Source of the DNA: Paenibacillus sp. JNUCC32
GTDB lineage: Bacteria; Bacillota; Bacilli; Paenibacillales; Paenibacillaceae
DNA: 64,000 bases
Assembly (NCBI RefSeq): GCF_014863545.1
Contig: NZ_CP062260.1
Span: forward strand, 2,790,001 to 2,854,000
Direction: 5' to 3'
Below are positions 1 through 64,000 of this stretch, piece after piece. Position numbers and translations under genes: made by a program. The first letter of the stretch is position 1. The number at the start of each line of letters is the position of its first letter. The notes beneath the pieces are model-generated. The model had not been told where the DNA came from. It saw only the letters and a list, made by a program, of their open reading frames with translations, and did not search any database.

Positions 1-1091
1 TACGGATAACTCCGCCTTGTCAGCACTCGCCCTTGTTCGTTGATCATCTGAAAGCCTTGACGATCGATCACGGTCGCTCGATGTTCCAAGAATGGGCTAA
101 TGGATTGATACTTGGGCTTCACGACGAAACGGGCGAACCGGTCGATGAGCCCATAAAGGCCGTCTGCGCCAACGACTGCAAGGCCATTGTCCTGGAAATC
201 CTGAGCATCCTCATACTTGGGTTGAATGACCATGCTGCCGCTACGGTCAATGTATCCCCACTTTGTTCCGCTCGTTGTTTTCACGGATGCCGGATATAAG
301 CGGCCAAGGGTCTGCGATTTCCCCCTGCTTGCCAGCATTTCCTTGATCCGGCTCTCAAGCTCAAGCAGAATCTCGCGTGAAGGGTAAGGCTCTGCGAACT
401 CAAGTGCTTTACGGACCGACACAAGCGCGGCCTCCGGCATCCCTGCCCGGTATTGCGCGTCTGCCAAGTAGTACCAATAATAAGCGTAATCCGGATGTTC
501 GTGCGTCAATCTCTCGTAATACTGAACGACGGCAGGAAAATAATAAGGGTAAGCATCCGTTGCAAGCACTAACGTTCCTCGGTCCCACCTGACCACTTCG
601 ACTCGATACGCTTCTCCCGTATCGTGGATCCATAACGCGATTTCAGCAAGACCATCCGATCCCGCCGGACCGGGCAGATCCACGATATCGATATAACTGA
701 AATTCACGTCAGCAGGCGCGATATCCTTATATCCCTCCGAAGTCCATGCGTAGATCGACAATTTGGACCAGATAGAGCCGAGCTGCCAACCTACGATTAC
801 ATGGTTCAGGCTAGGGTTTAACACGGGGGCTGCCGTCAGTAAAGTAACCCCATACCCCTGTCCCATGACATTGGCAACGACTTCGTAACCAGCATTTCGA
901 TAAAGCAGCACAAATAGATATAATGCTTCATTCAATCGATACACTCCAACGATTTCAGGCACCTGATCTCCCGTAAGATCGGCGGTTATGACGGCAGCAT
1001 GTTTGGCAGTATGACCCATGTGTACAATTTCCGCGCCGTTTGGCAGATAAGCCTTAACCATCTGAACCAGCTGCGGATCATAAACGGACAT
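1..1091 (-). CDS. WG-repeat protein, partial (runs off window start)
   Basis: I read this by translating the minus strand from an ATG at 1091; the frame stays open to base 1, so the C-terminus is outside the window. A GGGAGG ribosome binding site lies just upstream of the ATG. The N-terminal 250 residues look like a VCBS/integrin-type soluble domain (phrases such as ADLTGDQVPEIVGVY) followed by a TPR-like helical stretch (residues about 200-270). From about residue 285 there are WG (KWG) repeats: KWGYIDRSGSMVIQPKYEDA, then a diverged copy GLYGLIDRF...VVKPKYQSI. WG-repeat proteins are common in Bacillota and their role is mostly unknown. No signal peptide is seen, so it is probably cytoplasmic. 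Confidence 0.85.
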   Translation of the reverse strand, partial: MSVYDPQLVQMVKAYLPNGAEIVHMGHTAKHAAVITADLTGDQVPEIVGVYRLNEALYLFVLLYRNAGYEVVANVMGQGYGVTLLTAAPVLNPSLNHVIVGWQLGSIWSKLSIYAWTSEGYKDIAPADVNFSYIDIVDLPGPAGSDGLAEIALWIHDTGEAYRVEVVRWDRGTLVLATDAYPYYFPAVVQYYERLTHEHPDYAYYWYYLADAQYRAGMPEAALVSVRKALEFAEPYPSREILLELESRIKEMLASRGKSQTLGRLYPASVKTTSGTKWGYIDRSGSMVIQPKYEDAQDFQDNGLAVVGADGLYGLIDRFARFVVKPKYQSISPFLEHRATVIDRQGFQMINEQGRVLTRRSYP

Positions 1092-1213
1092 GAAGTTTTC
1101 CTCCCTATTCGCAAGCTTTCTCGCCTAATCGTATGCAGACGATTGTCAAATATGCGCTAACGCGTGAGGGAGACGGCGCTTCACGCGACATGTTTCGTTG
1201 CGGACCGTTAACT

Positions 1214-1250
1214 AAAAACGACCCGATCGCGGTTTAGCGATCAGATCGTC
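1214..1250 (-). terminator. Rho-independent terminator after the DUF2269 gene
   Basis: On the minus strand an ACGATCTGATCGC / GCGATCGGGTCGT stem with a short loop is followed by TTTTTAG. It sits directly behind the DUF2269 stop codon and closes the DoxX-TetR-DUF2269 operon. Confidence 0.75.
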
Positions 1251-1258
1251 ATTATCGT

Positions 1259-1720
1259 TCAGAATGGTTTGCTCACCATGAGGTATAAAATAACGAACGG
1301 CAGCAGTGTTGCTATCGTCCCGCCTACCGCCCAATACGTTGAAGCTCGCTTATAACTTGCTGATATTCCTCCATCCTCTACGGACTGCAAACTATGCCGA
1401 ATCATTCCTTTTTGCAGAGGAATCAATATGCCCGCCCACAGAATTCCCGTAATGCCGAACAAAACCAAGGAAGCCGTAAGCCAGCTCATCCCGCTCATTC
1501 CATATCCGGCTTGCATGGCCATCACTATGCCTGAAACGATGATCAGCAGCAGGCCTGGAAGCGTGAACACAGCATCGGCTAACATGACATTTTTTACCGT
1601 GTGATAGATCTCTGCAGGATCCCCTTTCAGGTCCGCCCGTACCTTCCAGAATGCCGCCGTGACGATATTGCCCAGAAACAATACGCATCCGGCAATGTGA
1701 AGAAATAACCATAACGTCAT
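1259..1720 (-). CDS. DUF2269-type integral membrane protein
   Basis: This 153-residue protein has four hydrophobic segments (about residues 3-22, 48-70, 78-100 and 130-150). It starts MTLWLFLHIAGCVLFLGNIV, typical of the DUF2269 family of small membrane proteins; a conserved His and a Gly-rich first helix are visible. Its ATG shares one base with the stop codon of the upstream TetR gene, so the two are translationally coupled. It is the third gene of a DoxX-TetR-DUF2269 operon. The biochemical function is not known; membrane location and operon membership are clear. Confidence 0.8.
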   Translation of the reverse strand: MTLWLFLHIAGCVLFLGNIVTAAFWKVRADLKGDPAEIYHTVKNVMLADAVFTLPGLLLIIVSGIVMAMQAGYGMSGMSWLTASLVLFGITGILWAGILIPLQKGMIRHSLQSVEDGGISASYKRASTYWAVGGTIATLLPFVILYLMVSKPF

Positions 1721-2340
1721 CAGTCATCCCCCTCCTTCCGATGCCCGGGCCGCAATATATCGATGATGAAATCCGAATATTCCTTCGTGCTGAATACATC
1801 GCTTGTTACGCCGATAAGTCCCCGCATCCGCAATCCGAAAGACAACAGCTCGAACAGCTCCGCCGTCCGTTCCGCATCGATGGATTTCGTTATGACGCCG
1901 GCTTCCTGGCCCGTAACAATCCATTCCTTGGAAGTGGCTCTCGCTTCCCTGTAGAAGCCAGCCACAATGTCGGCAATTTCCGGCTGATCGCTTTTGCCGA
2001 TCAGGTACATCAAGATCAGGTTGCTGACATCGTCCCTGCTTTCCAGTCTCGACATGCCGTTTGCAATGGCATTCATCGGCCCGTCAAACTGTTTAATGTT
2101 CCCTTGCTTGTTCACCTCGTTCATGAACTGCTCGTTCTGTTCGGCAAGCTTTGCTCTTAACACGAGGACAAACAGCTCATCCTTGCTTGAAACATAATGA
2201 AAAATAGCTCCCTTGGACAAGCCGGAACGCTTCATGATGTCATTGAGCGTGGTTCGGCTTGCGCCCTGCTCTCGTATCAGTTCTTCCGTGGCTTCAAGCA
2301 GTATTCGCTTGGTCTGCTCTCGTCGTTCTTCCTGCTTCAT
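1720..2340 (-). CDS. TetR/AcrR family transcriptional regulator
   Basis: This 206-residue protein has a typical N-terminal TetR DNA-binding domain. The helix-turn-helix is at about residues 30-57 (TTLNDIMKRSGLSKGAIFHY), followed by a helical ligand-binding domain. An AGGAGG site precedes the ATG. The gene lies between a DoxX-like gene (26 bp upstream) and a DUF2269 gene (one-base overlap), and the promoter of this operon holds a palindromic operator, so autoregulation is likely. The inducer is unknown. Confidence 0.93.
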   Translation of the reverse strand: MKQEERREQTKRILLEATEELIREQGASRTTLNDIMKRSGLSKGAIFHYVSSKDELFVLVLRAKLAEQNEQFMNEVNKQGNIKQFDGPMNAIANGMSRLESRDDVSNLILMYLIGKSDQPEIADIVAGFYREARATSKEWIVTGQEAGVITKSIDAERTAELFELLSFGLRMRGLIGVTSDVFSTKEYSDFIIDILRPGHRKEGDD

Positions 2341-2366
2341 CTGTTATCCTCCTTGATGATGGTTGG

Positions 2367-2831
2367 TTACCCCTGAGGCGGAAGCCATCCAGCCATGATG
2401 ACCGCCGCCAGGAACACGATTTGCATCAGCGTTCTCGGTCCGATCGGAGTGGCCGGCTTGCCGTCGAGCGGCAACCGGTGTTTTGCAGCGAACACATTGG
2501 CCGGAAACATGGCCAGCAGCATAAGAGCCAGGCCTGAAGAGGCGAAGGCGGTCGTGGCCGGAATAAGGATCAGAATAGCTCCCGCAATCTCCAGCACCCC
2601 GGTGACGGTAACGACAAGCGCGGCATTAGGGATCCCCGGCGGTACCATCGCGATCAGATCGGCTCGCCGTTTTCCCCAATGGGCAGAAGCCGTAATCAGG
2701 AACATGACCGCAACCGCTAACCTGAGCGAATTAACCCAATCATTCGTATACTCCCAACCTGCAAAGCCCAGTGCCCGAAACAAAAGAAGCGACACGAACA
2801 TGGCAATAAACGGTATCATGGCCTTCACCAA
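2367..2831 (-). CDS. DoxX-like membrane protein
   Basis: The protein has about 150 residues with four predicted membrane helices (around residues 5-25, 36-55, 70-92 and 95-115). The pattern matches DoxX/SURF4-like proteins: a hydrophobic start, LRLAVAVMFLITASAHW, then a conserved Pro/Gly-rich VPPGIPNAALVVTVTGVLEI. It is first in the operon with the TetR gene. The start is uncertain: TTG at 2831, GTG at 2828 and ATG at 2819 are all in frame and none has an ideal ribosome binding site. DoxX-like proteins are membrane proteins of unclear redox-related function. Confidence 0.8.
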   Translation of the reverse strand: MVKAMIPFIAMFVSLLLFRALGFAGWEYTNDWVNSLRLAVAVMFLITASAHWGKRRADLIAMVPPGIPNAALVVTVTGVLEIAGAILILIPATTAFASSGLALMLLAMFPANVFAAKHRLPLDGKPATPIGPRTLMQIVFLAAVIMAGWLPPQG

Positions 2832-2844
2832 CCTTCCGTGAATT

Positions 2845-2886
2845 TATAACTCCATTATATATACCGACCGGCGGTTTGTAAATATA
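2845..2886 (-). promoter_or_regulatory. Sigma-A promoter with TetR-type operator in the spacer
   Basis: On the minus strand TTTACA is followed after exactly 17 bases by TATAAT. Within that spacer lies an imperfect palindrome ACCGCCGGTCGGT (plus-strand 2863-2875), the form of many TetR operators. The position suggests that the TetR protein of this operon blocks RNA polymerase at its own promoter. Confidence 0.75.
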
Positions 2887-2939
2887 AAAATACAACATTT
2901 TTCCAAACCTCCACGGCAAGCCTCGTATGAAAAAGTAAA

Positions 2940-2992
2940 AAAGCCAAGCCGGTTGCGTCCCAACCCGGCTTGGCCCTTTCTTTTTACGATCC
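2940..2992. terminator. Bidirectional terminator
   Basis: A GCCAAGCCGG / CCGGCTTGGC stem has T-rich tracts on both sides (TTTCTTTTT on the plus strand, TTTTTTAC on the minus strand). It follows the MFS gene and precedes the DoxX operon promoter. Confidence 0.85.
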
Positions 2993-3005
2993 ATTCAAGC
3001 GTCCG

Positions 3006-4250
3006 CTAGCTATGGCTTTTTTCTACATACATTCGAAATAGCAGAATATACAACACCGTGCTGATCAAGGCCGATAACAGTATGATGCCGAATACGCCCA
3101 TCGGCGGTACCCAAGCTGACAGAAATACCGTCACCGGCGCCAGCAATCTTCCTACCGTAAACTGCAAGCTGTCAGCTCCCATATACTGCCCTCTTGCATG
3201 CTCCGGCGCATAATGGCTGATAAAGCTTTGCGTCACCGGCGAGCGGACAATTTCCCCGAAAGTAAAAATAATGGTTACGAAGAATAAAAACCAGATGTTG
3301 GTGTTCAGCCCAAGCGCAAACGTGCCCACACCGGATAACAATGAAGAAAGAACGAATACGTCACGCTCCTTCCAGTTCCGAAACCACTTGGTTACCGGAA
3401 GAATAAATAGAACGAACAGGAGCCCGTTAAGGCCCAGTACCCACCCAAGAATCTCCGTGCTCGATAACATTAGCGAATGACCGTTCCAAGAGAACAGCGT
3501 CTGGGATGGCACATAATCGATGACATATACCGCCAAATACAGGTCCAGCTGCATGATGGTCACTAGGGCAAATATCCCTGCCAGTATGTATACCAGAAAC
3601 ACTTTATCCCGAAAAATGATGCCATATCCCTTCCACTGCGCCTTGAACACCTGAAGGATCGAATCAGATCGCTCCGGACTCTTCGCTGAAGCCGGCAAGG
3701 TTTCCCGAACAATAAAGTAAATCGCGATGAAATAGACCAGCAATACGACTGAACATGACCACAGGAGCTCTTGCCGATACTGAAAAAAGAAAATGGCTCC
3801 AAGTGCCGGACCAAGCACGGCCCCTAAGTTGTTCGCCGTCGTAAACGTTGCGAATACCTGCCGTCGTTCTTGAACGGGAACCAAATCCGCTACCATCGCC
3901 GAACTGGCCGGCCTATAGATGGCTCCCCCGAATCCGATGCCGATAAATGCGGCATAATCGGTCCAGTGCGAAGGCGACAGCGCGAACAGCGCAAACATGA
4001 CCGTTTGCAGCGAGGCGCCAAGCAGCATGACGGGGCGTCGTCCCAGCCGATCGGCTAAAGCGCCGCCGAGCAGGCTGCCAACGATGCTGAATATCGGAGG
4101 AACCGTCATTAGGATTCCCGCGATATGATTGCCTAGAGCAGCGCCGAAATATACCGTTATGAAAGGAAAATACATCCAAAACAGCATATTGAACAGCGCT
4201 TCGCCGAATAATCGAACCTTTAAATTGGTATTCCATAATCGTATTGGCAT
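3006..4250 (-). CDS. MFS transporter (drug-efflux type)
   Basis: The protein has about 414 residues with twelve hydrophobic segments. The MFS signature between helices 2 and 3 is visible as GGALADRLGRRPVMLLG, followed by a long central loop (near VRETLPASAKSPER). I placed the start at the ATG of MPIRLWNT (4250) because GAGGGAG stands seven bases upstream; a longer frame to 4274 has no good site. The family exports small molecules by proton antiport across the cytoplasmic membrane. The substrate cannot be read from the sequence. The gene is monocistronic, with a terminator behind it. Confidence 0.9.
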   Translation of the reverse strand: MPIRLWNTNLKVRLFGEALFNMLFWMYFPFITVYFGAALGNHIAGILMTVPPIFSIVGSLLGGALADRLGRRPVMLLGASLQTVMFALFALSPSHWTDYAAFIGIGFGGAIYRPASSAMVADLVPVQERRQVFATFTTANNLGAVLGPALGAIFFFQYRQELLWSCSVVLLVYFIAIYFIVRETLPASAKSPERSDSILQVFKAQWKGYGIIFRDKVFLVYILAGIFALVTIMQLDLYLAVYVIDYVPSQTLFSWNGHSLMLSSTEILGWVLGLNGLLFVLFILPVTKWFRNWKERDVFVLSSLLSGVGTFALGLNTNIWFLFFVTIIFTFGEIVRSPVTQSFISHYAPEHARGQYMGADSLQFTVGRLLAPVTVFLSAWVPPMGVFGIILLSALISTVLYILLFRMYVEKSHS

Positions 4251-4455
4251 AAAACTCCCTCTCTTCAGTCCCAACAGCCCAAGTTAAACATTGGCGATGC
4301 AGTTTCTATCCCGGCCGGGTATTACAAACTATAGGGCATTTTCCTGGCAAAATATAGACTTATATTTAACGCTGAGTTATACTAATAATATCAAAGCCGA
4401 ATATAGTGATTTTCAATTTAGATGACCCATAAAACGAACATTTGTTCCAAATACA

Positions 4456-4486
4456 AAAGACGCTCCCCTCGGAGCGTCTTTTTTTG
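4456..4486. terminator. Terminator hairpin in the MFS-NUDIX gap
   Basis: The stem AGACGCTCC / GGAGCGTCT with a tight loop is followed by TTTTTTTG on the plus strand and has an A-rich left side. The 340-base gap 4251-4590 otherwise holds only AT-rich, probably promoter, sequence for the MFS gene and a weak GGGCG/CGCCC inverted repeat near 4520-4545. Confidence 0.75.
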
Positions 4487-4590
4487 TTGCATGGCTGTAT
4501 TCACTTGGGCCTGCTGTCAGGGCGGGCATGGATAATGAAAACGCCCGTCAGATGGCAGCCAGGATCAAGTAATAGGATAATCCCTAAGGC

Positions 4591-4995
4591 TTAATCCGCC
4601 AGTTTTTTCAGTTCATGCAAATGATCAAAGATCATCTGGCTGACCTCGGAGACCCGTGCCCGATCCTTATACGTGAGCCATGCCAGCTCTTCAATCTCCG
4701 AAGCCGGTCTTAACTCCCCTTCATATTCAGCCGTGTAACAGGACATCGTTACTCGAACGCCCTCCGATTTACCGTGGGCGGAAGCGCGGAAGCTCCCTGC
4801 ATTCGCCGCGGACTTCGGTTTGATGCGAACGGACAGCTCCTCCTCAATTTCCCGAACCAGGGTTTCGATATCGGATTCTCCCGGTTCCCGCTTTCCTCCG
4901 GGCAGGTAATACGTGTCCTTGCCTTTTGAACGTGCGCACAGTATGCGTCCATCCACGATGTGGATCCAAGCGATTTTATCAATTTCCGTTATCAT
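4591..4995 (-). CDS. NUDIX hydrolase
   Basis: This 134-residue single-domain NUDIX protein has the Nudix box at about residues 34-56 (GGKREPGES...LVREIEEELS), including the REIEEE metal-binding core. AGGGAGG precedes the ATG. NUDIX enzymes hydrolyse nucleoside diphosphates linked to another moiety; the substrate is unknown. It is followed at a distance by the YdcZ/Crp-like cluster but is probably a separate unit. Confidence 0.92.
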   Translation of the reverse strand: MITEIDKIAWIHIVDGRILCARSKGKDTYYLPGGKREPGESDIETLVREIEEELSVRIKPKSAANAGSFRASAHGKSEGVRVTMSCYTAEYEGELRPASEIEELAWLTYKDRARVSEVSQMIFDHLHELKKLAD

Positions 4996-5029
4996 ATGGA
5001 TTCCTCCCTCATTCTTCGTTTGCTGATGG

Positions 5030-5488
5030 CTATGCCGTCTCTTGCTGCTCCTGTTTACCGCCTAACTTAAATACTAGTATGCCCCCGACAATCACAAGAA
5101 CACCGATCAGCTGATTGCTCGTAAACGGGACCTTCTCCAGGCCCAACCAACCCAAAGAGTCCCACAGCAGCGCGAAGCCGAGCTGCGAGGTCATAACGAT
5201 CGAAATCGCGAATGTAGCACCAAGCAGCCTTGTCGCTTGTACCAAACAGATCACGACCCCGACTCCGATCATTCCGCTGATCCAGTACCAGGGCTCCATG
5301 TTTTGAATGTCGAATGTCCCTTTTCCCTCTACGGCAAGACTCATGGCGAACGAAGCCACAAAGCCCATGCCTAGCACCAACGTCGTTGTAGACCAGGAGC
5401 CTGTTTTTTCATTCACCCTGTTATTGAAAATGTTCTGCAAGCTAACCAACGAACCCGCGATCAGCGCTAATACCAATCCTGCTACCAT
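5030..5488 (-). CDS. YdcZ-type (DUF606) DMT-superfamily small membrane protein
   Basis: This 152-residue protein has five hydrophobic helices and the start MVAGLVLALIAGSLVSLQNI that marks YdcZ-type half-length members of the drug/metabolite transporter superfamily. Such proteins are thought to work as dimers or heterodimers. A second YdcZ-type gene lies at 6275-6700, with a Crp-like regulator between them, so the two probably make one heteromeric exporter. The ATG follows GGGAG. Substrate unknown. Confidence 0.85.
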   Translation of the reverse strand: MVAGLVLALIAGSLVSLQNIFNNRVNEKTGSWSTTTLVLGMGFVASFAMSLAVEGKGTFDIQNMEPWYWISGMIGVGVVICLVQATRLLGATFAISIVMTSQLGFALLWDSLGWLGLEKVPFTSNQLIGVLVIVGGILVFKLGGKQEQQETA

Positions 5489-5521
5489 GCTCTATCTCCC
5501 TTACGGTTTCTTTCACCATCG

Positions 5522-6223
5522 TCATTCTTCGTAGATATTGCCGCCGGCTACACTCATCAACGCTTCCCGATCTTTGATCAGAATGGAACCTTTGCAACGC
5601 ACGATCAGTCCTTCATGACTGAATTTCTGAATCACCCGGTTTAAATGCCGATAACTGGTTCCGAGCAGATTCGCGACATCCGTCAGATGGTATGCCGCAG
5701 GGTCGCTGATGACAAACGTGCCCGACGCTTCCTCCGAAACGGACAGTAAATAACTGGCCAGTCGTACCTCCACCGGGTGCAGTAAATTAAAACTCAAGAA
5801 ATTGGATTTGATATAAAATTTCCGCGTGATGATCCGCAGCAAAAATTGAAGCAGCGGCGGATGCTCCTGCCCGTATTTGCGAAGCCAGCGATAATGCACG
5901 CCGATCATGTAGACGGGCGACACGGCCTGTACCGTATTGATCATCGGATTTCCCTGAACGTATTCGATGTCTCCGATCACCTCGAGCGGCGTTTTGAATG
6001 AAAGGACCAGCGCCTTGCCTTCCGCGGATGTCGTGAAGATTTTAATTTTCCCTTCAACCAGGACGTACAGCATCTCGGCAGGCTCGCCTTGCGTACAGAT
6101 GATGTCGCCGTGGTCAAAATGATATAACACCAAATAAGGCTTTAGCCCATCGGGAAATATGGAATTGATTTGGTTGCTTAACAAATAATCCTGCATGAGC
6201 TCGGCATCATGAATTTCCTTCAC
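5522..6223 (-). CDS. Crp/Fnr-family transcriptional regulator (YeiL-like)
   Basis: The protein has about 233 residues: a cyclic-nucleotide-binding-type beta-barrel (residues about 20-125, GDIICTQGEPAEMLYVLVEG) and a C-terminal winged helix (YHLTDVANLLGTSYRHLNRV). The overall layout resembles YeiL of enterobacteria. No Fnr-type N-terminal Cys cluster is visible, so oxygen sensing by an iron-sulfur cluster is unlikely. I prefer a GTG start at 6223 (AGGAG eight bases upstream) over an ATG at 6247. It sits between two YdcZ genes and probably controls them. Confidence 0.88.
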   Translation of the reverse strand: MKEIHDAELMQDYLLSNQINSIFPDGLKPYLVLYHFDHGDIICTQGEPAEMLYVLVEGKIKIFTTSAEGKALVLSFKTPLEVIGDIEYVQGNPMINTVQAVSPVYMIGVHYRWLRKYGQEHPPLLQFLLRIITRKFYIKSNFLSFNLLHPVEVRLASYLLSVSEEASGTFVISDPAAYHLTDVANLLGTSYRHLNRVIQKFSHEGLIVRCKGSILIKDREALMSVAGGNIYEE

Positions 6224-6274
6224 GTCTCTGTCTCCTTTCCCCATCACCAGTCTAAAGGCCCCTTATTATCCGCA

Positions 6275-6700
6275 TCATAATTTGATAATCACGACTCCGG
6301 CAATCATCATCCCGATCCCGATGAATTGAGGCAAACTCATTCTCTTCTTCGCCACGCCGAACCATCCGTTGCTGTCAATCAGGAACGTCAAGAATAACTG
6401 GGCGATTAATAACGCGGATATCGTTAATGTAACACCGATGTTCTGAATCGCCGTCACCTCGCTGAATATGATGGGCGCGCCCAACGCTCCGCCGATCAGA
6501 TACAGCGGCTTCACTTGCCCGAAGCCTTGCCTGCTGCCGTCCCGGACGAACAGCAGAATGACCAATGCCATCAAAAAACCGGTCAGCTGCGTGACCGCGG
6601 CGGCTTGCCAGGTGCCCATATCCTGGCTGATCCGGGCATTGGCTACACCTTGCAGCGTAATGCAGGCACCGCCAATGAATGCAAATAAAATTCCTCTCAC
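6275..6700 (-). CDS. YdcZ-type (DUF606) DMT-superfamily small membrane protein
   Basis: This 141-residue protein has five membrane helices. It starts at GTG (6700) with GAAGGAG nine bases upstream and begins VRGILFAFIGGACITLQGVA, matching the YdcZ family and the sister gene at 5030-5488. A longer frame to 6826 has no ribosome binding site. It is first in a YdcZ-regulator-YdcZ operon with gaps of about 30-50 bases. Likely role: half of a small-molecule exporter in the cytoplasmic membrane. Confidence 0.85.
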   Translation of the reverse strand: MRGILFAFIGGACITLQGVANARISQDMGTWQAAAVTQLTGFLMALVILLFVRDGSRQGFGQVKPLYLIGGALGAPIIFSEVTAIQNIGVTLTISALLIAQLFLTFLIDSNGWFGVAKKRMSLPQFIGIGMMIAGVVIIKL

Positions 6701-7053
6701 GATACAAACTCCTTCATCTATAGATCTGTATACTATTAAAAGTGATCTCACCGGACGCAGGAAAGGACATATGTCCTGAAATGAACGGGATTCCACATCT
6801 AGCCTGTCCGAAGACACGAATTTCATTATATACTATCTGTTGGCTTTTCATCGATCATGCAAAAAAAAGCTGCCTAAATTTCCTTGGCAGCCTAAACGAT
6901 GGTTACGCAGATATCGGGCTCTCACGCATTCTTAAGGTATAAAACAGTTATAATCAACATTGCATCTATGACTCTATCCTTATTTTGTTTTAAAATATAA
7001 CTATGATTAGTCATTTATTGACGTTTCTATGACCGGAAGGAGCACCTCTACGC
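6701..7053. promoter_or_regulatory. Divergent control region between YdcZ operon and pentapeptide gene
   Basis: This 353-base gap holds the promoters of two divergent units. A perfect 14-base palindrome AGGACATATGTCCT stands at 6764-6777, about 65 bases upstream of the YdcZ start, a plausible site for the Crp-like dimer encoded in the operon. A hairpin at 6859-6895 reads on the minus strand as GGCTGCC / GGCAGC then eight Ts, either a terminator or an attenuator ahead of the YdcZ genes. Confidence 0.5.
6859..6895 (-). terminator. Minus-strand terminator or attenuator
   Basis: On the minus strand GGCTGCC, a loop of about ten bases, then GGCAGC and TTTTTTTT. No minus-strand gene lies directly upstream, so it either guards against read-through from the glnS side or works as a leader element. 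Confidence 0.65.
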
Positions 7054-7917
7054 ATGCTAGACAGACAAGAACACATCCCTGATGAACAGGGCCGAATTCA
7101 ATTGCAATCGGATTGCGAACGCTGCTTTGGATTATGCTGCGTCGCTTTGCCTTTCGCTTCCTCCACCGATTTTGCCATCGACAAAGACGGCGGGACCCCT
7201 TGCCGCCATCTGGAATCCGACTTCCGATGCGGAGTGCACAACAGCCTGCGGCAGCGCGGCATGCGGGGATGCACCGTTTATGAATGCTTCGGCGCGGGGC
7301 AAATGGTTTCACAGGTTACCTATAACGGACGCGACTGGCGGCAGGCCCCGGAGACGGCAAAAGAAATGTTCGACGTATTTCCGATTATGCGACAGCTTCA
7401 AGAGCTGTTATGGTATCTGAACGAAGCGCTGAGTTTGCAGCCGGCGCATGCCATACATTCTGATCTTAAATCGTCGCTGGAAGCGACGAGGAAGTTGACC
7501 CAGCTTCCTGCCGCATCCCTGCTACGGCTGGATGTGGCAGCTCATCGCGCTGAAGTGAACCAGCTGCTTCTTCGAACCAGTGAGCTTGTGCGGAACGATG
7601 CGCGACAGAAGCATAAAGGGCCGCCCGTGCGTCAGAAGATCGGGGGCCGTGGTGCCGATCTCATGGGAGCAAAGCTTAAAGGAGCTGACCTAAGATACGC
7701 CAATCTGAGAGGAGCTTACCTCATTGCGGCGGACCTCAGAGGAGCCGATCTGCGGGCCGCGGATTTGATCGGGGCCGATTTCCGGGATGCCGACCTAAGG
7801 GGAGCTAATTTAACGAACAGCATCTTCCTGACTCAATTCCAGGTTAACGCGGCGAAGGGAGACGCAAGCACCCGGCTACCTTCTTCCTTAGCCCGGCCGG
7901 CACATTGGACGTCTTAA
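7054..7917 (+). CDS. Pentapeptide-repeat protein with N-terminal Cys-rich domain
   Basis: This 287-residue protein has a Cys-rich N-terminal part (residues 17-75) with CERCFGLCC, GTPCRHL, RCGVH and RGCTVYEC, which could bind metal. The middle is helical. From about residue 200 there are some ten A(D/N)Lxx pentapeptide repeats (GADLMGAKLKGADLRYANL and so on) that should fold into a right-handed beta-helix. Some pentapeptide proteins shield gyrase from quinolones, but nothing here proves that role. GGAAGG precedes the ATG. Monocistronic, followed by a terminator. Confidence 0.88.
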   Translation: MLDRQEHIPDEQGRIQLQSDCERCFGLCCVALPFASSTDFAIDKDGGTPCRHLESDFRCGVHNSLRQRGMRGCTVYECFGAGQMVSQVTYNGRDWRQAPETAKEMFDVFPIMRQLQELLWYLNEALSLQPAHAIHSDLKSSLEATRKLTQLPAASLLRLDVAAHRAEVNQLLLRTSELVRNDARQKHKGPPVRQKIGGRGADLMGAKLKGADLRYANLRGAYLIAADLRGADLRAADLIGADFRDADLRGANLTNSIFLTQFQVNAAKGDASTRLPSSLARPAHWTS

Positions 7918-7963
7918 CGTCCCATGAATAGCAGCATACACAGATTATTGATCAAGACCTTCG

Positions 7964-8003
7964 CAAAGGAATCTCCGGCAGCCACTCGCTGCCGGCTTCT
8001 TTG
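7964..8003. terminator. Terminator between pentapeptide gene and glnS
   Basis: The stem CCGGCAGC / GCTGCCGG with a five-base loop, flanked by an A-rich left side and TTCTTTG on the right, serves the two converging genes. Confidence 0.75.
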
Positions 8004-8053
8004 TGCTGTCTGAATGTCCGTACCCGACGATCGGGGCCCCCTGATCGTATCCT

Positions 8054-9742
8054 TTAATTCTTGCCCGTCTTCTTCCATGAATCCTTCAACGAAACAATCC
8101 GGTTAAACACCAGATCTTGCTCTGTTGCATGCTTGGAATCCAAGCAGAAATAGCCGTGTCTGATAAATTGGTACGTTTGGTTCATGGCCGGTTCCTTCAT
8201 GGAGGGCTCCAGTATGGCGTCTTTGATCCGAATCAACGACTCCGGATTCAGGAGATCCGCCCAAATATTATCCGATTCCAACAGCTCGGCCGATTCCTTC
8301 AATAATGTATCGTACAAGTGAACCTCCGCCGGAATCCCATGCTTCGCTGAGACCCAGTGCAGCGTGGATTTCACCTTACGCCCTTTGAATCCGCTGCCGC
8401 TCTTCGTCAGTGGGTCATACGTGCAGTGAATTTCCATGATGTCCCCCGTTGCCGGGTCTTTCACGACATGCTCGCATTTGATGAAGTAGGCTCCTTTCAG
8501 GCGCACTTCCTTGCCGGGCGATAACCGATGAAATCCGGGATCCGGCTCCTCCATGAAGTCCTCCCGTTCGATGTACAGCTCCCGTGAAAAAGGTACCTCC
8601 CGCATCCCTAACGCTTCGTCATGTTCATGGTTCGGTATGCTCAGCATCTCGGTGCGATCTTCAGGAACATTCGTAATGATCACCTTCAGCGGGTTCATGA
8701 CCGCCATCGCATTGCGGCACCGATCCTTCAAGTCCTGACGGATGAAATGGTCGAGCATCGCCGAATCCACCATGCTGTTGCCGCGAATCACGCCAAGTTC
8801 GTCCAGGAAATGCCGGATTCCCTCGGGAGTCACCCCCCGTCGCCGAAGTCCTTTCAACGTAGGAAGTCTGGGGTCATCCCACCCGTCCACAAAACCTCCC
8901 TCGACGAGTTCCCTCAGGTATCGCTTGCTTGTTACGTATCCGGAGATGTTCAATCTGCCAAACTCCCGCTGCTTCGGGGGCTCCGTCACCTCCAGCTCGG
9001 CCAGCACCCATTCGTACAGCGGTCGATGCTCTTTAAATTCGGCAGAGCACAGCGAATGCGTGATTCCTTCAATCCAATCCTGGATCGGATGGGCAAAATC
9101 ATACATCGGGTACACGCACCACGTGGTTCCCGTACGATAATGCTCGGCATGAATAATCCGGTATAAGACAGGATCTCTCAGATTCATGTTGGGCGAAGAC
9201 ATATCGATTTTGGCCCGGAGCACTTTCGCGGACGTTTGGAATGCCCCTGCCAGCATTTGTTCGAATAACGATACATTCTCCTCGATGCTGCGCTCTCGAA
9301 ACGGGCTGTTCATGCCGGCTTCGGTCAGCGTCCCCCGGTATTCCGTCATTTGTACCGGCGTGAGATCACAGACATATGCCTTCCCCTTGTTGATGAGTTT
9401 CCTTGCTGCCTCAGCGATTTGATGCGCATAATCCGATCCGAAATAAACGCCCGGCTTCAGTCCGAGCCACTCGATATCCTCCCGGATCGCATCCACGTAT
9501 TTCATGTCTTCCTTCAGCGGATTTGTATCGTCGAACCGAAGATTGAATGTCCCGTTAAACCGGCTGGCGATGGCATGGTTAATGTGGATTGCATAGGCGC
9601 TGCCGATGTGCAGATAACCGTTGGGCTCTGGCGGGAACCGCGTAGCCACCGGCCTGTGATATACGTTGTTCTCCACATCGTCCTTGATCATCCTGGTCAA
9701 AAAATCCGCCGTTTCCGCTCCATTGTTGTAGTCGTTGCTCAT
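8054..9742 (-). CDS. glnS: Glutaminyl-tRNA synthetase
   Basis: This 562-residue class I synthetase charges tRNA-Gln with glutamine. The HIGH motif is seen as PEPNGYLHIGSA near residue 40, and the KMSKS equivalent as VTSKR near residue 270, followed by the GlnRS/GluRS-type DPRLPTLKGLRRRG. The C-terminal anticodon-binding beta-barrels are present (PFSRELYIEREDF onward). I place the start at the ATG at 9742 behind GGGAGG; the longer frame to 9808 would run into the leader terminator. A T-box leader upstream couples expression to uncharged tRNA-Gln. Many Bacillota lack GlnRS and use the amidotransferase route. Confidence 0.95.
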   Translation of the reverse strand: MSNDYNNGAETADFLTRMIKDDVENNVYHRPVATRFPPEPNGYLHIGSAYAIHINHAIASRFNGTFNLRFDDTNPLKEDMKYVDAIREDIEWLGLKPGVYFGSDYAHQIAEAARKLINKGKAYVCDLTPVQMTEYRGTLTEAGMNSPFRERSIEENVSLFEQMLAGAFQTSAKVLRAKIDMSSPNMNLRDPVLYRIIHAEHYRTGTTWCVYPMYDFAHPIQDWIEGITHSLCSAEFKEHRPLYEWVLAELEVTEPPKQREFGRLNISGYVTSKRYLRELVEGGFVDGWDDPRLPTLKGLRRRGVTPEGIRHFLDELGVIRGNSMVDSAMLDHFIRQDLKDRCRNAMAVMNPLKVIITNVPEDRTEMLSIPNHEHDEALGMREVPFSRELYIEREDFMEEPDPGFHRLSPGKEVRLKGAYFIKCEHVVKDPATGDIMEIHCTYDPLTKSGSGFKGRKVKSTLHWVSAKHGIPAEVHLYDTLLKESAELLESDNIWADLLNPESLIRIKDAILEPSMKEPAMNQTYQFIRHGYFCLDSKHATEQDLVFNRIVSLKDSWKKTGKN

Positions 9743-9788
9743 ACCTGAATCCTCCCTATGTTTGATTACTGCCGCAATGCCGTATAAA

Positions 9789-10085
9789 ACAAAAAATCCC
9801 GTCTCCAAGACATAAGTCTTGGGGACGAGATTCGTTTCGCGGTGCCACCCCGGTTTGCCGATATCTCTCGATACCAGCCTTATCGGGTACGGCCATCACG
9901 CGATCGCTTATACCCTAGCTCTGTAACAGGAGCTCCTGTCGCACCATCCCTTATCCATAAGTTCCGATGCGCCGCTCGGAGGCTTGGTTCAATGAAGGGC
10001 TTCCCGCTCCTTTTCAGCATACCGGAGCTCTCTGCAGGGATTCCTGTTCATCTACTCTTCTCTTCATGGCGTTTATAATTTGATC
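9789..10085 (-). promoter_or_regulatory. T-box riboswitch leader of glnS
   Basis: Read on the minus strand, the region has the T-box sequence GGTGGCACCGCG (complement of 9838-9849), followed by a strong terminator (GTCCCCAAGAC / GTCTTGGAGAC, 9799-9826) with TTTTTTG. A long structured stem I lies upstream, with GAACCAAGC near 9985, where CAA could be the Gln specifier. Uncharged tRNA should stabilise the antiterminator and let transcription enter glnS. The T-box itself is clear; the specifier assignment is tentative. Confidence 0.9.
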
Positions 10086-10165
10086 CATAATATCACCAGA
10101 AACTCAAAAAGTAAACCGCTGTACGCCACCAATAATGAAACGCCCTTGAAAGACGTTCCGCAAGA

Positions 10166-10648
10166 TTATACCGGCAGCAGCTTCACCGCGGCCTGTTTGC
10201 CGCTAACCTGTATGCCCGTTTCCTTCTTACCCACCCCGGCCAGATCTTGAACGAGTCGTTCAAGCAGCTTACGGGCAGCTTCGCCTTCCTTGCCCTGGAT
10301 GCGTATGACCGGCTGGACGGCTTTGCCCGCTGCCAGCAGCTTATGCATCTGCGAGAGCTTGGTGTCGTAATCATGCTCTTCGATATGTACGGACAGGCGG
10401 AATTCCTTGACCTTGATCGGACCGCCCGAAACCTGCTGCTTCGCTTTAACCGCCTCCTGCTTCGCTTGGCCGCGGCTTACGAGCTTGCATGGCGGCGGGC
10501 TGCTGAACAACGAGGTGCACACCAAATCGGCTTTGTGACGCTTAGCCAGGGCAAGCGCCTCTTCCCTGGAGACGACGCCCAACTCCTCGCCGTTCAAGCC
10601 GGTAAGCTCGACTTCGCGCGCTTTTATCTTTTCGTTCATCATCAACAT
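10166..10648 (-). CDS. Divergent translation initiation factor IF-3 paralog
   Basis: The 160 residues align with the full length of IF-3: N-terminal domain (MNEKIKAREVELTGLNGEELG, with SREEALALAKRHKADLV) and C-terminal domain beginning KVKEFRLSVHIEEHDYDTKL. Compared with the housekeeping protein, the C-terminal FRGRE-type motif is replaced by IQGKEGE, and the linker is Lys/Gln-rich. AGGAGG precedes the ATG. This context (no rpmI or rplT nearby) shows it is not the main infC gene but a second, diverged copy. It may act on ribosomes under special conditions; this is inference. Confidence 0.85.
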   Translation of the reverse strand: MLMMNEKIKAREVELTGLNGEELGVVSREEALALAKRHKADLVCTSLFSSPPPCKLVSRGQAKQEAVKAKQQVSGGPIKVKEFRLSVHIEEHDYDTKLSQMHKLLAAGKAVQPVIRIQGKEGEAARKLLERLVQDLAGVGKKETGIQVSGKQAAVKLLPV

Positions 10649-10713
10649 GGACTGATCCTCCTATTATGTCTGTTAAACCATGGCTTTAATGATAGAATAA
10701 CATACTCTTCCTA

Positions 10714-11442
10714 TCACTCCGCAGGCACGGACCGGACAAAATACGTTCGGTATTCCAGTTGTTCCGTGATTTCCAGGCAGTTCAACTGCTTACCGTATAC
10801 GCATGCTCCATCGATGCCGATTTTGTCCCCATCGCCACAGAACCAAATATGCTCCGAGTCATGCAAGTTGACGGCCGGGGTATGCCCGAATACCACGGTT
10901 TTGTCGATGCCGGTGGGATAATTGAAGAATGGTTCCCGTATCCAGATGAAATCATGTGGAGGCTGCTGCTTCCAGTCTTCCACGCCCGGATTGATTCCGG
11001 CATGCACGAATAGGTGGGTGTCTGTTTCATAGTACAGGGGCAATGTATCGAGAAATGATAAATGATGCTCATAATGCCGTTTTATGTAGGCCTTGCCTTC
11101 ATTGTATCTGGAGCGATCCAGATCGCCATCAAAAAAATCGGCGCCGCAATAACTTTCAATCGTATTTCGCGCACCATTGCGAATCCAGCGTGAATTCGCT
11201 TCGTCCGTATCCAGCAGAATGGCATCCAGCATCATTTGATCATGATTCCCGCGAAGGGTGATGACGCTGGAATCCCGCATTCCCATCACCTGCTCAATCA
11301 CTTCTTTGCTTTTAGATCCGCGATCCACATAATCCCCAAGCAGGACCAGCTTATCCTGTGCGGGATGATACCGCACTTCGGACAATAACCGATTGAATTC
11401 ATCATAGCAGCCATGAATGTCGCTTATCGCTAAGGTTCGAAT
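10714..11442 (-). CDS. Metallophosphoesterase (ApaH/PrpE-like), apparent ATT start
   Basis: This is a calcineurin-type phosphoesterase with all metal motifs: SDIHGCYDEFN, GDYVDRGSKSK, LRGNHDQMM, a His near LFVHAGIN and GHTPAV. The SDIHG motif lies upstream of the first ATG-type start. In that frame no ATG, GTG or TTG exists before the stop; an ATT at 11442 stands six bases after a strong GGGAGGGG, so I extend the gene to there (242 residues). ATT starts are known for infC. Related enzymes hydrolyse diadenosine tetraphosphate or phosphoproteins. A clear relative is carried as a cassette at 31380-32099, starting MKRTIMISDIHG, which supports the extended N-terminus. Confidence 0.88.
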   Translation of the reverse strand: MRTLAISDIHGCYDEFNRLLSEVRYHPAQDKLVLLGDYVDRGSKSKEVIEQVMGMRDSSVITLRGNHDQMMLDAILLDTDEANSRWIRNGARNTIESYCGADFFDGDLDRSRYNEGKAYIKRHYEHHLSFLDTLPLYYETDTHLFVHAGINPGVEDWKQQPPHDFIWIREPFFNYPTGIDKTVVFGHTPAVNLHDSEHIWFCGDGDKIGIDGACVYGKQLNCLEITEQLEYRTYFVRSVPAE

Positions 11443-11522
11443 CGCAGTCCCCTCCCATCCTCTTTGATAGTGCCACCATAAGTTATGGCAGAACGCACGG
11501 TTTCACATTATGAACGTCTATA

Positions 11523-11969
11523 TTATACAAAACTATATTTAGCCATCACATCTCCCCAGGGAGCATAACCGGCTTCCGTAAACCCGATTTGGGTATAGAG
11601 CCTTTTTGCATGCTCGTTCCCGGGTTTGTAACACAGCATAACATCGTCCGTACGATTCGGCGAATGGCGAATCTCATCAAGAACCAGGCGAATCGCAGGC
11701 TTGGCATAATGCATTCCCTGAAATTTGCCGTCGATCATAAATCGGTATATCCAATAGTTGTCATCGTGCGGGTGCAGTCCGTACATAACAAATCCGATCA
11801 TTTCTTCATCATGGAAAATGGCTCTCGTTTCGAAACCCTCCATAAATTGAGCTTCCGCTATGGAATATAGATTAGGGGCAATCCATTTCTCCTGTTCAGG
11901 TTTGGGTTTAAGGCGGATGCAATCCTCCCAATTATCTTTATCTATGACATGAAGTGATATCAAATGCAA
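11523..11969 (-). CDS. GNAT acetyltransferase (spermidine/BltD-like)
   Basis: The 148-residue single GNAT domain has the substrate-side sequence VIDKDNWEDCIRLKP and the acetyl-CoA region IYRFMIDGKFQGMHYAKPAI, followed by NEHAKRLYTQIGF. These match the polyamine N-acetyltransferase branch (Blt/PaiA-like). It faces away from the tetracycline-resistance-like gene at 12244. The acceptor substrate is inferred only from this resemblance. Confidence 0.85.
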   Translation of the reverse strand: MHLISLHVIDKDNWEDCIRLKPKPEQEKWIAPNLYSIAEAQFMEGFETRAIFHDEEMIGFVMYGLHPHDDNYWIYRFMIDGKFQGMHYAKPAIRLVLDEIRHSPNRTDDVMLCYKPGNEHAKRLYTQIGFTEAGYAPWGDVMAKYSFV

Positions 11970-12173
11970 GACTCCTTCAACATGGTTTATGCCTCTATCC
12001 TAATTCAACTCGGGCGATATTTCACGGTAATAAATATGTAAACCCAAACAGGACGCAGCACGTTGTCAGGTACCGTGCAAGATAATGAATGATTATAAGC
12101 ATTTATTCCATATTCCGTTCCCTTCTCAATGGATAAACTAGAATTAACTTTATTCTACATGGAGGCGATATCT

Positions 12174-12284
12174 ATGCGGCAATGTCACAACGACATCCAA
12201 CCGAAAGGACTACAAATGATGAAACGAATGAGGGTTACGATATATGAAGAACATATTGAACATTGGAGTTTTGGCCCATGTTGA
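12174..12284 (+). CDS. Leader ORF overlapping the ribosomal protection gene
   Basis: A 36-codon ORF starts at ATG 12174 behind GGAGG (seven-base spacing) and ends at TGA 12282-12284, inside the next gene, overlapping it in another frame by 41 bases. The peptide begins MRQCHNDIQPKGLQMMKRMR. Leader peptides are known upstream of tet(M)-type genes, where stalled ribosomes relieve attenuation. Here the overlap suggests translational coupling to the GTPase gene. Expression is not shown. Confidence 0.45.
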   Translation: MRQCHNDIQPKGLQMMKRMRVTIYEEHIEHWSFGPC

Positions 12285-14190
12285 CGCCGGTAAAACTACG
12301 CTGACGGAGCAAATTCTATTTAAGGCCGGGATTATTGAACAAGCAGGCTCGGTGGACCATGGCAATACGACCACGGATTCATTGGACATTGAGCGGAGAC
12401 GGGGCATTACGATCAAATCCGCCGCGGTATCGTTCATGCTGGGCGATCTGAAAGTCAATCTCATCGACACGCCCGGCCATGCCGACTTCATCTCGGAGGT
12501 TGAGCATTCGCTTAGCGTACTGGATGGCGTCATTCTGGTCATTTCCGCCGTTGAAGGCGTACAGTCCCAAACCCGGGTGCTCATGCAGACATTGAAGGAA
12601 CAAAAGATACCCACCCTATTATTCATGAACAAAATCGATCGAATGGGTGCCGACTACCGGAAGGTTTATGCGATGATACGCCATCTGCTTGACGAACATA
12701 TTTGCGAAATGAGTTCGGTCATCAAGGAAGGCGGCGCAGCCGTTCAGGCGGACGCGTCCGATCCCCACCACGCAGGCTGGGTAGAAACCCTGGCATTGTC
12801 CAATGACGATCTGCTGAACGATTATGCCCTGGATATTCCGATATCACACCAACGGCTGCAGGAGGAATTGCGGAGGCAAACGCGCCAAGGCAAAGCTTAT
12901 CCCCTATTTGCAGGTTCAGCAGCCAAAGGTCTCGGCATAGAACCGCTGCTTCAAGCGCTCGGCGATTTTTTCCCGGTTAACCCATCGTCGATGCTTCAGC
13001 ATGAACCGTTATCCGGCTTGGTATTCAAAGTGATCAGACGACCGAATGGGGAGCGGAATGTATACCTCCGCCTGTACGCTGGCAGCATCCAGTATCGTGA
13101 TGAAATTCCGGTGATCCATCAGAACGGACAAACCTCGACGCTCAAGGTGAAGCAGCTTCATGCTCTGCACCAGGGCAAATCCATTCCGGTCCATGGAATC
13201 GGCGCAGGCGACATCGCCATTCTTATCGACGGCGAACTCAAGGTGGGCGACGTCATCGGCAGCGTTTCCGGGAGGATGAAGACGGTTCATTTTCAAAAGC
13301 CGCCGATTCAAGTCCAGGTTTCGGCCGTTCATTCCGCGGAGAAACATCGGCTGCATGCCGCCTTAAGCGATCTCACCGAAGAGGATCCGTTTCTGCAATA
13401 TAGCCAGGACACGAAAACAAGCGAGAATGTCATCCATGTATTCGGCAAAGTCCAGCAAGAAATTCTGCTGGAAACGATTCTGCAGCAGTACGGCATCGAA
13501 GCCGTATTTTCCGCTCCGCGGGTGATTTGCATCGAGAAGCCTTATGGCACGGGAGAAGCTGTTGAATATATAGGCGAGTGTCCTTTTTATGCAACGGTGG
13601 GCATCAGGGTCGAACCTGGCGAGTTCGGTACCGGAATTCAGTACAGGCTGGAAGTGGAGCTGGGCTCCCTTCCCTTAGCTTTTCAGAAAGCAATTAAAGA
13701 CACGGTATTCGAGGTGCTTCAGGAAGGTTTGTACGGATGGGCAGTGACCGATACGATCGTAACGCTGACGCATACCGGTTACGCAAGCCCGGTTTCGACG
13801 GCAAAGGACTTTCGAAGCTTGACTCCTCTAGTCCTCATGGCTGCGCTCGACCAAGCAGGGACGGAAGTATACGAGCCCATGAACGTGATCCAATTCATTC
13901 TGCCGGAAAACAGCTTAAGCAAAGTACTATCCAAATTAGCCGCGCTGGACGGCACTTATCAGGAACCCGCGTTCCATAACGGTACCGTCCACGTTCACGG
14001 CACCATTCCGGTGCGGACTACCGACTTGCTGAAAGCCGAGGTTCATTCCCTTACGAGCGGCGAAGGCATGCTCACCGTTAAACCAGGCGGTTATACGAAG
14101 GTGCAAGCTCCCTTCCCAGTCAATACACGTCGGCAAGTCAACCCGCTGAACCGTGGCGAATATATGCTTTACTTAAACAAGATCATGTAA
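12244..14190 (+). CDS. Tet(M)-like ribosomal protection GTPase
   Basis: This 648-residue EF-G-like GTPase is close to the 639 residues of Tet(M). The G1 motif is AHVDAGKTTL (11-20), the switch region RRRGITIKSAAVSF, G3 DTPGHADF, and G4 NKIDRMGAD. EF-G domains II-V follow and the C-terminus ends in LNRGEYMLYLNKIM. This family binds the ribosome and releases tetracycline. Many Bacillota carry such chromosomal genes with variable resistance effect, so the phenotype needs testing. The ATG at 12244 has GAGGG ten bases upstream. A short leader ORF overlaps its start; a terminator follows at 14287-14326. Confidence 0.9.
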   Translation: MKNILNIGVLAHVDAGKTTLTEQILFKAGIIEQAGSVDHGNTTTDSLDIERRRGITIKSAAVSFMLGDLKVNLIDTPGHADFISEVEHSLSVLDGVILVISAVEGVQSQTRVLMQTLKEQKIPTLLFMNKIDRMGADYRKVYAMIRHLLDEHICEMSSVIKEGGAAVQADASDPHHAGWVETLALSNDDLLNDYALDIPISHQRLQEELRRQTRQGKAYPLFAGSAAKGLGIEPLLQALGDFFPVNPSSMLQHEPLSGLVFKVIRRPNGERNVYLRLYAGSIQYRDEIPVIHQNGQTSTLKVKQLHALHQGKSIPVHGIGAGDIAILIDGELKVGDVIGSVSGRMKTVHFQKPPIQVQVSAVHSAEKHRLHAALSDLTEEDPFLQYSQDTKTSENVIHVFGKVQQEILLETILQQYGIEAVFSAPRVICIEKPYGTGEAVEYIGECPFYATVGIRVEPGEFGTGIQYRLEVELGSLPLAFQKAIKDTVFEVLQEGLYGWAVTDTIVTLTHTGYASPVSTAKDFRSLTPLVLMAALDQAGTEVYEPMNVIQFILPENSLSKVLSKLAALDGTYQEPAFHNGTVHVHGTIPVRTTDLLKAEVHSLTSGEGMLTVKPGGYTKVQAPFPVNTRRQVNPLNRGEYMLYLNKIM

Positions 14191-14286
14191 GAGCACTGGA
14201 GGACATGCGGCTTCATGGAATTGCAAGTTGGAATGTCGCTCTGCATGTTTCACGTTCGGGGGGCATGCATTCAGGATGTAAATACA

Positions 14287-14326
14287 GATAGCGGTGTCGA
14301 GAGAGGATCTCGCCCGCTATTTTTCT
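14287..14326 (+). terminator. Terminator after the ribosomal protection gene
   Basis: The stem ATAGCGG...TCGAGA / TCTCGC...CCGCTAT is followed by TTTTTCTTC. An ORF of 72 codons that spans the hairpin is not considered a gene. Confidence 0.75.
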
Positions 14327-14448
14327 TCTTCCCGCACAATAAAAGCCTGCGCATGTCCGCCATAAGCGATTGCATGCACAGGCCAACCCTTATCCATCCC
14401 TGTACCTTCCCACTTGTTCTATGGTATCCATAATGAATAATCGCGTAA

Positions 14449-15783
14449 TCAATCTTTCAGATGCTTGACGATTAATGCCTCAATCGCTATCTCGCCATGT
14501 CCCCCGCTCCACTCGACCGTATTCCCGTTGCCGGCATTCAGCACAACCGTAATGCCCGTGTATCCCGTTCTTTCGTGGATACCTCCCGTGCCCAATGCGT
14601 TTACGAATGAATAATCAGTACCGTTTACGCTCAATCTCAGTTTAGCCAAGCGTTCCGCCGTACCGTAGACGATTCCGACTTCAGCCCTGCCTCCAGTCGA
14701 TCCGCCTTTGATATCGCCAAATCGGCAGCAGGCCGTATCGGATCTCAGATGGGTTGCAACGGTAACGCCGTCCGCGGCTTGTTTAAGCTCCGCACCGCCG
14801 ACCACTTGGCATAAAGCTGCGTCATACACCTCCAGCTTCGGAGAGCACGTAGGCCCTCCCGGAGCGGGCTTAACCCCATCGAGCGTTTGGCGCACGTTCT
14901 GGATCGTGCCATCCTCATTAAAGTGCAGCTCATCAATACATACGCTCCGGAGAGTGCCCTCACCTGATATCGCTTGATTGTGATAGAACAAATACCAGCT
15001 TCCTTTGAACTCGACCACGGATCCATGCGTCGTTGAACAGCCCGTCGGCTCCAGGAATATGCCTTGATATGTCCAAGGTCCGAGCGGATGGTCACTGGTG
15101 GCATAACGCATTCGATTATTTCCTTCCAGATTGTCCGCGTAAGTCAGATAATACCGGCCCTCTCTTTTGAATACCCAGGCAGCTTCGTGAAAATCCTCCA
15201 GCCCTTCCATGACTTGAACGTCCCCATGAATCGTCATCATGTCATCGTTCAGCTCGACCCCGGCGCAAACGCCGCCCCCGCCGTAGTACATATACGCACG
15301 GTTGTCATCGTCAACCCATACGGCCGGGTCGATCATCGCAAAACCTCCCAGGCCTTGGATGTATCCTTGGTCGATAAACCCGCTGGCAGGTTTGTCGCTC
15401 GTGGCGACTCCGATCTTCCAGGTATCGTTCCAATCCGATCCGCTCGGGTGAGGATAATAGAAGTAATAGGTTCCATTTCGATAAGCACAGTCCGGCGCCC
15501 ACATAAATCCGCCTTCCGGCCGGCCCCAGCTCACATCATCGGAGTTTAAGATTTCACCTTCGTCCTGCCAATGCACCATGTCCTCCGAGGAGAATACGTG
15601 ATAGCGGTCCATCAGGTCGCAGCCTCGGGGCGGATCCACGTCATGCGAGGCGTATACGTAGATTTTGCCGTCATTCCACACATGGGCCGAGGGATCTGCC
15701 GTGTAGATGCTGGTAATAACGGGATTCATCGAAGTAGTTTTTTGCTGTATCGTTGCATAGGGATGCATGTTCATCTTATTCAT
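14449..15783 (-). CDS. Glycoside hydrolase family 43 enzyme
   Basis: This 444-residue protein has a five-bladed GH43 propeller (residues about 20-310). The catalytic acids are visible: Asp in YTADPSAHVW, the pKa-modulating Asp in AMIDPAVWVDDD, and Glu in DFHEAAWVFKREG. A beta-sandwich C-terminal part (about 320-440) resembles a carbohydrate-binding module (CBM6-like). No signal peptide, so it acts inside the cell on imported oligosaccharides, probably arabinosides or xylosides. GAGGAGGG precedes the ATG. It is the last gene of the locus that includes GH38 and the ABC transporter. Confidence 0.9.
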   Translation of the reverse strand: MNKMNMHPYATIQQKTTSMNPVITSIYTADPSAHVWNDGKIYVYASHDVDPPRGCDLMDRYHVFSSEDMVHWQDEGEILNSDDVSWGRPEGGFMWAPDCAYRNGTYYFYYPHPSGSDWNDTWKIGVATSDKPASGFIDQGYIQGLGGFAMIDPAVWVDDDNRAYMYYGGGGVCAGVELNDDMMTIHGDVQVMEGLEDFHEAAWVFKREGRYYLTYADNLEGNNRMRYATSDHPLGPWTYQGIFLEPTGCSTTHGSVVEFKGSWYLFYHNQAISGEGTLRSVCIDELHFNEDGTIQNVRQTLDGVKPAPGGPTCSPKLEVYDAALCQVVGGAELKQAADGVTVATHLRSDTACCRFGDIKGGSTGGRAEVGIVYGTAERLAKLRLSVNGTDYSFVNALGTGGIHERTGYTGITVVLNAGNGNTVEWSGGHGEIAIEALIVKHLKD

Positions 15784-15862
15784 AGGTTAGGACCCTCCTC
15801 GGATTCTATTGATGAAGCCTTATAAGCTCATGCTGATGGCAGCTAAGTCTGGGCACAAGAAA

Positions 15863-16006
15863 TTACATGGGGTATGGCAGCAGATTATACAAGCGGTACA
15901 GGAGCACTGACGCCTCTTCCGAGGTCAGCGTTTCTTCCGGTAGAAAATAACCGTCCGTCCCCTGCAGCATCCGTACATGCACCAAGATACTGCTGGTCTG
16001 CTACAA
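15863..16006 (-). pseudogene. C-terminal remnant of an S-layer-homology-type protein
   Basis: The minus strand encodes ILVHVRMLQGTDGYFLPEET followed by an S/E-rich stretch and LLYRLYNLLPYPM before a TAA stop. This has the feel of the end of an SLH domain (x-P-x-x-x-L-T-x-E-E-A). The frame is closed upstream by a TAG near 16006 and there is no start, so it is a leftover. It fills most of the gap between the GH43 gene and the SDR gene (15784-16070). Confidence 0.5.
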
Positions 16007-16070
16007 TAACGGACCAGACGACACGATTCCAAGAGTTTCAATAATCAATGGATCGGGTTTGGGTTATTCC

Positions 16071-16946
16071 TTATTGCATGTCTTGCTGTCCTAGAATTTC
16101 CCTCCATGAATGCACAGGCTTCCAGTTCAGCCGCTCTCGTGCGCGCCGATTGGTTACGAAAGCGGTCAATTCCTGAATAGACGCCCCTGGCAAAGGCACC
16201 TGCGGATAATATCGCCGTGCCAGCTCTTCCAGACCAACATCGCTGAGAATATCGCTGGACGTCACATCCAGTCGGCAGGCCTCCTGCGATTCGTTAGGGC
16301 TTGTTTCTAGCGCTAGACGGCAGGCGGTGGCTGCATCTCTCGCATCGACGTAGCTCCATAAAATACGATGGTGCCTGGCGGTGTCGGAGAAAGCAGCGAT
16401 CTCGCGGCTATACTCTTCCGGAGTCAGAACTAATGAAAACCTCATCGCGAAGACTTGCATGTTCACCCGTCTGGCAAACATGTCGCCGATATGCTCGTTG
16501 GTCTGTTTGGATAGTCCATAGCTCTCCTGCGGCAGCAGCGGATGGTCTTCGTCCACGGGAAGATAGTGAGGCGCAAACGGATGCTTCGCCCAGCAAAAGC
16601 CGTAAGCCGACTCGCTGGATCCGAATACGACACGCTGGATACCCAGCTTCGATGCGGCCTCCATAACGTTATAGGTGGACATGACATTGTTAGCGAATAT
16701 CCGCTCAGGCGAATAACTGACCGGATTCGGTATAGCCGCCAAATGAATCACGGCATCCGCCTCGGCTAATAATCCATATACCTCTCCAAGTTGATTCAAA
16801 TCCCCTTGCACATAGCGGGCATACCGGTTCCTTCCGCTGGACGGGCGATTATCCGTCCCAATGACCTTGTAACCCGCCCGGTTCAGCTCTTCCACCACGT
16901 AATGTCCGAGTTTGCCTTCCGAGCCTGTGACGATGATTCTGTTCAT
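16071..16946 (-). CDS. NAD-dependent epimerase/dehydratase (extended SDR)
   Basis: This 291-residue extended short-chain dehydrogenase has an N-terminal Rossmann motif GSEGKLGHYVVEELNRAGYK and the catalytic YGLSK (Y-x-x-x-K) near residue 143, with a Ser-rich GSSESAYG before it. It resembles uronate dehydrogenase or UDP-sugar epimerases. AAGGAGG precedes the ATG. It lies 24 bases downstream of the enolase-superfamily dehydratase gene; together they could oxidise and dehydrate a sugar acid. The exact substrate is inferred. Confidence 0.88.
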   Translation of the reverse strand: MNRIIVTGSEGKLGHYVVEELNRAGYKVIGTDNRPSSGRNRYARYVQGDLNQLGEVYGLLAEADAVIHLAAIPNPVSYSPERIFANNVMSTYNVMEAASKLGIQRVVFGSSESAYGFCWAKHPFAPHYLPVDEDHPLLPQESYGLSKQTNEHIGDMFARRVNMQVFAMRFSLVLTPEEYSREIAAFSDTARHHRILWSYVDARDAATACRLALETSPNESQEACRLDVTSSDILSDVGLEELARRYYPQVPLPGASIQELTAFVTNRRARERLNWKPVHSWREILGQQDMQ

Positions 16947-16970
16947 GATGATGCCTCCTTGTCATTAGCC

Positions 16971-18185
16971 TTACGGCCGAAGTAGCGTTCCGTCCGGCTT
17001 GCGGTCCAGCTTGTATGGGTGGTGATAGGATGTCAGGCGCTTCGGATCGCGCAGCAAGGCGGCCGCTTTAGCTTCATCGATATCGATCCCGAGCCCCGGC
17101 TTGTCGTTAAGCTGCAGATGCCCGCCTTCCAGCACGGCATGGCCGGGAAAGGCTTCCTGTTCCTCTGCGCGGAAATGGTTGCTCTCCTGCACGCCGAAAC
17201 TCATGATGGCCATGTCCAAATGGGCGGCGGCCGCTTGATTCACCGGATCGTTCTCCCCGCCTTCCTGCCATGCGGTACGGACGCCGAATGCTTCGCAGAC
17301 GGCGGCGATTTTGCGGCATGGCGTAATCCCTCCGGCCTTGGAGACACGCATCCTTACGAAGTCAATCAAGCGCTCTTTGACCAATGGCAGCCATTCCCGA
17401 GGATGCACGAACAGCTCGCCCACGGCTTGCGGGGTCGTGCTGTTCAACCTCACGCTGCGATACCAGTCCGTATGCTCCGCCGGAAGCAGATCCTCCAAGA
17501 AGAACAAGCGGTATGGATCAAGCTCCTTGGATAGGGCAACCGCTCCCGAGGGCGTCAAATGCTCGTGCACGTCATGCGTGAAAGACAGATTCATGCCGAA
17601 TCGAACGCGCAGCTTTTCAAACATAGCCGGAATGGCCGTAATGTAACTGGCTTCATCAAATCGATTCGCAGGAGGAAAAATCGTTGACGGCAGCCGAGAG
17701 GATACAAAACCGCCGCCGCCGTATCCGCCAAGCTGGCAGCGGATGACGCCATAGCCTTGCTCTTGATAAGCCATCACCTCTTCTTCCAGCTGCTCATAGG
17801 TGGAACCGTTGGCATGCGCATAACAAGGCACGGCAGAACGGACGGCGCCGCCGAGCAGCTGATACACCGGAAGCCCCGCCTCCTTGCCCTTAATGTCCCA
17901 TAATGCCATATCTATGCCGCCCATCGCCGTATGAAGCGTCGAACCGTTGCGCCAATACCCGCTGGTATACATCGTTTGCCATATGTCCTCGATCTGGCTC
18001 GCGTCCCGTCCGATCAGAAGCGGCTTCAGCAATTCTTCGATGACGCTGACAATCGCTCCGGGCTGGTATATATCGCTGGCAGAGCCGATCCCGTACAGGC
18101 CGTCCTGGTCCGTCAGCACTTTGACAATGACCCAGCTTCCGTCATGCCGGGTACGAATACATTGAATGCCTGAAATGATAGCCAT
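16971..18185 (-). CDS. Enolase-superfamily sugar-acid dehydratase (RspA/mannonate dehydratase-like)
   Basis: The 404-residue protein has an N-terminal capping domain and a C-terminal TIM barrel of the mandelate racemase/muconate lactonising type. Metal ligands are seen as Asp in FTHDVHEHL, Glu in FFLEDLLP and Glu in AVGELFVHP. The later motif TAWQEGGENDPVNQAAAAH differs from true mannonate dehydratases and is closer to the RspA branch, so activity may be weak or on another acid sugar. GGAGGGG precedes the ATG. It is co-directional with GH38 and the SDR gene. Confidence 0.85.
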   Translation of the reverse strand: MAIISGIQCIRTRHDGSWVIVKVLTDQDGLYGIGSASDIYQPGAIVSVIEELLKPLLIGRDASQIEDIWQTMYTSGYWRNGSTLHTAMGGIDMALWDIKGKEAGLPVYQLLGGAVRSAVPCYAHANGSTYEQLEEEVMAYQEQGYGVIRCQLGGYGGGGFVSSRLPSTIFPPANRFDEASYITAIPAMFEKLRVRFGMNLSFTHDVHEHLTPSGAVALSKELDPYRLFFLEDLLPAEHTDWYRSVRLNSTTPQAVGELFVHPREWLPLVKERLIDFVRMRVSKAGGITPCRKIAAVCEAFGVRTAWQEGGENDPVNQAAAAHLDMAIMSFGVQESNHFRAEEQEAFPGHAVLEGGHLQLNDKPGLGIDIDEAKAAALLRDPKRLTSYHHPYKLDRKPDGTLLRP

Positions 18186-18223
18186 GTCCTTCCCCTCCTT
18201 CTATTCAAAGAGATATGCGTGGA

Positions 18224-20992
18224 TCATCGAGCCGGCGTTTGAATGCCAAGGGTCTGAATTGTTGCCGGGCCGACCTTCAACGCATAACGTTCATCCTCGT
18301 CCGGACTCAAGGTTTCTCCCATTTCTTCAATAATCGTGCTTTCATAAACTTGATCAACCTGAAACGAAGGTTTCACCTTCATCGTTGCAGCTTCCGAAGA
18401 CACATTGAAAACCCGGAACATCAGATCATGCTTCTCTTCGCCCTGTTTCAGCGCACTGAAGGCAAGACCTTCGCCCTCCCATTGCAAAAACTCCTGAGAA
18501 GCTGGCAGCGTTCCTCCATGCACGCCGGTCTGCTGCACCGTCCATGGAACCGGGAATTGATACGCCTGCACATAAGCACGGGAACGGATAACGTCCAGAT
18601 CATGCGCGATCAGTTCCATCTCCAGGGTGTGCTGCCCCAGGCACTGCGCTTCAGGCGTCGCGAATACGCCCCAATCCCCCAGCTCCCGAACTCCGCGCAG
18701 CAAGGTAACCGCAAGTGTATTCCCTTCGGCAAGCACTTCATACTCGTTCAGGCCTTTATTTGCTATCGTAAGTCCCTCACGGCCATTGCTAATGCTAACA
18801 AAGGCATTCTGATGCTGGGCATTGCTCGGATTGCTCCATTCCGCCTCCGGTTGAATCGGACGCTGCGCCAGCTCATAGATGGAGTCAACCGTAACATGGT
18901 CCGCCTCAAGACCGGTTCTGAACAGCATTCGGATGCGATGATCCCGCACCGTATTGTCGATGTAACTCTTGATGCCGACCCTACGGCTGTCCTTCTCAAG
19001 GGTCAGCTCGGTTACAATCCGAACCTCCGCCATCTCGCTCACCCGCCGGGATTGACGGTACCGGAACGGCACCATGGACCGAATCTCTTCATCCAGCAGG
19101 TCATCCGCACGGGTCGGAAGCTTCCAGGCGTGCTCGATTCGGTATACCGCTCTCAGCCTTGTATGATGCACAAGCTTAATGTCCGCAGGGAGCCCTTGAG
19201 TAGTCAGTGCTACTTCATCATCCGGCTGTCTGTACATATATTCATTCCCGATATCGCCGGTATCCTCATAGATGCCAAGCCCCTCATACAGGCGGTTATT
19301 GACTTTATCCGACAGCATAAACGATCCGTCTTCGGCAATCTCGACGCGAAGGAACCGGTTTTCCATGACATGATCGCCTGCAACCAACTCGGAGGATACG
19401 GATGCTTCCCACGCCTTCACACTTAGGATTTCCTTGGGGACCAAGGCGAACGTGCGGTAGCCGATCCCTGGAATGTCTTGAACGTAAAGCTCCACTTCCA
19501 CTTGATAAGCCCAGTAGGGCTGACGGAACCGGTCATCCGGGAGATCATAACCAAAGACTGGCCCGATCGGCGTAATCACGGCTTCCACCTGATGGCCATT
19601 AGAGTCCGTTATACCCCATTCATCTGGATTAAATGCCTCCCATTGTTGTTTGAACTCCTGATACTTCAAATGCGGCGCCTGGTGATCAAAATATCGACGC
19701 TCCACATCCACTGTCGCCCTAGCAATTCCTGATCGGCCGTGCCCCGAGCTGTTGAACACGACGAATGGGCGGGCGGCTTCCGGATCGAAGCCGGAGGTAT
19801 TTACCGATTCCGCTACCCAGGCGGCACTCTGCGTCGCAACCGATTCGGCAACCTGCTGCGATTTGGCAAACCGCGTCAACATCTCCCGGTGCACTTCGTC
19901 GATGCTGCAGCCGCAGATGCTGTCATGCGGATGATTCTGAAGCAGCGTCTTCCAGGCATACAGCAGCTCATGCCGCGGATACGCCGCACCGGCCAGCGAT
20001 GCCATAACCCCCAGCGGTTCGGCCACTTTCTCCAGCAACGTTTGGGTTTTCGCATTTTGCTGCTTGATATATACACGGCTGGACGCCGTATTCACCAGCG
20101 TCATCCAACCGTCGGTCCATTGGCTTCGAAGCTCGCCGCGGATGACGTCCAGCGACTCCGGGCTTGCACTGCGCAAAGCCGCGACATATTCCGGAAAGCT
20201 GGAGTGGCGGAACGTCACGTCGGGCACTATGCTGCCGGCCGTTTGCAAAGCCACCGTCAGATCCTTCTGCAGCGGCTGATGGTCGCAGCCGTTCATGAAT
20301 AGCAGCTCCGGGCTTGAAGCGAATTCTTCGGCTTCGGCAAGCTTCCGAGACCAGTACGCTTTTACCTCATCAGGCTCCACTGGAATCTCCATCCCGTTGT
20401 TGTACCAATTGGCGAACAGGATCGCCAGCACCCTGGAACCGTCGGGCGATTCCCATAACATCTCCGAGTATTTGGAGGTATGCCCGTGTCCGCTGCCTGA
20501 CTGTATTTCGTTATTAAATCCAACGGGCTTCACGCCGCGCCCATACACGGCTACTTCGATGCCCGCCTGACGGATCAGCTGCGGCGCCTGCCCCATGTTG
20601 CCGAAGGAATCCGGGAAATAACCGATCTTCGGGTAACCGCCCATTTTCCTTGACGCGTTGATGCCGATCAACAGGTTGCGCGCGTTGGCTTCGCTGCTGA
20701 CCAGGAATTCATCCTGAAGAATGTACCAAGGGCCCACGATCAGCTTGCCCTGTTCGACCAACGATCGGACCTGGTCCGCCCTGTGCGGCATGATTTCCAA
20801 GTAATCCTCCAGCACGATATATTGGCCATCCAGGTGAAAGCTTGTGAATGCCGGGTCCTTTTCAAACGTCTCGATGACATCCTCCACCAGCCGAACCAGT
20901 CTCAGCCGGTGCTTCTCATATGGCAGATACCACTCTCTATCCCAATGCGAATGCGCGATAACGTGCGCTGTTTTTGTAGTCATCCAGTTCAT
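18224..20992 (-). CDS. Alpha-mannosidase, glycoside hydrolase family 38
   Basis: This 922-residue enzyme has the GH38 N-terminal catalytic barrel with the zinc motif HSHWDREWYLPYEKHR (residues about 14-29) and the nucleophile Asp in GYFPDSFGNMGQ (near 146). The middle helical domain and C-terminal beta-domains follow. No signal peptide, so it is cytoplasmic and cleaves imported mannosides (MngB-like). The start may be 20992 or the ATG at 20983. It is encoded behind two ABC permeases and probably co-transcribed with them. Confidence 0.92.
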   Translation of the reverse strand: MNWMTTKTAHVIAHSHWDREWYLPYEKHRLRLVRLVEDVIETFEKDPAFTSFHLDGQYIVLEDYLEIMPHRADQVRSLVEQGKLIVGPWYILQDEFLVSSEANARNLLIGINASRKMGGYPKIGYFPDSFGNMGQAPQLIRQAGIEVAVYGRGVKPVGFNNEIQSGSGHGHTSKYSEMLWESPDGSRVLAILFANWYNNGMEIPVEPDEVKAYWSRKLAEAEEFASSPELLFMNGCDHQPLQKDLTVALQTAGSIVPDVTFRHSSFPEYVAALRSASPESLDVIRGELRSQWTDGWMTLVNTASSRVYIKQQNAKTQTLLEKVAEPLGVMASLAGAAYPRHELLYAWKTLLQNHPHDSICGCSIDEVHREMLTRFAKSQQVAESVATQSAAWVAESVNTSGFDPEAARPFVVFNSSGHGRSGIARATVDVERRYFDHQAPHLKYQEFKQQWEAFNPDEWGITDSNGHQVEAVITPIGPVFGYDLPDDRFRQPYWAYQVEVELYVQDIPGIGYRTFALVPKEILSVKAWEASVSSELVAGDHVMENRFLRVEIAEDGSFMLSDKVNNRLYEGLGIYEDTGDIGNEYMYRQPDDEVALTTQGLPADIKLVHHTRLRAVYRIEHAWKLPTRADDLLDEEIRSMVPFRYRQSRRVSEMAEVRIVTELTLEKDSRRVGIKSYIDNTVRDHRIRMLFRTGLEADHVTVDSIYELAQRPIQPEAEWSNPSNAQHQNAFVSISNGREGLTIANKGLNEYEVLAEGNTLAVTLLRGVRELGDWGVFATPEAQCLGQHTLEMELIAHDLDVIRSRAYVQAYQFPVPWTVQQTGVHGGTLPASQEFLQWEGEGLAFSALKQGEEKHDLMFRVFNVSSEAATMKVKPSFQVDQVYESTIIEEMGETLSPDEDERYALKVGPATIQTLGIQTPAR

Positions 20993-21055
20993 CCCAATCT
21001 TGTAAGGTTTAGTTCAGGGTTGATTCGTTATCGATGATAACGAGTTCAAGCGGTA

Positions 21056-21874
21056 TTACATTTTGACCGAGCCGACCGTCATCCCCTTGACGTACATCTT
21101 CTGCATGAAAGGGAACGCGACCAGAATCGGAATGACCGTAATCAACGCGCCTGCCATCAATTCGTTCCATTTCTTGAAGGAGGAAGAATCCAGGTACATC
21201 AGTCCCATAGGCAAGGTGAACATATCCCGGCTGTCCACGATGATCATCGGCCACAGGATATTGTTCCAGCTGCCGATGAAGTTCAGGATGGCAATCGTCC
21301 CGATCGCAGGCAGTGCAAGCGGCAGGTAGATCCTGTAGTAGATTTTGAAATTGTCGCAGCCGTCCAGCACGGCACTTTCGTAGAGCTCATGCGAAATCGT
21401 GCGGAAATAGCTGGTGAACAAGAAAATGGCGAACGGCGCGGCGCCGTTGATCATGGGCAGGATCATGCCGACGTACGTATTTTGCAGCCCCAGATTTGTC
21501 ATGTTGATATAGAGCGGGATCAGCGTAGTGACGCCCGGAACAAGCAAGAGTGCAATAAACATGTAGTAGATGAATTTTTTGCCTCTATAAATAAACTTCG
21601 CAAATGAAAATGCCATCATGGTGTAGATAAGGATGACGCCGACAATGACGACTGCACTTACGATCACGCTGTTGACAAAAAATTGATAGAAATTCAGCTT
21701 GTTCCATACCTCTCCGAACGTGGACCAAGCCGGTGCGGCCTGTGGAAACGGGCTTTGCGGATTGGCTAGCGCATCCTGCGATGTTTTCAGCGATGTGCCG
21801 ATCATCCATACAAAAGGATACAGGCAGGTCAATCCGTACAGGACGAGAACGACGTGTTTAATAAGTTTGACCAT
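21056..21874 (-). CDS. Sugar ABC transporter permease (MalG type)
   Basis: The 272-residue inner-membrane protein has six hydrophobic segments and the EAA loop ELYESAVLDGCDNFKIYYRIYLPLALPA near residue 165, the contact site for the ATPase. It ends in the typical KGMTVGSVK. AAAGGAGG precedes the ATG. With the MalF-type gene 11 bases upstream it forms the membrane channel of a carbohydrate importer. No ATPase gene lies in the locus, so a shared MsmX-type ATPase is probably used. Confidence 0.93.
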   Translation of the reverse strand: MVKLIKHVVLVLYGLTCLYPFVWMIGTSLKTSQDALANPQSPFPQAAPAWSTFGEVWNKLNFYQFFVNSVIVSAVVIVGVILIYTMMAFSFAKFIYRGKKFIYYMFIALLLVPGVTTLIPLYINMTNLGLQNTYVGMILPMINGAAPFAIFLFTSYFRTISHELYESAVLDGCDNFKIYYRIYLPLALPAIGTIAILNFIGSWNNILWPMIIVDSRDMFTLPMGLMYLDSSSFKKWNELMAGALITVIPILVAFPFMQKMYVKGMTVGSVKM

Positions 21875-21885
21875 GTGATCCTCCT

Positions 21886-22779
21886 TTAGATGTCCGCCTG
21901 GAATGAACGGATGCTAAAAATGGCGATAACGCCGGTAATCAGAAAAGATACCCATCCAATCGCGCTGGCCAGACCGTAGTCATTGTTCAGGAAGGCTGTT
22001 CGATATACCAGGGTGCCGATAACCTCCGAGCTGCCCGCCGGTCCGCCGCCCGTCATGATGAACACATTCTCGAAGGCCTGGAAGGCACCATTCACCATCT
22101 GGATGACGGCGATGAGCGTGATGGGCTTCAGCAGCGGCCACGTGATTTTCATGATCATCGTGGATTTTTTGGCGCCGTCTACGCTTGCGGCTTCGTAAAG
22201 GGTGGGATCGATGGACGTCAGGCCCGCGTAATACAGAATGAGCGTTCCCGGCAGGCCGCCCCATATGGACGTTAGAATAATGCCAAGCAAGGAGGTCGAT
22301 GAACTTCCGAGCATCCCCCCGGGCACCGCCAGGAAATCCAGCCCCAGCCACAGGAAGAGCGAGTTAAAAGCTCCGGTTGGCTCAAACAATCCTTTCCATA
22401 CATAGAAAATCGCCACGCCGGATGCTATCATCGGAAGGAAGTAGATTGTGCGGTACCAGGACGCCGCCTTTGTGTTCTGCAGCACAAAGGCCAGTACAAG
22501 CGCGATCGGTACGACGACCACGACCTGGGAAACGGCAATCACCAGATTATGGAGTACCGCGTTATAGAAATTTCGGGTTACGATCGGATCATCGCCAAGC
22601 AGGAACTGACGGAAATTCGCGAGCCCTTCGAACCGCGCCGTTGAAAAATCAATTCCTGACCAGTTATAAAAACTGAGCATGATCGAGAATCCGACCGAGT
22701 ATATGCCGATGGCAAGAAACAGAAGTACGCCGGGCAGTAAAAAAAGATAAGGCACCCACTTATTTCGACTCTTTATCAT
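21886..22779 (-). CDS. Sugar ABC transporter permease (MalF type)
   Basis: This 297-residue protein has six membrane helices and the EAA loop TLYEASVDGAKKSTMIMKITWPLLKP near residue 205 (short form: EAASVDGA). It begins MIKSRNKWVPYLFLLPGVLL, typical of the MalF/UgpA branch. It lies between the solute-binding lipoprotein gene and the MalG-type permease, in the same direction. Substrate: likely an oligosaccharide that feeds the GH38 and GH43 enzymes. Confidence 0.93.
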   Translation of the reverse strand: MIKSRNKWVPYLFLLPGVLLFLAIGIYSVGFSIMLSFYNWSGIDFSTARFEGLANFRQFLLGDDPIVTRNFYNAVLHNLVIAVSQVVVVVPIALVLAFVLQNTKAASWYRTIYFLPMIASGVAIFYVWKGLFEPTGAFNSLFLWLGLDFLAVPGGMLGSSSTSLLGIILTSIWGGLPGTLILYYAGLTSIDPTLYEAASVDGAKKSTMIMKITWPLLKPITLIAVIQMVNGAFQAFENVFIMTGGGPAGSSEVIGTLVYRTAFLNNDYGLASAIGWVSFLITGVIAIFSIRSFQADI

Positions 22780-22856
22780 GATCCATCACCTTTGGCTTCT
22801 CAATTTAGCGATCGGCTGAACCCGGGGCGGGTCCGGCCGATCGCTCGGTATGCGGC

Positions 22857-24236
22857 TTAGTTGCCGCTGGCTTTCAGACTTTCCATCGTGTCGTCGAATG
22901 TTTTGACCACTTCTTCGGCCGTCATTTTCTTCTCGATCATGGATTGCATCGATTGGGCGTACACTTCCCACTCTTTATGCTTGCCGCGATACGTATTGAT
23001 CGCTGGGGACGCTTGGCTGTACGGGCCAGGCTCCGCTGCGAACGCTTCCGATATCGACTTCAGGTTCGGGTCCAGGTCCTGCGCGCGGTCACCCAGGTTC
23101 AGTGCCGGTACGGTATACGCCGCATTAGCAAACGCAACGGCCGCATCCGGATCGGCGGTCAAGAATTTAATGAAGTCGAGCGCTTGATCCTTGTTCTTGG
23201 AATCCTTGTTCACGGACAGCATCGTCAAAGTAAACGGATCCGTCGTCCAGCTCGTAATCTTCGATCCTTCCAGCGGCGGCACCGGGAACGTAATGATATC
23301 CTCCGGATTCATTCCCATGGCCAGCAGCGTCGACATCGTGAAGGAACCCCCCAGATCAAAAGCAGCTTTGCCTGCCGCAAATGCCTGATCGGCACCATCG
23401 ATATCCGTCGAAAGAATGCCCGGCATTAACAGATCTTTATTGGCTAACGTTTCCATCGCTTTCACCACCGGCAGATTCGCCGGATCGCTCAATTTGGACT
23501 TTCGTTCGAGCAGGTCGATATAACCTTGCGGTTCGTTCAGCATGATGGACAAAGCCGATCCGGCCCAGTTCTCCCACAAATCAGGAAGCTTGGCTCCAAA
23601 CACCAATCCGGGCGTTCCCGTCTTCTCTTTGATCGTCTCCATCATCGAGACGAATTCCTCCCAGGTTTTTGGCGCTTCCGCGGTCAGACCCGCTTCTTCG
23701 ATCAGCTTTTTGTTACCGTAGAAGGTAAAGAATCCGCCGATATCCAAGGGGAGCCCGTAGAACTGGCCGGCCTTCAGCGACTTTTGAATCGTCGTGGCGT
23801 TCTTGTCTGCCTGCCAGGAATCAACCTGACTCTGCGTGACGATAATCGGATCCATGGCTGCACTGTAGTAAGTGCTCAAGATATCGTCGCCAACCTCTCC
23901 CGAGAGCTCCATAACGGAGTTCTCGATTGAATCGCCGGCAGTTGCCCACCAATTCACGATATCCGGCAGATTCTTGGAGTTAGCGGCAGCCTGAAATTTC
24001 TGGCGGTACGTATCGTCCGGCGTGAAGGTCTCCACTTTGACTTTGACGCCCGTTTTCTCCTCGTACAGCTTCGCGGCTGCCTCGATTCCCGGCGTATAAG
24101 CCACCTTCCAGGTCCACATCGTCAGTTCCTTATTGGCGTCAGATTCAGTTCCGCCTGATTGCCCTCCTCCGCAAGCGCTTACAATTAGTGAAAAAACAAT
24201 CAACAGCGTCATCATCATTCCTGCTCTGGTTTTCAT
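22857..24236 (-). CDS. Sugar ABC transporter solute-binding lipoprotein
   Basis: The protein has 459 residues with a lipoprotein signal: positive start MKTRAGMMM, hydrophobic core, lipobox LIVSAC and a GGG linker. The mature part is a type 1 extracellular sugar-binding protein (WTWKVAYTPGIEAAAKLYEE...TGVKVKVETF). I chose the ATG at 24236 rather than TTG at 24245, because the GGTGG site is too close to the TTG. It is first in the operon, tethered to the outer face of the membrane, and delivers the glycan to the two permeases. The gene is divergent from its probable GntR/LacI regulator. Confidence 0.92.
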   Translation of the reverse strand: MKTRAGMMMTLLIVFSLIVSACGGGQSGGTESDANKELTMWTWKVAYTPGIEAAAKLYEEKTGVKVKVETFTPDDTYRQKFQAAANSKNLPDIVNWWATAGDSIENSVMELSGEVGDDILSTYYSAAMDPIIVTQSQVDSWQADKNATTIQKSLKAGQFYGLPLDIGGFFTFYGNKKLIEEAGLTAEAPKTWEEFVSMMETIKEKTGTPGLVFGAKLPDLWENWAGSALSIMLNEPQGYIDLLERKSKLSDPANLPVVKAMETLANKDLLMPGILSTDIDGADQAFAAGKAAFDLGGSFTMSTLLAMGMNPEDIITFPVPPLEGSKITSWTTDPFTLTMLSVNKDSKNKDQALDFIKFLTADPDAAVAFANAAYTVPALNLGDRAQDLDPNLKSISEAFAAEPGPYSQASPAINTYRGKHKEWEVYAQSMQSMIEKKMTAEEVVKTFDDTMESLKASGN

Positions 24237-24651
24237 TTTCCGCAACCACCCTTATCTTCGATTTTGAATGTTCTTCCGTTACGATTCCATTATGACTTGC
24301 CATATGGGGATAAAAGCTGCTGCACCTCCTTTTGATCTCAAGGAACTTACACCATCCTGCGGTTCATATGAGATGAATACGTCGTATTGGAATCGCTTCA
24401 TCCAATAACTTTAATAACAATATAAACAACATATTTTTTGATGTAAATGTTTATTTTTTGATACAACTAAAGATAGAAACGAACCCGACATTTTCTTTTA
24501 AAATAAGACAACACGGGTTTATCAGCCATAAATAAGGATTGATCACTTTTCGTGTAATCATAATAACTTGATATAAACAAACAACACTTGTATATGTTGT
24601 ATTTATATAATATATTTAAAACGGATCTATTAGCGATTGGAGATAAATGCC
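24237..24651. promoter_or_regulatory. Divergent promoter/operator region of the glycan locus
   Basis: This 415-base AT-rich gap separates the binding-protein operon from the regulator gene. An inverted repeat AACAACA...TGTTGTATT stands at 24579-24603, and a related AACAACATAT lies near 24425; both could be sites for the GntR/LacI hybrid protein. Runs of T near 24435-24465 suggest promoter or UP elements. Exact promoters are not assigned. Confidence 0.45.
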
Positions 24652-25782
24652 ATGGTAAAAAAATTCACGCCCATGTACAAGAAAATCGAAACGTTTATCA
24701 TTGAACAAATTCGGAACGAAAATTGGAAGCCGCGGAGCCGCATACCTTCCGAGAATGAGTTGGCGGAACAATTCGGCGTCAGTCGAATTACGGTGAAGAA
24801 TGCGCTGACGACACTGGTGGATAAAGGAGTAGTCTACAGACTGCAGGGTAAGGGCACCTTTGTGTCCGACCACCGTCCGGAGGATATATCCAATATCTCA
24901 ACAGAGGAAAAAGCAGCTCACACGGTGCCCGCTATCGGTTTTCTCCTGCCCCGTCTGGACAACCGGTTCACCGCTAATCTGCTGAGCGGAATTGAAGATA
25001 GCCTGTCCGGGAACGGATATCAGCTCTTATTCGCGAAAACCAACGACTCCCAGGAACATGAAATTCTGAGGATCCAGGAAATGAAGCAGGCCGGAGTCAA
25101 AGGACTCATCATTTATCCCGTGGAAGGTGAGCACTACAACAACGAAATCCTGTCGCTTACGCTGAACCGCTTCCCCCTTGTCCTGCTTGACCGCGAGCTA
25201 AAGGGAGTGGACACCAATTCGATCAGCTCGGATAACTATGCGGCGGCCATGCAAGCCGTCAACCATCTGCATGAGCTCGGTCATAGCCAAATCGGGTTTA
25301 TCTCCACGCTTGCCGAAGGAACATCAAGCATTGAGGACCGATTGCACGGCTACGAAAAAGCACTTGAGGACCGCCACATTCTCATTGATCGCGGCATGCA
25401 GATGACCAAGCTGACGATGACCAGCAGTGACGAAGAGGTGATTGCCATGATCCAGCAATTTTTAAAGGCTAATCCGCAGATGACGGCTCTCCTGTCCTCT
25501 AACTTCAGCCCGCATGTTATTCAAGCGGCTCTGCAGCTCGGCATCTCCGTGCCGGAGGATCTGTCGGTCGTCTTCTTCGACGATGTGGAGTATCCGGACT
25601 TCTGCATCGTTCCTCCTACGGCCGTCGTCCAGCAGGAGCTCGAGCTCGGCCGTGAAGCCGGCAGGCTGATTATGGAGCAAATAGAGAATCGAAGCAGCGA
25701 ATACCAGCAGATCAAGCTGCCCACGGTTCTGGTTCCCCGTCAATCAACGGCAAAAGCGAGGAAAACGAACCGAACGCCGTAG
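24652..25782 (+). CDS. GntR/LacI hybrid transcriptional regulator (AraR-like)
   Basis: The 376-residue protein has an N-terminal GntR winged helix (residues 1-70, IPSENELAEQFGVSRITVKN and the wing GKGTFVS) fused to a LacI-type periplasmic-binding domain (from about residue 90, AIGFLLPRLDNRFTANLLSG). This combination is that of AraR of Bacillus subtilis. I start at ATG 24652 (GGAG nine bases upstream). It should bind a sugar ligand and release the divergent ABC-transporter/glycosidase operon. Confidence 0.92.
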   Translation: MVKKFTPMYKKIETFIIEQIRNENWKPRSRIPSENELAEQFGVSRITVKNALTTLVDKGVVYRLQGKGTFVSDHRPEDISNISTEEKAAHTVPAIGFLLPRLDNRFTANLLSGIEDSLSGNGYQLLFAKTNDSQEHEILRIQEMKQAGVKGLIIYPVEGEHYNNEILSLTLNRFPLVLLDRELKGVDTNSISSDNYAAAMQAVNHLHELGHSQIGFISTLAEGTSSIEDRLHGYEKALEDRHILIDRGMQMTKLTMTSSDEEVIAMIQQFLKANPQMTALLSSNFSPHVIQAALQLGISVPEDLSVVFFDDVEYPDFCIVPPTAVVQQELELGREAGRLIMEQIENRSSEYQQIKLPTVLVPRQSTAKARKTNRTP

Positions 25783-25936
25783 CATATGGATTATGTTCGC
25801 CATAGCGGAATGCGTAACTCTTTCTCTCGATTCTGCGGCCTGCCCTGCATAACAACCCAAGCACGAAGCTTTCATCGTGAATAATATGGATGCATAACCG
25901 ATGTTCCATCATGAACCTTCAGGAGGCAAGAGGCCT

Positions 25937-26017
25937 ATGCATGCCATAATCGGGATTCTTTCCATCATGCTCACGATAAGCATCCTCCGCCGCAAATCTC
26001 GGAGAAACAATCGATAG
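25937..26017 (+). CDS. Small hydrophobic peptide with basic tail, possible type I toxin
   Basis: A 26-codon ORF with an AGGAGG site upstream encodes a hydrophobic stretch (MHAIIGILSIMLTISI) and a tail rich in Arg and Lys. This layout is shared by small membrane toxins of type I systems and by other tiny membrane peptides. An inverted repeat GATAGGC / GCCTATC just behind and a terminator at 26081-26105 make a compact transcription unit. Function is not established. Confidence 0.45.
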   Translation: MHAIIGILSIMLTISILRRKSRRNNR

Positions 26018-26080
26018 CCTACGATAGGCGGATATTCGATTGTGGCTGCCTATCTACGGATGATATATATAACAAATTAC

Positions 26081-26105
26081 GGCCGGCGCATCGCCGGCAT
26101 TTTTT
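26081..26105 (+). terminator. Terminator after the small-peptide ORF
   Basis: GCCGGC, loop CATC or similar, GCCGGC, then ATTTTTTGCG. It stands about 165 bases before the CDF transporter start. Confidence 0.7.
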
Positions 26106-26267
26106 GCGTTTTACCGGAATCTATCTTTCTTAGTCCGGCGCAACATTTTTTGCCCCTTGTCACATATTAAGCGACAGGAAAAAACGTTGCTCTAGACCCA
26201 CCCATGCGTGGATTGGTATTATAGTCAGGTACTATTTTTAGGGGTGTGCGGAAGGAGTCGGCCAGAC

Positions 26268-27137
26268 GTGGAAGAACAACGTTACAAGGATCTAAAATTA
26301 GGTGAAAAAGGTGCGATCATCAGCATCATTGCTTATATTTGTCTATCTGCAATCAAGCTATTGATAGGTTACTCGGCGAATTCCGAAGCTCTGCGTGCCG
26401 ACGGATTAAATAATGCTACCGACATCGTGGCATCCATTGCCGTATTGATCGGACTACGATTATCGCAAAAACCTGCGGACCGGGATCATCCTTACGGACA
26501 CTGGAAAGCGGAGACGGTAGCATCCTTGATCGCCTCTTTCATCATGATGGCCGTCGGGATCCAGGTATTGTTCGGGGCCGCATCTTCCATGTTTGAAGGT
26601 ACCCACGAATCGCCTGATCTCATATCCGCCTGGACCGGGATCGGCTGTGCAATTGTCATGTACTGCGTTTACCGCTATAACAAGCGTCTTGCCAGCCAAA
26701 TCAACAGCCAAGCCGTAATGGCGGCCGCGAAGGATAACCTCTCGGACGCTTGGGTCAGCATCGGCACGGTTGTCGGCATCATAGGCGCCCAATTTCAGCT
26801 TCCCTGGCTCGACCCGCTGACGGCCATAGTGGTAGGTTTTCTGATATGCAAAACCGCCTGGGATATATTCCGCGATGCCTCTCATCATTTAACCGACGGA
26901 TTCGATGAGAACATTATCAAAGGCTACAAAGAAACCGTGAAACAAGTGGTTGGAGTCAAAGGAGTCAAAGACATTCGGGCAAGAAATTACGGCAGCAACA
27001 CGGTGGTCGACATCGTCATTCTGGTCAGATCCAATCTGGACATTCGGGTTGCCCATGATATTTCCGACCAGGTGGAGCATGAATTAAAAGAAACGCATGG
27101 CGTTTATGACGTCCATGTTCATATTGAACCGAGTTAA
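26268..27137 (+). CDS. Cation diffusion facilitator (CDF) metal transporter
   Basis: This 289-residue membrane protein has six helices and a cytoplasmic ferredoxin-like C-terminal domain (from about residue 200). The metal-site helices read LRADGLNNATDIVAS and DNLSDAWVSIGTVVG; the N/D pattern with HPYGHWKAE is seen in manganese-type CDFs (MntE-like), but iron or zinc cannot be excluded. I start at GTG 26268 behind GGAAGGAG. Likely exports divalent metal by proton antiport. Terminator at 27171-27203. Confidence 0.9.
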   Translation: MEEQRYKDLKLGEKGAIISIIAYICLSAIKLLIGYSANSEALRADGLNNATDIVASIAVLIGLRLSQKPADRDHPYGHWKAETVASLIASFIMMAVGIQVLFGAASSMFEGTHESPDLISAWTGIGCAIVMYCVYRYNKRLASQINSQAVMAAAKDNLSDAWVSIGTVVGIIGAQFQLPWLDPLTAIVVGFLICKTAWDIFRDASHHLTDGFDENIIKGYKETVKQVVGVKGVKDIRARNYGSNTVVDIVILVRSNLDIRVAHDISDQVEHELKETHGVYDVHVHIEPS

Positions 27138-27170
27138 GCCTCCAGATTCCAAAGTGTCAAAACAACGACG

Positions 27171-27203
27171 AAGGTCCGGCCACATTCTTATTGGCCGGAC
27201 CTT
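27171..27203. terminator. Bidirectional terminator at the left edge of the array
   Basis: A perfect stem AAGGTCCGGCC / GGCCGGACCTT with a loop of about eleven bases. It serves the CDF gene and the truncated coding fragment on the other strand. Confidence 0.85.
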
Positions 27204-27209
27204 TCATCA

Positions 27210-27315
27210 ATTCTGTGCTTCGATCGATTTTAAAAGACTGCGCTTCAATTCCTCCATCGTTTCATAGCGGTTCAGGTCAACGCCTATGATGTGAGGCGGG
27301 CTTCTGGGATCACCT
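27210..27315 (-). pseudogene. C-terminal fragment of a chromosomal gene cut by the array
   Basis: The minus strand encodes EGDPRSPPHIIGVDLNRYET then MEELKRSLLKSIEAQN before TGA, followed by a terminator. The frame has a stop just upstream, at the end of the last cassette gene, and there is no start. Base use is that of the GC-richer chromosome. I read it as the tail of a resident gene that was truncated when the cassette array arrived or shrank. The family is not recognised. Confidence 0.6.
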
Positions 27316-27840
27316 TCAAGATTTATTTACCTTGTCTTCTCCAAAATAAAACCCTTTAAGTTGTTGATCAAAGAAATCCCTTAAGTTTTCTTGATCGATT
27401 GTATAAATCATTTGCCTAGTCCATATATCTGTTCTTGTTATATAAATCTTTTCAAGATCATATTGGATTCTTATTTCTTTTCCGGTCTTTAATTTAAAAA
27501 CAATCCCTGCACTAATGCTGGTGTTTGATGGTATTTGTTTCAACGCTATACGATCTGAATCAGGTACAGAATTAATCCAATTTACAATATTATTAATTTC
27601 ATCCTGATTTAATTCAACGTCTATCCAATCGATATATGCACCTGATCCTTTTCTGGTGTATCGTGCTTTGGACATCTCCGTGCTGGAGATTTGTTTTACC
27701 TGAATTTCTTTATTTAAGTTTGACTGACTCATGAAACCATTCATATCACCAAGAACAAAATATAATGTCCCTATAACGAGTATGAGGACAATAAGTGTTC
27801 TTCTATTCTTTAGATTGGTTATAATCGCACTCTCCCCCAT
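27316..27840 (-). CDS. Cassette 33: membrane-anchored protein of unknown function
   Basis: The 174 residues include an N-terminal membrane anchor (about residues 13-31, RTLIVLILVIGTLYFVLG) and an outside domain with many charged residues ending DKVNKS. I start at ATG 27840; the longer open frame to 27990 is the attC site translated. This is the last cassette: no attC follows it, and its stop codon abuts the truncated chromosomal fragment. No family recognised. Confidence 0.65.
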   Translation of the reverse strand: MGESAIITNLKNRRTLIVLILVIGTLYFVLGDMNGFMSQSNLNKEIQVKQISSTEMSKARYTRKGSGAYIDWIDVELNQDEINNIVNWINSVPDSDRIALKQIPSNTSISAGIVFKLKTGKEIRIQYDLEKIYITRTDIWTRQMIYTIDQENLRDFFDQQLKGFYFGEDKVNKS

Positions 27841-27843
27841 GGC

Positions 27844-28000
27844 TAATAAAGTTGGTGTGTTCACGAACTCCACCACCATAAGGCCCGAAAGGCCGCGCCG
27901 CGATGCGGTTAGGTGGTGCGAATTTAGCCGGCAATTACTTCTCCGACTTCCCGCCTGGACCGAGGGGCGTATGCCCCGATGAGTGAACACATTGTTATTA
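27844..28000 (-). repeat. attC32 (left-most cassette recombination site)
   Basis: Plus strand: left core TAATAAA (decayed), inner box GTTCACG, inner stems including GGCCCGAAAGGCC, right box GTGAACAC and right core GTTATTA. Confidence 0.75.
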
Positions 28001-28029
28001 AGATATCAGCGCCTTCTTCGAATAAGTAT

Positions 28030-29073
28030 TCAACTTACTATGTCTCTTCTAATATTTCTTATATTGGGTTCAATTTGATCAAATCGATTTAAACAGTGGT
28101 TTCGAATCATTTCTAAGTCATTGATACTTTGAGACTCATCTTTATTCCTAAATAGAATATTCATAACCCAGTTAGATAGATTACGAAGATGTGCACGATA
28201 AGAGTAAAAGCGAATCAAGTCCAGATTAATCTGAATCTTTCGATCCAACTGTTTAATATAAGAAGATATAAAGATGTCGAAACTCGAACCAATATAGCCA
28301 AACAAATTATACTCAGGTGGTGCTATGATCACCGATTCCCAGTCTAAAAAGAACAACTGATTATTGTGATATATGATATTTCCACCCCACATATCACCGT
28401 GACACAAAACAAGTTGGCTAGCATTGATATGAACTGAATTCCGAATTTCTCTAACTAAGTTCATGTAAAAGAGAATTTGTTCTTTCTTTAATAAAACAAG
28501 CTTTCGTAGTGATTGATTTAAGTCATTGTTTAGATTTGATTTCTCAAGGATCGAAATACATCTCAAAAGATCAGATTCGAAAGTGACATCAAATGATTCC
28601 TTTGGTAATAAATTCTGATTCACGTGCGGAGTAATCTGTTCTAATGTAGCCACGGACTTTGCAATTCCTACAAGAATCTCTTCTGAGAAAGGATATGCCT
28701 CGGTCAAGGTCTCTCCAACTATAAAATTAAATAAAACTATAGTGATGTCTTGTAATTTAGTAAATAAACTCCCAAAGCAATTCTTTATTGGATGAGTCAT
28801 GTTTATAAACAACCCTTGATGATAAAGATCCCAAGTCAAAGGTAGGTAATAATGTAGTCGTCGTATTCCCTCTCTTTGTCTATCATTATGATGATCAAAT
28901 AACTTCAAGTAATATTGTTGTTCGTCAATACAATTTACTTTATAGGAATACGCCGAATCCCCGACCGGAATAAATTCAATATCCTTAATAAGAATTCCGT
29001 AGTTTTTTTGTATGAATAAAATAAGCTGTTCATCTTCGATTTTGAACTTACTTATCAAAAGTCTCACCACCAT
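28030..29073 (-). CDS. Cassette 32: aminoglycoside/choline phosphotransferase-like kinase
   Basis: The 347-residue APH-fold kinase has the catalytic loop LCHGDMWGGNI near residue 235 and the metal-binding FFLDWESVI near 255. The N-lobe carries KVNCIDEQQYYLKLFD with the ATP-contacting Lys. The start is uncertain: I use the ATG at 29073 (MVVRLLISK); the longer frame to 29184 translates attC31. Members phosphorylate small hydroxyl compounds, including some antibiotics. Substrate unknown; a role in resistance is only a possibility. Confidence 0.85.
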   Translation of the reverse strand: MVVRLLISKFKIEDEQLILFIQKNYGILIKDIEFIPVGDSAYSYKVNCIDEQQYYLKLFDHHNDRQREGIRRLHYYLPLTWDLYHQGLFINMTHPIKNCFGSLFTKLQDITIVLFNFIVGETLTEAYPFSEEILVGIAKSVATLEQITPHVNQNLLPKESFDVTFESDLLRCISILEKSNLNNDLNQSLRKLVLLKKEQILFYMNLVREIRNSVHINASQLVLCHGDMWGGNIIYHNNQLFFLDWESVIIAPPEYNLFGYIGSSFDIFISSYIKQLDRKIQINLDLIRFYSYRAHLRNLSNWVMNILFRNKDESQSINDLEMIRNHCLNRFDQIEPNIRNIRRDIVS

Positions 29074-29105
29074 ATGATTGAGGAATTGTGGTTTGCGCTG
29101 ATTTC

Positions 29106-29269
29106 CGATAACTTCTTTATATTCACGAACCCTCACTGGCTTAAGGGGCGAATACCCCGGGTCCGACGGACTTAGCCAGTGCAAGGTTGTCAGGTTGATC
29201 CCGCTCCCCTGAAATCCCTCATACCAGACCGAGAAACGAACGGTTCAATGCGTAAATATGGTGTTTTAT
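29106..29269 (-). repeat. attC31
   Basis: Left core CGATAAC, TATTCACGAAC box, inner GGCGAATACCCC-type stem, right arm GCGTAAATATGGT and core GTTTTAT. Intact in outline with a decayed right core. Confidence 0.8.
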
Positions 29270-29308
29270 TTGAAGGACTTGTCCTCCTCAACTTACTTTA
29301 CAATTCCT

Positions 29309-29734
29309 TCAAACTTTTCCTTCATTAAAAAACTTGATTTCAATCTCGTTTTTTACAATATTTTTTAATCCTTCTTGATAATAAGGCATAAATTCATCTG
29401 CTCTATCAATATCTACCCATTCAACATGACTAATTTCGGATGGTCTAGTTATCTCTTGTTGCCCGCCTATTATTTCAGCTCTAAAAGTAATAAACACTAC
29501 GTGTTCATCATGTTTTGTTAATATTGCCTCATTGATAGCCACTACACCGTGGACTTTAATATCAAATCCCGTTTCTTCCTTTGCTTCGCGGATTGCAGCC
29601 GCATCTAAGGTCTCGTTTTCTTCAACGCCTCCACCTGGTAATGACCAAGTACCGTTTTTATGATTCTTCACCATGAGGATTTTTGTTTTGTCTTTATCTG
29701 TAATCAAAGAATACGCAACGTCTATTCGTTTCAT
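29309..29734 (-). CDS. Cassette 31: NUDIX hydrolase
   Basis: The 141-residue NUDIX domain has a complete Nudix box GGGVEENETLDAAAIREAKE then ETGF (about residues 33-56). GGAAG precedes the ATG. It starts MKRIDVAYSLITDKDKTKIL like MutT/NudG-type proteins that hydrolyse nucleotide derivatives. A second NUDIX cassette lies at 57792-58331, and an unrelated chromosomal one at 4591-4995. Confidence 0.92.
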   Translation of the reverse strand: MKRIDVAYSLITDKDKTKILMVKNHKNGTWSLPGGGVEENETLDAAAIREAKEETGFDIKVHGVVAINEAILTKHDEHVVFITFRAEIIGGQQEITRPSEISHVEWVDIDRADEFMPYYQEGLKNIVKNEIEIKFFNEGKV

Positions 29735-29777
29735 ATGATCTTCCTTTTTTATGTTTTTTAAGTTTCACATGTCTTTC

Positions 29778-29900
29778 AGATAACGGTTAAAGTTTTAATA
29801 AGACCGTCATTCGTTTCAATTCAATCCACACTTCTGAGAGTGGGGCGTCAGCACGATGCTTCTAGAAATGTATATTTCAGTAACTGATGTTTATAAATGT
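29778..29900 (-). repeat. attC30, decayed
   Basis: Left core AGATAAC and TTAAAG arm are present, but the right arm (around TTTCAGTAACTGATG) is not a normal GTT core. Probably inactive. Confidence 0.45.
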
Positions 29901-29907
29901 ACGTTGC

Positions 29908-30360
29908 TTATTTGTTACCGAGTTGTTCCGCCAAACCGACTAGAATTCCTTCGGTTCCACGAATGTAGCAGAGCCGATACGAGTCCTCATACTGAACGAC
30001 TTCGCCAACGAGCTGAGCACCATGCTTAGTGAGTCTGGATACCATTTCGTCAATGTCTTCCACGGTGAACATGACGCGTAGATAACCGAGGGCGTTTACA
30101 GGAGAAGTCCGGTGATCTGATATAGTAGGTGGGGTGAGAAATCGGGAAAGCTCAATTCGGCTGTGGCCGTCTGGGGTAACCATCATAGCAATCTCTACGC
30201 ACTGTGAACCCAGTCCGGTTACGCGACCAGCCCATTCACCTTCGACCGTGGCTCGCCCTTCGAGCTTCAAGCCAATCTCCTCGAAGAAAGAAATTGCGTC
30301 ATCAAGGGATTCTACAACGATGCCGACATTGTCCATTCTTAGTAAATTGTTTTTTTCCAT
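29908..30360 (-). CDS. Cassette 30: VOC-family (glyoxalase/dioxygenase-like) protein
   Basis: This 150-residue vicinal-oxygen-chelate protein has two beta-alpha-beta-beta-beta modules: DNVGIVVESLDDAISFFEEI (6-25) and LGYLRVMFTVEDIDEMVSRL (about 92-111). The fold serves glyoxalases, ring-cleaving dioxygenases and fosfomycin or bleomycin resistance proteins. The metal ligands of the last group are not conserved clearly enough to call it one. GGAG precedes the ATG. Confidence 0.88.
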   Translation of the reverse strand: MEKNNLLRMDNVGIVVESLDDAISFFEEIGLKLEGRATVEGEWAGRVTGLGSQCVEIAMMVTPDGHSRIELSRFLTPPTISDHRTSPVNALGYLRVMFTVEDIDEMVSRLTKHGAQLVGEVVQYEDSYRLCYIRGTEGILVGLAEQLGNK

Positions 30361-30426
30361 TGCTATATCTCCTTATGTGTACAATTTATTTATAGGAAAA
30401 AGTGAAATTTGGTTTTCGGGTATGTC

Positions 30427-30581
30427 ATATAACGTTAATGTATCTACGAACCCGAGAGGCTTATGGGGAACAACGACCGGGTCAACGAACATAGCCTCGT
30501 CTGCCTGACTTAACTTCTCCGAAATGCCTCGGGCAGATTAAGGAGCCGCAAGGGTGCACCACCGTGAATACGGTGTTACGT
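30427..30581 (-). repeat. attC29
   Basis: Left core ATATAAC, box GTATCTACGAACCC, inner GAGAGGCTTA / TAGCCTCG stem, right arm CCGTGAATACGGT and core GTTACGT. Confidence 0.85.
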
Positions 30582-30619
30582 GATGCCCAAAGTTCTATTC
30601 GATCGATCCACAAATTAAT

Positions 30620-31186
30620 CTATTCTTTCCAAAGTCTTGTTACTTCTTCTAATACCAGGTCTTTAAATTTTAATTTATAGATGTCTGGTTTCTTTGTTTG
30701 ATTCATGAAATCCAATCCGTAATTCGGATTAAAATGATTCATCATCAATGTCATTACATTCCCGTGTGTTCCAATAGCAATTTTCTTTCCCTCGTGTTCT
30801 TCTAAGATATTTTTCAACACTATAACTGATCGATTCTGGCAAACAGTATTAGACTCTCCTCCTGGCAATGCATAGGAAGGGTCATCAAACATCTTCTTCA
30901 TTGCGGGTATAAATTCTTCATTAGTAATAACATAGTCTGAAAAGTGCCTTTCCCTAAGATCCTCAAATATCTGAATATCTAATTCTAACTCTTTGGCCAA
31001 CCCCTCCAATGTTAGAATAGCTCGAGCATAAGGACTTGATGTAATAATGTTTATTCCTTCATCCTTTAAAATTTCTGTTATTTTTTCTGCGTTCATCTTT
31101 CCCTCTAGGGTAAGCCCCCTGGTTCTTTCATTTCCTTCAGTATATGGTGACTCGGCATGCCTAACCATATAAATAATGGTCTTCAT
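30620..31186 (-). CDS. Cassette 29: histidine phosphatase family protein
   Basis: The 188-residue phosphatase of the phosphoglycerate-mutase superfamily has the RHG-type motif as VRHAESPYTEGN at residues 8-19 and a second His in IAIGTHGNVMTLMM near 137. GGGAGGG stands just before the ATG at 31186; the longer frame to 31225 enters the attC site. The family dephosphorylates small metabolites or proteins by a phospho-His intermediate. Substrate unknown. Confidence 0.9.
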   Translation of the reverse strand: MKTIIYMVRHAESPYTEGNERTRGLTLEGKMNAEKITEILKDEGINIITSSPYARAILTLEGLAKELELDIQIFEDLRERHFSDYVITNEEFIPAMKKMFDDPSYALPGGESNTVCQNRSVIVLKNILEEHEGKKIAIGTHGNVMTLMMNHFNPNYGLDFMNQTKKPDIYKLKFKDLVLEEVTRLWKE

Positions 31187-31195
31187 ATAACCCTC

Positions 31196-31352
31196 CCTGA
31201 ACGTTCCCTTATCCACGTTGTCCAACCGACCAACGGGAGCGGCCGCGATGCGGTTAGTCGGTGCGGATGTGTCCGCTGAATTTGCTTCCCTGCCAATCGC
31301 TTCTCGCGGACCGAGGAGCTGTCAGGCTTGATGCGTGGATATGATGTTAGGT
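31196..31352 (-). repeat. attC28
   Basis: Left core CCTGAAC (altered), box TTATCCACG, long inner stem CCAACCGACCAACGGGAGCG, right arm GCGTGGATATGAT and core GTTAGGT. Its right core matches the left core of attC27 apart from one lost base. Confidence 0.85.
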
Positions 31353-31379
31353 GATGTCCCCCGCTTCCTGGATTAACAT

Positions 31380-32099
31380 TCAAAAGTTCTTTATCTGTTC
31401 CGCTATATACGATCCTTCTTGAAAAATTAAACAATTCAACTGCAATCCATATGCACATCCGCCATCAATTCCTATCTTGTCTTTACTAAACCAAATATCT
31501 GATGTTCCATGGATATCAATAGTTCTTGTATGTCCAAAAATAACTCTTTTGTTTAGATCCTCAAAAGCGTGTTGAATGAATTCATCCTTAATATACATAA
31601 AATCATATTCCGGCTGGTTCTTCCAATCTATAAAATTGGGATTCAATCCCGCATGAACATATATGTGATCATGATCTTCGTGATATAAAGGTAATTCACT
31701 TAAAAAGTCTATGTGGTGACCAAAAAAAGTTTTAATTGTATCCTTCGCCTGGTTCAATATCTCATCAGAGATTTCGTTATTCATGTTATTAATATCACAA
31801 TAACTTTGGAGGGTTTGTATTCCCCCATGTTCAATAAATTTAGATCGAATCAATGCGCTATCATTATTTATTAAATCAACCAATCGTTGGTCATGATTGC
31901 CTCGTAAAGCAATGGCATTATGCATACTTACTAATTCGATTACTTTATCAACTACTGCTTTACTATTAGGCCCTCTATCTACATAATCACCAAGCAAAAT
32001 CAACTGATCATCTATCGAATTAAATTTGATACTATGCAACATCTGATTTAATTGATCGATACATCCATGAATATCGCTAATCATAATTGTTCGCTTCAT
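31380..32099 (-). CDS. Cassette 28: metallophosphoesterase, relative of the chromosomal 10714 gene
   Basis: This 239-residue calcineurin-like phosphoesterase has SDIHGCIDQLN (8-18), GDYVDRGPNSK, LRGNHDQRL, YVHAGLNPNF and GHTRTIDIHG, all metal ligands intact. It is clearly similar along its length to the chromosomal gene at 10714-11442, but AT-richer, and it starts at a normal ATG behind TTAGGAG. It may be a cassette formed from, or related to, the resident gene. Likely substrates: dinucleoside polyphosphates or phosphoproteins. Confidence 0.92.
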   Translation of the reverse strand: MKRTIMISDIHGCIDQLNQMLHSIKFNSIDDQLILLGDYVDRGPNSKAVVDKVIELVSMHNAIALRGNHDQRLVDLINNDSALIRSKFIEHGGIQTLQSYCDINNMNNEISDEILNQAKDTIKTFFGHHIDFLSELPLYHEDHDHIYVHAGLNPNFIDWKNQPEYDFMYIKDEFIQHAFEDLNKRVIFGHTRTIDIHGTSDIWFSKDKIGIDGGCAYGLQLNCLIFQEGSYIAEQIKNF

Positions 32100-32140
32100 A
32101 GAATCTCCTAACTATAAATGTTTTAAGCTCTTGGCGGATT

Positions 32141-32215
32141 TCACCTACGTTCCTGTATTACGACGACGTCCATCTCCCTTAGATAGCTCTTATTCTAGGG
32201 AAGGCAACATCAAAA
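32141..32215 (-). repeat. attC27, truncated
   Basis: The left arm CACCTACGTTCCTGTATTACG is recognisable (one A lost from ACCTAAC) and an inner CCCTTAGATAGC / CTAGGG stem remains, but there is no right core. Decayed. Confidence 0.5.
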
Positions 32216-32259
32216 ATTCAGCTCCAATCATGATATAACATTTGGAAATCTAAAGTAGA

Positions 32260-33372
32260 CTAGACCAGCCTGGGATTCGAGAAGGGCAGCTGGAACCCAG
32301 TTTTCATACAGACCCGTTCAATCTCCTCAACGGGAAACGATGTATTTCTGTTATTCGAAACGAGATTGGTGTAAAAATCATTGATCACTACAGCTATAGG
32401 AGCGTACCGCATTATAATCTCCGCTGCCGAATCCATCACTTCGAGGGATTCCTTACCCTCAGCACAACGACGTATGAATTCGATTCGTTCAGAACGGTTC
32501 ATCCTACCCGTCAATGCTGCTACAAGCCAGTTCACTATTTGTGTTGCCACATAACATCCATCATGAGTCTTGTTCAATTCAAAAAACTCCAATTCGGAAT
32601 CTGACAGTTCAAATCGAGAAGACGTTGCAAGTCCGAAGTCCGAAATATACACACGGTGTCCGTCGGTTAAAACATTGTTAAAGTGAACGTCGAAATGTAG
32701 TAATCCGTTCGCATTCATAAAGGAGACCGTTGACAACAAGTTTGAGTCCAACATGGCAAACGCTGAATTGGCTGCATTCTCACCAATAGCGACCTGTTCG
32801 GCAAGCCAGTTATGCAGGTTGCAAGGTACGTACTCACAGAACAGTACAACATTGTAGTTGGATTGCTCAAGGGCCTCAATACGATCCCGTATTTTTGAAG
32901 TACCCCAAAACTCAACCATTTTGGGAACATCGCTCAGTTCCTCAGAGATTGGATTACGCCGTTCTGGGCTTTTTAACACCCGCCAGTGATACATTAGGGG
33001 AAAGTTCTCACACTGTCTCGCCAGAACCCAGTTGGTGGTCATGGTATGGGCAGCGACCTCACGCCACACTCCAGCACCTGGTGAACCTATCCCATAGTGG
33101 CAATACGGAGGAAGATTGAACGCGTTTCTGGTAGACATATAATTATCGTAGTGGCTTTCAAGTTCCGTAAGCGGAACCATTTTCACGAACACGGGTGTAT
33201 CATCAATTTGTAAGAAAGCCGTTGTACCGCCAATACCAGTATTTAGAACCGTAGCTTTTTCCACTCGCTTGCTAAGCTGTTCATCACTTACCAGACATAA
33301 GGCAGTGGACACGGCGGCATAGCGGGCAAGTCGAATGTCGTGAATCGAATGCTCGTTCGTTGAAAATTTCAT
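32260..33372 (-). CDS. Cassette 27: protein-kinase-like protein
   Basis: The 370 residues have kinase-fold traits: FVKMVPLTE (ATP-binding Lys), LLHFDVHFNNVLTD (catalytic loop with Asp and Asn, HRD replaced by HFD) and VYISDFGLAT (DFG). It has about the length of a bare kinase domain plus a short tail. No sensor domain or membrane helix. Targets unknown; a Ser/Thr kinase or small-molecule kinase role is possible. Base use is less AT-rich than its neighbours. Confidence 0.75.
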   Translation of the reverse strand: MKFSTNEHSIHDIRLARYAAVSTALCLVSDEQLSKRVEKATVLNTGIGGTTAFLQIDDTPVFVKMVPLTELESHYDNYMSTRNAFNLPPYCHYGIGSPGAGVWREVAAHTMTTNWVLARQCENFPLMYHWRVLKSPERRNPISEELSDVPKMVEFWGTSKIRDRIEALEQSNYNVVLFCEYVPCNLHNWLAEQVAIGENAANSAFAMLDSNLLSTVSFMNANGLLHFDVHFNNVLTDGHRVYISDFGLATSSRFELSDSELEFFELNKTHDGCYVATQIVNWLVAALTGRMNRSERIEFIRRCAEGKESLEVMDSAAEIIMRYAPIAVVINDFYTNLVSNNRNTSFPVEEIERVCMKTGFQLPFSNPRLV

Positions 33373-33456
33373 ACGGGATAGCGTCCTTTCGCTCTGTTGT
33401 TCTGGTTAATGCATTTTTTACTATGAATCTAACTATTATCATCTCTCTGTTCTGTC

Positions 33457-33647
33457 GTATAACGTTCTTGTATTCACGACGTCGAGAGGCTTAAAGTACG
33501 CATCTGGAGAGGCGTAGCCTCCAACCAAACCGGCTGAGCGGAGCGCAGTTAGCCTCGCAGATGGGTCCGCCGAATTCTCTCCCCTGCCAATCTCATCCCG
33601 CAGACCGAGGAGCCGTCAGGCTCCGAAGCGTGGATATGATGATAAAT
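33457..33647 (-). repeat. attC26
   Basis: Left core GTATAAC, GTATTCACGACG box, long inner stems with GGAGCCGTCAGGCTCC, right arm AGCGTGGATATGAT and altered core GATAAAT. Confidence 0.8.
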
Positions 33648-33676
33648 GATGCCGGCGCATCTTCGAATTCCCCTCA

Positions 33677-34123
33677 TTACATCTTAATTATAAATCCTGT
33701 CTTATCCCCTTTAGTGAATCCGCAGCTCTCATAAAAGCTATGGGTTCCTTCCATTCTAGAGCTTGTCATTAACATCACTTTGTAACAATCATTCTCCCTA
33801 GCGGTTTCGACTGCTTTTTGAAGTACTAATTTCCCGTAACCGTTCTTTCTATAATCAGAATGTGTAACAACATTCTCAATCAAGCCATATGGTCTTGCGC
33901 CCCTAGTTAAATTCCTAATAAGAACTAAAACGCATGAAGAGACAAGCTTCCCCTCATGCTCTACAACAATAATCTTCATCAGCTTGTCATTCATTATCTC
34001 TCGCCAATGATTTTGTATTTCGTATATATTCAGTTCTGGATCATCTGCATTTAAATGCTTATATAGCAAAAGTAGTTGATCTAATTCATTCCTATGAATG
34101 TATCTGACAGACACATTGGGCAT
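33677..34123 (-). CDS. Cassette 26: GNAT acetyltransferase
   Basis: The 148-residue GNAT domain has the acetyl-CoA loop YRKNGYGKLVLQKAVE (R/Q-x-x-G-x-G) near residue 92 and a C-terminal SFYESCGF. GAGGGAATC precedes the ATG. One of six GNAT cassettes. Acceptor unknown; similar proteins acetylate small amines, including some antibiotics. Confidence 0.9.
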   Translation of the reverse strand: MPNVSVRYIHRNELDQLLLLYKHLNADDPELNIYEIQNHWREIMNDKLMKIIVVEHEGKLVSSCVLVLIRNLTRGARPYGLIENVVTHSDYRKNGYGKLVLQKAVETARENDCYKVMLMTSSRMEGTHSFYESCGFTKGDKTGFIIKM

Positions 34124-34167
34124 GATGATTCCCTCACTATTTGGTTTTTATCAGGTTTCGGCGGTTC

Positions 34168-34200
34168 ATATAACGTTCTTGCATTCACAACAACCACAAC
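34168..34200 (-). repeat. attC25, left half only
   Basis: Left core ATATAAC and GCATTCACAAC remain, but the site runs directly into the end of the next gene, with no right arm. This fuses cassettes 25 and 26. Confidence 0.6.
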
Positions 34201-34201
34201 C

Positions 34202-34741
34202 TTAATGAAATTTTACATCCTGAAATGCACCCTTCGCTAAGATATGCCTTCTCAATACCCCCTCAAATCGCATTCCAGTCTTCTCCATTACTCTGGCGGA
34301 TCCGATATTATCCAGATGGCATCTTGCTTCAATTCGAACTAACCCTAATTCATTGAATCCAAACCCTAAAATTCTTCTAATTACCTCGGACATGTATCCT
34401 TGATTCCAATATTCATTTGACAATACATAACCAAGCTCTGCTCTTTTATTTCGATTATCCCAACTCACAAAACTACAACTACCAATTAGTTTCTTGGCTT
34501 GTTTGTGCTCAATCCCCCAAGGTCCTACTTTCTGTGTGTCATAACGGTTTAACACAAATTCAATAAATGCTTTTGTATTATCAAGTGACTGATGAGTGTC
34601 CCAAACGGTATATCTCGATACCATAGGAAATCTACAATAACTATACATATCATCCTGATCCGAGTAACTTATCTTTCTTAATCTTGTTCGTTCAGTTTCA
34701 AGAACATGGAACTCTTGAAAATGTTCTTCAATTTGCGTCAT
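34202..34741 (-). CDS. Cassette 25: GNAT acetyltransferase (RimJ/RimL type)
   Basis: The protein has about 179 residues with RimJ/RimL-like traits: LETERTRLRKISYSDQDDMY at the start, NQGYMSEVIRRILGFGFNEL with the acetyl-CoA loop, and IGSARVMEKTGMRFEGVLRR. I start at ATG 34741 (GGTGG eight bases upstream). Such enzymes acetylate protein N-termini or small molecules. Its end lies right at a half attC site. Confidence 0.9.
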   Translation of the reverse strand: MTQIEEHFQEFHVLETERTRLRKISYSDQDDMYSYCRFPMVSRYTVWDTHQSLDNTKAFIEFVLNRYDTQKVGPWGIEHKQAKKLIGSCSFVSWDNRNKRAELGYVLSNEYWNQGYMSEVIRRILGFGFNELGLVRIEARCHLDNIGSARVMEKTGMRFEGVLRRHILAKGAFQDVKFH

Positions 34742-34780
34742 TGCAGTCACCACCAGATAAAATATTAGTGCCTAGCTTTC

Positions 34781-34964
34781 AGATAGCGTATATGTATTCG
34801 CGAACCCGAGAACCATAAGGCCCGAAGGGCCGGTCGCGGCGCGGTTAGGTTCGCAGGGTTGTCCGCCAACGCTTCCTGTATCTCTGAAATCGCTCCGCAG
34901 TGAAATCCCTTCGCTCTTTGCGGACCAAGGGGCGAACGCCCGCTGCGCGAATATGGTGTTATGT
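34781..34964 (-). repeat. attC24
   Basis: Left core AGATAGC (one change), GTATTCGCGAAC box, inner GGCCCGAAGGGCC stem, right arm GCGCGAATATGGT and core GTTATGT, which equals the left core of attC23. Confidence 0.85.
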
Positions 34965-34998
34965 GATGTCTGCCTCATCTTCGAATAACTTTCAAAAA

Positions 34999-35430
34999 TT
35001 ATAAGTACTTCTTAAAGGCTTTACTCGAATCACCGTCATAACCTAACTTTGTATAGAACTCGTGTGCTTGCTTCCTCGAAGCTCCGCTGGTTAAAAAGAC
35101 CTTAACACAACCCCTTGAAATACACAGCTCTTCAATATGCTTCATAATGAGCGATCCATAACCTTGACCTTGTCTGTTTCCAGATACAATTACACGTTCT
35201 ACAACCCCAAAAGGTTGTGACTCTATCAACGCATCTAAACATAGATGCAGATGTGCAGTTGCAACGATCTCTTGGTCTACTTCGCAAATGAACAAGAAAC
35301 TATTAGGATCTTGTTTAATTTCTTCTATTCTATCTTCCAACACTTTTATTTTTGTGTTGTTTGGAAGCAACTCTTTATATAGTCCTTCAATAGCTTCGGC
35401 GTCATTGGATCCAGCTTCACGAATTATCAT
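34999..35430 (-). CDS. Cassette 24: GNAT acetyltransferase
   Basis: The 143-residue single GNAT domain starts MIIREAGSNDAEAIEGLYKE. The acetyl-CoA loop is NRQGQGYGSLIMKHIEE (near 90) and the end KQAHEFYTKLGYDG is typical. GAGGAG precedes the ATG. Acceptor unknown. Both cores bounding the cassette read ACATAAC, so it is a complete mobile unit. Confidence 0.9.
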   Translation of the reverse strand: MIIREAGSNDAEAIEGLYKELLPNNTKIKVLEDRIEEIKQDPNSFLFICEVDQEIVATAHLHLCLDALIESQPFGVVERVIVSGNRQGQGYGSLIMKHIEELCISRGCVKVFLTSGASRKQAHEFYTKLGYDGDSSKAFKKYL

Positions 35431-35461
35431 TCACATTCTCCTCTGTATTTAGGATGATTTC

Positions 35462-35604
35462 ACATAACGTTCCCGCATCTGTGACGCGACCCAGCCTTAG
35501 ATAGCTCTTATCTTAGGCTGGGTCGTGTGTTGTCTGAATTTTCGCCTATGAGCGTGCTTGCTTATGAAAAAACCAAGGGGCGGAGCTTAGATGCATGGTT
35601 TAGT
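35462..35604 (-). repeat. attC23
   Basis: Left core ACATAAC, inner stem ACCCAGCCTTAGATAGC / TCTTAGGCTGGGT, right arm TAGATGCATG and altered core GTTTAGT. Confidence 0.75.
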
Positions 35605-35753
35605 GATGTTACTGCCTTATCTGTAATTACATTCTCATAAATGTTTTACGGATATATATTGTTTCTTATGTATTCATTCTAGTTATTTATAGTATTTTAA
35701 TGGTATTTCATCATATCTTATATGTTATAATTTTCTAGTACAATATACGGCTT

Positions 35754-35985
35754 TAAGGGCGGTCGGCTAATCTCCCAGAAGGGAGGTGATGCCCATGGAG
35801 GTCAAAGATGCACTTTCCTTAATGTTCATGTTCGGCATGTTCATTCTGGCATTGCTTACCTACATGAAAAAGAAATAGACCGCCCTCGCTAAGGTAACGG
35901 TCTATTTCTCGACCTAACTCCTGTGGCCGACTGCTCTTTATGCAGTTATTGTGCTTTGGAGTCGTGTTCCAGCACGGCTCCTTAC
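35754..35985 (+). ncRNA. Type I toxin mRNA region with probable antisense RNA
   Basis: Around the 27-codon toxin ORF there is the leader GGCGGTCGGC...AGAAGGGAGGTGATGCCC, a hairpin GAAATAGACCG / CGGTCTATTTC just behind the stop, and an imperfect stem GAGTCGTG / CACGGCTC near 35960-35985. On the minus strand a TATACT-type -10 box near 36000 could start an antisense RNA across this region. Layout matches TxpA/RatA-like and holin-like type I systems; the RNA boundaries are inferred. Confidence 0.55.
35794..35877 (+). CDS. Holin-like type I toxin peptide, in cassette 23
   Basis: The 27-residue peptide starts MEVKDALSLMFMFGMFILAL and ends in a LTYMKKK tail: one membrane helix with a basic end, as in the putative holin-like toxin family of Bacillota. 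GGGAGGTGATG stands before the ATG, as usual for these genes. It is on the plus strand, opposite to almost all cassette genes, and lies between attC23 and the lipoprotein gene of the same cassette. Toxin-antitoxin pairs are known to stabilise large integron arrays. Confidence 0.8.
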
Positions 35986-36096
35986 TTATTCTTACCTCAG
36001 TATAACTCATTTTATAACGCTTTTATATGTTTTGTTGATTATTTTTTATTTATATAAGGTCTGTAGTGCTAAAAACCTTTGATCAAGATTCCAACT

Positions 36097-36750
36097 CTAT
36101 TTTTTGCTTTGGTATAAAAACTCAACTTCACCATCTAGCAAATATCGATATTCAAATAATTGCATTGTTCTTTCCCTAATTCTCTCCTTTATAACCCTGC
36201 CTAGGCTTACCGACCCTTGTGATCCAAGGTAACCATTATTAATAAATGACTTCTCTACAAATTTTGTTTCCCTTAAGTGATACTGTAACCATTCTTTCTG
36301 CGATTCAATTAGTGCTTCTCTTGGTTCTCTATCCAACTTAGAAAGAAGCTTTTTATATATATGATTTAACTCATTATCCCAAATCTCTGTATATTTGCTT
36401 TCCAACGCCCCCCATTCTAATGTTGTAATAATCTCTTTGGAATTTTGAAATTCATTAAATTCCACCTCATAATCATGATCTATAGGATTTCGAAGCATTT
36501 CATCATAAAATTCTCCTTTCAAATCAAGGTTCCCAATGCTCATGGTTAACACTTCATAGTTAGAAGGATCTGAACGACCTTCAGTTATTTCTTTCGATTC
36601 TGTTCCAATACCTGTACTCACTACATCAGATGGCAGTTCAGAATTCATTATTGATTTAGTTTCGCTGTTCAAGGTAGTCGATTGACTATTATTTTGACAA
36701 GATGAAAACACTATCGTAATAAAAAATAATATGAGTATCTTACCTTTCAT
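36097..36750 (-). CDS. Cassette 23: LprI/DUF1311-type lipoprotein
   Basis: This 217-residue lipoprotein has a lipobox in VFSSC at residues 15-19, a Ser/Thr-rich linker and a C-terminal helical domain like that of lysozyme-inhibitor LprI/DUF1311 proteins (LEWGALESKYTEIWDNELNH, then REALIESQKEWLQYH). It would be anchored on the outer face of the membrane. The role in Gram-positive cells is unknown. The same cassette carries the toxin ORF on the other strand. Confidence 0.8.
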   Translation of the reverse strand: MKGKILILFFITIVFSSCQNNSQSTTLNSETKSIMNSELPSDVVSTGIGTESKEITEGRSDPSNYEVLTMSIGNLDLKGEFYDEMLRNPIDHDYEVEFNEFQNSKEIITTLEWGALESKYTEIWDNELNHIYKKLLSKLDREPREALIESQKEWLQYHLRETKFVEKSFINNGYLGSQGSVSLGRVIKERIRERTMQLFEYRYLLDGEVEFLYQSKK

Positions 36751-36794
36751 AAATGATCTCCTTAAATATTTCTTTAATATTTACCGGAAATGGC

Positions 36795-36939
36795 GCATAA
36801 CGTTCTTGTATTGACGAAACGGCCCAGACTTAGATAACTCTTATCTTAGGTTGGCGCGTTTGTTGTCTGAACTTCTTCCATAATTATTCATCTGACAACC
36901 CAGGGGCGATAGCCCCACAGCGTGAATATGGTGTTATCT
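36795..36939 (-). repeat. attC22
   Basis: Left core GCATAAC, GTATTGACGAAACG box, inner CCCAGACTTAGATAAC stem, right arm AGCGTGAATATGGT and core GTTATCT, equal to the left core of attC21. Confidence 0.85.
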
Positions 36940-36952
36940 GATGGGATGCCTT

Positions 36953-37564
36953 TTATGAACTACTAACATCTCTTTTACTTAATTTCTTAAATGCCGAGTA
37001 ATCCTGATCGGACTTAATAAAATTTAATATCTTTTCGGCACATTCTGTTGGATTCAACTCTTCAGTATTTACTTCAAGGTCATATTCATTAAAGCAATAT
37101 ACTTTGTCGAACTGGGAATTTGCTAGTCCAATCATTCGATCTCCTCTGATTTGCTCTCTTCTTGTGAGTTCTTCTTTCGAGCATATTACACCTACGAATA
37201 ATGTAGGATAATCAAAAAGTACATCAAGATAATCATTAAACCACTTGTCATTTTCGATTACGGTATCGACGATTACATTCAGACCATATTCTAAAAACAG
37301 TTTAATTGTGGCGTAGTACATGGAGATTATAGGATCAAACATTATTTGTCCGATAACTACATCATCCAATTCTTTTACTGGTTTTAAATCTGGAAATTTG
37401 TTATTAATAAGATCATTGAAATTATGAAAAAAATCATCTATGGATAAATGATGAAAAAGAATCTCTTTCTGATTGATCAGTTCCATAGAAATACTAGTCT
37501 TTCCTGCACTTGAAGTTCCGTTCAAGAACACAATCTGTCCTTGCTTCAAACGAATCACCCTCAC
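36953..37564 (-). CDS. Cassette 22: chloramphenicol-phosphotransferase-like P-loop kinase
   Basis: The 203-residue P-loop protein has Walker A LNGTSSAGKTSISMEL at residues 14-29, the same form as chloramphenicol 3-O-phosphotransferase, and LSIDDFFHNF after it. A central Asp (VIVDTVIENDKWF) fits the family's catalytic base position. Start is GTG 37564, with alternatives close by. The CPT family includes enzymes for other substrates, so resistance is not implied. Confidence 0.82.
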   Translation of the reverse strand: MRVIRLKQGQIVFLNGTSSAGKTSISMELINQKEILFHHLSIDDFFHNFNDLINNKFPDLKPVKELDDVVIGQIMFDPIISMYYATIKLFLEYGLNVIVDTVIENDKWFNDYLDVLFDYPTLFVGVICSKEELTRREQIRGDRMIGLANSQFDKVYCFNEYDLEVNTEELNPTECAEKILNFIKSDQDYSAFKKLSKRDVSSS

Positions 37565-37581
37565 TTATAAGCGTATCTTTC

Positions 37582-37748
37582 AGATAACGTTCAGGCATTC
37601 ACGAACCCATACTGCAGTAAGCGACCAACGGGAGCGGCCGCGATGCGGTTAGGCAGTGCAGGGTTGTCCACCTGTTCATCTTCCCTGAAAATCCTCGGGC
37701 AGACCAAGGGGCGCGACAGCGACCCGCAGCGTAAATGTTTTGTTATCG
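37582..37748 (-). repeat. attC21
   Basis: Left core AGATAAC, GGCATTCACGAACCC box, inner GACCAACGGGAGCG stem, right arm AGCGTAAATGTTTT and core GTTATCG. Confidence 0.85.
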
Positions 37749-37812
37749 GATGTCAATGCCTTCCTTGAACCTCTAAAAATCTTGGAGTCAGTTTCGCTTT
37801 TGTTTTTATATT

Positions 37813-38625
37813 TTATAGTTTTCTTGCCTTTATCACAAAAGTTACTGGAAGCATTTTTGCTCTCTTTGCCATATCGCTGTTTTCATCCCGCGATTGCATA
37901 AATTCATGATCAGATTCCTCAATCATTAGCTCAATTACAAACCCTGCTTTCGCAAGCGCGTTTACATAGGTAGACAGCATCCGGTCCGCTAACAATAGCT
38001 CACCTTCATCAACTGCTACCGGATACCAACCTTCATTAAAGTAACTCTTATTAATTACAAACCTATCATTTTCTGTAGTAATCCATCTGTGTATAGGGTG
38101 AGACCAACTGAAAATAAATAGCCCGTCTTTTTTAAGGTAAGAAGATATTCGTCGAAAGGTACCCTCAAGATCGGTGGTCCAACCTATGGCATAAATTGAA
38201 TAAACATAATCAAAATAATCCGTTGGGATGCCGCATTCTTCTTCCATAGGAGAACATATCAATTTTGCTGCTATACCACATGACTTCAAATGTTGCGCTG
38301 CCTTTTCAATTTGTCTTTCTGAAATATCCACAGCCCATAGTTCAGATGCATTTCGTTCCCCTTGATATTGCAAAGATTGACCATTTCCGCAGCCGATCTC
38401 CAGCAGTTTTTTTCCTGAGATATCACCAAAAAGCTGGCACTTTTCTTCTGAGATAAATGCTCCATAATAAGGGAGCACGATTGCTTTTAAGAAGTCATTG
38501 CCTTTGGTATCCCAATATAGGCTGTTTGTTTTATGAACAACATCCGTTTTTAAATCTTCCGAGCTGCCGACACCATTTTCCACATCCACAATTATGTTTC
38601 TTCTATTTAATGAATTCTTGTCCAT
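37813..38625 (-). CDS. Cassette 21: class I SAM-dependent methyltransferase
   Basis: The 270-residue protein has motif I KLLEIGCGNGQSLQY near residue 71, an acidic motif II LWAVDISERQ and a motif like YDYVYSIYAIGWTTDLEGTF. It is a small-molecule type methyltransferase (UbiE/COQ5-like). GAAGG precedes the ATG. Acceptor unknown. Confidence 0.9.
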   Translation of the reverse strand: MDKNSLNRRNIIVDVENGVGSSEDLKTDVVHKTNSLYWDTKGNDFLKAIVLPYYGAFISEEKCQLFGDISGKKLLEIGCGNGQSLQYQGERNASELWAVDISERQIEKAAQHLKSCGIAAKLICSPMEEECGIPTDYFDYVYSIYAIGWTTDLEGTFRRISSYLKKDGLFIFSWSHPIHRWITTENDRFVINKSYFNEGWYPVAVDEGELLLADRMLSTYVNALAKAGFVIELMIEESDHEFMQSRDENSDMAKRAKMLPVTFVIKARKL

Positions 38626-38684
38626 GAAAACACCTTCTCTTAGTAGGTATTTATATTTGAGTATTTCAGATTTGCATTGATTTC

Positions 38685-38846
38685 AGATAACGTTCTTGTA
38701 TTCACGACGTCCTGGCCCCTTAGAGTCGCTGCTTATAGTTGTGAGGCTTGCCGAACACCTAATGCAGGACGTCCCGACGGGCTTAGGGGGCCGGATGTGG
38801 TCACTCGCTTCTGAGAGTGACCCCGAGCGTCAATATGGTGTTAGCC
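38685..38846 (-). repeat. attC20
   Basis: Left core AGATAAC, GTATTCACGACG box, inner GTCCTGGCCCCTTAGAG / TAGGGGGCC stem, right arm GAGCGTCAATATGGT and core GTTAGCC, equal to the left core of attC19. The core supplies the stop codon of the next gene. Confidence 0.88.
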
Positions 38847-39608
38847 GAGAGAAGTTCTGGAAGCAGCCATTGTATTTAAGGCGTTCTCAAAATAGCTATA
38901 TACTTCATCTGCATTTCCCAGAAACTCTTCAACAAATACATCACTATCCAAGTAACAAGCATACAGATACTCAACTAAAGCGGAGTCAATCTCGCAATAG
39001 TTTATTATGGCATTCTTCATCTCAATAATGTCATCTTGCCATACACCTGTATCTGTTAAAACCAAAGAGTATAATGCACGAATTAATCTCTTCGAATACC
39101 CTTTAATATATCTAGTTTTCATCGTGTGATCACTAGCAGTAGAAAGTGAACGACGTACACGATCTACTTCTTCCTTGGTCTCTGTATTTAAGCCTAGAAT
39201 GAACTCTGGAGAAATAATGATCGGTGGTACTTTTTCACCAATGTCATGACCATACATGCAAACACAAATGATCTTAACCCAAAAACCCCACTCATTCGGT
39301 TTACTTAATACATCGTCAATCGAGCAAATTATCGTATCAATCTTAGTTACTATTGGATATTCTTCCAAAAGCCTGTCTTTAATATTTGACAATCTTTCGT
39401 AATCAATATCTTTGGGATTTACACATACAATAGTAAAGTCTGCATCTGACTTAAAAGGTTTAGCAGTTCCTTTTGGAATCGAGCCACACATATAAATGCT
39501 ATGAATCTTTCCTTTAAATTCGGTAAGTATATGATTTATATACTTATCAACAAAATCCTTATATTCACTTTGTATTGCAATTCTATTTATAACTTTTTCT
39601 AATATCAT
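38841..39608 (-). CDS. Cassette 20: nucleotidyltransferase-domain protein (ANT/AadA-like fold)
   Basis: The 255-residue protein has a polymerase-beta-type nucleotidyltransferase motif: GSIPKGTAKPFKSDADFTIV near residues 42-62 (G-S...D-x-D), with a third acidic residue around KIDTIICSID. This fold includes aminoglycoside adenylyltransferases such as AadA, common in mobile integrons, but also other enzymes. Its TAA stop comes from the core of attC20. AGGAGG precedes the ATG. Confidence 0.85.
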   Translation of the reverse strand: MILEKVINRIAIQSEYKDFVDKYINHILTEFKGKIHSIYMCGSIPKGTAKPFKSDADFTIVCVNPKDIDYERLSNIKDRLLEEYPIVTKIDTIICSIDDVLSKPNEWGFWVKIICVCMYGHDIGEKVPPIIISPEFILGLNTETKEEVDRVRRSLSTASDHTMKTRYIKGYSKRLIRALYSLVLTDTGVWQDDIIEMKNAIINYCEIDSALVEYLYACYLDSDVFVEEFLGNADEVYSYFENALNTMAASRTSLG

Positions 39609-39639
39609 ATAGACTCCTCCTAAACTAAGAACTTCTTTC

Positions 39640-39831
39640 GGCTAACGTTATTGTATTCACGAACACTCACTGCCTTAAACAACCGTAGGGAGTGGCGCGA
39701 CCCGGTTAGGCTGTGCAGGGTTGTCCGGCTGAGTTAGCTTCTCTGCAAATGAAATGACTCTTTGATTCCACTTCTTCTACCTCGGCCGGACCAAGGAGCG
39801 ATAGCGACGCAGCGTGAATACCATGTTAGCT
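39640..39831 (-). repeat. attC19
   Basis: Left core GGCTAAC, GTATTCACGAAC box, inner CACTGCCTTAAAC / GGTTAGGCTGTGC stem, right arm AGCGTGAATACCAT and core GTTAGCT. Confidence 0.88.
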
Positions 39832-39852
39832 GATGGATCGGCCCTCTTCGAA

Positions 39853-40401
39853 TTATCTAAATTCACTTATCTCTTTTATTTGTTGAATAATTTCCAAAGT
39901 ATCATTGGGGTCCTTGATGTCAAATAGATAATTAGCCTCATCTTTAGTAGGTTGAACTTCTATCGTATTTTCTTGTCTCTCCAATACTTCCAAAAAGTTC
40001 AAGGCACTTCTAAATATAGCTTTACTTCTTTGGGTTTGTGTAACACGTTCTTTCAATAAATCAATTGGTAAATTAAAGTGGACTATAATACTTTCAAATC
40101 CATTGTCATGAAAGTTCTGGAGTACATTTGTTCTTCCTCATTTATTTAAATTGGAATTGCTTAAGATAATGTGGAAATTGCTTTGCTCCATAGCATAGTT
40201 AACAATAGCATTTGTTATAGAGAATTTTAAAGTATTGGGACCTTCTATAGGGCGAAGTTTCTTATAATGGCTATTAATAAATTCAGCATGATTATCCTGA
40301 TCAATGACTATGGCTTGTTGTAGTACAGATTCTAATTCTTTAGCAAAAGTGGTTTTTCCACTATGAGTTTTTCCAACCGTCATGATTACCAGGCGGCTCA
40401 T
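39853..40401 (-). pseudogene. Cassette 19: P-loop kinase split by an in-frame TGA
   Basis: Starting at ATG 40401 (GGGAGA upstream), the frame reads SRLVIMTVGKTHSGKTTFAK (Walker A) to SNSNLNK, then TGA at 40140-40138, and goes on in the same frame with GRTNVLQNFHDNGFESIIVH to the stop at 39853. Family members normally carry an Arg at this point (CGA to TGA would do it). So this is a 182-codon adenylate-kinase-like protein broken by one nonsense change, or one needing read-through. Confidence 0.75.
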
Positions 40402-40450
40402 AAAATGCTCTCCCATCAATGTTTTCTATTATGATTTTTGCCAATCTTTC

Positions 40451-40614
40451 AGATAACGTCGTTGTATTCGCGAACCCGAGTGGCTTAAGCGGCAATCGGG
40501 AGCGGGTGGTTCCGCCACTTTGCTTTGCAGGGTTGTCTGCCTGACCAACTCCTCCGAAAAGCCTCGAGCTGACCAAGGACCTACCAGGTCCGCAGCGTGG
40601 ATACGGTGTTAGCT
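40451..40614 (-). repeat. attC18
   Basis: Left core AGATAAC, GTATTCGCGAACCCG box, inner GGCTTAAGCGG stem, right arm AGCGTGGATACGGT and core GTTAGCT, equal to the left core of attC17. Confidence 0.88.
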
Positions 40615-40645
40615 GATGAAATTGCCTTCCTCGAATTACTTACTA

Positions 40646-40981
40646 CTAATCTTTATTATTTCTGAGCAATTCGTCACCAGTTCTAAACCAAGGTTGCAAA
40701 GCAAATCTTGCTTCACCAGTTCCGTAATCAAAAAATCTTGAAACTATCTTAATCTCATTATCATCATTAATAATTGACCAAGGACTATTCTTAAATAATT
40801 CAATATCTTCTAATCTGTAACCATTTAAATCTAAGTACCAATTTTTATTCTCATTATCTATTATTTCATCTATTTGTCTTATTTTATTCTTTATATATTC
40901 ATTCTAAATTAAACTTCCTTCAAGGTAGTGTTCTGTTAAACTACCAACAAACTCAAATCTGTGTTTTCAATAATAATCTAA
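40646..40981 (-). pseudogene. Cassette 18: decayed small gene
   Basis: The minus strand encodes about 76 residues (NEYIKNKIRQIDEIIDNENK ... GEARFALQPWFRTGDELLRN) up to TAG at 40648-40646, with no ATG, GTG or TTG start; an in-frame TAG precedes it, and readable sequence (FEFVGSLTEHYLEGSLI) continues upstream of that stop. I read it as a gene with one nonsense codon and a lost start. No family recognised. The flanking cores match 7/7, so the cassette itself is intact. Confidence 0.55.
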
Positions 40982-41057
40982 AACAAATGTTTGCACGTTG
41001 GCTCTTCCTTTATCTTTTGATTTTTCATTTTACAAGAATTTTCTATGCAATGGTTTC

Positions 41058-41218
41058 AGCTAACGTTCTTGTATCTACAAACCCGAGAGGCTTAAAGGGG
41101 CGCCAGCGACTGGGCCCGACGAACTTAGCCTCGCCAGGGTTGTTCGCTGATTCCGCTTCTCTGTAAATGCTTCTTTTGAACCAAAGGCGCAGCCTGAAGT
41201 GTAGATACATTGTTATAG
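41058..41218 (-). repeat. attC17
   Basis: Left core AGCTAAC, GTATCTACAAACCC box, inner GAGAGGCTTAAAGG / TTAGCCTCG stem, right arm GTGTAGATACAT and core GTTATAG, equal to the left core of attC16. Confidence 0.88.
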
Positions 41219-41272
41219 GATGTTAGCACTTTCTTCGAAAGACTTACACTATTCAATCCCCCGTTAATTTGG

Positions 41273-41602
41273 TTATTTGTTTGATTTTCCTTGTGTTGAA
41301 AAATAGATTATAAGATTGATTATCCAAATACCTGTAATTGCTAAAAAAATATAAAACGATACAGGGTCTCCACTTAATCCAATCTCGTCAACGATGATTC
41401 CACTATTATATAAAAGTTGACCAGAAACAAAAATCGAGATAACTGACAAACTAAGGACAGTAAAACCGTTTATCATTTTATTTTTTAATTTAGGGATTAT
41501 CAGTATAAAAAATAAAAGTAGTGATACAACCAAAATAGAGATAAAAATAGGTCTTAGCAAAGTGAATGTTCCTAAAGTTTCAAACGATTTGTGTGTGTAC
41601 AT
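41273..41602 (-). CDS. Cassette 17: small membrane protein, unknown
   Basis: This 109-residue protein has three hydrophobic segments (about residues 14-40, 46-66 and 80-100), ending in a basic tail (STQGKSNK). GGAGGAGGAG precedes the ATG. No recognised family; several AT-rich cassettes here encode such small membrane proteins. Confidence 0.7.
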   Translation of the reverse strand: MYTHKSFETLGTFTLLRPIFISILVVSLLLFFILIIPKLKNKMINGFTVLSLSVISIFVSGQLLYNSGIIVDEIGLSGDPVSFYIFLAITGIWIINLIIYFSTQGKSNK

Positions 41603-41725
41603 TTCTACTCCTCCTCCAATATATATTCTTATACTTCAATTTGCTCTTTATAAGCTAAACTACACAGTTAGTTTAAATCAACTAATAATGAATTGCTTTT
41701 GATTTTTCGTTATTGCGCTGATTTC

Positions 41726-41887
41726 CTATAACGTTTCTGTATCTACGAACCCGAGAAGCTAAGTCCGTCGGACCCGATCGGGTCCAACGGACTTAGCCTC
41801 GAAGGTGTTGTCTGCTGAGTTTCATCTGCGAAATACCTCTTGCAGACCAAGGACCGAAAGGCACGAAGCGTAGATATGATGTTATCT
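41726..41887 (-). repeat. attC16
   Basis: Left core CTATAAC, GTATCTACGAACCC box, inner AAGTCCGTCGGACC / GGTCCAACGGACTT stem, right arm AGCGTAGATATGAT and core GTTATCT. Confidence 0.88.
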
Positions 41888-41911
41888 GATGTTCTTGCCT
41901 TCTTCGAATTA

Positions 41912-42523
41912 CTAAACTAAGTCCTTCAATTCATAATAAGCGTCTCTAAGCCATGGATGAATAACTCTAAGGTTATCTCGCTGTTTCCATAAAAAATCAA
42001 TATATTCGAATGCTGCATCGTTCAAAGAATGATCTAGTTTCTGCGTAATCTGAAATAAATATGGAGGTTCGCCAATTTGGTCCCATTCAATCTTATCTGC
42101 AACAAACAAAACCTTGTCTAAAATAGTTGAATTTTTCTTTAGTGTCGTATGACACCCAACTGCATCAAGAATTTCCTGATCCATAATATTAAATATATCT
42201 CTAGCCATTTCTTTAGATATCTTCTGATGAATTATCATTGGAAAAGCCTCTTCTTCAGACAGTACTTCAATACCTAGATCATAGGAAACTTGAATCCTTA
42301 CATCGTTAGAATAAACCGCACTTATATCATGTAAATATCCAGCAATTTCAGCTGAATCTGCATTAGCATTAAATCTTTCCGCTATCTTTCTTGCCTCTTT
42401 CCCCACCCTGACACAATGCTCCGCAGTTTTAGGGCAACCATTGTTCACTAAAAAATTATATATGTCATCCTTGAGATTTCCGGATAAAGAATTTATAACA
42501 AGATTATTATATACTGACTTCAT
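41912..42523 (-). CDS. Cassette 16: HD-domain phosphohydrolase (YqeK-like)
   Basis: The 203-residue HD protein has the metal-binding His in HCVRVGKEARKIAERF, His-Asp in GYLHDISAV, and later DAVGCHTT and VLFVADKIEW. These fit YqeK, which cleaves diadenosine tetraphosphate symmetrically. TTAGGAGGG precedes the ATG. With the phosphoesterase and NUDIX cassettes it forms a recurrent theme of nucleotide-polyphosphate hydrolysis. Confidence 0.88.
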   Translation of the reverse strand: MKSVYNNLVINSLSGNLKDDIYNFLVNNGCPKTAEHCVRVGKEARKIAERFNANADSAEIAGYLHDISAVYSNDVRIQVSYDLGIEVLSEEEAFPMIIHQKISKEMARDIFNIMDQEILDAVGCHTTLKKNSTILDKVLFVADKIEWDQIGEPPYLFQITQKLDHSLNDAAFEYIDFLWKQRDNLRVIHPWLRDAYYELKDLV

Positions 42524-42562
42524 AAGCCCTCCTAAAACGTATTAACCGCACGCAAGAATTTC

Positions 42563-42724
42563 CGATAACGTTTCCGTATTCACGAACCCTCACTGGCTTA
42601 AGGGGCGAAAGCCCCGGGTCCAACGGACTTAGCCAGTGCAGGGTTGTCTGCTGACTCCTCTTCCCCGAAAAGCCTCTAGCAGACCAAGGGCTGTTAGGCG
42701 CGCAGCGTGAATACTTTGTTATCC
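42563..42724 (-). repeat. attC15
   Basis: Left core CGATAAC, GTATTCACGAACCC box, inner CACTGGCTTAAGGGGCG / TTAGCCAGTG stem, right arm AGCGTGAATACTTT and core GTTATCC, equal to the left core of attC14. The core supplies the stop of cassette 15. Confidence 0.88.
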
Positions 42725-43279
42725 GATGCTACCGGCCCTCTTCGATGCGCTTGTTAAATTTTTATAATCTTCAATTAATTTATTGTATTCATATCTTTCT
42801 TCTATGGGATAATCATTTCCAACTATATTTATGTACCTATTTAATTCTCTTAATTCAATAAAAAATAGTTTTTGATTCCGTATTCTATCAGAAGTGAAAT
42901 AAAACCCTTCTACAATTTCCTCATCATTCAGTGAAACTAGAAAAATGTAACTATGTATTATCTGATTATATAAGTAGCTTGCCTTCATACTTTCATTTGA
43001 TGGTGTATCTAAATCATATAGCTCTTGAATTCTATGCCAATTAAATCTTGTAACATCTTTTCTGTTTTTAAACGATTTAACCTTTAATTGTATTTGTTCA
43101 GTGTCATGGGATAATTTCTTGGCTTCAACTAGCTTTCTAACTGAATACATTACGATCATTATGTCTTTCTCAAACTCCACTAACATATCATCATCGTATG
43201 CTGTTGATAAATACACTTTATTAATCTTGTCAGAAAGTTTTAAAAGATCTTCTTTCCAATAACTTGATTCCCATATCAT
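42719..43279 (-). CDS. Cassette 15: unknown helical protein
   Basis: This 186-residue protein is highly charged and mostly helical (LSDKINKVYLSTAYDDDMLV, DKDIMIVMYSVRKLVEAKKL and so on). No membrane segment or motif I recognise. Its TAA stop lies inside the right core of attC15. GGGAG precedes the ATG. Bounded by matching cores (GGATAAC), so a complete cassette. Confidence 0.7.
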   Translation of the reverse strand: MIWESSYWKEDLLKLSDKINKVYLSTAYDDDMLVEFEKDIMIVMYSVRKLVEAKKLSHDTEQIQLKVKSFKNRKDVTRFNWHRIQELYDLDTPSNESMKASYLYNQIIHSYIFLVSLNDEEIVEGFYFTSDRIRNQKLFFIELRELNRYINIVGNDYPIEERYEYNKLIEDYKNLTSASKRAGSIG

Positions 43280-43341
43280 TTGGAGGACTCCCTTTTAATA
43301 GATTTGATATTTTTTTAAAAATTAACTCTTACGGTGGTTTC

Positions 43342-43465
43342 GGATAACGTTCCTGTATTCACGACGTCCGACGAAGTCGGATGTGTCTGCTGAAAATACT
43401 CCTACGAAATCCATGCAGCAGACCAAGGCTCCATTAGGAGCCGCAGCCTGAATATTTTGTTTTGT
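43342..43465 (-). repeat. attC14
   Basis: Left core GGATAAC, GTATTCACGACG box, short inner TCCGACGAAGTCGGA stem, right arm AGCCTGAATATTTT and altered core GTTTTGT. Confidence 0.82.
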
Positions 43466-43486
43466 GATGTCAGCATCTTCTTCGAA

Positions 43487-43984
43487 CTACTTGACTCGGT
43501 TCTTTGATTTCTTTGCCATATTTTTAAACTCTTCATATTTCTCTCTTGATGCTTTAATTTTACTCTCTACTACATACGGGGCATCAGTTGCTAAGTGAGG
43601 TAATTTCTCATTTATGTAACTATATAACAATCTTTTCTCATTATCGGTTGGATTTATCGGGGCAACAGGTATAGGTAGTGGTTTATCTTCTGCTTCTACT
43701 TCTTCGAGTAAACTAGGCATTCCAAAAGCAAAGAAATTATGAAAAGCTCTTTTCCTATCTGCTTCTGTTTCTTCATAATTACCATTAGAATCTAATCGGA
43801 ATCGATCAAATTCGACCGTAAGCAATTGGTGTGGCTTCCTATCTTTATTTTTGTAATACAAAATGACCTCAAGTACATCCTGATTTGCTAATTGAGGTAC
43901 AGACTTATATTTGTGATTCTTGGGCTGGGAGATCTTTATAATTTTATCTCCATTAGAAATGAATAAATATCTGCATCCAGTCAT
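43487..43984 (-). CDS. Cassette 14: unknown protein
   Basis: The 165-residue protein starts MTGCRYLFISNGDKIIKISQ and has an N-terminal beta-rich half and a charged C-terminal half ending in a Lys-rich tail (EYEEFKNMAKKSKNRVK-like). No family recognised; no membrane helix. Confidence 0.65.
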   Translation of the reverse strand: MTGCRYLFISNGDKIIKISQPKNHKYKSVPQLANQDVLEVILYYKNKDRKPHQLLTVEFDRFRLDSNGNYEETEADRKRAFHNFFAFGMPSLLEEVEAEDKPLPIPVAPINPTDNEKRLLYSYINEKLPHLATDAPYVVESKIKASREKYEEFKNMAKKSKNRVK

Positions 43985-44022
43985 TCATACCACTCTTTCA
44001 ATCTTTTATTTATGCTGATTTC

Positions 44023-44118
44023 ACATAACGTTCCTGTATTCACGACCCGACGTATGTCGGGTGTCCGGCAAATGCCGGACCCAGGGCGTATGCCCGATGC
44101 GTGAATATCATGTTATAG
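44023..44118 (-). repeat. attC13 (short form)
   Basis: Only 96 nt: left core ACATAAC, GTATTCACGACCC box, inner GACGTATGTCGGG and CCGGCAAATGCCGG stems, right arm GCGTGAATATCAT and core GTTATAG, equal to the left core of attC12. Confidence 0.88.
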
Positions 44119-44195
44119 GATGTCAGCATCTTCATCGAATTCGCTCACTTTTATTTATCTTTTCAACTATTAAAATGCTTTTGATACATAATCAC

Positions 44196-44510
44196 TTATC
44201 TAGTTTGATTCCTTTTTTCAATTCTCTTCATGTCATTTCGATAAGCTTCTACATAGGCCTTATACTCTTCGAGATCGGAACACTCAAACCATCCACTTTT
44301 GTTGTTGATTTCATATAGCAATTTATATCCGTAGTGCTGGATCAAGAAATCCCAACCTACATCATATATAATAGCTTCGAGAATCTGACAAAAATCAAAT
44401 AATTGTTCGACTTGCTTTGTAGTCATTAAATCGTTCTGTAAATAGCTTGTTCCGTCTGGCTCTGGATATATACGATAAGCATAACAATCGTCGTTACTTA
44501 TTTGCTCCAT
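44196..44510 (-). CDS. Cassette 13: small unknown protein
   Basis: The 104-residue acidic protein begins MEQISNDDCYAYRIYPEPDG and has a helical middle (QLFDFCQILEAIIYDVGWDF). No recognised motif or membrane segment. Bounded by matching CTATAAC cores, so an intact cassette. Confidence 0.65.
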   Translation of the reverse strand: MEQISNDDCYAYRIYPEPDGTSYLQNDLMTTKQVEQLFDFCQILEAIIYDVGWDFLIQHYGYKLLYEINNKSGWFECSDLEEYKAYVEAYRNDMKRIEKRNQTR

Positions 44511-44561
44511 AATTTGTTTTATACCTTCTTCAAGTTTTTATTAAGGGGTCCTGCTGATTTC

Positions 44562-44720
44562 CTATAACGTTTAGGTATCTACGAACCCGAGAGGCTGAAG
44601 GCGCGAACGCGCCGGGTCCCCCGGGCTTAGCCTCGCAGGGTTGTCTGCCTGATTTGCTTCCTCGAGAAGCCTCTGACAGACCAAGGAGCGTAGTGACGCG
44701 GCGTAGATATGATGTTAGGT
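44562..44720 (-). repeat. attC12
   Basis: Left core CTATAAC, GTATCTACGAACCC box, inner GAGAGGCTGAAGGC / TTAGCCTCG stem, right arm GCGTAGATATGAT and core GTTAGGT, equal to the left core of attC11. Confidence 0.88.
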
Positions 44721-44752
44721 GATGTTACGGACTTCTTTGAACTTCTTACAAA

Positions 44753-45241
44753 CTAGGTTTTAATAATCTTTCTATAGTATCTCTTAAATTTAAAATCATC
44801 CTGCTCTTGTTCTCCCTCTATTTCTTTTTCACCTATCTCTAATCCATTAAAAAGAGCATTGTTCTTAAACCAATCTACGAGCTCAACCAGCTCTGATCTA
44901 TCAACATTATTGTCGTTATTGTAGTGTGAAAAAACGGTCAAAGTAAATGCTGGAATCCCTATATCGCCATAAATAACCAATATAAAATCCTTGTCCTTAT
45001 AAAATCTTTGCAAATACTGTTCAATCTTACTTTCTACAAAGAACAATGATTCAATCACATCTTTATTACTGATACTGCTCTTCTTCAATTGACGAGTAAA
45101 ACCATGTATGTATTTGTAATTATTTCGTGCTTCTACCTCAATTAATCTTGGATCGTTGGAAAATAAAAAATTAGGGTTGTTGATGATTTGTTCTATTTCT
45201 TTATATGCTTTATTAGCATACATACTTAAAAATTCGAGCAA
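44753..45241 (-). CDS. Cassette 12: unknown protein
   Basis: The 162-residue protein is helical at the N-terminus (NKAYKEIEQIINNPNFLF) with a central sheet-like segment (KDFILVIYGDIGIPAFTLTV). The start is TTG 45241, with a weak site. No family recognised. Flanking cores ACCTAAC match exactly. Confidence 0.65.
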   Translation of the reverse strand: MLEFLSMYANKAYKEIEQIINNPNFLFSNDPRLIEVEARNNYKYIHGFTRQLKKSSISNKDVIESLFFVESKIEQYLQRFYKDKDFILVIYGDIGIPAFTLTVFSHYNNDNNVDRSELVELVDWFKNNALFNGLEIGEKEIEGEQEQDDFKFKRYYRKIIKT

Positions 45242-45282
45242 TTTGAATCAGTCCTTTATTTAATTGTGTTTCCCGTAATTTC

Positions 45283-45443
45283 ACCTAACGTTTGTGTGTT
45301 CCCGACGCCTCACCGACTTAAGCCTGAAGGGCAGCCGCGACGCGGTTAGTTGGTGCAGGTGTGTCTGACAGAATCCTCTTCTTCGAAATTCCTCGGGCAG
45401 ACCAAGGTTCCGTAGGAACCGCAGTGGGAACATGGTGTTATGT
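45283..45443 (-). repeat. attC11
   Basis: Left core ACCTAAC, GTGTTCCCGACG box, inner CACCGACTTAAG / GGTTAGTTGGTGC stem, right arm CAGTGGGAACATGGT and core GTTATGT, equal to the left core of attC10. Confidence 0.88.
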
Positions 45444-45476
45444 GAAGTTCCTGACTTCCTGAATATACTTTCAAAA

Positions 45477-45893
45477 TCAATCCTTATTCAAAGTGCATTT
45501 AAAACGTTCTACTCCAGGATACTTCTCTCCTAAACTTGTAATGTTAAAACCGATCTTTTTGTAAAAGTTCACTGCATTCTTATCGGTTTCGGCTTCCATT
45601 CTTCTTATAAGATTCTCTTCCATAAATTCCATTATTAATTTCTTTCCTAATCCTTTTCTTCTATTGTTAAATTTTATTGCTATATGTTTTAGTTCAATTT
45701 CATAATCTGTTTGATAAATAATTCCGATAAGTCCGACTAATTCATGATTTTCAATTCTTCCCAGTAATATTCTTGATTTATCATTCTTATATCGTTCATA
45801 TTCTTGAATTACTCGTTTATTATCTGGATACATACATTCAGCTAGCAAATTTATTATTTCCTTTCGATCTTTATAGTCCATTAGGTTAATCAT
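45477..45893 (-). CDS. Cassette 11: GNAT acetyltransferase
   Basis: The protein has about 138 residues with the acetyl-CoA loop NNRRKGLGKKLIMEFMEE near residue 85 and the C-terminal NAVNFYKKIGF. I start at ATG 45893 with AGGTGA five bases upstream; GTG 45902 is the alternative. Acceptor unknown. Flanking cores ACATAAC match exactly. Confidence 0.88.
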   Translation of the reverse strand: MINLMDYKDRKEIINLLAECMYPDNKRVIQEYERYKNDKSRILLGRIENHELVGLIGIIYQTDYEIELKHIAIKFNNRRKGLGKKLIMEFMEENLIRRMEAETDKNAVNFYKKIGFNITSLGEKYPGVERFKCTLNKD

Positions 45894-45937
45894 GGATTTC
45901 ACCTGATTTCTATGAGTTTAGTTCTTTCAGGAATTTC

Positions 45938-46082
45938 ACATAACGTTCAGGTATTCGCGAGGTCCATCCCTCTTAGATAGCTCCTATCTTAGGGGAATGG
46001 ATGTGTCCGACTGTTCCTGCTTCTCGAAATGCTCTGTCGGACCGAGGGCCAAATGGCTCGATGCGCGAATATGTTGTTATAC
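45938..46082 (-). repeat. attC10
   Basis: Left core ACATAAC, GTATTCGCGAGG box, inner CCATCCCTCTTAGATAGC / GGGGAATGG stem, right arm TGCGCGAATATGTT and core GTTATAC. Confidence 0.85.
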
Positions 46083-46154
46083 GGTGTTGGGGCCATCCTG
46101 AGTTACAAAAGAAATTAAGGACAGTATGAATTAATTACTGTCCTTATATACTAA

Positions 46155-48690
46155 TTATATTTGTTGTCGCCTTAGAGTTCTTTCGATTACTCGGATACTC
46201 TCTTCAAAACCTTTACGTTTTCTTATTTGAATATCCTTAAATCTCGAGGTCCTGCTTTCCTTTTTAAAAGCGTCTATAAATTTTATGATTTCTTCTTTGT
46301 TATGTTTTGCCTCAATGAGGCACTGAGCCCTTAGAAGAAGTGACTCTAGATAAAACGAAAAAATTGTATTATTTACTGCTGGAATTTTATCAATCTCAGA
46401 GGAAACTTTATAAGCTAGTAGCGGGTTTTCATCCCTATAATAACGCCCTAGGTAAACATAAAACCCAGCTTTAGCTTCATCACGAATAAACCTACTCCCT
46501 ATCAGATGATTACATTTGGTAATGTATCTTTCACATCTACTCCTATCCCTACCTGCCCAAATACCAATCTGTTTTGAATATAGCTCAAAACATGATTTGG
46601 ACATCTGTTCCTCATGACTCTCCACATATGTTTCAGCAACATCTAATTGGTTTATAGAGACTAAAAAATCAACAATCTTTCTTCTTAAGAAAATGCTCAT
46701 ACTCCCGATTTTAATCACAGAGATCCTACTTTGCATTTGTTGAAAAAAGTCATATAGATCTGATTGCCTTAAATGCGTTACAACTGAACGATCACCACGT
46801 TTGATTAAGTGGTTAATTTCAGACATGCAATATATCAATCTAGATACGATTCTTTCAATAGTTTGTTGATCTTTATTTTGAATCAGTAATGATTTTACTT
46901 TTTCCAGAAGATTGAAATTGTTTAAAACTTCGACTGGTTGTGACTTCTCCAAATAAAAAAGTAAGTTTGATAAAGTTGGTTCACAGAAGAATGCCTTCAT
47001 GAGAAAAGCGTTATTACTTGTTTGTTCGTACTTTACTTTATAAAGATTAGATAATATTTGAGAAACAGACAGATCTTCTTCATATTGAAGGTCAATAATA
47101 CTGACTACCATCTGCTTTAGGGGAGCAAACCATTCTGAATTTTTCAAGTCGAAGACAGTATATACCTCTCCTCTATTTGAATAATTTCCATTTATATAGT
47201 TGACAAATAACTCATTCACGTAGTATTTATTTGACCCACTAATAGGCCTTAAAAACCCAATATTAACAAATACTTGTGCTTTTACATTATGAAGTCCGAG
47301 TTTAATAAAACCAATCTCATCAATTAAGAAACCCAGTAACTCCTCACTGACCTCCTTTAAATTTGCCTCTAAGAACAAATAACTTAAAGCCGCCATAAAA
47401 ACTTGGGAATTAGCACCAAGGCTCTCAGCAGTATTGGCAAAACAAAACTCAAGAAAAACGTCTTGTGCATCATATAGTTGACGTGCTTCAAGAGTGTATT
47501 TCGAAAAAAATTCAACCCTTAAGTCCATTAATGTTTTATTACTATTTCTCAATGAATCACAAAAAGATAATATTAATCCTGGATTGCCGCAGGTATATTT
47601 TTGTACCCATTCCCAATCTGTATGTTCCGCTTTTATTAACATATTGTGCCTTTCAGGCAAATTAGTTATCACTAGTTCTTTTGTTCTTTCCATATCAAAT
47701 TCTAAGAGGGGGTATTTTTTCTCACTATCTCCCAGTCCTAGTCTACTTGTAATTATAAGTCTAGAAGGATTTGTGTAATTAGTTAAAAACATATCTGCAA
47801 TATTAGTAAACTCCGACAGATTACTTTGCACAATCTCTGTCTCTAGGTTATCCAATACTAAAAGTGTTTTTTTACTAAATATATTTTTCCAAACTTCTTC
47901 TTCGACTTCTTTAAAAAACCTATCAACGGTCCGAATATCCATGTAGTAAGCTAATCTATTTATCAAATCAGTGTGATTGCTTATAACCTTTTCCAGTTTT
48001 CTTACAACGCCGTTCTCAAATACAGAGTTTTTAAAACTCATGAAAAAAATCCTCTCAAACGGACGATGGGGAGAATACAGTAGATCTTCTACCAACTGAA
48101 GAACAAGTGCCGTCTTACCAAGTCCTCCATGGCGAATAATTGAGATTGGAAATGGCCGTTTTAAATATTGTTTTATTTCGCCCAACTCTTTTTCTCTACC
48201 GATAAGTTTCTCGAAGTTTTTTCCTAAAGGGTACTCCACATAGATAAGAGGGATAGAATACGATTCAATATCTTCCGTTAAAAACCTATTCCAATTTTGA
48301 CTGGAATATTCGTCCTTAATACTTGAAACAACTCTCTCACAAATCTCTTTAATTTCTTCGTACTGCTGAAAAGAAATATAACGAGAGTGCATGATTGTAT
48401 TTCTACGTCTTATCAATGGTGATATATTAACACGGCCTATATCATTATTTTTATATTTTTGAAAGGTATTTGACTTAATAACATCGAAGAGTTGCCCTAT
48501 ATGTAAGTACTCAAGCAAATCACGGTAAGTTAAAGTATCAGTAATACCGTTTTCATTTGCTGTTTTCTTAGCATATTCAGCAATCTCTCTGTTAAAAGAG
48601 GCTTCAGGTAAGTACTTGATTATACATTCTCTCAGTAGGTTTTTCTATAAAAAATAGAATTTTATAGCCGTCGACATTTAGATTATCCAT
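46155..48690 (-). pseudogene. Cassette 10: HEPN-STAND (NB-ARC-like) ATPase with N-terminal frameshift
   Basis: The long frame (46155-48518) encodes a STAND NTPase: HEPN-type motif RNTIMH near its residue 39, GREKELGEI linker, Walker A HGGLGKTALVLQL, Walker B TLLVLDNLE, sensor SRLIITSR, and a long helical repeat C-terminus. The true start is farther up: ATG 48690 behind GGGG opens MDNLNVDGYKILFFIE, and the main frame picks up at LRECIIKYLPEASFNREIAE after a one-base shift in an A5 or T6 run near 48640-48660. Dropping one base joins both. STAND proteins with HEPN domains act in phage defence and cell suicide; here it may be broken, or the shift may be a sequencing slip or programmed. Confidence 0.75.
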
Positions 48691-48788
48691 TGTGATCCCC
48701 CGTTTTGAAGTTTGGTTCCCATCTTCCTTATTTTACCTTAGCCTTCAACATTTTTCGATTCTTTTATATTTTCTTGTGCCCCAATTTC

Positions 48789-48957
48789 ATATAACGTTCC
48801 GTATTCACGACGTCCCACCGACTTAAGGACCGCCAGGGTCCGGCCGCGATGCGGTTAGTCGGTGCGGATTGTGTCCGCCTGATTCTACTCCCCTGTCAAT
48901 CTCCTTCTGGCGGACCTAGGAGCCGCAAGGCTCCGATGCGTGGATATAATGTTAGGC
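48789..48957 (-). repeat. attC9
   Basis: Left core ATATAAC, GTATTCACGACG box, inner CCACCGACTTAAGG / GGTTAGTCGGTG stem, GGAGCCGCAAGGCTCC hairpin, right arm TGCGTGGATATAAT and core GTTAGGC. Confidence 0.85.
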
Positions 48958-48961
48958 GATG

Positions 48962-49195
48962 TCAACTCTTCATTGAATCTCCATTAAACAATTCTTCAGT
49001 TCTTCTAACGTATAGCTCTCCATACTTATAGTTCCTCAAACTTCTCAAGAGTTCATTCTTGTGAAACTTATTCTCAAAAAAGATAACCCAAATTGCAAGA
49101 AACTTTTGTATTCTCTTTTTAAGTTTTGTCCTTTTAATTATCTGTTCATAAATACTTACGTATTGTAAAAAGAATAACAAAGGAAAATGCAACAT
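48962..49195 (-). CDS. Cassette 9: small basic protein, unknown
   Basis: The 77-residue frame (MLHFPLLFFLQYVSIYEQII then a Lys/Arg-rich middle) has a hydrophobic start and basic tail. It lies close to attC9 and downstream of the next small membrane gene. Whether it is really translated is uncertain. Confidence 0.4.
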   Translation of the reverse strand: MLHFPLLFFLQYVSIYEQIIKRTKLKKRIQKFLAIWVIFFENKFHKNELLRSLRNYKYGELYVRRTEELFNGDSMKS

Positions 49196-49232
49196 TATTC
49201 CAATGTATCAATAAACATTTTCTGCCAAAAGT

Positions 49233-49466
49233 CTACTTTGGAGCATCGTTAAGATTAGTTATAAACCCTTTAATTCCAACAAAAATATAAATAAAGCCTA
49301 TAACGATTAAAATAATATTCAAAAGCTTTTTAAATTGATGATATTTCTTATCTTTTTCAGAAACTACTAAAAGACCGCTAATCACTGCAAGTACTGGTAC
49401 AATAATTAGTTCAGCCCAAATTGAAAGTGTATATTCACTAATGATAAACATTGGAATAATACTCAA
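49233..49466 (-). CDS. Cassette 9: small membrane protein, unknown
   Basis: This 77-residue protein has two hydrophobic segments (about residues 14-34 and 47-68) with a charged loop SEKDKKYHQFKK between. No family recognised. Upstream (49467-49783) no gene is seen; that stretch carries an isolated attC-like inner piece. Confidence 0.55.
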   Translation of the reverse strand: MSIIPMFIISEYTLSIWAELIIVPVLAVISGLLVVSEKDKKYHQFKKLLNIILIVIGFIYIFVGIKGFITNLNDAPK

Positions 49467-49783
49467 TTTAAAGGTTTCCTTTATAATCTTCCAAATACTT
49501 TCTTCGAGATACTTAGTAGATACTCGAAAAATCAGGGGATATAACGCAGAAAAAATCCAAACTACATAGTCCTTAATTACACTATCTTCAAGTACATTAA
49601 AGGTGCCGCGACGCGGTTAGGTATTTTGTAATTAAGTATTTTGACGTTAATATCATTTACCAAGATTTTATAATGTTGATTTATTTTTTTATGCCTTTTA
49701 ATAATTTGCTCTTCTATAAAAATCACTTTTTCCATATATATTTCTTTATGCAATTATTGTTTTTTCAGCTTTACCTCGATTTC
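49467..49783 (-). other. Gene-free AT-rich stretch with an attC inner fragment
   Basis: No ORF of note. GTGCCGCGACGCGGTTAGG at 49602-49621 is the inner segment of the long attC sites (compare GCCGCGATGCGGTTAG in attC1 and attC2) without outer arms: a relic of a deleted or rearranged site inside cassette 9. Confidence 0.5.
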
Positions 49784-49899
49784 TGATAACGTTTCTGTAT
49801 TCATGAACCCCGAAGGGGTTGTCTGTTGAAATCCCTCTTTGAGATTCTTCCCGCAGACCAAGGCTCCAAAGGAGCCGCAGCGTGAATATTATGTTATAA
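49784..49899 (-). repeat. attC8
   Basis: Left core TGATAAC, GTATTCATGAACC box, inner CCCCGAAGGGGTT stem, GGCTCCAAAGGAGCC hairpin, right arm AGCGTGAATATTAT and core GTTATAA. Confidence 0.85.
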
Positions 49900-49925
49900 G
49901 ATGTCCCTAACTTCTTTGTAATCTC

Positions 49926-50765
49926 TTAAGTATGATTTTTCTCAATGTATTTTTTAATCATCATCTTAGAAATGCTTTTGCACTTCTCAAGCTCTTGAAT
50001 TTTAATGATTTTGTTACTACTTCCATGAGCTACAAATTTATTTCTAAAGTTCACTAATTTATTTGCTTCTTTGCTGTATTCACTCAAACCTAGATCCATT
50101 AAAGCTATATCAATTTTCATTTTAAGTTCAATAAATCCCAAACTGTGTATGTTGGTACAAATTTTTTTTAACTTATCAAGATTATCTTCTTTGTGTTTTA
50201 CATAATCTTCAAGATCTTTTACTAAAGATTTTAGGTTCTCTTCACTAGAAATTTCTTTTTCCCTCTTTCCTGCTTCAAGATATGTATTTGCAATAACTTC
50301 TATTGCTTTGAAAAAGTTCAGAAACGCTTCGTTATACCATTCTCCGACTTCAATTCCTTTCAAATATGATTGATAGGCTATAGTTCCAATATTATTGGAG
50401 TTATTGATCCCTGTAAAAATATCATTGATATTTTCCAACTCAGTTTCTGGGAATGGAACTCTTACTGCAACAGCGCTAGCTAAATTCGAAGCACCATAAA
50501 ATTGAGACTTTCCATCACCTTTTTCCTGTTGGATATCCATAACATGAAAGTTAATTCTCTCGTTTAAAGTAAATTCCATAGCACTCAAGACATCTTGCAA
50601 TTTCATTTCACCTTGCTTTTCAGCTTCTTGAATGTCTTGAGCATCAACTTTCAGTTCAGCATAATTAACCGCATCAACCCGATAAAAGCTAACGTCCTTG
50701 ATTGTGATTTTATTGAAGAAATTCAGATACGACTCAATCTTATATTTCAATTTCCAAAAGTTCAT
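49926..50765 (-). CDS. Cassette 8: Apea-like HEPN-domain protein
   Basis: The 279-residue protein has a beta-rich N-terminal half and a helical C-terminal half. The C-terminal part has the HEPN signature: NFFKAIEVIANTYLEAGKRE, then NFRNKFVAHGSSNK with RN-x4-H. This matches the Apea-like HEPN group; HEPN proteins are often RNases in defence or toxin systems. AAGGAG precedes the ATG. Target unknown. Confidence 0.75.
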   Translation of the reverse strand: MNFWKLKYKIESYLNFFNKITIKDVSFYRVDAVNYAELKVDAQDIQEAEKQGEMKLQDVLSAMEFTLNERINFHVMDIQQEKGDGKSQFYGASNLASAVAVRVPFPETELENINDIFTGINNSNNIGTIAYQSYLKGIEVGEWYNEAFLNFFKAIEVIANTYLEAGKREKEISSEENLKSLVKDLEDYVKHKEDNLDKLKKICTNIHSLGFIELKMKIDIALMDLGLSEYSKEANKLVNFRNKFVAHGSSNKIIKIQELEKCKSISKMMIKKYIEKNHT

Positions 50766-50805
50766 TTTGTATTCTCCTTGTTTACTAAATATTATTAGGG
50801 ATTTC

Positions 50806-50920
50806 TAATAACGTTTCTGTATTCATGAACCCCAAAGGGGTTGTCTGCTGAAATTTCTCTCCGAAATCCATCCGCAGACCAAGGCTCCGAAGGAGCCGCA
50901 GCGTGAATATTATGTTAGGT
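50806..50920 (-). repeat. attC7
   Basis: Left core TAATAAC, GTATTCATGAACC box, inner CCCCAAAGGGGTT stem, GGCTCCGAAGGAGCC hairpin, right arm AGCGTGAATATTAT and core GTTAGGT. Near twin of attC8. Confidence 0.88.
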
Positions 50921-50948
50921 GAAGTAACTTATCATCTTGAACTACCCT

Positions 50949-52157
50949 CTAATTTATCTTAATGTTAGCCAATACACTATTTACAAACAACTCGAAAGAC
51001 TCTTTAGTAAGATCATTTTCTAGTTCTCTTACTATGCATAATTCAATTTTCAGTGTTACGAACTCATTTACGATAAGATCTATATTGTTTACTTCTTCTT
51101 CGTAATCATCTCCTAGTGATAAAAAGTTAATGCTTTGCCTTAAGAGTGGGATAAGGTCACTAGTAGTTATAAGTTCTTCATCATAATTAAAATATAAGTT
51201 CAACAAGCCTCCTAAGTATTTATACCCATGTAATATAAATCGATTTCTTAACAAGGCTTGTCTCAGCGCAATGTATTTTTCATCAAAATTAGTCTCTGGG
51301 AATATATTATTGAATTCATTAGCATGCTCATACCAAAATATCTCATAAGCAATTCCAATTTGTCTTGCTACCTCAGAAAGCACATTGATTTCACATTTTA
51401 GATCGTTAAAAGAAGACTGACTTATCGTAGGCGAATTCCTGTTTCCGGTTTTGTATGTGATCATCTCACTCTTTTCATCTATTGAAAAATCAAAATGAGC
51501 TTCAGCATTCCTTAGATACATATTGGTATCTTCAAACAATACATTAAAATCACGCTCTATGTTTTTGAAATTTCTATTTCTTCTGTCAAAGTATTTTTCA
51601 GAGAAATATCTATTTTCAATCGTCTCAATTGGAGTATTATGAGACTCACACTCTAGAACAAATATTATTGGGCTTAATAATTTATTTAAAACTCCTTCTA
51701 TCGTATCTTTATAAACAGTTAGATGAAACATAATAATATCTTGCTTTCTTAATTGTTCACGATCAAGCTTATTAATAGATTGTGCCTTTGAAGACATATA
51801 GAGCATATTTCTAAAAGCTTTAGCTTTAATATTTAAAATAGACTCATAACTATCAATATATAAGTCGTGTTTATTTTCATAAAATTCGTTCAGTAACGCT
51901 AATATAGCGAGTATTCTAACTTTAATTAATTCATGCTTCTCTTCTTCAACAACATTAAATTCTCTCAAATATTTAAAATATTCATCAATAATGCTTGGAT
52001 ATTTAGAAAATCCGTTTAGATGTAGTTCCTTTAGGATATTTTTCGTGTAAGGTAAGTACTCTTTAAGCCAATTTAAAATTTGATTTTTAGTTTCATTAAG
52101 ATCTTCATCTTTTTTCAATAATTCCGAAAAATCGACTATTGTTTTAACATCCTTCAA
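50949..52157 (-). CDS. Cassette 7: helical protein with an RNx3H motif
   Basis: The 402-residue almost wholly helical protein carries YLRNAEAHFDF near residue 222, which has the RN-x3-H spacing of HEPN domains, in a helix-loop-helix setting. Start TTG 52157 has GAGGAG at a good distance. No named family recognised; the HEPN link is an inference from the motif and neighbours. Confidence 0.6.
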   Translation of the reverse strand: MKDVKTIVDFSELLKKDEDLNETKNQILNWLKEYLPYTKNILKELHLNGFSKYPSIIDEYFKYLREFNVVEEEKHELIKVRILAILALLNEFYENKHDLYIDSYESILNIKAKAFRNMLYMSSKAQSINKLDREQLRKQDIIMFHLTVYKDTIEGVLNKLLSPIIFVLECESHNTPIETIENRYFSEKYFDRRNRNFKNIERDFNVLFEDTNMYLRNAEAHFDFSIDEKSEMITYKTGNRNSPTISQSSFNDLKCEINVLSEVARQIGIAYEIFWYEHANEFNNIFPETNFDEKYIALRQALLRNRFILHGYKYLGGLLNLYFNYDEELITTSDLIPLLRQSINFLSLGDDYEEEVNNIDLIVNEFVTLKIELCIVRELENDLTKESFELFVNSVLANIKIN

Positions 52158-52191
52158 GTTATCTACTCCTCTTTCTTATTTATGTTATTTC

Positions 52192-52288
52192 ACCTAAACG
52201 TTCCCGTATTCACGACCCAGAGCATGCTGGGTGTCCGGCGAATGCCGGACCAAGGGCGCATGCCCGCAGCGTGAATATATTGTTAGGT
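52192..52288 (-). repeat. attC6 (short form)
   Basis: 97 nt: left core ACCTAAAC (one base added), GTATTCACGACCC box, inner AGCATGCTGGG and CCGGCGAATGCCGG stems, right arm AGCGTGAATATAT and core GTTAGGT. Confidence 0.85.
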
Positions 52289-52313
52289 GATGTCATTTCA
52301 TTCATGTTTTTAA

Positions 52314-54110
52314 CTATTGTTTTAAGGACTTAAGATATAGTGTTTTATAGATACAGCATAAGTGTAAAGTTAACCACCATAAATATGTTAGTTCGCTTGA
52401 GAAAAAGTTCTCATAGCTCATCAATCCATGAGCTATCTTATTTCTCAGATTACTCCCAGATCTTTCAACTAAAAGTCCTTGTAAGTCAAAGGCTATATCT
52501 TCAGAAATGAGCTCTTCAAACTTTGGAACAAATAAAAGTGAGTTTAAATTTTTTTCATCTTGAACTCCTTCAGAATCAAGACTAGAAACAATCTCTCCAG
52601 ATTCGTAAAGAATATGCCGAATTGAATTTTCAAGTTGTGGGATCAACAAATGTGCAGATACTAAAAATTCTCCATAAAACCCCTTTAATAGGCCTTCTGC
52701 AAATATAATTTCTCTTCCATATGGAACAAAGGGATTATTTTCGACTAAATCAAAAACGTCTTTCAAACGGATACAATGTTCGAAAATTATTTTTCTTCGA
52801 GCAGGCTCCACTAAACCTTGAGTATGGATGAGGTGATAATATTGAGCATTTTTATACATCTCTACTTTAATTGCTGCCTCAACCTCTTCTTGATCTCCTG
52901 ATATCATAGAAGGATGACGTTTAATTATTTTTCCACTTTCATTTATAGACACAGAAGAAAAAAAATTTTGAAGAAAGTATTTTCCTGAGTTTTTTTCAAC
53001 TTGCGCACGTAGAGCATTCTTTTGAGGCACTCCTCCTATTAAGCCCAATTGAAAAATGGCCTTCTGTTTGTCTTTACCTTCTACTAGCCTTTCTGCCTCT
53101 TCTATATAGTTGCTAATATCTATTTTTTCAGAGGAAATGCTTTGTAGCTCATCTACTGACTCTTCTTGGTAAGTTAATAAAAGTCTATGTAGTTCTTCAA
53201 TACGTTCGTTTTTTCCTCTTACTCTTCTATGTGCCTCAATAGCGCTTAATATTTGAGAAGATGCAAGCATATAACTTGGATTCTCGCGTGCGAGGATTGA
53301 TTTTGCTTCTTTCACGTAGGTTTCAGCATAGTTCTTTAACTTAGCGTGCTGATTTTCTTTATCTTTTTTAAGATGGTACCATTTTGAACATATGCCCCAA
53401 TAATTTCTCGCTCTACGAAAATCCAACTCTTCTTCTGCTTTAATAGCAATTTTCTCTGATAACATAGAGTATTTTTCTGGATCACCTATACCATTCTCAA
53501 TTAGTAATTCCATTAATCTAGCCGAAAGAAATGAAGAGTCTTCTCCATTAATCCTATTGAGTGCTTCTTCAATTACTTTAACAGAAGCCTCAAACGGTTC
53601 GTTTTTTCGGCCTAGTATAATTGCAATTTGTAATGCTCTTTCGATTCTCTCTATACAACTAGTCCAATGTATTGGATCAAACAAAGTCCAAAATGATTCA
53701 ATATAAGAATAAACAGCATTCTTAGCTTGAAGATGCTGACGCTTCCCAACCCATAGAATATCAGCTATGCGTGATTTTAGTTCTGAGTCTTTTACAAGTT
53801 CGACAATCATTAGAAGTGCTTCATAATCATTCTCAGTAAGATCTTCTATACTTGGACTTCTTGACTCTCTAAGAATGAGAGCTGGCTCAAATGGACATTC
53901 ATAGTTTTCTAAATCTAAATGAAATGAGCAGATCATTCCTAAGAGCTTTAAAATTTCACTATGTGTAATATTTTTATTTTTTTCTGCTTCATCAGAAGCT
54001 TTATAAAAGAGCGAGTAATAAAAATGGCATTCTTTCTCAACCGGGCCACTTATAGCCTCATCCCAATCGATACCTAGAACATCTTTAGTTTCGACTTTTA
54101 TATTTAACAT
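52314..54110 (-). CDS. Cassette 6: DUF4209-like protein with C-terminal HEPN motif
   Basis: The 598-residue helical protein resembles DUF4209 proteins: a long repeat-like middle and a C-terminal segment GFYGEFLVSAHLLIPQLENS ... SNLRNKIAHGLMSYENFF, with RNKIAH as an RN-x3-H motif. AAAGGAG precedes the ATG. DUF4209 has been linked to HEPN RNases; the substrate is unknown. It is the largest intact cassette gene. Confidence 0.72.
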   Translation of the reverse strand: MLNIKVETKDVLGIDWDEAISGPVEKECHFYYSLFYKASDEAEKNKNITHSEILKLLGMICSFHLDLENYECPFEPALILRESRSPSIEDLTENDYEALLMIVELVKDSELKSRIADILWVGKRQHLQAKNAVYSYIESFWTLFDPIHWTSCIERIERALQIAIILGRKNEPFEASVKVIEEALNRINGEDSSFLSARLMELLIENGIGDPEKYSMLSEKIAIKAEEELDFRRARNYWGICSKWYHLKKDKENQHAKLKNYAETYVKEAKSILARENPSYMLASSQILSAIEAHRRVRGKNERIEELHRLLLTYQEESVDELQSISSEKIDISNYIEEAERLVEGKDKQKAIFQLGLIGGVPQKNALRAQVEKNSGKYFLQNFFSSVSINESGKIIKRHPSMISGDQEEVEAAIKVEMYKNAQYYHLIHTQGLVEPARRKIIFEHCIRLKDVFDLVENNPFVPYGREIIFAEGLLKGFYGEFLVSAHLLIPQLENSIRHILYESGEIVSSLDSEGVQDEKNLNSLLFVPKFEELISEDIAFDLQGLLVERSGSNLRNKIAHGLMSYENFFSSELTYLWWLTLHLCCIYKTLYLKSLKQ

Positions 54111-54150
54111 AAAAATACTCCTTTAATTTTTAGCATTGTGAAATGATTTC

Positions 54151-54246
54151 ATCTAACGTTTCTATATTCACGACCCAGCATATGCTGGGTGTCCGGCGAA
54201 TGCCGGACCAAGGACGTATGTCCGCAGCGTGAATATTATGTATCTG
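54151..54246 (-). repeat. attC5 (short form)
   Basis: 96 nt: left core ATCTAAC, ATATTCACGACCC box, inner AGCATATGCTGGG and CCGGCGAATGCCGG stems, right arm AGCGTGAATATTAT and altered core GTATCTG. Confidence 0.8.
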
Positions 54247-54281
54247 TTGTAGCCGCTTCTTAGAATAATCACTCATAGGCT

Positions 54282-54827
54282 TCAAAACCAAGTTGTTTTA
54301 GGCTTTGCTGGATCTTGAACTCCTGTCTCAAATTCAATAAATACTCCGAATTCATATGCAAGCCTATTATGCCTTGTTTTATCCGTATAACAATTAAGTT
54401 TTGTCAGGTCAAAATTTTTTTCGTGAAGATTGTTATTTGTCGATTTCTTTATTTCTACAATCAAATGATTTCTTAAATTTTCTCCTCTTTTATGAACTAT
54501 AATATCTGGGAAAATTGATAGTGCCATATACTCTATATTGTTTTGGATAATATCGGCAGAGAATGTTCTTTTTAGTCTTTTGATTTTCCAATACTCTTTT
54601 TCTACGATGTAAATCATCTTCTTCTTTTTATCTTCATCAGCGTTTTTGTTATATTCACAATCAACATCATATTCACTGAATTGTTCTTGAAGATATGTAG
54701 CATATTTATGAGCGATTGTTCTTTCATTTAAATCATTAATTAATAAATATAGATCACGTTCAAAAATTTTTGTAATCGCTTTATCTACTTTCTGTTTCAC
54801 ATCTCTTAGTTGAGCATTTTTATCCAT
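54282..54827 (-). CDS. Cassette 5: PD-(D/E)XK-like nuclease
   Basis: This 181-residue protein has NDLNERTIAHKYATYLQEQF at about residues 30-50, then SIFPDIIVHKRGENLRNHLI and VEIKKS: the acidic PD followed at about 15 residues by E-x-K of the PD-(D/E)XK nuclease fold. Such small nucleases occur in restriction and phage-defence loci. GTAGGAG precedes the ATG. Activity and target are inferred. Confidence 0.7.
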   Translation of the reverse strand: MDKNAQLRDVKQKVDKAITKIFERDLYLLINDLNERTIAHKYATYLQEQFSEYDVDCEYNKNADEDKKKKMIYIVEKEYWKIKRLKRTFSADIIQNNIEYMALSIFPDIIVHKRGENLRNHLIVEIKKSTNNNLHEKNFDLTKLNCYTDKTRHNRLAYEFGVFIEFETGVQDPAKPKTTWF

Positions 54828-54861
54828 TCTATATCTCCTACCTTCGTATTTAGGCTATTTC

Positions 54862-54959
54862 AGCTAACGTTCCTGTATTCACGACCCTAGCGAATGCTAG
54901 GGTGTCCGGCGAATGCCGGACCAAGGGCGTATGCCCGCAGCGTGAATATTATGTTAAGT
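54862..54959 (-). repeat. attC4 (short form)
   Basis: 98 nt: left core AGCTAAC, GTATTCACGACCC box, inner AGCGAATGCTAGGG and CCGGCGAATGCCGG stems, right arm AGCGTGAATATTAT and core GTTAAGT. Confidence 0.88.
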
Positions 54960-55127
54960 GTTGCTTCTGACTTCCTGAGGTACCTTAAACTTATTCTTAA
55001 TTTATCGATTTACTTCCTTTCAAATTTAATTTGCTCATCTTTTCAATTTAGAAGTTTTAATCTGCTTCGTGTGCCCTAGCATAGACCAGCAAACATTACT
55101 TGTTTAATTCTTAAACTTAAAATATTA

Positions 55128-55730
55128 TTAACCCATGGTTTGAATAAGAATAGCTTCACTATAGTTCAATTCCAATTCATTACAGACCACGTTAACTTGA
55201 ATATGCTTGCTAGATTTTTCGAATTCATTCAACTCATTTTGACGTAATTCAAATGAAATTATTATCATATAATCCAGACCATTGGTAATTGCTGTTTCAA
55301 TGATGTGCTTGTCGTTAGAAGAGTTTCTGATGAACGAGTTTTTCCCTACTTGCACTGACAACTTTAACTGGGAAGGAGCAGTTAAAGTGATTAATGCTTT
55401 TGGATTCTTTTTTAATGCTTCTTGAGATAAAGTTCCATGGTAAAACAATATAAATCCATTAATTGACTTATATATTTCATCATCGTCAGTCTCAAGATCA
55501 ATAGACTTTGTCGATACGCTTAAATCAATTCTATCCATGATACCTATTATTTTTTTGTTTTGAATATTTAAAAGAATTATAAGTAAAAATGATCCAAAAC
55601 AAACTAAAAGTATAATCCAATTAAGGGATTCATTGAAAAAATAGCTTACTATTAGTGATACTATTGATGACAAACTAGCTATAAATATAAAGATAGGATT
55701 TTCGGATATTCTTCGAAACGAATCCATCAA
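55128..55730 (-). CDS. Cassette 4, second gene: membrane-anchored unknown protein
   Basis: The 200-residue protein has two N-terminal membrane helices (about residues 13-30 and 35-55) and a soluble C-terminal domain (residues 60-200). Its start overlaps the stop of the upstream gene by four bases (ATGA), so the two are coupled. No family recognised. Together they may form a two-part system; membrane effector plus cytosolic partner is a common defence layout, but this is a guess. Confidence 0.7.
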   Translation of the reverse strand: MMDSFRRISENPIFIFIASLSSIVSLIVSYFFNESLNWIILLVCFGSFLLIILLNIQNKKIIGIMDRIDLSVSTKSIDLETDDDEIYKSINGFILFYHGTLSQEALKKNPKALITLTAPSQLKLSVQVGKNSFIRNSSNDKHIIETAITNGLDYMIIISFELRQNELNEFEKSSKHIQVNVVCNELELNYSEAILIQTMG

Positions 55731-56461
55731 ATTTCCTCCAATCCTTCAGCCAAGTAATCTACTATTTTTTTCAATGCATATTCATCTACCCACTTATTCA
55801 GTAATACCCGGCCTTTAGAATTTAGTTTTATTAAAACACTATAATATTCAAATTTAACTTCGGTGATTTGTGCCTCATATAGATCTATACCTAAATCATT
55901 TATATTTTTTAAGAATCCATCTCGCAATTTAAATGTAATTTCCATTTTACTGGCGTTAATGTTTTCAAGCCTTGCATCTTGAAAATACGTAATCTCTTTA
56001 AAACTAAGATTATTTTCTTTTAACAATTGCTTGAAATATTCATTCGGTATATCAATAGGAAGCATTGCTTCGTTAATTTTTTTATAATCATAAATAGGTA
56101 TAATTTTCCTCAATAAATTAATATTTAGCACATTGGATATAAACAAAATTATCTTATACTCTCTAAAGTAGAGCAGCTCAATTTCTTCATCTACTACTTC
56201 TCCCTCACTTATATGCTTATATTGTTTTTCAGGATAATTATTAATGTATTCTATACCGCTCTTATCTTGCAGTTTTCGATACTTGATTAACAGACTATCA
56301 TAAAGCTTAGACTCCTTTGTTTCTATATCTGTTATGGAAATGTATTCTACGCTACTCATTTGGTTTTTATCAAAAAGTGCAGCTATTTCATGAAACGAAG
56401 TTAGACATCTGAAAATCATGAATTTCTTATACATGTTTATAAGATCATCTCCCTTTAGCAT
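55727..56461 (-). CDS. Cassette 4, first gene: unknown cytosolic protein
   Basis: The 244-residue protein starts MLKGDDLINMYKKFMIFRCL; an internal ATG at 56434 with AAGGGAG upstream is an alternative start. The body is mixed alpha/beta with no membrane helix or known motif. Four-base overlap with the following membrane-anchored gene makes a rare two-gene cassette. Confidence 0.68.
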   Translation of the reverse strand: MLKGDDLINMYKKFMIFRCLTSFHEIAALFDKNQMSSVEYISITDIETKESKLYDSLLIKYRKLQDKSGIEYINNYPEKQYKHISEGEVVDEEIELLYFREYKIILFISNVLNINLLRKIIPIYDYKKINEAMLPIDIPNEYFKQLLKENNLSFKEITYFQDARLENINASKMEITFKLRDGFLKNINDLGIDLYEAQITEVKFEYYSVLIKLNSKGRVLLNKWVDEYALKKIVDYLAEGLEEI

Positions 56462-56646
56462 TATTGATCTTTTCTATACTTCTTTGTTATCATATCAAAA
56501 TCGATAGCTTAAACACGCCATCAAATAATGAAGAATTAATTTTTGATTCTTTCTTGATTAATTTAGAATCCACTTCTCTGTTCTCTTTCCAAAAGTAAGC
56601 ACTCATCAGTTTTAAATTTGTATTACAGTTTTCTTTCAGAAGTTGC

Positions 56647-56769
56647 GCTTAACGTTCTTGTGTTCATGACGTCCGACGTAGTCGGATGTGTCTGCTGAGT
56701 TGCCTCTCTGAATTCCTTCTCGCAGACCAAGGCTCCGTTAGGAGCCGCAGCTTGAATATTATGTTATCT
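56647..56769 (-). repeat. attC3
   Basis: Left core GCTTAAC, GTGTTCATGACG box, inner TCCGACGTAGTCGGA stem, GGCTCCGTTAGGAGCC hairpin, right arm AGCTTGAATATTAT and core GTTATCT, equal to the left core of attC2. Confidence 0.88.
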
Positions 56770-56793
56770 GAAGTTACTCCCGCTGTGATTAAC

Positions 56794-57561
56794 TTACTCG
56801 CTGACTTTATCTTTGATTACGTTTTTCACTATACGATCTAGATCTCTCCAGCATTCGTTAATTTCCTTTATAACAACTGTTATCTCACTATCTTGTTGAG
56901 TATGTCCTAATTGATTTCGGAGCCAAGTAAATCTTGTTTCTAATTCATCACTTCTTGTTTCAATTCCATCTCTCTTCACCATTCTTGTAGATTGTCTCTG
57001 ATTAAATTCTTCATTAGGGTAATTTGAGATAATATAAGAATCTACATCCTTCTGTTTCTTTGCATCTATCATCACTATTAACAAGCTATACAAAAACATG
57101 AATTTACCCAAATTATCATTATGGTTCATTGATTGTTTATACAGGGTGTAATAGATATGATTCGTTTTTTCGTTTTTAGTTAGTTCAACAAACTCATCAA
57201 TCTCTTCCTGTCCAAAATCAGATAGTGTACTAAACCTTCCTTGCATCCTAGCAACAATAGTTGAATTTGGTTTAATATTTTCTTTAAAAATGTAAGGATC
57301 GTTAATTTGACTTCCTTTCACATAAACTAAGCTATTGATAATCTGCTTCACCTTATGGTTACCTAGCTCTTCGGCTTGATCGTATTCAATAGTTTCTTTA
57401 AAATAAACTGTTATTCTAACAATACCACTTTTAGGTTGATCTCCTTCAGTTGAAAGTTGCGTTTTAACCGCAGTGATTTCTCCTTGATCAAAATTAACAA
57501 CTATTTCTTTATCAACAAAAGCTGTAGTTGAAGTACAAAGATATTCAATATATTTGGACAT
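56794..57561 (-). CDS. Cassette 3: protein with RNx3H HEPN-type motif
   Basis: The protein has about 255 residues: a beta-rich N-terminal half and a helical C-terminal half with TWLRNQLGHTQQDSEI near residue 222, an RN-x3-H motif like that of HEPN domains; the arrangement is like the Apea-like protein of cassette 8. I start at ATG 57561 (GAGAGTG upstream). Cassette bounded by identical AGATAAC cores. Confidence 0.68.
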   Translation of the reverse strand: MSKYIEYLCTSTTAFVDKEIVVNFDQGEITAVKTQLSTEGDQPKSGIVRITVYFKETIEYDQAEELGNHKVKQIINSLVYVKGSQINDPYIFKENIKPNSTIVARMQGRFSTLSDFGQEEIDEFVELTKNEKTNHIYYTLYKQSMNHNDNLGKFMFLYSLLIVMIDAKKQKDVDSYIISNYPNEEFNQRQSTRMVKRDGIETRSDELETRFTWLRNQLGHTQQDSEITVVIKEINECWRDLDRIVKNVIKDKVSE

Positions 57562-57600
57562 ACAAATCACTCTCTTTCTTTATATCCTTTAAGTAATTTC

Positions 57601-57770
57601 AGATAACGTTCCCGTATCCACGACGTCCCACCGACTTAAGGCTCCGTAAGGAGCCGCCGCGATGCGGTTAGTCGGTGCGGATGTGTCCGCCTGATTCTGC
57701 TCCCCTGCCAATTCCCGTCGGGCGGACCGAAGGAGCCGTAAGGCTCCGAAGCGTGGATATGATGTTATAG
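57601..57770 (-). repeat. attC2
   Basis: Left core AGATAAC, GTATCCACGACG box, inner CCACCGACTTAAGG / GGTTAGTCGGTG stem, GGAGCCGTAAGGCTCC hairpin, right arm AGCGTGGATATGAT and core GTTATAG, equal to the left core of attC1. Confidence 0.9.
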
Positions 57771-57791
57771 GATGTTCGGGCCTTCCTCGAG

Positions 57792-58331
57792 TCACTTAAA
57801 ATGTTCACTTTCGTTCCTTTTTAATATTTCATATGCAATATTTAGGATAGTCTTATCACGCAGAATCATGAACTTTGTTGAATAATCATTACAGTTTATC
57901 AATGACTCATTCATCAATTCCATTGCCCTATCTAAAGTCATCCAATTAACCACCATTCCAAGTTGCTTTTCGCTTTCGCTAAGTTTTACAGCGCTGACTC
58001 TTCTCCTTGCATATGCTATCCAACAATAGGATAATTGCATAAAATCATTTTTCTTCTTATGTTCTTCAATATATCCCAGTTCATGGAATACTTTAGCTTC
58101 ATATCCAGTCTCTTCTCTAATCTCTCTTAAAAATGATTGATCTATTGTTTCTTTTTCTTCGATTCCTCCACCTGGCAATTTGTATAGATTAATTTCTGAC
58201 ATATACATCATAGCTGCATTCATCTCTTCATCAATTAGGACACCTCTTGAAGCATATCGTGATACCGACTCAATCAATTCAGGAGTTCCACCGAAAATAT
58301 CACTATCAGTAATTCTTCTAATTAATTTCAT
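57792..58331 (-). CDS. Cassette 2: NUDIX hydrolase
   Basis: This 179-residue NUDIX protein has the Nudix box GGGIEEKETIDQSFLREIRE then ETGY (about residues 55-77). I start at ATG 58331 (AAAGGA upstream); the longer frame to 58457 goes into attC1. Cleaves nucleoside diphosphate derivatives; substrate unknown. Bounded by identical CTATAAC cores. Confidence 0.9.
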   Translation of the reverse strand: MKLIRRITDSDIFGGTPELIESVSRYASRGVLIDEEMNAAMMYMSEINLYKLPGGGIEEKETIDQSFLREIREETGYEAKVFHELGYIEEHKKKNDFMQLSYCWIAYARRRVSAVKLSESEKQLGMVVNWMTLDRAMELMNESLINCNDYSTKFMILRDKTILNIAYEILKRNESEHFK

Positions 58332-58426
58332 CAGATCAATCCTTTTATTCGATGTCTCTATTCGAGCATTACAAAGATCACCAGTTGCCTGGCTCAGTTT
58401 GTTTATATATGTTTTGCCCAAATTTC

Positions 58427-58595
58427 CTATAACGTTCCCGTATTCACGACGTCCCACCGACTTAAGGCCCCCCAGGGTCTGCGGCCGCGATGCGGTTAGT
58501 CGGTGCGGATGTGTCCGCTGAATCTACTCCTCTGCCGATCACATCTCACTGACCGAGGAGCCACCAGGCTCCGATGCGTGAATATTATGTTACAT
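58427..58595 (-). repeat. attC1 (first site from the integrase)
   Basis: Left core CTATAAC, GTATTCACGACG box, inner CCACCGACTTAAGG / GGTTAGTCGGTG stem, right arm TGCGTGAATATTAT and core GTTACAT, equal to the core ATGTAAC of the attI-like site. Confidence 0.9.
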
Positions 58596-58615
58596 GATGT
58601 CAGTGCCCTCTCGAA

Positions 58616-59149
58616 TTAGCCCACAAAATTATCTTTAATTAATTTCATTTCGATATTATTCCATGTGCGTCCTGCTTTATCTTGATATACATTCTCCTTA
58701 CGATTCATCTTCTCAAAACCAATATTCTCGTAACATCTAATTGCCGATATATTAAAATCAAATACGTTTAAATTTATTGCCTTTAATCTGAATTGTTCAA
58801 ATCCAATCTTTACAATTTCCTTTAATGCCTTGCTTCCAATTCCTCTTCCTCGATTTTGCGTTTCACCAATTAAAAATCTTCCAATTACAGCCTCTTCAAG
58901 ATCTTTATTAAACCTGCAAAGTTGTATTGTGCCAACAAATTGCTTTGCCTCTTTGATCCTATATATAAAAACATCCGATTCAATCGTATTTATTCCTTTA
59001 CTGTAATGTGCTTTCAATTGTTCTATGGTTAATGGATAGGAATAAGTTAAACCTGCCCATTGTACGATGAAATCTTCATCTTTTTGATTTATCCATTCTA
59101 TGATCGTTGTAAAATCTTGTTCTGATAATGCTTCTAAATAAACCTTCAT
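58616..59149 (-). CDS. Cassette 1: GNAT acetyltransferase (RimJ/RimL type)
   Basis: The 177-residue protein starts MKVYLEALSEQDFTTIIEWI at ATG 59149 with GGAGGATC upstream. The acetyl-CoA loop is NRGRGIGSKALKEIVKI and the end NISAIRCYENIGFEKMNRKE, as in protein or small-molecule N-acetyltransferases. As the cassette nearest the attI-like site it should be the latest arrival and, in known integrons, the best expressed. Its two boundary cores match 7/7 (ATGTAAC). Confidence 0.92.
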   Translation of the reverse strand: MKVYLEALSEQDFTTIIEWINQKDEDFIVQWAGLTYSYPLTIEQLKAHYSKGINTIESDVFIYRIKEAKQFVGTIQLCRFNKDLEEAVIGRFLIGETQNRGRGIGSKALKEIVKIGFEQFRLKAINLNVFDFNISAIRCYENIGFEKMNRKENVYQDKAGRTWNNIEMKLIKDNFVG

Positions 59150-59183
59150 TGAATGATCCTCCAAAATAAACAGCATTGATTTC

Positions 59184-59249
59184 ATGTAACGTCTTTTTCA
59201 CGAACTTCGCAAAAATATCATCTCTTGAGGTGTTTACGAAGTTCGTGAA
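59184..59249 (-). other. attI-like primary recombination site
   Basis: On the coding (minus) strand CGAAGTTCGTGAA, a spacer AAAGAC, then the core GTTACAT. This box-spacer-core order equals the L'-R' half of the attC sites (CGTGAATA, spacer CAAGAAC, GTT core). A second perfect copy of the 13-base TTCACGAACTTCG lies inverted at 59237-59249 versus 59197-59209. There is no opposing core, so it is a single, non-attC site between cassette 1 and the recombinase gene, where attI should be. Confidence 0.72.
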
Positions 59250-59269
59250 CACTCCTTCACCAACCATGT

Positions 59270-59986
59270 TTACGATTTTTCTCCCTGAATCTCCACTTCC
59301 AATTGATCTAACGGACTTTTAATCCTTCTTATGTCCTTCACACTCACATGTGTGTACCTTTCGGTGGTGCGTACACTTTGATGACCGAGCAACTCTTGAA
59401 TGAAGCGAATGTCAATTCCACCTTCCAACAGGTGGGTAGCGAATGAATGGCGTAAGGCGTGAATACTAACCTTTTTCTGGATTCCAGAGGCAGTACGTGC
59501 TTGTTCGAACACTTTTTGAACCGTTCGTTCCGTTATATGGCGCTCTGGGTGTTGACCTGGGAACATCCATTTCTCGGACTTTTCTTGTTGTAAATACGGT
59601 TGAACAATATCCATAGCTGTATCGGATAATAGCGTAAGACGATCCTTTCGACCTTTTCCTTGAGAAACTCGAAGCGTTTTTCGCTCGAAGTCAATGTCTT
59701 GAGTTTTCAACCGGACCACTTCACCTACCCGTAATCCTGAGGAATAGGTAAGGTATAGGATCGCACGATGTTTTAAATTATCGAGTGCTTTTAAGATCAA
59801 CATCACTTCTTTCATCGATAACACATTCGGCAACTTCTTTTCTTTCTTAGGGCGAACATAAGAGACTGATTCCTCATGCAATAGTACTTTTTGAGCATAG
59901 AATTTGATCGCGCTGAGCGCTTGATTAACATAGGAATGGGAACATTTCCTATGAAGTAAGTACAAGGAATAACTCTGAATGTACAA
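59270..59986 (-). CDS. Tyrosine recombinase of the cassette array, N-terminally short
   Basis: The 238 residues start at a TTG with no ribosome binding site; an in-frame TAA closes the frame about 15 codons upstream. Catalytic residues are all present: Arg in SSGLRVGEV (86), Lys in QGKGRKDR (111), HALRH (176-180), LLGH (202) and Tyr in TERYTHV (211). The end RRIKSPLDQL is close to the RSPLDAL of integron integrases. The extra IntI helix between the Lys region and HxxR is absent, as in Xer-type relatives. Only the last helices of the core-binding domain remain, about 60-90 residues short of a full recombinase. It probably moved the cassettes; whether it still works is open. It points toward the array, unlike the usual divergent intI. 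Confidence 0.85.
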   Translation of the reverse strand: MYIQSYSLYLLHRKCSHSYVNQALSAIKFYAQKVLLHEESVSYVRPKKEKKLPNVLSMKEVMLILKALDNLKHRAILYLTYSSGLRVGEVVRLKTQDIDFERKTLRVSQGKGRKDRLTLLSDTAMDIVQPYLQQEKSEKWMFPGQHPERHITERTVQKVFEQARTASGIQKKVSIHALRHSFATHLLEGGIDIRFIQELLGHQSVRTTERYTHVSVKDIRRIKSPLDQLEVEIQGEKS

Positions 59987-60072
59987 AAGTGTGAAATCGA
60001 TGGACTTGACTACAATAAGCTTTTATCTCACATTTCCACCCTCCCATTATAGCAGTAACCTAATTATTGGAA

Positions 60073-60115
60073 AGCAAAAAGAGCTTACAGTCGCCGCAAT
60101 CGACGTTGTAAGCTC
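60073..60115 (-). terminator. Minus-strand terminator upstream of the recombinase gene
   Basis: On the minus strand GAGCTTACA, a structured loop with GTCG/CGAC, TGTAAGCTC, then TTTTTGC. It insulates the recombinase from the right; the rest of 59987-60188 holds no gene and no trace of the missing N-terminal part. Confidence 0.7.
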
Positions 60116-60188
60116 CCGATCATTAACGTCTCCCCGTCGAGAATAGGATGCGTTACTCTTTTTATTAACTTCTAATCAGGAGGAATAT

Positions 60189-60248
60189 TTGTCCATTCCA
60201 TCGAAATACAATGAACTAACGGAAATGGATAGAAAGCGATGTGTATGA
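60189..60248 (+). CDS. Leader ORF coupled to the MraY-like gene
   Basis: A 19-codon ORF begins at TTG 60189 with AGGAGG five bases upstream and ends at TGA 60246-60248, one base before the ATG at 60250 of the next gene (sequence TGAGATG). The next gene has no ribosome binding site of its own, so it is probably translated by re-initiation. Confidence 0.45.
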   Translation: MSIPSKYNELTEMDRKRCV

Positions 60249-61200
60249 GATGAATGGAATTCTGGGTGTATCCGGACTATCGTTCTTGCTGGTGACGCTA
60301 TTTACGCCGCTGCTCATCTGGGGTTTGCGCACCTTAAAGCTAACGCAGCCGATCCGGACCGAGCTGCCTCCCGATCATCAGGCCAAACGCGGGACACCGT
60401 TGATGGCTGGCCTTATTTTGTTGATTGGCATTGGGATGTCGCTGCAGTTTCAGCCTACGCCGCTGACCGTTTTTTTATGTTCCACCTTTCTTCTGTTCAG
60501 CTCGATCGGGTTTATGGACGACTTCAAAAAAGCAGCGTGGCAGGACCCGTCCGGAATATCCGGCCGAACGAAGCTTGTGCTTCAGTTCCTGTTTACCGGG
60601 GCATTATTGTATGTCCTGTTCCAGTCCTTCTCCCTGACTAGTGATATCGCGCTTTTCAACGGGTTCCAGCTTCACCTGCCGATCAGCGTCTACATTATCA
60701 TCATGCTGCTGTTCATTGTAGGCTCGGCGAATGCCATCAACTTTACCGATGGTTTGGACGGACTGTTGATCAATGTGGCCATTCCGACCTACTTTTTCTT
60801 CTTCCTGATCTCCGATAAACCGGAGGTTCAGATGTTCTCGCTGGTCATGATCGGCTGTCTGCTGGGCTTGCTGCTCTACAACATTCATCCGGCCCGGGCT
60901 TTTATGGGTGATACGGGATCCCTCGCTATCGGCGGCTCCCTTTCATTCCTGGCGGTGATCGAGAAGGTCGAAATTCTGATTCCGCTGCTGTTCCTGATCT
61001 ATTTGGCGGAGCAGCTTTCGGTTATCCTGCAGGTATGGTATTACAAACGGACCAAGCTGCGCCTGTTCCGGATGGCCCCGATCCATTTCCACTTCAGTCT
61101 CAAGTACGGCTGGAGCGAGAATAAAATCGTGATGATCTTCGGTTTTGTCTCCTGGTTTATGGCTCTGCTCTGTTGGGTGCTGGCAAAATACGTCATGTGA
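60241..61200 (+). CDS. MraY-like phospho-N-acetylmuramoyl-pentapeptide transferase paralog
   Basis: This membrane protein of about 316-319 residues has ten hydrophobic segments. MraY motifs are clear: LFSSIGFMDDFKKAA (Asp-Asp), NAINFTDGLDGL, FMGDTGSLAIGG and PIHFHFSLKYGWSENKIV, though the usual HHHFE is HFHFS. It transfers a sugar phosphate from a UDP precursor to undecaprenyl phosphate at the inner face of the membrane. Being outside the cell-wall (dcw) cluster, it is probably a second copy. Start is GTG 60241 or ATG 60250; translation seems coupled to a leader ORF. Terminator at 61228-61269. Confidence 0.9.
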   Translation: MYEMNGILGVSGLSFLLVTLFTPLLIWGLRTLKLTQPIRTELPPDHQAKRGTPLMAGLILLIGIGMSLQFQPTPLTVFLCSTFLLFSSIGFMDDFKKAAWQDPSGISGRTKLVLQFLFTGALLYVLFQSFSLTSDIALFNGFQLHLPISVYIIIMLLFIVGSANAINFTDGLDGLLINVAIPTYFFFFLISDKPEVQMFSLVMIGCLLGLLLYNIHPARAFMGDTGSLAIGGSLSFLAVIEKVEILIPLLFLIYLAEQLSVILQVWYYKRTKLRLFRMAPIHFHFSLKYGWSENKIVMIFGFVSWFMALLCWVLAKYVM

Positions 61201-61227
61201 ACCATTCCGATGGACAAGCCAAGCAAG

Positions 61228-61269
61228 AGCCTCCTGGTAGATGCCTCGAACTCTGCCAGAAGGCTTTTT
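61228..61269 (+). terminator. Terminator after the MraY-like gene
   Basis: AGCCTCCTGGTAGA / TCTGCCAGAAGGCT, two mismatches, followed by TTTTTA. Confidence 0.75.
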
Positions 61270-61291
61270 ACATATTGAAACCCAACGCTGA

Positions 61292-62236
61292 TTAGGATTT
61301 AGACATCGTGATCTCTTCAAGCTCTTTCTTCAGGCTGTTTAGCGTGGACGCGCGTTCTTCGTCATTCTGGACATCACAAAGCAGCTGCTCCATGAACTCC
61401 CAGATATCCTCCAATTTACGTCTGCCTTGATAAAACGTCAGCGCCTCGCTGTTCATCACGTAATCGCTATGCGTTTCTTTATAAATCCTCATAAATGATT
61501 CGAAATAGGGTTCATCGACAAAAAACATCATATCGGCTTCGACCGGCGCCAGCTTCAGCCCCTCCCAGTCAATCAATATCAATTGCTGACCATCCGACAT
61601 CAGATTCCAGGCATGCACGTCCGTGTGGCACAGTGCCAGGCGAAGATCGCGTTTCTTCAACGCTTCGGACAGCGCTTCCACATCAAGCATCAAACCCTTC
61701 AAGCTGTCGATATGGGGATTCACGACTTCACCGATGTCAACCGGCTTCTTCGTATCCAGAGCCTCCCTTAGCTGACCAAGAAAAGGCACCGTAAAGCTTT
61801 CCGTCATGGCACTTGTCACCAGCGGAAAATCCTCCCCGTAACGATGGAGCTCAGCGATGATCTCTGCCAGTTGTCTCACTTGATTCTCCGTCAGCTTGCG
61901 GTCTGCGATCGTGTCCCCGTCGATATATTCATACAACAAATAAATGCCTTCGTTATCCTTGCATCGATAACGTCGGTCTGTCGTCAGCATCGGCACCGGA
62001 ATGCTGCCCTTTAATCGACTATGCTCCTCAAGCCACAGCAGGATCGGAACATATTCGTCAATCAGCGCAGTCCATTTGGGCGTGGAGGCCCGGCTTTTCT
62101 CATAAACTTTCAGGAAATAGTCCTGTGCGCCGTTACTCACTTTGTAAGCAAGCGCAGCCCAACCGCCCTGCTGGGGTACAATAACGGGATGAGCCAAACC
62201 GTAATATTCCTTCAAAATGCCCTGTAGTCGGTCCAT
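61292..62236 (-). CDS. Aminoglycoside-phosphotransferase-family kinase (APH(9)-like)
   Basis: This 314-residue APH-fold kinase has the N-lobe YFLKVYEKSR, the catalytic loop LCHTDVHAWNLM and LILIDWEGLKLAPVEADMMF. The HTDVHAWNL form is close to spectinomycin phosphotransferase (APH(9)). I start at ATG 62236 behind AGGAGG. Chromosomal relatives occur in many Bacillota; resistance would need a test. Confidence 0.88.
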   Translation of the reverse strand: MDRLQGILKEYYGLAHPVIVPQQGGWAALAYKVSNGAQDYFLKVYEKSRASTPKWTALIDEYVPILLWLEEHSRLKGSIPVPMLTTDRRYRCKDNEGIYLLYEYIDGDTIADRKLTENQVRQLAEIIAELHRYGEDFPLVTSAMTESFTVPFLGQLREALDTKKPVDIGEVVNPHIDSLKGLMLDVEALSEALKKRDLRLALCHTDVHAWNLMSDGQQLILIDWEGLKLAPVEADMMFFVDEPYFESFMRIYKETHSDYVMNSEALTFYQGRRKLEDIWEFMEQLLCDVQNDEERASTLNSLKKELEEITMSKS

Positions 62237-62335
62237 GTTTCCTCCTATCCATGCACTTACCATGCCTCATAATCTCTTTGATATATCATAACGGTAAGAA
62301 GATATGACATAAAGTCCATCATTCATTTTAATTAA

Positions 62336-62373
62336 AAAAACAAGGATGCTCTTCTAGCATCCTTGTTTTCACT
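62336..62373. terminator. Bidirectional terminator between DUF1904 gene and the kinase
   Basis: A perfect AACAAGGATGCT / AGCATCCTTGTT stem with loop CTTCT, A-run on the left and TTTTC on the right. Confidence 0.85.
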
Positions 62374-62387
62374 CATCATATCTTATT

Positions 62388-62702
62388 TTATTCTAATGGC
62401 CTGCCTTCTTTATAATAGAGATTCCGATTGAGAATCACGAAGAATATATGTACGTTCCGGTACCCGTGCTCCGACAGGATCTGGTGTATGCTGGCCGCAA
62501 TCGCATCATGGGTCTCCTGAGCCCGCTGGAACATCAGGATTTCGACGGATAACGGCGTATTCGTAATGATCCGATATGGAAGCTGTTCGATTTTCACGAT
62601 TTCTTTCGGAATTTGAACAATACCGGCGAATGTTTCAACTACGGTTGGCGTTATTTCTTCGAGGAAAACTTCTGAAAATCCTTTAAAACGTAAATATGGC
62701 AC
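62388..62702 (-). CDS. DUF1904 protein
   Basis: The 104-residue protein of the DUF1904 family starts MPYLRFKGFSEVFLEEITPT and contains the tautomerase-like pattern SVEILMFQRAQETHDAIAAS. The fold is similar to macrophage-migration-inhibitor-type proteins; function unknown. Monocistronic with a strong terminator. Confidence 0.85.
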   Translation of the reverse strand: MPYLRFKGFSEVFLEEITPTVVETFAGIVQIPKEIVKIEQLPYRIITNTPLSVEILMFQRAQETHDAIAASIHQILSEHGYRNVHIFFVILNRNLYYKEGRPLE

Positions 62703-62940
62703 ACTTATCCCTTCATTTCATCGATTTATTGGTCTTCTGGATGTCCGCAAGTGACTTTTATCTCTCTTCTACTATACAATAATGTTATTGTGAAAGGAAT
62801 CACTATGATACAGATATCTAAATTGGCCGGTAAAGTTCAATTACAGCTGTCCTTTCCGTTGCCCGTACGATGCGATTCCGATACACTGAGTAAGTGTTCC
62901 GTTTCGTGGAAATTATTCATTCATGGAGGTGAAGACGAAT

Positions 62941-63852
62941 ATGGGACAAAATCCATGGGATGCCGAATGGGAAGTGACGGAGCCGTTAGTCCGGTTGCTG
63001 CTTAACCGTCAATTCCCCCAGCTGTCCTCATTACCCATCCAAGAGATCGGCAGCGGCTGGGACAATACCGTCTATCGCATCGGCGAAGAGTATGTGTTTC
63101 GTTTTCCCAGAAGAGCATTTGCCATCCCTTTACTTCAAACCGAAGCCAAAATCCTGCCCAAGCTGGCGAATTACATAACATTACCCTATGCTAAGCCCCT
63201 TTTCTTCGGAAAAGAAAGCGCAGACTACCCCGCGCCTTTTCTGGGGTACACCTATCTTTCCGGTTCGTTTCCGATTGGACTGACGGATGAAACACGGATG
63301 CAGTCGGCGGCAGCGCTCGCGCGCTTTCTGAAGAACCTGCATGCCTTTCCCGTGGACATAGCGCAGCAAGAAGGTGTAGCGGTGGACCATCGTAATCTGA
63401 CCGATCTCGCTGGGCGCAAAGATAAAATGCTGGACTTTCTAGCCCGGCTTGCCCTCCATTTTACGGATGCAGAAATGAAGGAGATCGCCGACTATTTGCA
63501 CGGCATTTCCTTGGATCGGGTCAAGCAGCGACATATTCTTATTCATGGAGATCTCCATTTCAAAAACATGCTGGTGGACGAAACAGGCAAGCTTTCCGGC
63601 ATCATCGATTGGGGCGACGTCAGCATCGGACATCCCGCCTGCGACCTGAGCATTGCTTACAGCTTCTTGCCTCCGGCTTCAAGGGAGGGATTTTTTGAAG
63701 CCTATGGCAGCGTGGACGAAGAAACGAAAGTGCTGGCTCGTTTAATCGCCGTTTATATCCCCATGCTCATCTTCATGCAGGCTATCGACGATAAGGACGA
63801 AGCCGTTGCACAGGAAGCCAAATCGATTATGAAGCGTGCCATCTCGATTTGA
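62941..63852 (+). CDS. Aminoglycoside-phosphotransferase-family kinase (APH(2'')-like)
   Basis: This 303-residue APH-fold kinase has IGSGWDNTVYRIGEEYVFRF (ATP site) near residue 40, LIHGDLHFKNMLVD catalytic loop near 208 and SGIIDWGDVSIGHPACDLSI (metal). The layout matches APH(2'') and macrolide-phosphotransferase-like proteins. Start ATG 62941 behind GGAGGTG. Substrate unknown. Confidence 0.9.
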   Translation: MGQNPWDAEWEVTEPLVRLLLNRQFPQLSSLPIQEIGSGWDNTVYRIGEEYVFRFPRRAFAIPLLQTEAKILPKLANYITLPYAKPLFFGKESADYPAPFLGYTYLSGSFPIGLTDETRMQSAAALARFLKNLHAFPVDIAQQEGVAVDHRNLTDLAGRKDKMLDFLARLALHFTDAEMKEIADYLHGISLDRVKQRHILIHGDLHFKNMLVDETGKLSGIIDWGDVSIGHPACDLSIAYSFLPPASREGFFEAYGSVDEETKVLARLIAVYIPMLIFMQAIDDKDEAVAQEAKSIMKRAISI

Positions 63853-63886
63853 TGCATCCATGAGATTTTTGTATCAAACGGCATAA

Positions 63887-63920
63887 CAAAAAGAAGCTTG
63901 AGGGTTCAAGCTTCTTTTTG
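63887..63920 (+). terminator. Terminator after the right-hand kinase gene
   Basis: AAAGAAGCTTGA / TCAAGCTTCTTT stem with a short loop, followed by TTG. The last 80 bases of the window hold nothing more that I can support. Confidence 0.8.
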
Positions 63921-64000
63921 TTCGATCAGACCTTTGCCCTTGGTTAGATTTTCAACACTCCCATTAATGGCATGATGGCTTTTATCACGTTCATGCCCAG

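Follow-up and report, generated by a model that had tools for sequence, protein, structure and literature searches.

Organization of the Locus

The window analyzed here, a 64,000-nucleotide stretch of a Paenibacillus-type chromosome (Paenibacillus sp. JNUCC32), harbors an integron of about 31 kb with a row of approximately 30 swappable genes. The units of the array lie on the minus strand and mostly hold one gene; an imperfect palindrome bearing AAC and GTT boxes comes after each of them. A tyrosine recombinase gene (59270–60022, minus strand; PF00589, E 1.2e-45), assigned to the integron integrases of a Bacillota class, has an open frame of 250 aa and is adjoined by an attI-like site (59180–59256, minus strand). 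The chromosomal flanks carry a cation efflux (CDF) gene on the distal side (26208–27137, plus strand; PF01545, E 8.7e-48) and an MraY-like gene on the integrase side (60241–61200, plus strand; TIGR00445, 226 bits, cut-off 192.05). These two genes adjoin each other in relatives, and in three relatives the chromosomal site is empty, with approximately 230–370 bp between the flanking genes versus 33.1 kb here.

A covariance model, R1, was trained on 28 attC-type sites taken from the window using hand-set anchors, so that its recovery of those 28 is by construction. R1 placed 29 sites between positions 27840 and 58601, all pointing the same way (minus strand), each a folded palindrome of 106–202 nt with a single crossover box. 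Numbered from the integrase side, these are sites 1 (58423–58601, 143.8 bits), 2 (57597–57776, 144.1), 3 (56643–56775, 102.1), the compact sites 4 (54858–54965, 87.3), 5 (54147–54252, 74.9) and 6 (52188–52294, 83.9), followed by 7 (50802–50926, 105.1), 8 (49780–49905, 106.0), 9 (48785–48963, 136.2), 10 (45934–46088, 108.8), 11 (45279–45449), 12 (44558–44726, 128.8), the compact site 13 (44019–44124, 86.5), 14 (43338–43471, 110.1), 15 (42559–42730, 150.5), 16 (41722–41893, 133.9), 17 (41054–41224, 127.7), 18 (40447–40620, 125.4), 19 (39636–39837, 132.6), 20 (38681–38852, 58.1), 21 (37578–37754, 144.4), 22 (36791–36945), 23 (35458–35610, 46.1), which is the one outside the training set, 24 (34777–34970, 114.4), 25 (33453–33653, 114), 26 (31192–31358, 113.4), 27 (30423–30587, 98.7), 28 (29102–29275) and 29 (27840–28007, 93.3), the distal end of the array. 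Sites 11 and 28, also matched by R1, belong to a GNAT-gene and a NUDIX-gene cassette common to P. glucanolyticus (96% and 93%, respectively). Site 22, likewise matched, adjoins a CPT-like gene (36953–37564) with an 83% copy in Gorillibacterium. Cassettes common to Paenibacillus, Cohnella and Gorillibacterium have come to light.

The sequence-only reading had claimed 33 cassettes in an array of minus-strand units with AAC/GTT palindromes. The array is real at these positions, and the 29 modeled sites plus three further half-sites recognized by eye (at about 29770, 32125 and 34150) come close to that number. Its description of the units as single-gene and minus-strand fits most of them, but a BsrG-type type I toxin–antitoxin locus (35739–35980; Rfam RF01412, 85.2 bits, gathering threshold 55) lies in its cassette on the plus strand, and two frames share the unit at 55128–56461. 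Another cassette gene (52314–54110, minus strand) encodes a candidate phage-defence protein, PDC-S39 (DUF7380/DUF4209), identified by PADLOC (E 7.9e-228) and Pfam.

Under a pairing scheme read from the sequences, the window sites had 91.4% of cells paired versus 83.3% in shuffles (0/500 as high), and 14 of the 24 pairs vary on both sides. RNAalifold alone predicted zero pairs on a gappy MAFFT alignment of these sites. The L stem appeared in the free fold of 20/28 top strands and 18/28 bottom strands; its 8 bp, the part of the stem that the alignment resolves, align without a bulge. GTTRRRY is the consensus of the R′ box in IntI-type attC. By an eye count it fits 3 of the 28 window sites; most boxes read GTTA and then T or G. 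On the R″–L″ arm of IntI-type attC, passages of PMC2727003 describe two or three extrahelical bases.

Cassette Ends and the attI-like Site

The variable far end of each cassette complements the beginning of that cassette. An exact match was found in 10 of 27 cases, versus 0/28 for the two ends within one site. None of 100,000 permutations was as high for own-cassette ends, versus 51,518 of 100,000 for same-site ends. In independent arrays, own-cassette ends matched in 113/159 cases versus 17/176 (permutation maximum 40). This count was made without the window itself and without the clusters of its own genome (L085–L088). Loci with fewer than three sites were dropped by script (L013, L024) or by hand (L089, L091, L094), as were weak R1 matches from Clostridia and L016, matches truncated by the end of a locus, a single match on the opposite strand, the two weakest matches of L092, and pairs at least 4 kb apart or with boxes not ending in AAC. 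An array in the Clostridia record L080 gave 9.3 of 13 versus 5.0 in the same test (permutation p 1.2e-4).

Between two AACGTTA boxes, the 96% cassette common to the window and P. glucanolyticus differs little; outside them the sequences diverge. This places the cassette boundary within AACGTTA on both sides, at the resolution of the box and not of a single bond. In the attI-like site, which adjoins the integrase gene, the crossover box GTTACATGA (59190–59182) is an exact reverse-complement match to R″ of the first cassette, and the inverted elements CGAAGTTCG and CGAACTTCG adjoin it. A core resembling that of the window was also found in relatives; L007 and L008, whose contigs stop shortly past the integrase, were left out of this comparison for that reason. 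The own-end test, the independent arrays and the attI-like core bear out the earlier proposal that the cassettes form an array of the integron type, one end of which is attI-like.

The Integrase

The window integrase matches positions 124–363 of the 365 in the family model; according to this model and alignment A2, it is truncated N-terminally by about 123 positions, and its catalytic part is complete. Since the N-terminal third is lost, this copy is probably not self-acting. The sequence-only reading had suggested a working gene-capture platform, which is unsupported for the window copy because of this loss and because the source genome has no second integrase copy at E ≤ 1e-50. A full-length, unbroken integrase was found in 8 of the 60 genomes searched; one such intact relative, L010, comes from Cohnella lupini.

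By sequence, the closest profile and PDB relatives are XerA-type archaeal recombinases (NF040815, PDB 4a8e and 5hxy). Against NF040815 (cut-off 220 bits), the window integrase scored 196.2 and its relatives L008, L010, L019, L020 and L032 scored 206.5, 222.5, 221.2, 236.9 and 220.7 bits, respectively. Among fold matches of the full-length model, 2a3v, the integrase of V. cholerae, ranked first (E 2.7e-15), closely followed by XerA 5hxy (1.3e-14); the match of the Bacillota integrases to 2a3v, as to TIGR02249, is split. The extra N-terminal domain of the full-length relatives is predicted to resemble XPB damage-recognition, UvsW or HARP domains, and Pfam HARP gave a weak match in one of nine proteins (E 0.047).

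Distribution of the Sites and Integrases

Among 100 Paenibacillus genomes, 69 contain attC-type sites, 29 contain at least 20 of them, and 21 encode the integrase. Sites were present in 21/21 genomes with the integrase versus 48/79 without it (Fisher p 1.5e-4, kinship ignored). In 398 Bacillota genomes, with the six best candidates per genome scored, R1 matched eight at E ≤ 1e-6, and the family of the window accounts for four, its own genome included. This scarcity, like the pairing excess over shuffles, marks the sites as more than a chance pattern; the model is tuned to Paenibacillaceae, and Clostridia sites score weakly. Besides the window, R1 was run on 36 of 77 relative loci, and this covariance-model search, of the kind proposed from the sequence, matched sites in both. 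No clear array was seen beside the Bacillota integrases L019, L020, L027 and L031, and loci L022, L025 and L026, ending about 0.7 kb or less downstream of the integrase, say little on arrays.

Proposed Model and Alternative Explanations

Based on the above results, we consider it highly likely that the locus represents a separate Bacillota class of chromosomal integron, with a non-IntI recombinase whose copy here is truncated. In this system, cassettes, each with its attC-type palindrome, were probably integrated, cut out as circles and put into new order by the recombinase, which would act within the AACGTTA box. In known integrons, the cut lies between G and TT, and the same position may apply here. 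The recombinase would use attC as a folded single strand, attI would be the entry point of new cassettes, and the N-terminal domain of the full-length relatives, rather than an IntI additional domain, may help to recognize the folded site. With that domain and a portion of the SAM-like domain missing, the window copy presumably no longer recombines by itself.

A different view of present activity, though not of identity, is that of a dead relic (a CALIN-like array), in which the cassettes were once mobile and the locus is now plain chromosomal DNA. We give it an even chance. The truncated integrase being the only copy in the genome at E ≤ 1e-50 speaks for it, as do the broken integrase frames of relatives L011, L014 and L015 and the many genomes of the genus that retain sites without an integrase. 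However, the two cassettes common to the window and P. glucanolyticus are 93–96% identical and lie in reversed order. Beside a core flank of 78% identity, this points to fairly recent movement. Cassette content and order differ between relatives, and the constant order that would have counted against the sequence-only reading was not observed.

It is very unlikely that a standard IntI-type integron entered this chromosome from Gram-negative bacteria. The attC/attI layout, the genes carried and the cassette boundaries do match integrons, and a C-terminal SPLD motif, absent in the four Xer rows compared, is common to the Bacillota family and IntI1. Nevertheless, the additional domain of IntI is absent from the family, with 74 versus 115 residues between KGxKDR and LRHSFA, also in the intact full-length relatives. 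Against TIGR02249 (cut-off 265), the window integrase scored 182.4 bits and its relatives 188.9–213.2; the profile exceeded its cut-off in 0/60 relatives, a count that shows nothing, since no control scored either. In the tree, which gives no firm deep order, the family falls outside the eight IntI rows, and these rows make up a clade of their own (support 100/99); rows L005, L006 and P0327 were left out, and L004 gave no frame. A Methylomonas sequence (L097) was rejected as an IntI row, as an IS91 transposase gene lies next to it and the IntI insert is missing, after which IntI1 was added for comparison. Missing domain, low profile scores and tree position together led us to reject an IntI-type integron.

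Slightly less credible still are mobile modules of the Xer/dif type, with XerC/XerD of the host as their recombinases. The integrase is indeed XerA/XerC/XerD-like, but dif sites are short and two-armed, unlike the long single-box palindromes found here, and a specific integrase adjoins the array in named relatives as well; this reading was rejected on both grounds. Finally, palindromic repeats scattered over the genome (REP/BIME-like elements or other hairpins) and lying between genes by chance are the least probable. Eight R1 matches do occur elsewhere in the genome (six at E ≤ 0.01, two weak). However, matching ends belong to the stretch from one site to the next and not to a single palindrome, which refutes this reading. 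The 29 array sites also share one orientation, and the outside matches read closely form small cassette-like groups bracketing genes, one with a 6/6 own-end match and two with attI-like boxes upstream, rather than the repeats without cassettes that would have spoken against an integron.

Comparison with Known Systems

The preferred reading, an integron class of the Bacillota, has no described counterpart in Paenibacillus or Cohnella in the literature searched. Integrons are described as a Gram-negative tool in PMC6393395. In the sections consulted of PMC9024848, the IntegronFinder 2.0 survey, Firmicutes integrons are extremely rare, no Paenibacillus is named, and the sole complete one is that of Limnochorda pilosa, which resembles the present locus as an integron in Bacillota; in contrast, sites occur here in more than two-thirds of the genomes of a single genus. 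The additional domain is presented as unique to integron integrases (excerpts of PMC8352920 and PMC9229058) and has been used as a search profile for them (PMC8352920, same excerpt). A large Bacillota class without it could explain misses by surveys built on this domain.

As in the chromosomal integrons of Treponema, where attC is retained in a species that lost intI, sites persist in genomes without an integrase; however, in passages of PMC3607928 the Treponema enzyme counts as an integron integrase (intI), and the window integrase is of another class. The XerA-type profile leaves the extra N-terminal domain of the full-length relatives uncovered. To our knowledge, no cassette arrays are known for XerA-type recombinases.

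The Vibrio cholerae superintegron (IntIA/VCR) is similar to the window array in being large and sedentary, in its AAC/GTT boxes, and in its toxin–antitoxin and defence cassettes. The long branched terminal structure of VCR attC, described in PMC2727003 (in part), is also similar to the window sites. Unlike the superintegron, the class of the window lacks the additional domain, has an extra N-terminal domain in full-length relatives, and, at the window sites, rarely fits the GTTRRRY consensus. The additional domain is reportedly necessary for activity, according to the title of Messier and Roy (2001). Because the family lacks it, its integrases likely recognize folded exchange sites in another way, which would suggest that cassette capture via folded DNA is possible without this domain. 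The chances seem evenly balanced that Bacillota have their own integron class in which a HARP/XPB-like N-terminal reader replaces the IntI domain, either as a parallel invention or as a state ancestral to IntI. The origin of integrons could then be tested by setting two independent solutions, or an ancestral and a derived one, side by side.

Organization of the Array and Its attC Sites

In the window (positions 2,790,001–2,854,000 of the 7.0-Mb genome), about 31 kb between a cation-efflux gene (26208–27137) and an MraY-like gene (60241–61200), which flank the array, consisted of minus-strand genes with palindromic sites in between. A covariance model built from 28 sites extracted from the window as a training set found 29 attC sites, 106–202 nt in length. 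In gene sense, these comprise R'' (TCAnnTAAC), L'' (TATTCACG), a terminal hairpin-bearing part, L' (CGTGAATA) and R' (GTTAnnTGA), with R–L spacers of 4 versus 7 nt in the alignment (6 in a single row). In the R and L stems and the two terminal hairpins as named, 91.4% of cells were paired, compared with 29–42% for slid versions, and 14 of 24 pairs showed two-sided changes. RNAalifold gave no base pairs for this alignment, and the L stem appeared in free folds of 20/28 top and 18/28 bottom strands; both results were counted against the pairing scheme.

Own-End Complementarity and the attI-like Site

If each cassette were a circle that opens in the GTT box, its starting TTAnnTGA would have to be complementary to the R'' that closes the same cassette, rather than to R'' of the same linear site. 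Exact six-base own-end complementarity was found in 10 of 27 window cassettes versus 0 of 28 within the same site. Own-end matches summed to 121, a value not reached in 100,000 permutations (mean 95.4, sd 4.2); same-site pairing lay at the permuted mean. Outside the window's genome, 16 loci, to which G004 contributed three, scored 113/159 own-end versus 17/176 same-site (permuted mean 20.6; highest permuted score 40 in 10,000 rounds). Individual arrays ranged from 13/13 in Cohnella lupini and 12/13 in Cohnella endophytica to 1/2 in L014 and 0/4 in L075. Within Clostridia, a Vallitalea record shows a match spanning 13 bases (9.3 own-end versus 5.0, p = 1.2e-4).

R'' of the first window cassette exactly matches a box beside the integrase, which was therefore taken as an attI-like site. 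Of 20 loci tried, 19 have such a box (at most one mismatch to the first-cassette R'') in the interval from the end of the integrase to the first attC, and in 15 the match is perfect; among these loci, L024 and L089 are evidently one genome, and L030 and L082 resemble attC ends. No box was detected in this interval of the P. glucanolyticus locus (L015) at the same tolerance. The common core is roughly GCGAAGTTCGyrgAAaAGACG^TTAnnTGAaAT.

Probable Cassette Movement

Two cassettes are common to the window and P. glucanolyticus, with 93.3% and 96.0% identity, while the common core flank showed 78%. The order of both, relative to the integrase, is reversed. Near-identity of the 96% cassette is bounded on both sides by AACGTTA boxes, beyond which the sequences diverge. 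This alignment places the putative recombination point within the AACGTTA box and does not fix the exact bond. In known integrons the cut is G^TT, and the exact bond for the window array was adopted from there. Other array stretches were found in Cohnella mopanensis (89%), Gorillibacterium timonense (83%) and P. lactis (86% and 89%). The flanking genes, 33.1 kb apart in the window, are separated by approximately 230, 340 and 370 bp in three relatives and by approximately 2.1 kb in G004, which has its own integron at another chromosomal place.

Integrase

The tyrosine recombinase at window 59270–60022 (−) is a C-terminal end with a complete catalytic part, covering positions 124–363 of 365 of the family model. 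No second such copy was found in this genome with the family model at E ≤ 1e-50. The window copy of the integron is probably no longer self-acting. Full-length, unbroken integrases were present in 8 of 60 genomes (G004, G008, G016, G017, G039, G049, G054, G057), and full-length class proteins combine a SAM-like and a catalytic domain with an N-terminal domain of ~80 residues.

The distance from KGxKDR to LRHSFA was 74 residues in 13 Bacillota class rows (one 76), 77–84 in Xer rows and 115 in the eight IntI rows covering the stretch. The class is near Xer here, and the part it lacks is the additional domain of IntI. In the available text of PMC8352920 and PMC9229058, this domain serves to define integron integrases. 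The C-terminal SPLD motif is common to IntI1 and the class. The window integrase and its relatives scored 182–213 bits with TIGR02249 (cut-off 265). Some relatives passed the cut-off of NF040815 ("site-specific tyrosine recombinase/integron integrase"), a name also carried by several database entries. A 32-row tree placed IntI and Xer each in one group (both 100/99) and the class in a third with weak support (64/45; 87% of bootstrap trees), without settling the deep order.

Distribution

Among 100 genomes of the genus, in each of which at most 27 candidates were scored, attC matches (E ≤ 1e-6) were found in 69, and 29 had at least 20 sites. All 21 genomes with an integrase (E ≤ 1e-80) carried attC sites (4 to 27 matches among the candidates scored), compared with 48 of 79 without it (Fisher p = 1.5e-4, ignoring kinship). 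It appears that the integrase is frequently lost in the genus while the arrays stay. Some of these 48 genomes have 20 or more sites. In the 60-genome set, attC sites accompanied the integrase (E ≤ 1e-80) in 16 of 17 genomes; only G045, with a stop-broken copy, had none.

Across Bacillota, 29 of 398 genomes, from 25 of 266 genera, carried the integrase, and 8 of 398 had attC matches with a model tuned to Paenibacillaceae; one such distant match (G399) lies 1.5 kb from the integrase of its genome. Of 36 integrase loci given to the model, 13 had strong downstream sites on the integrase-match strand (L009–L011, L013–L015, L017, L021, L024, L030, L033, L075 and L082; L013 has a single site and L024 has two). 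Similar repeated motifs occur in L080, L028, L023 and L016; none of the attC kind were seen in L019, L020, L027 and L031.

In the window's own genome, small attC groups outside the main array (L085–L088; C1:720286–722450, 740900–741003, 2272462–2274287, 2290046–2290183 and 2295302–2295500) bracket genes where read. Two of them have an attI-like box upstream (L087:1965, L088:3454), and one 6/6 own-end match was seen. L016 and L018, labelled Dehalococcoidia, have integrase genes 57% identical with a broken frame, and L016 carries opposite-strand sites of the same core motif; mislabelling or transfer is possible. A Chryseobacterium plasmid (L098) encodes a full-length integrase relative (41% identical). 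After it come genes, mostly on the same strand, and four nearly identical palindromes of ~180 bp (9116–9300, 11211–11390, and from 13592 and 16661 onward). This is perhaps a Bacteroidota counterpart.

Cassette Content

Pfam matches (E ≤ 1e-3) were obtained for 18 of 32 array proteins scanned, including acetyltransferases, NUDIX hydrolases, phosphotransferases, a methyltransferase, HD proteins, phosphatases and others. One cassette contains a BsrG-type type I toxin–antitoxin locus (35739–35980, +), antisense to the array, with 86% and 89% copies in the P. lactis array (L033). Ten proteins were scanned for defence systems, with matches to the candidate proteins PDC-S39 and PD-Lambda-3_A. The V. 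cholerae superintegron is known to contain toxin–antitoxin and defence cassettes. A 787-aa cassette protein (46155–48518, −) matched nothing in Pfam or PADLOC; by eye, it shows a GGLGKT P-loop. Beyond the array lie two phosphotransferase-like genes (61295–62263, −; 62923–63849, +), both far under the cut-offs of similar aminoglycoside/macrolide phosphotransferase families.

Comparison with Known Integrons

In the available text of the IntegronFinder 2.0 paper (PMC9024848), one complete Firmicutes integron, that of Limnochorda pilosa, and a few CALIN, in different genera, are reported. We found no description of chromosomal integrons of Paenibacillus or Cohnella in the open-licence literature, preprints aside; an earlier account elsewhere is possible. 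In the features tested, the window array behaves as an integron. The system departs from the IntI integrase in the features tested and from the IntI-type R' consensus, and the element is most aptly described as representing a new, Bacillota-type class of integron. Its co-directional layout is like that of the Treponema integrons, as far as these are described in the available text of PMC3607928.
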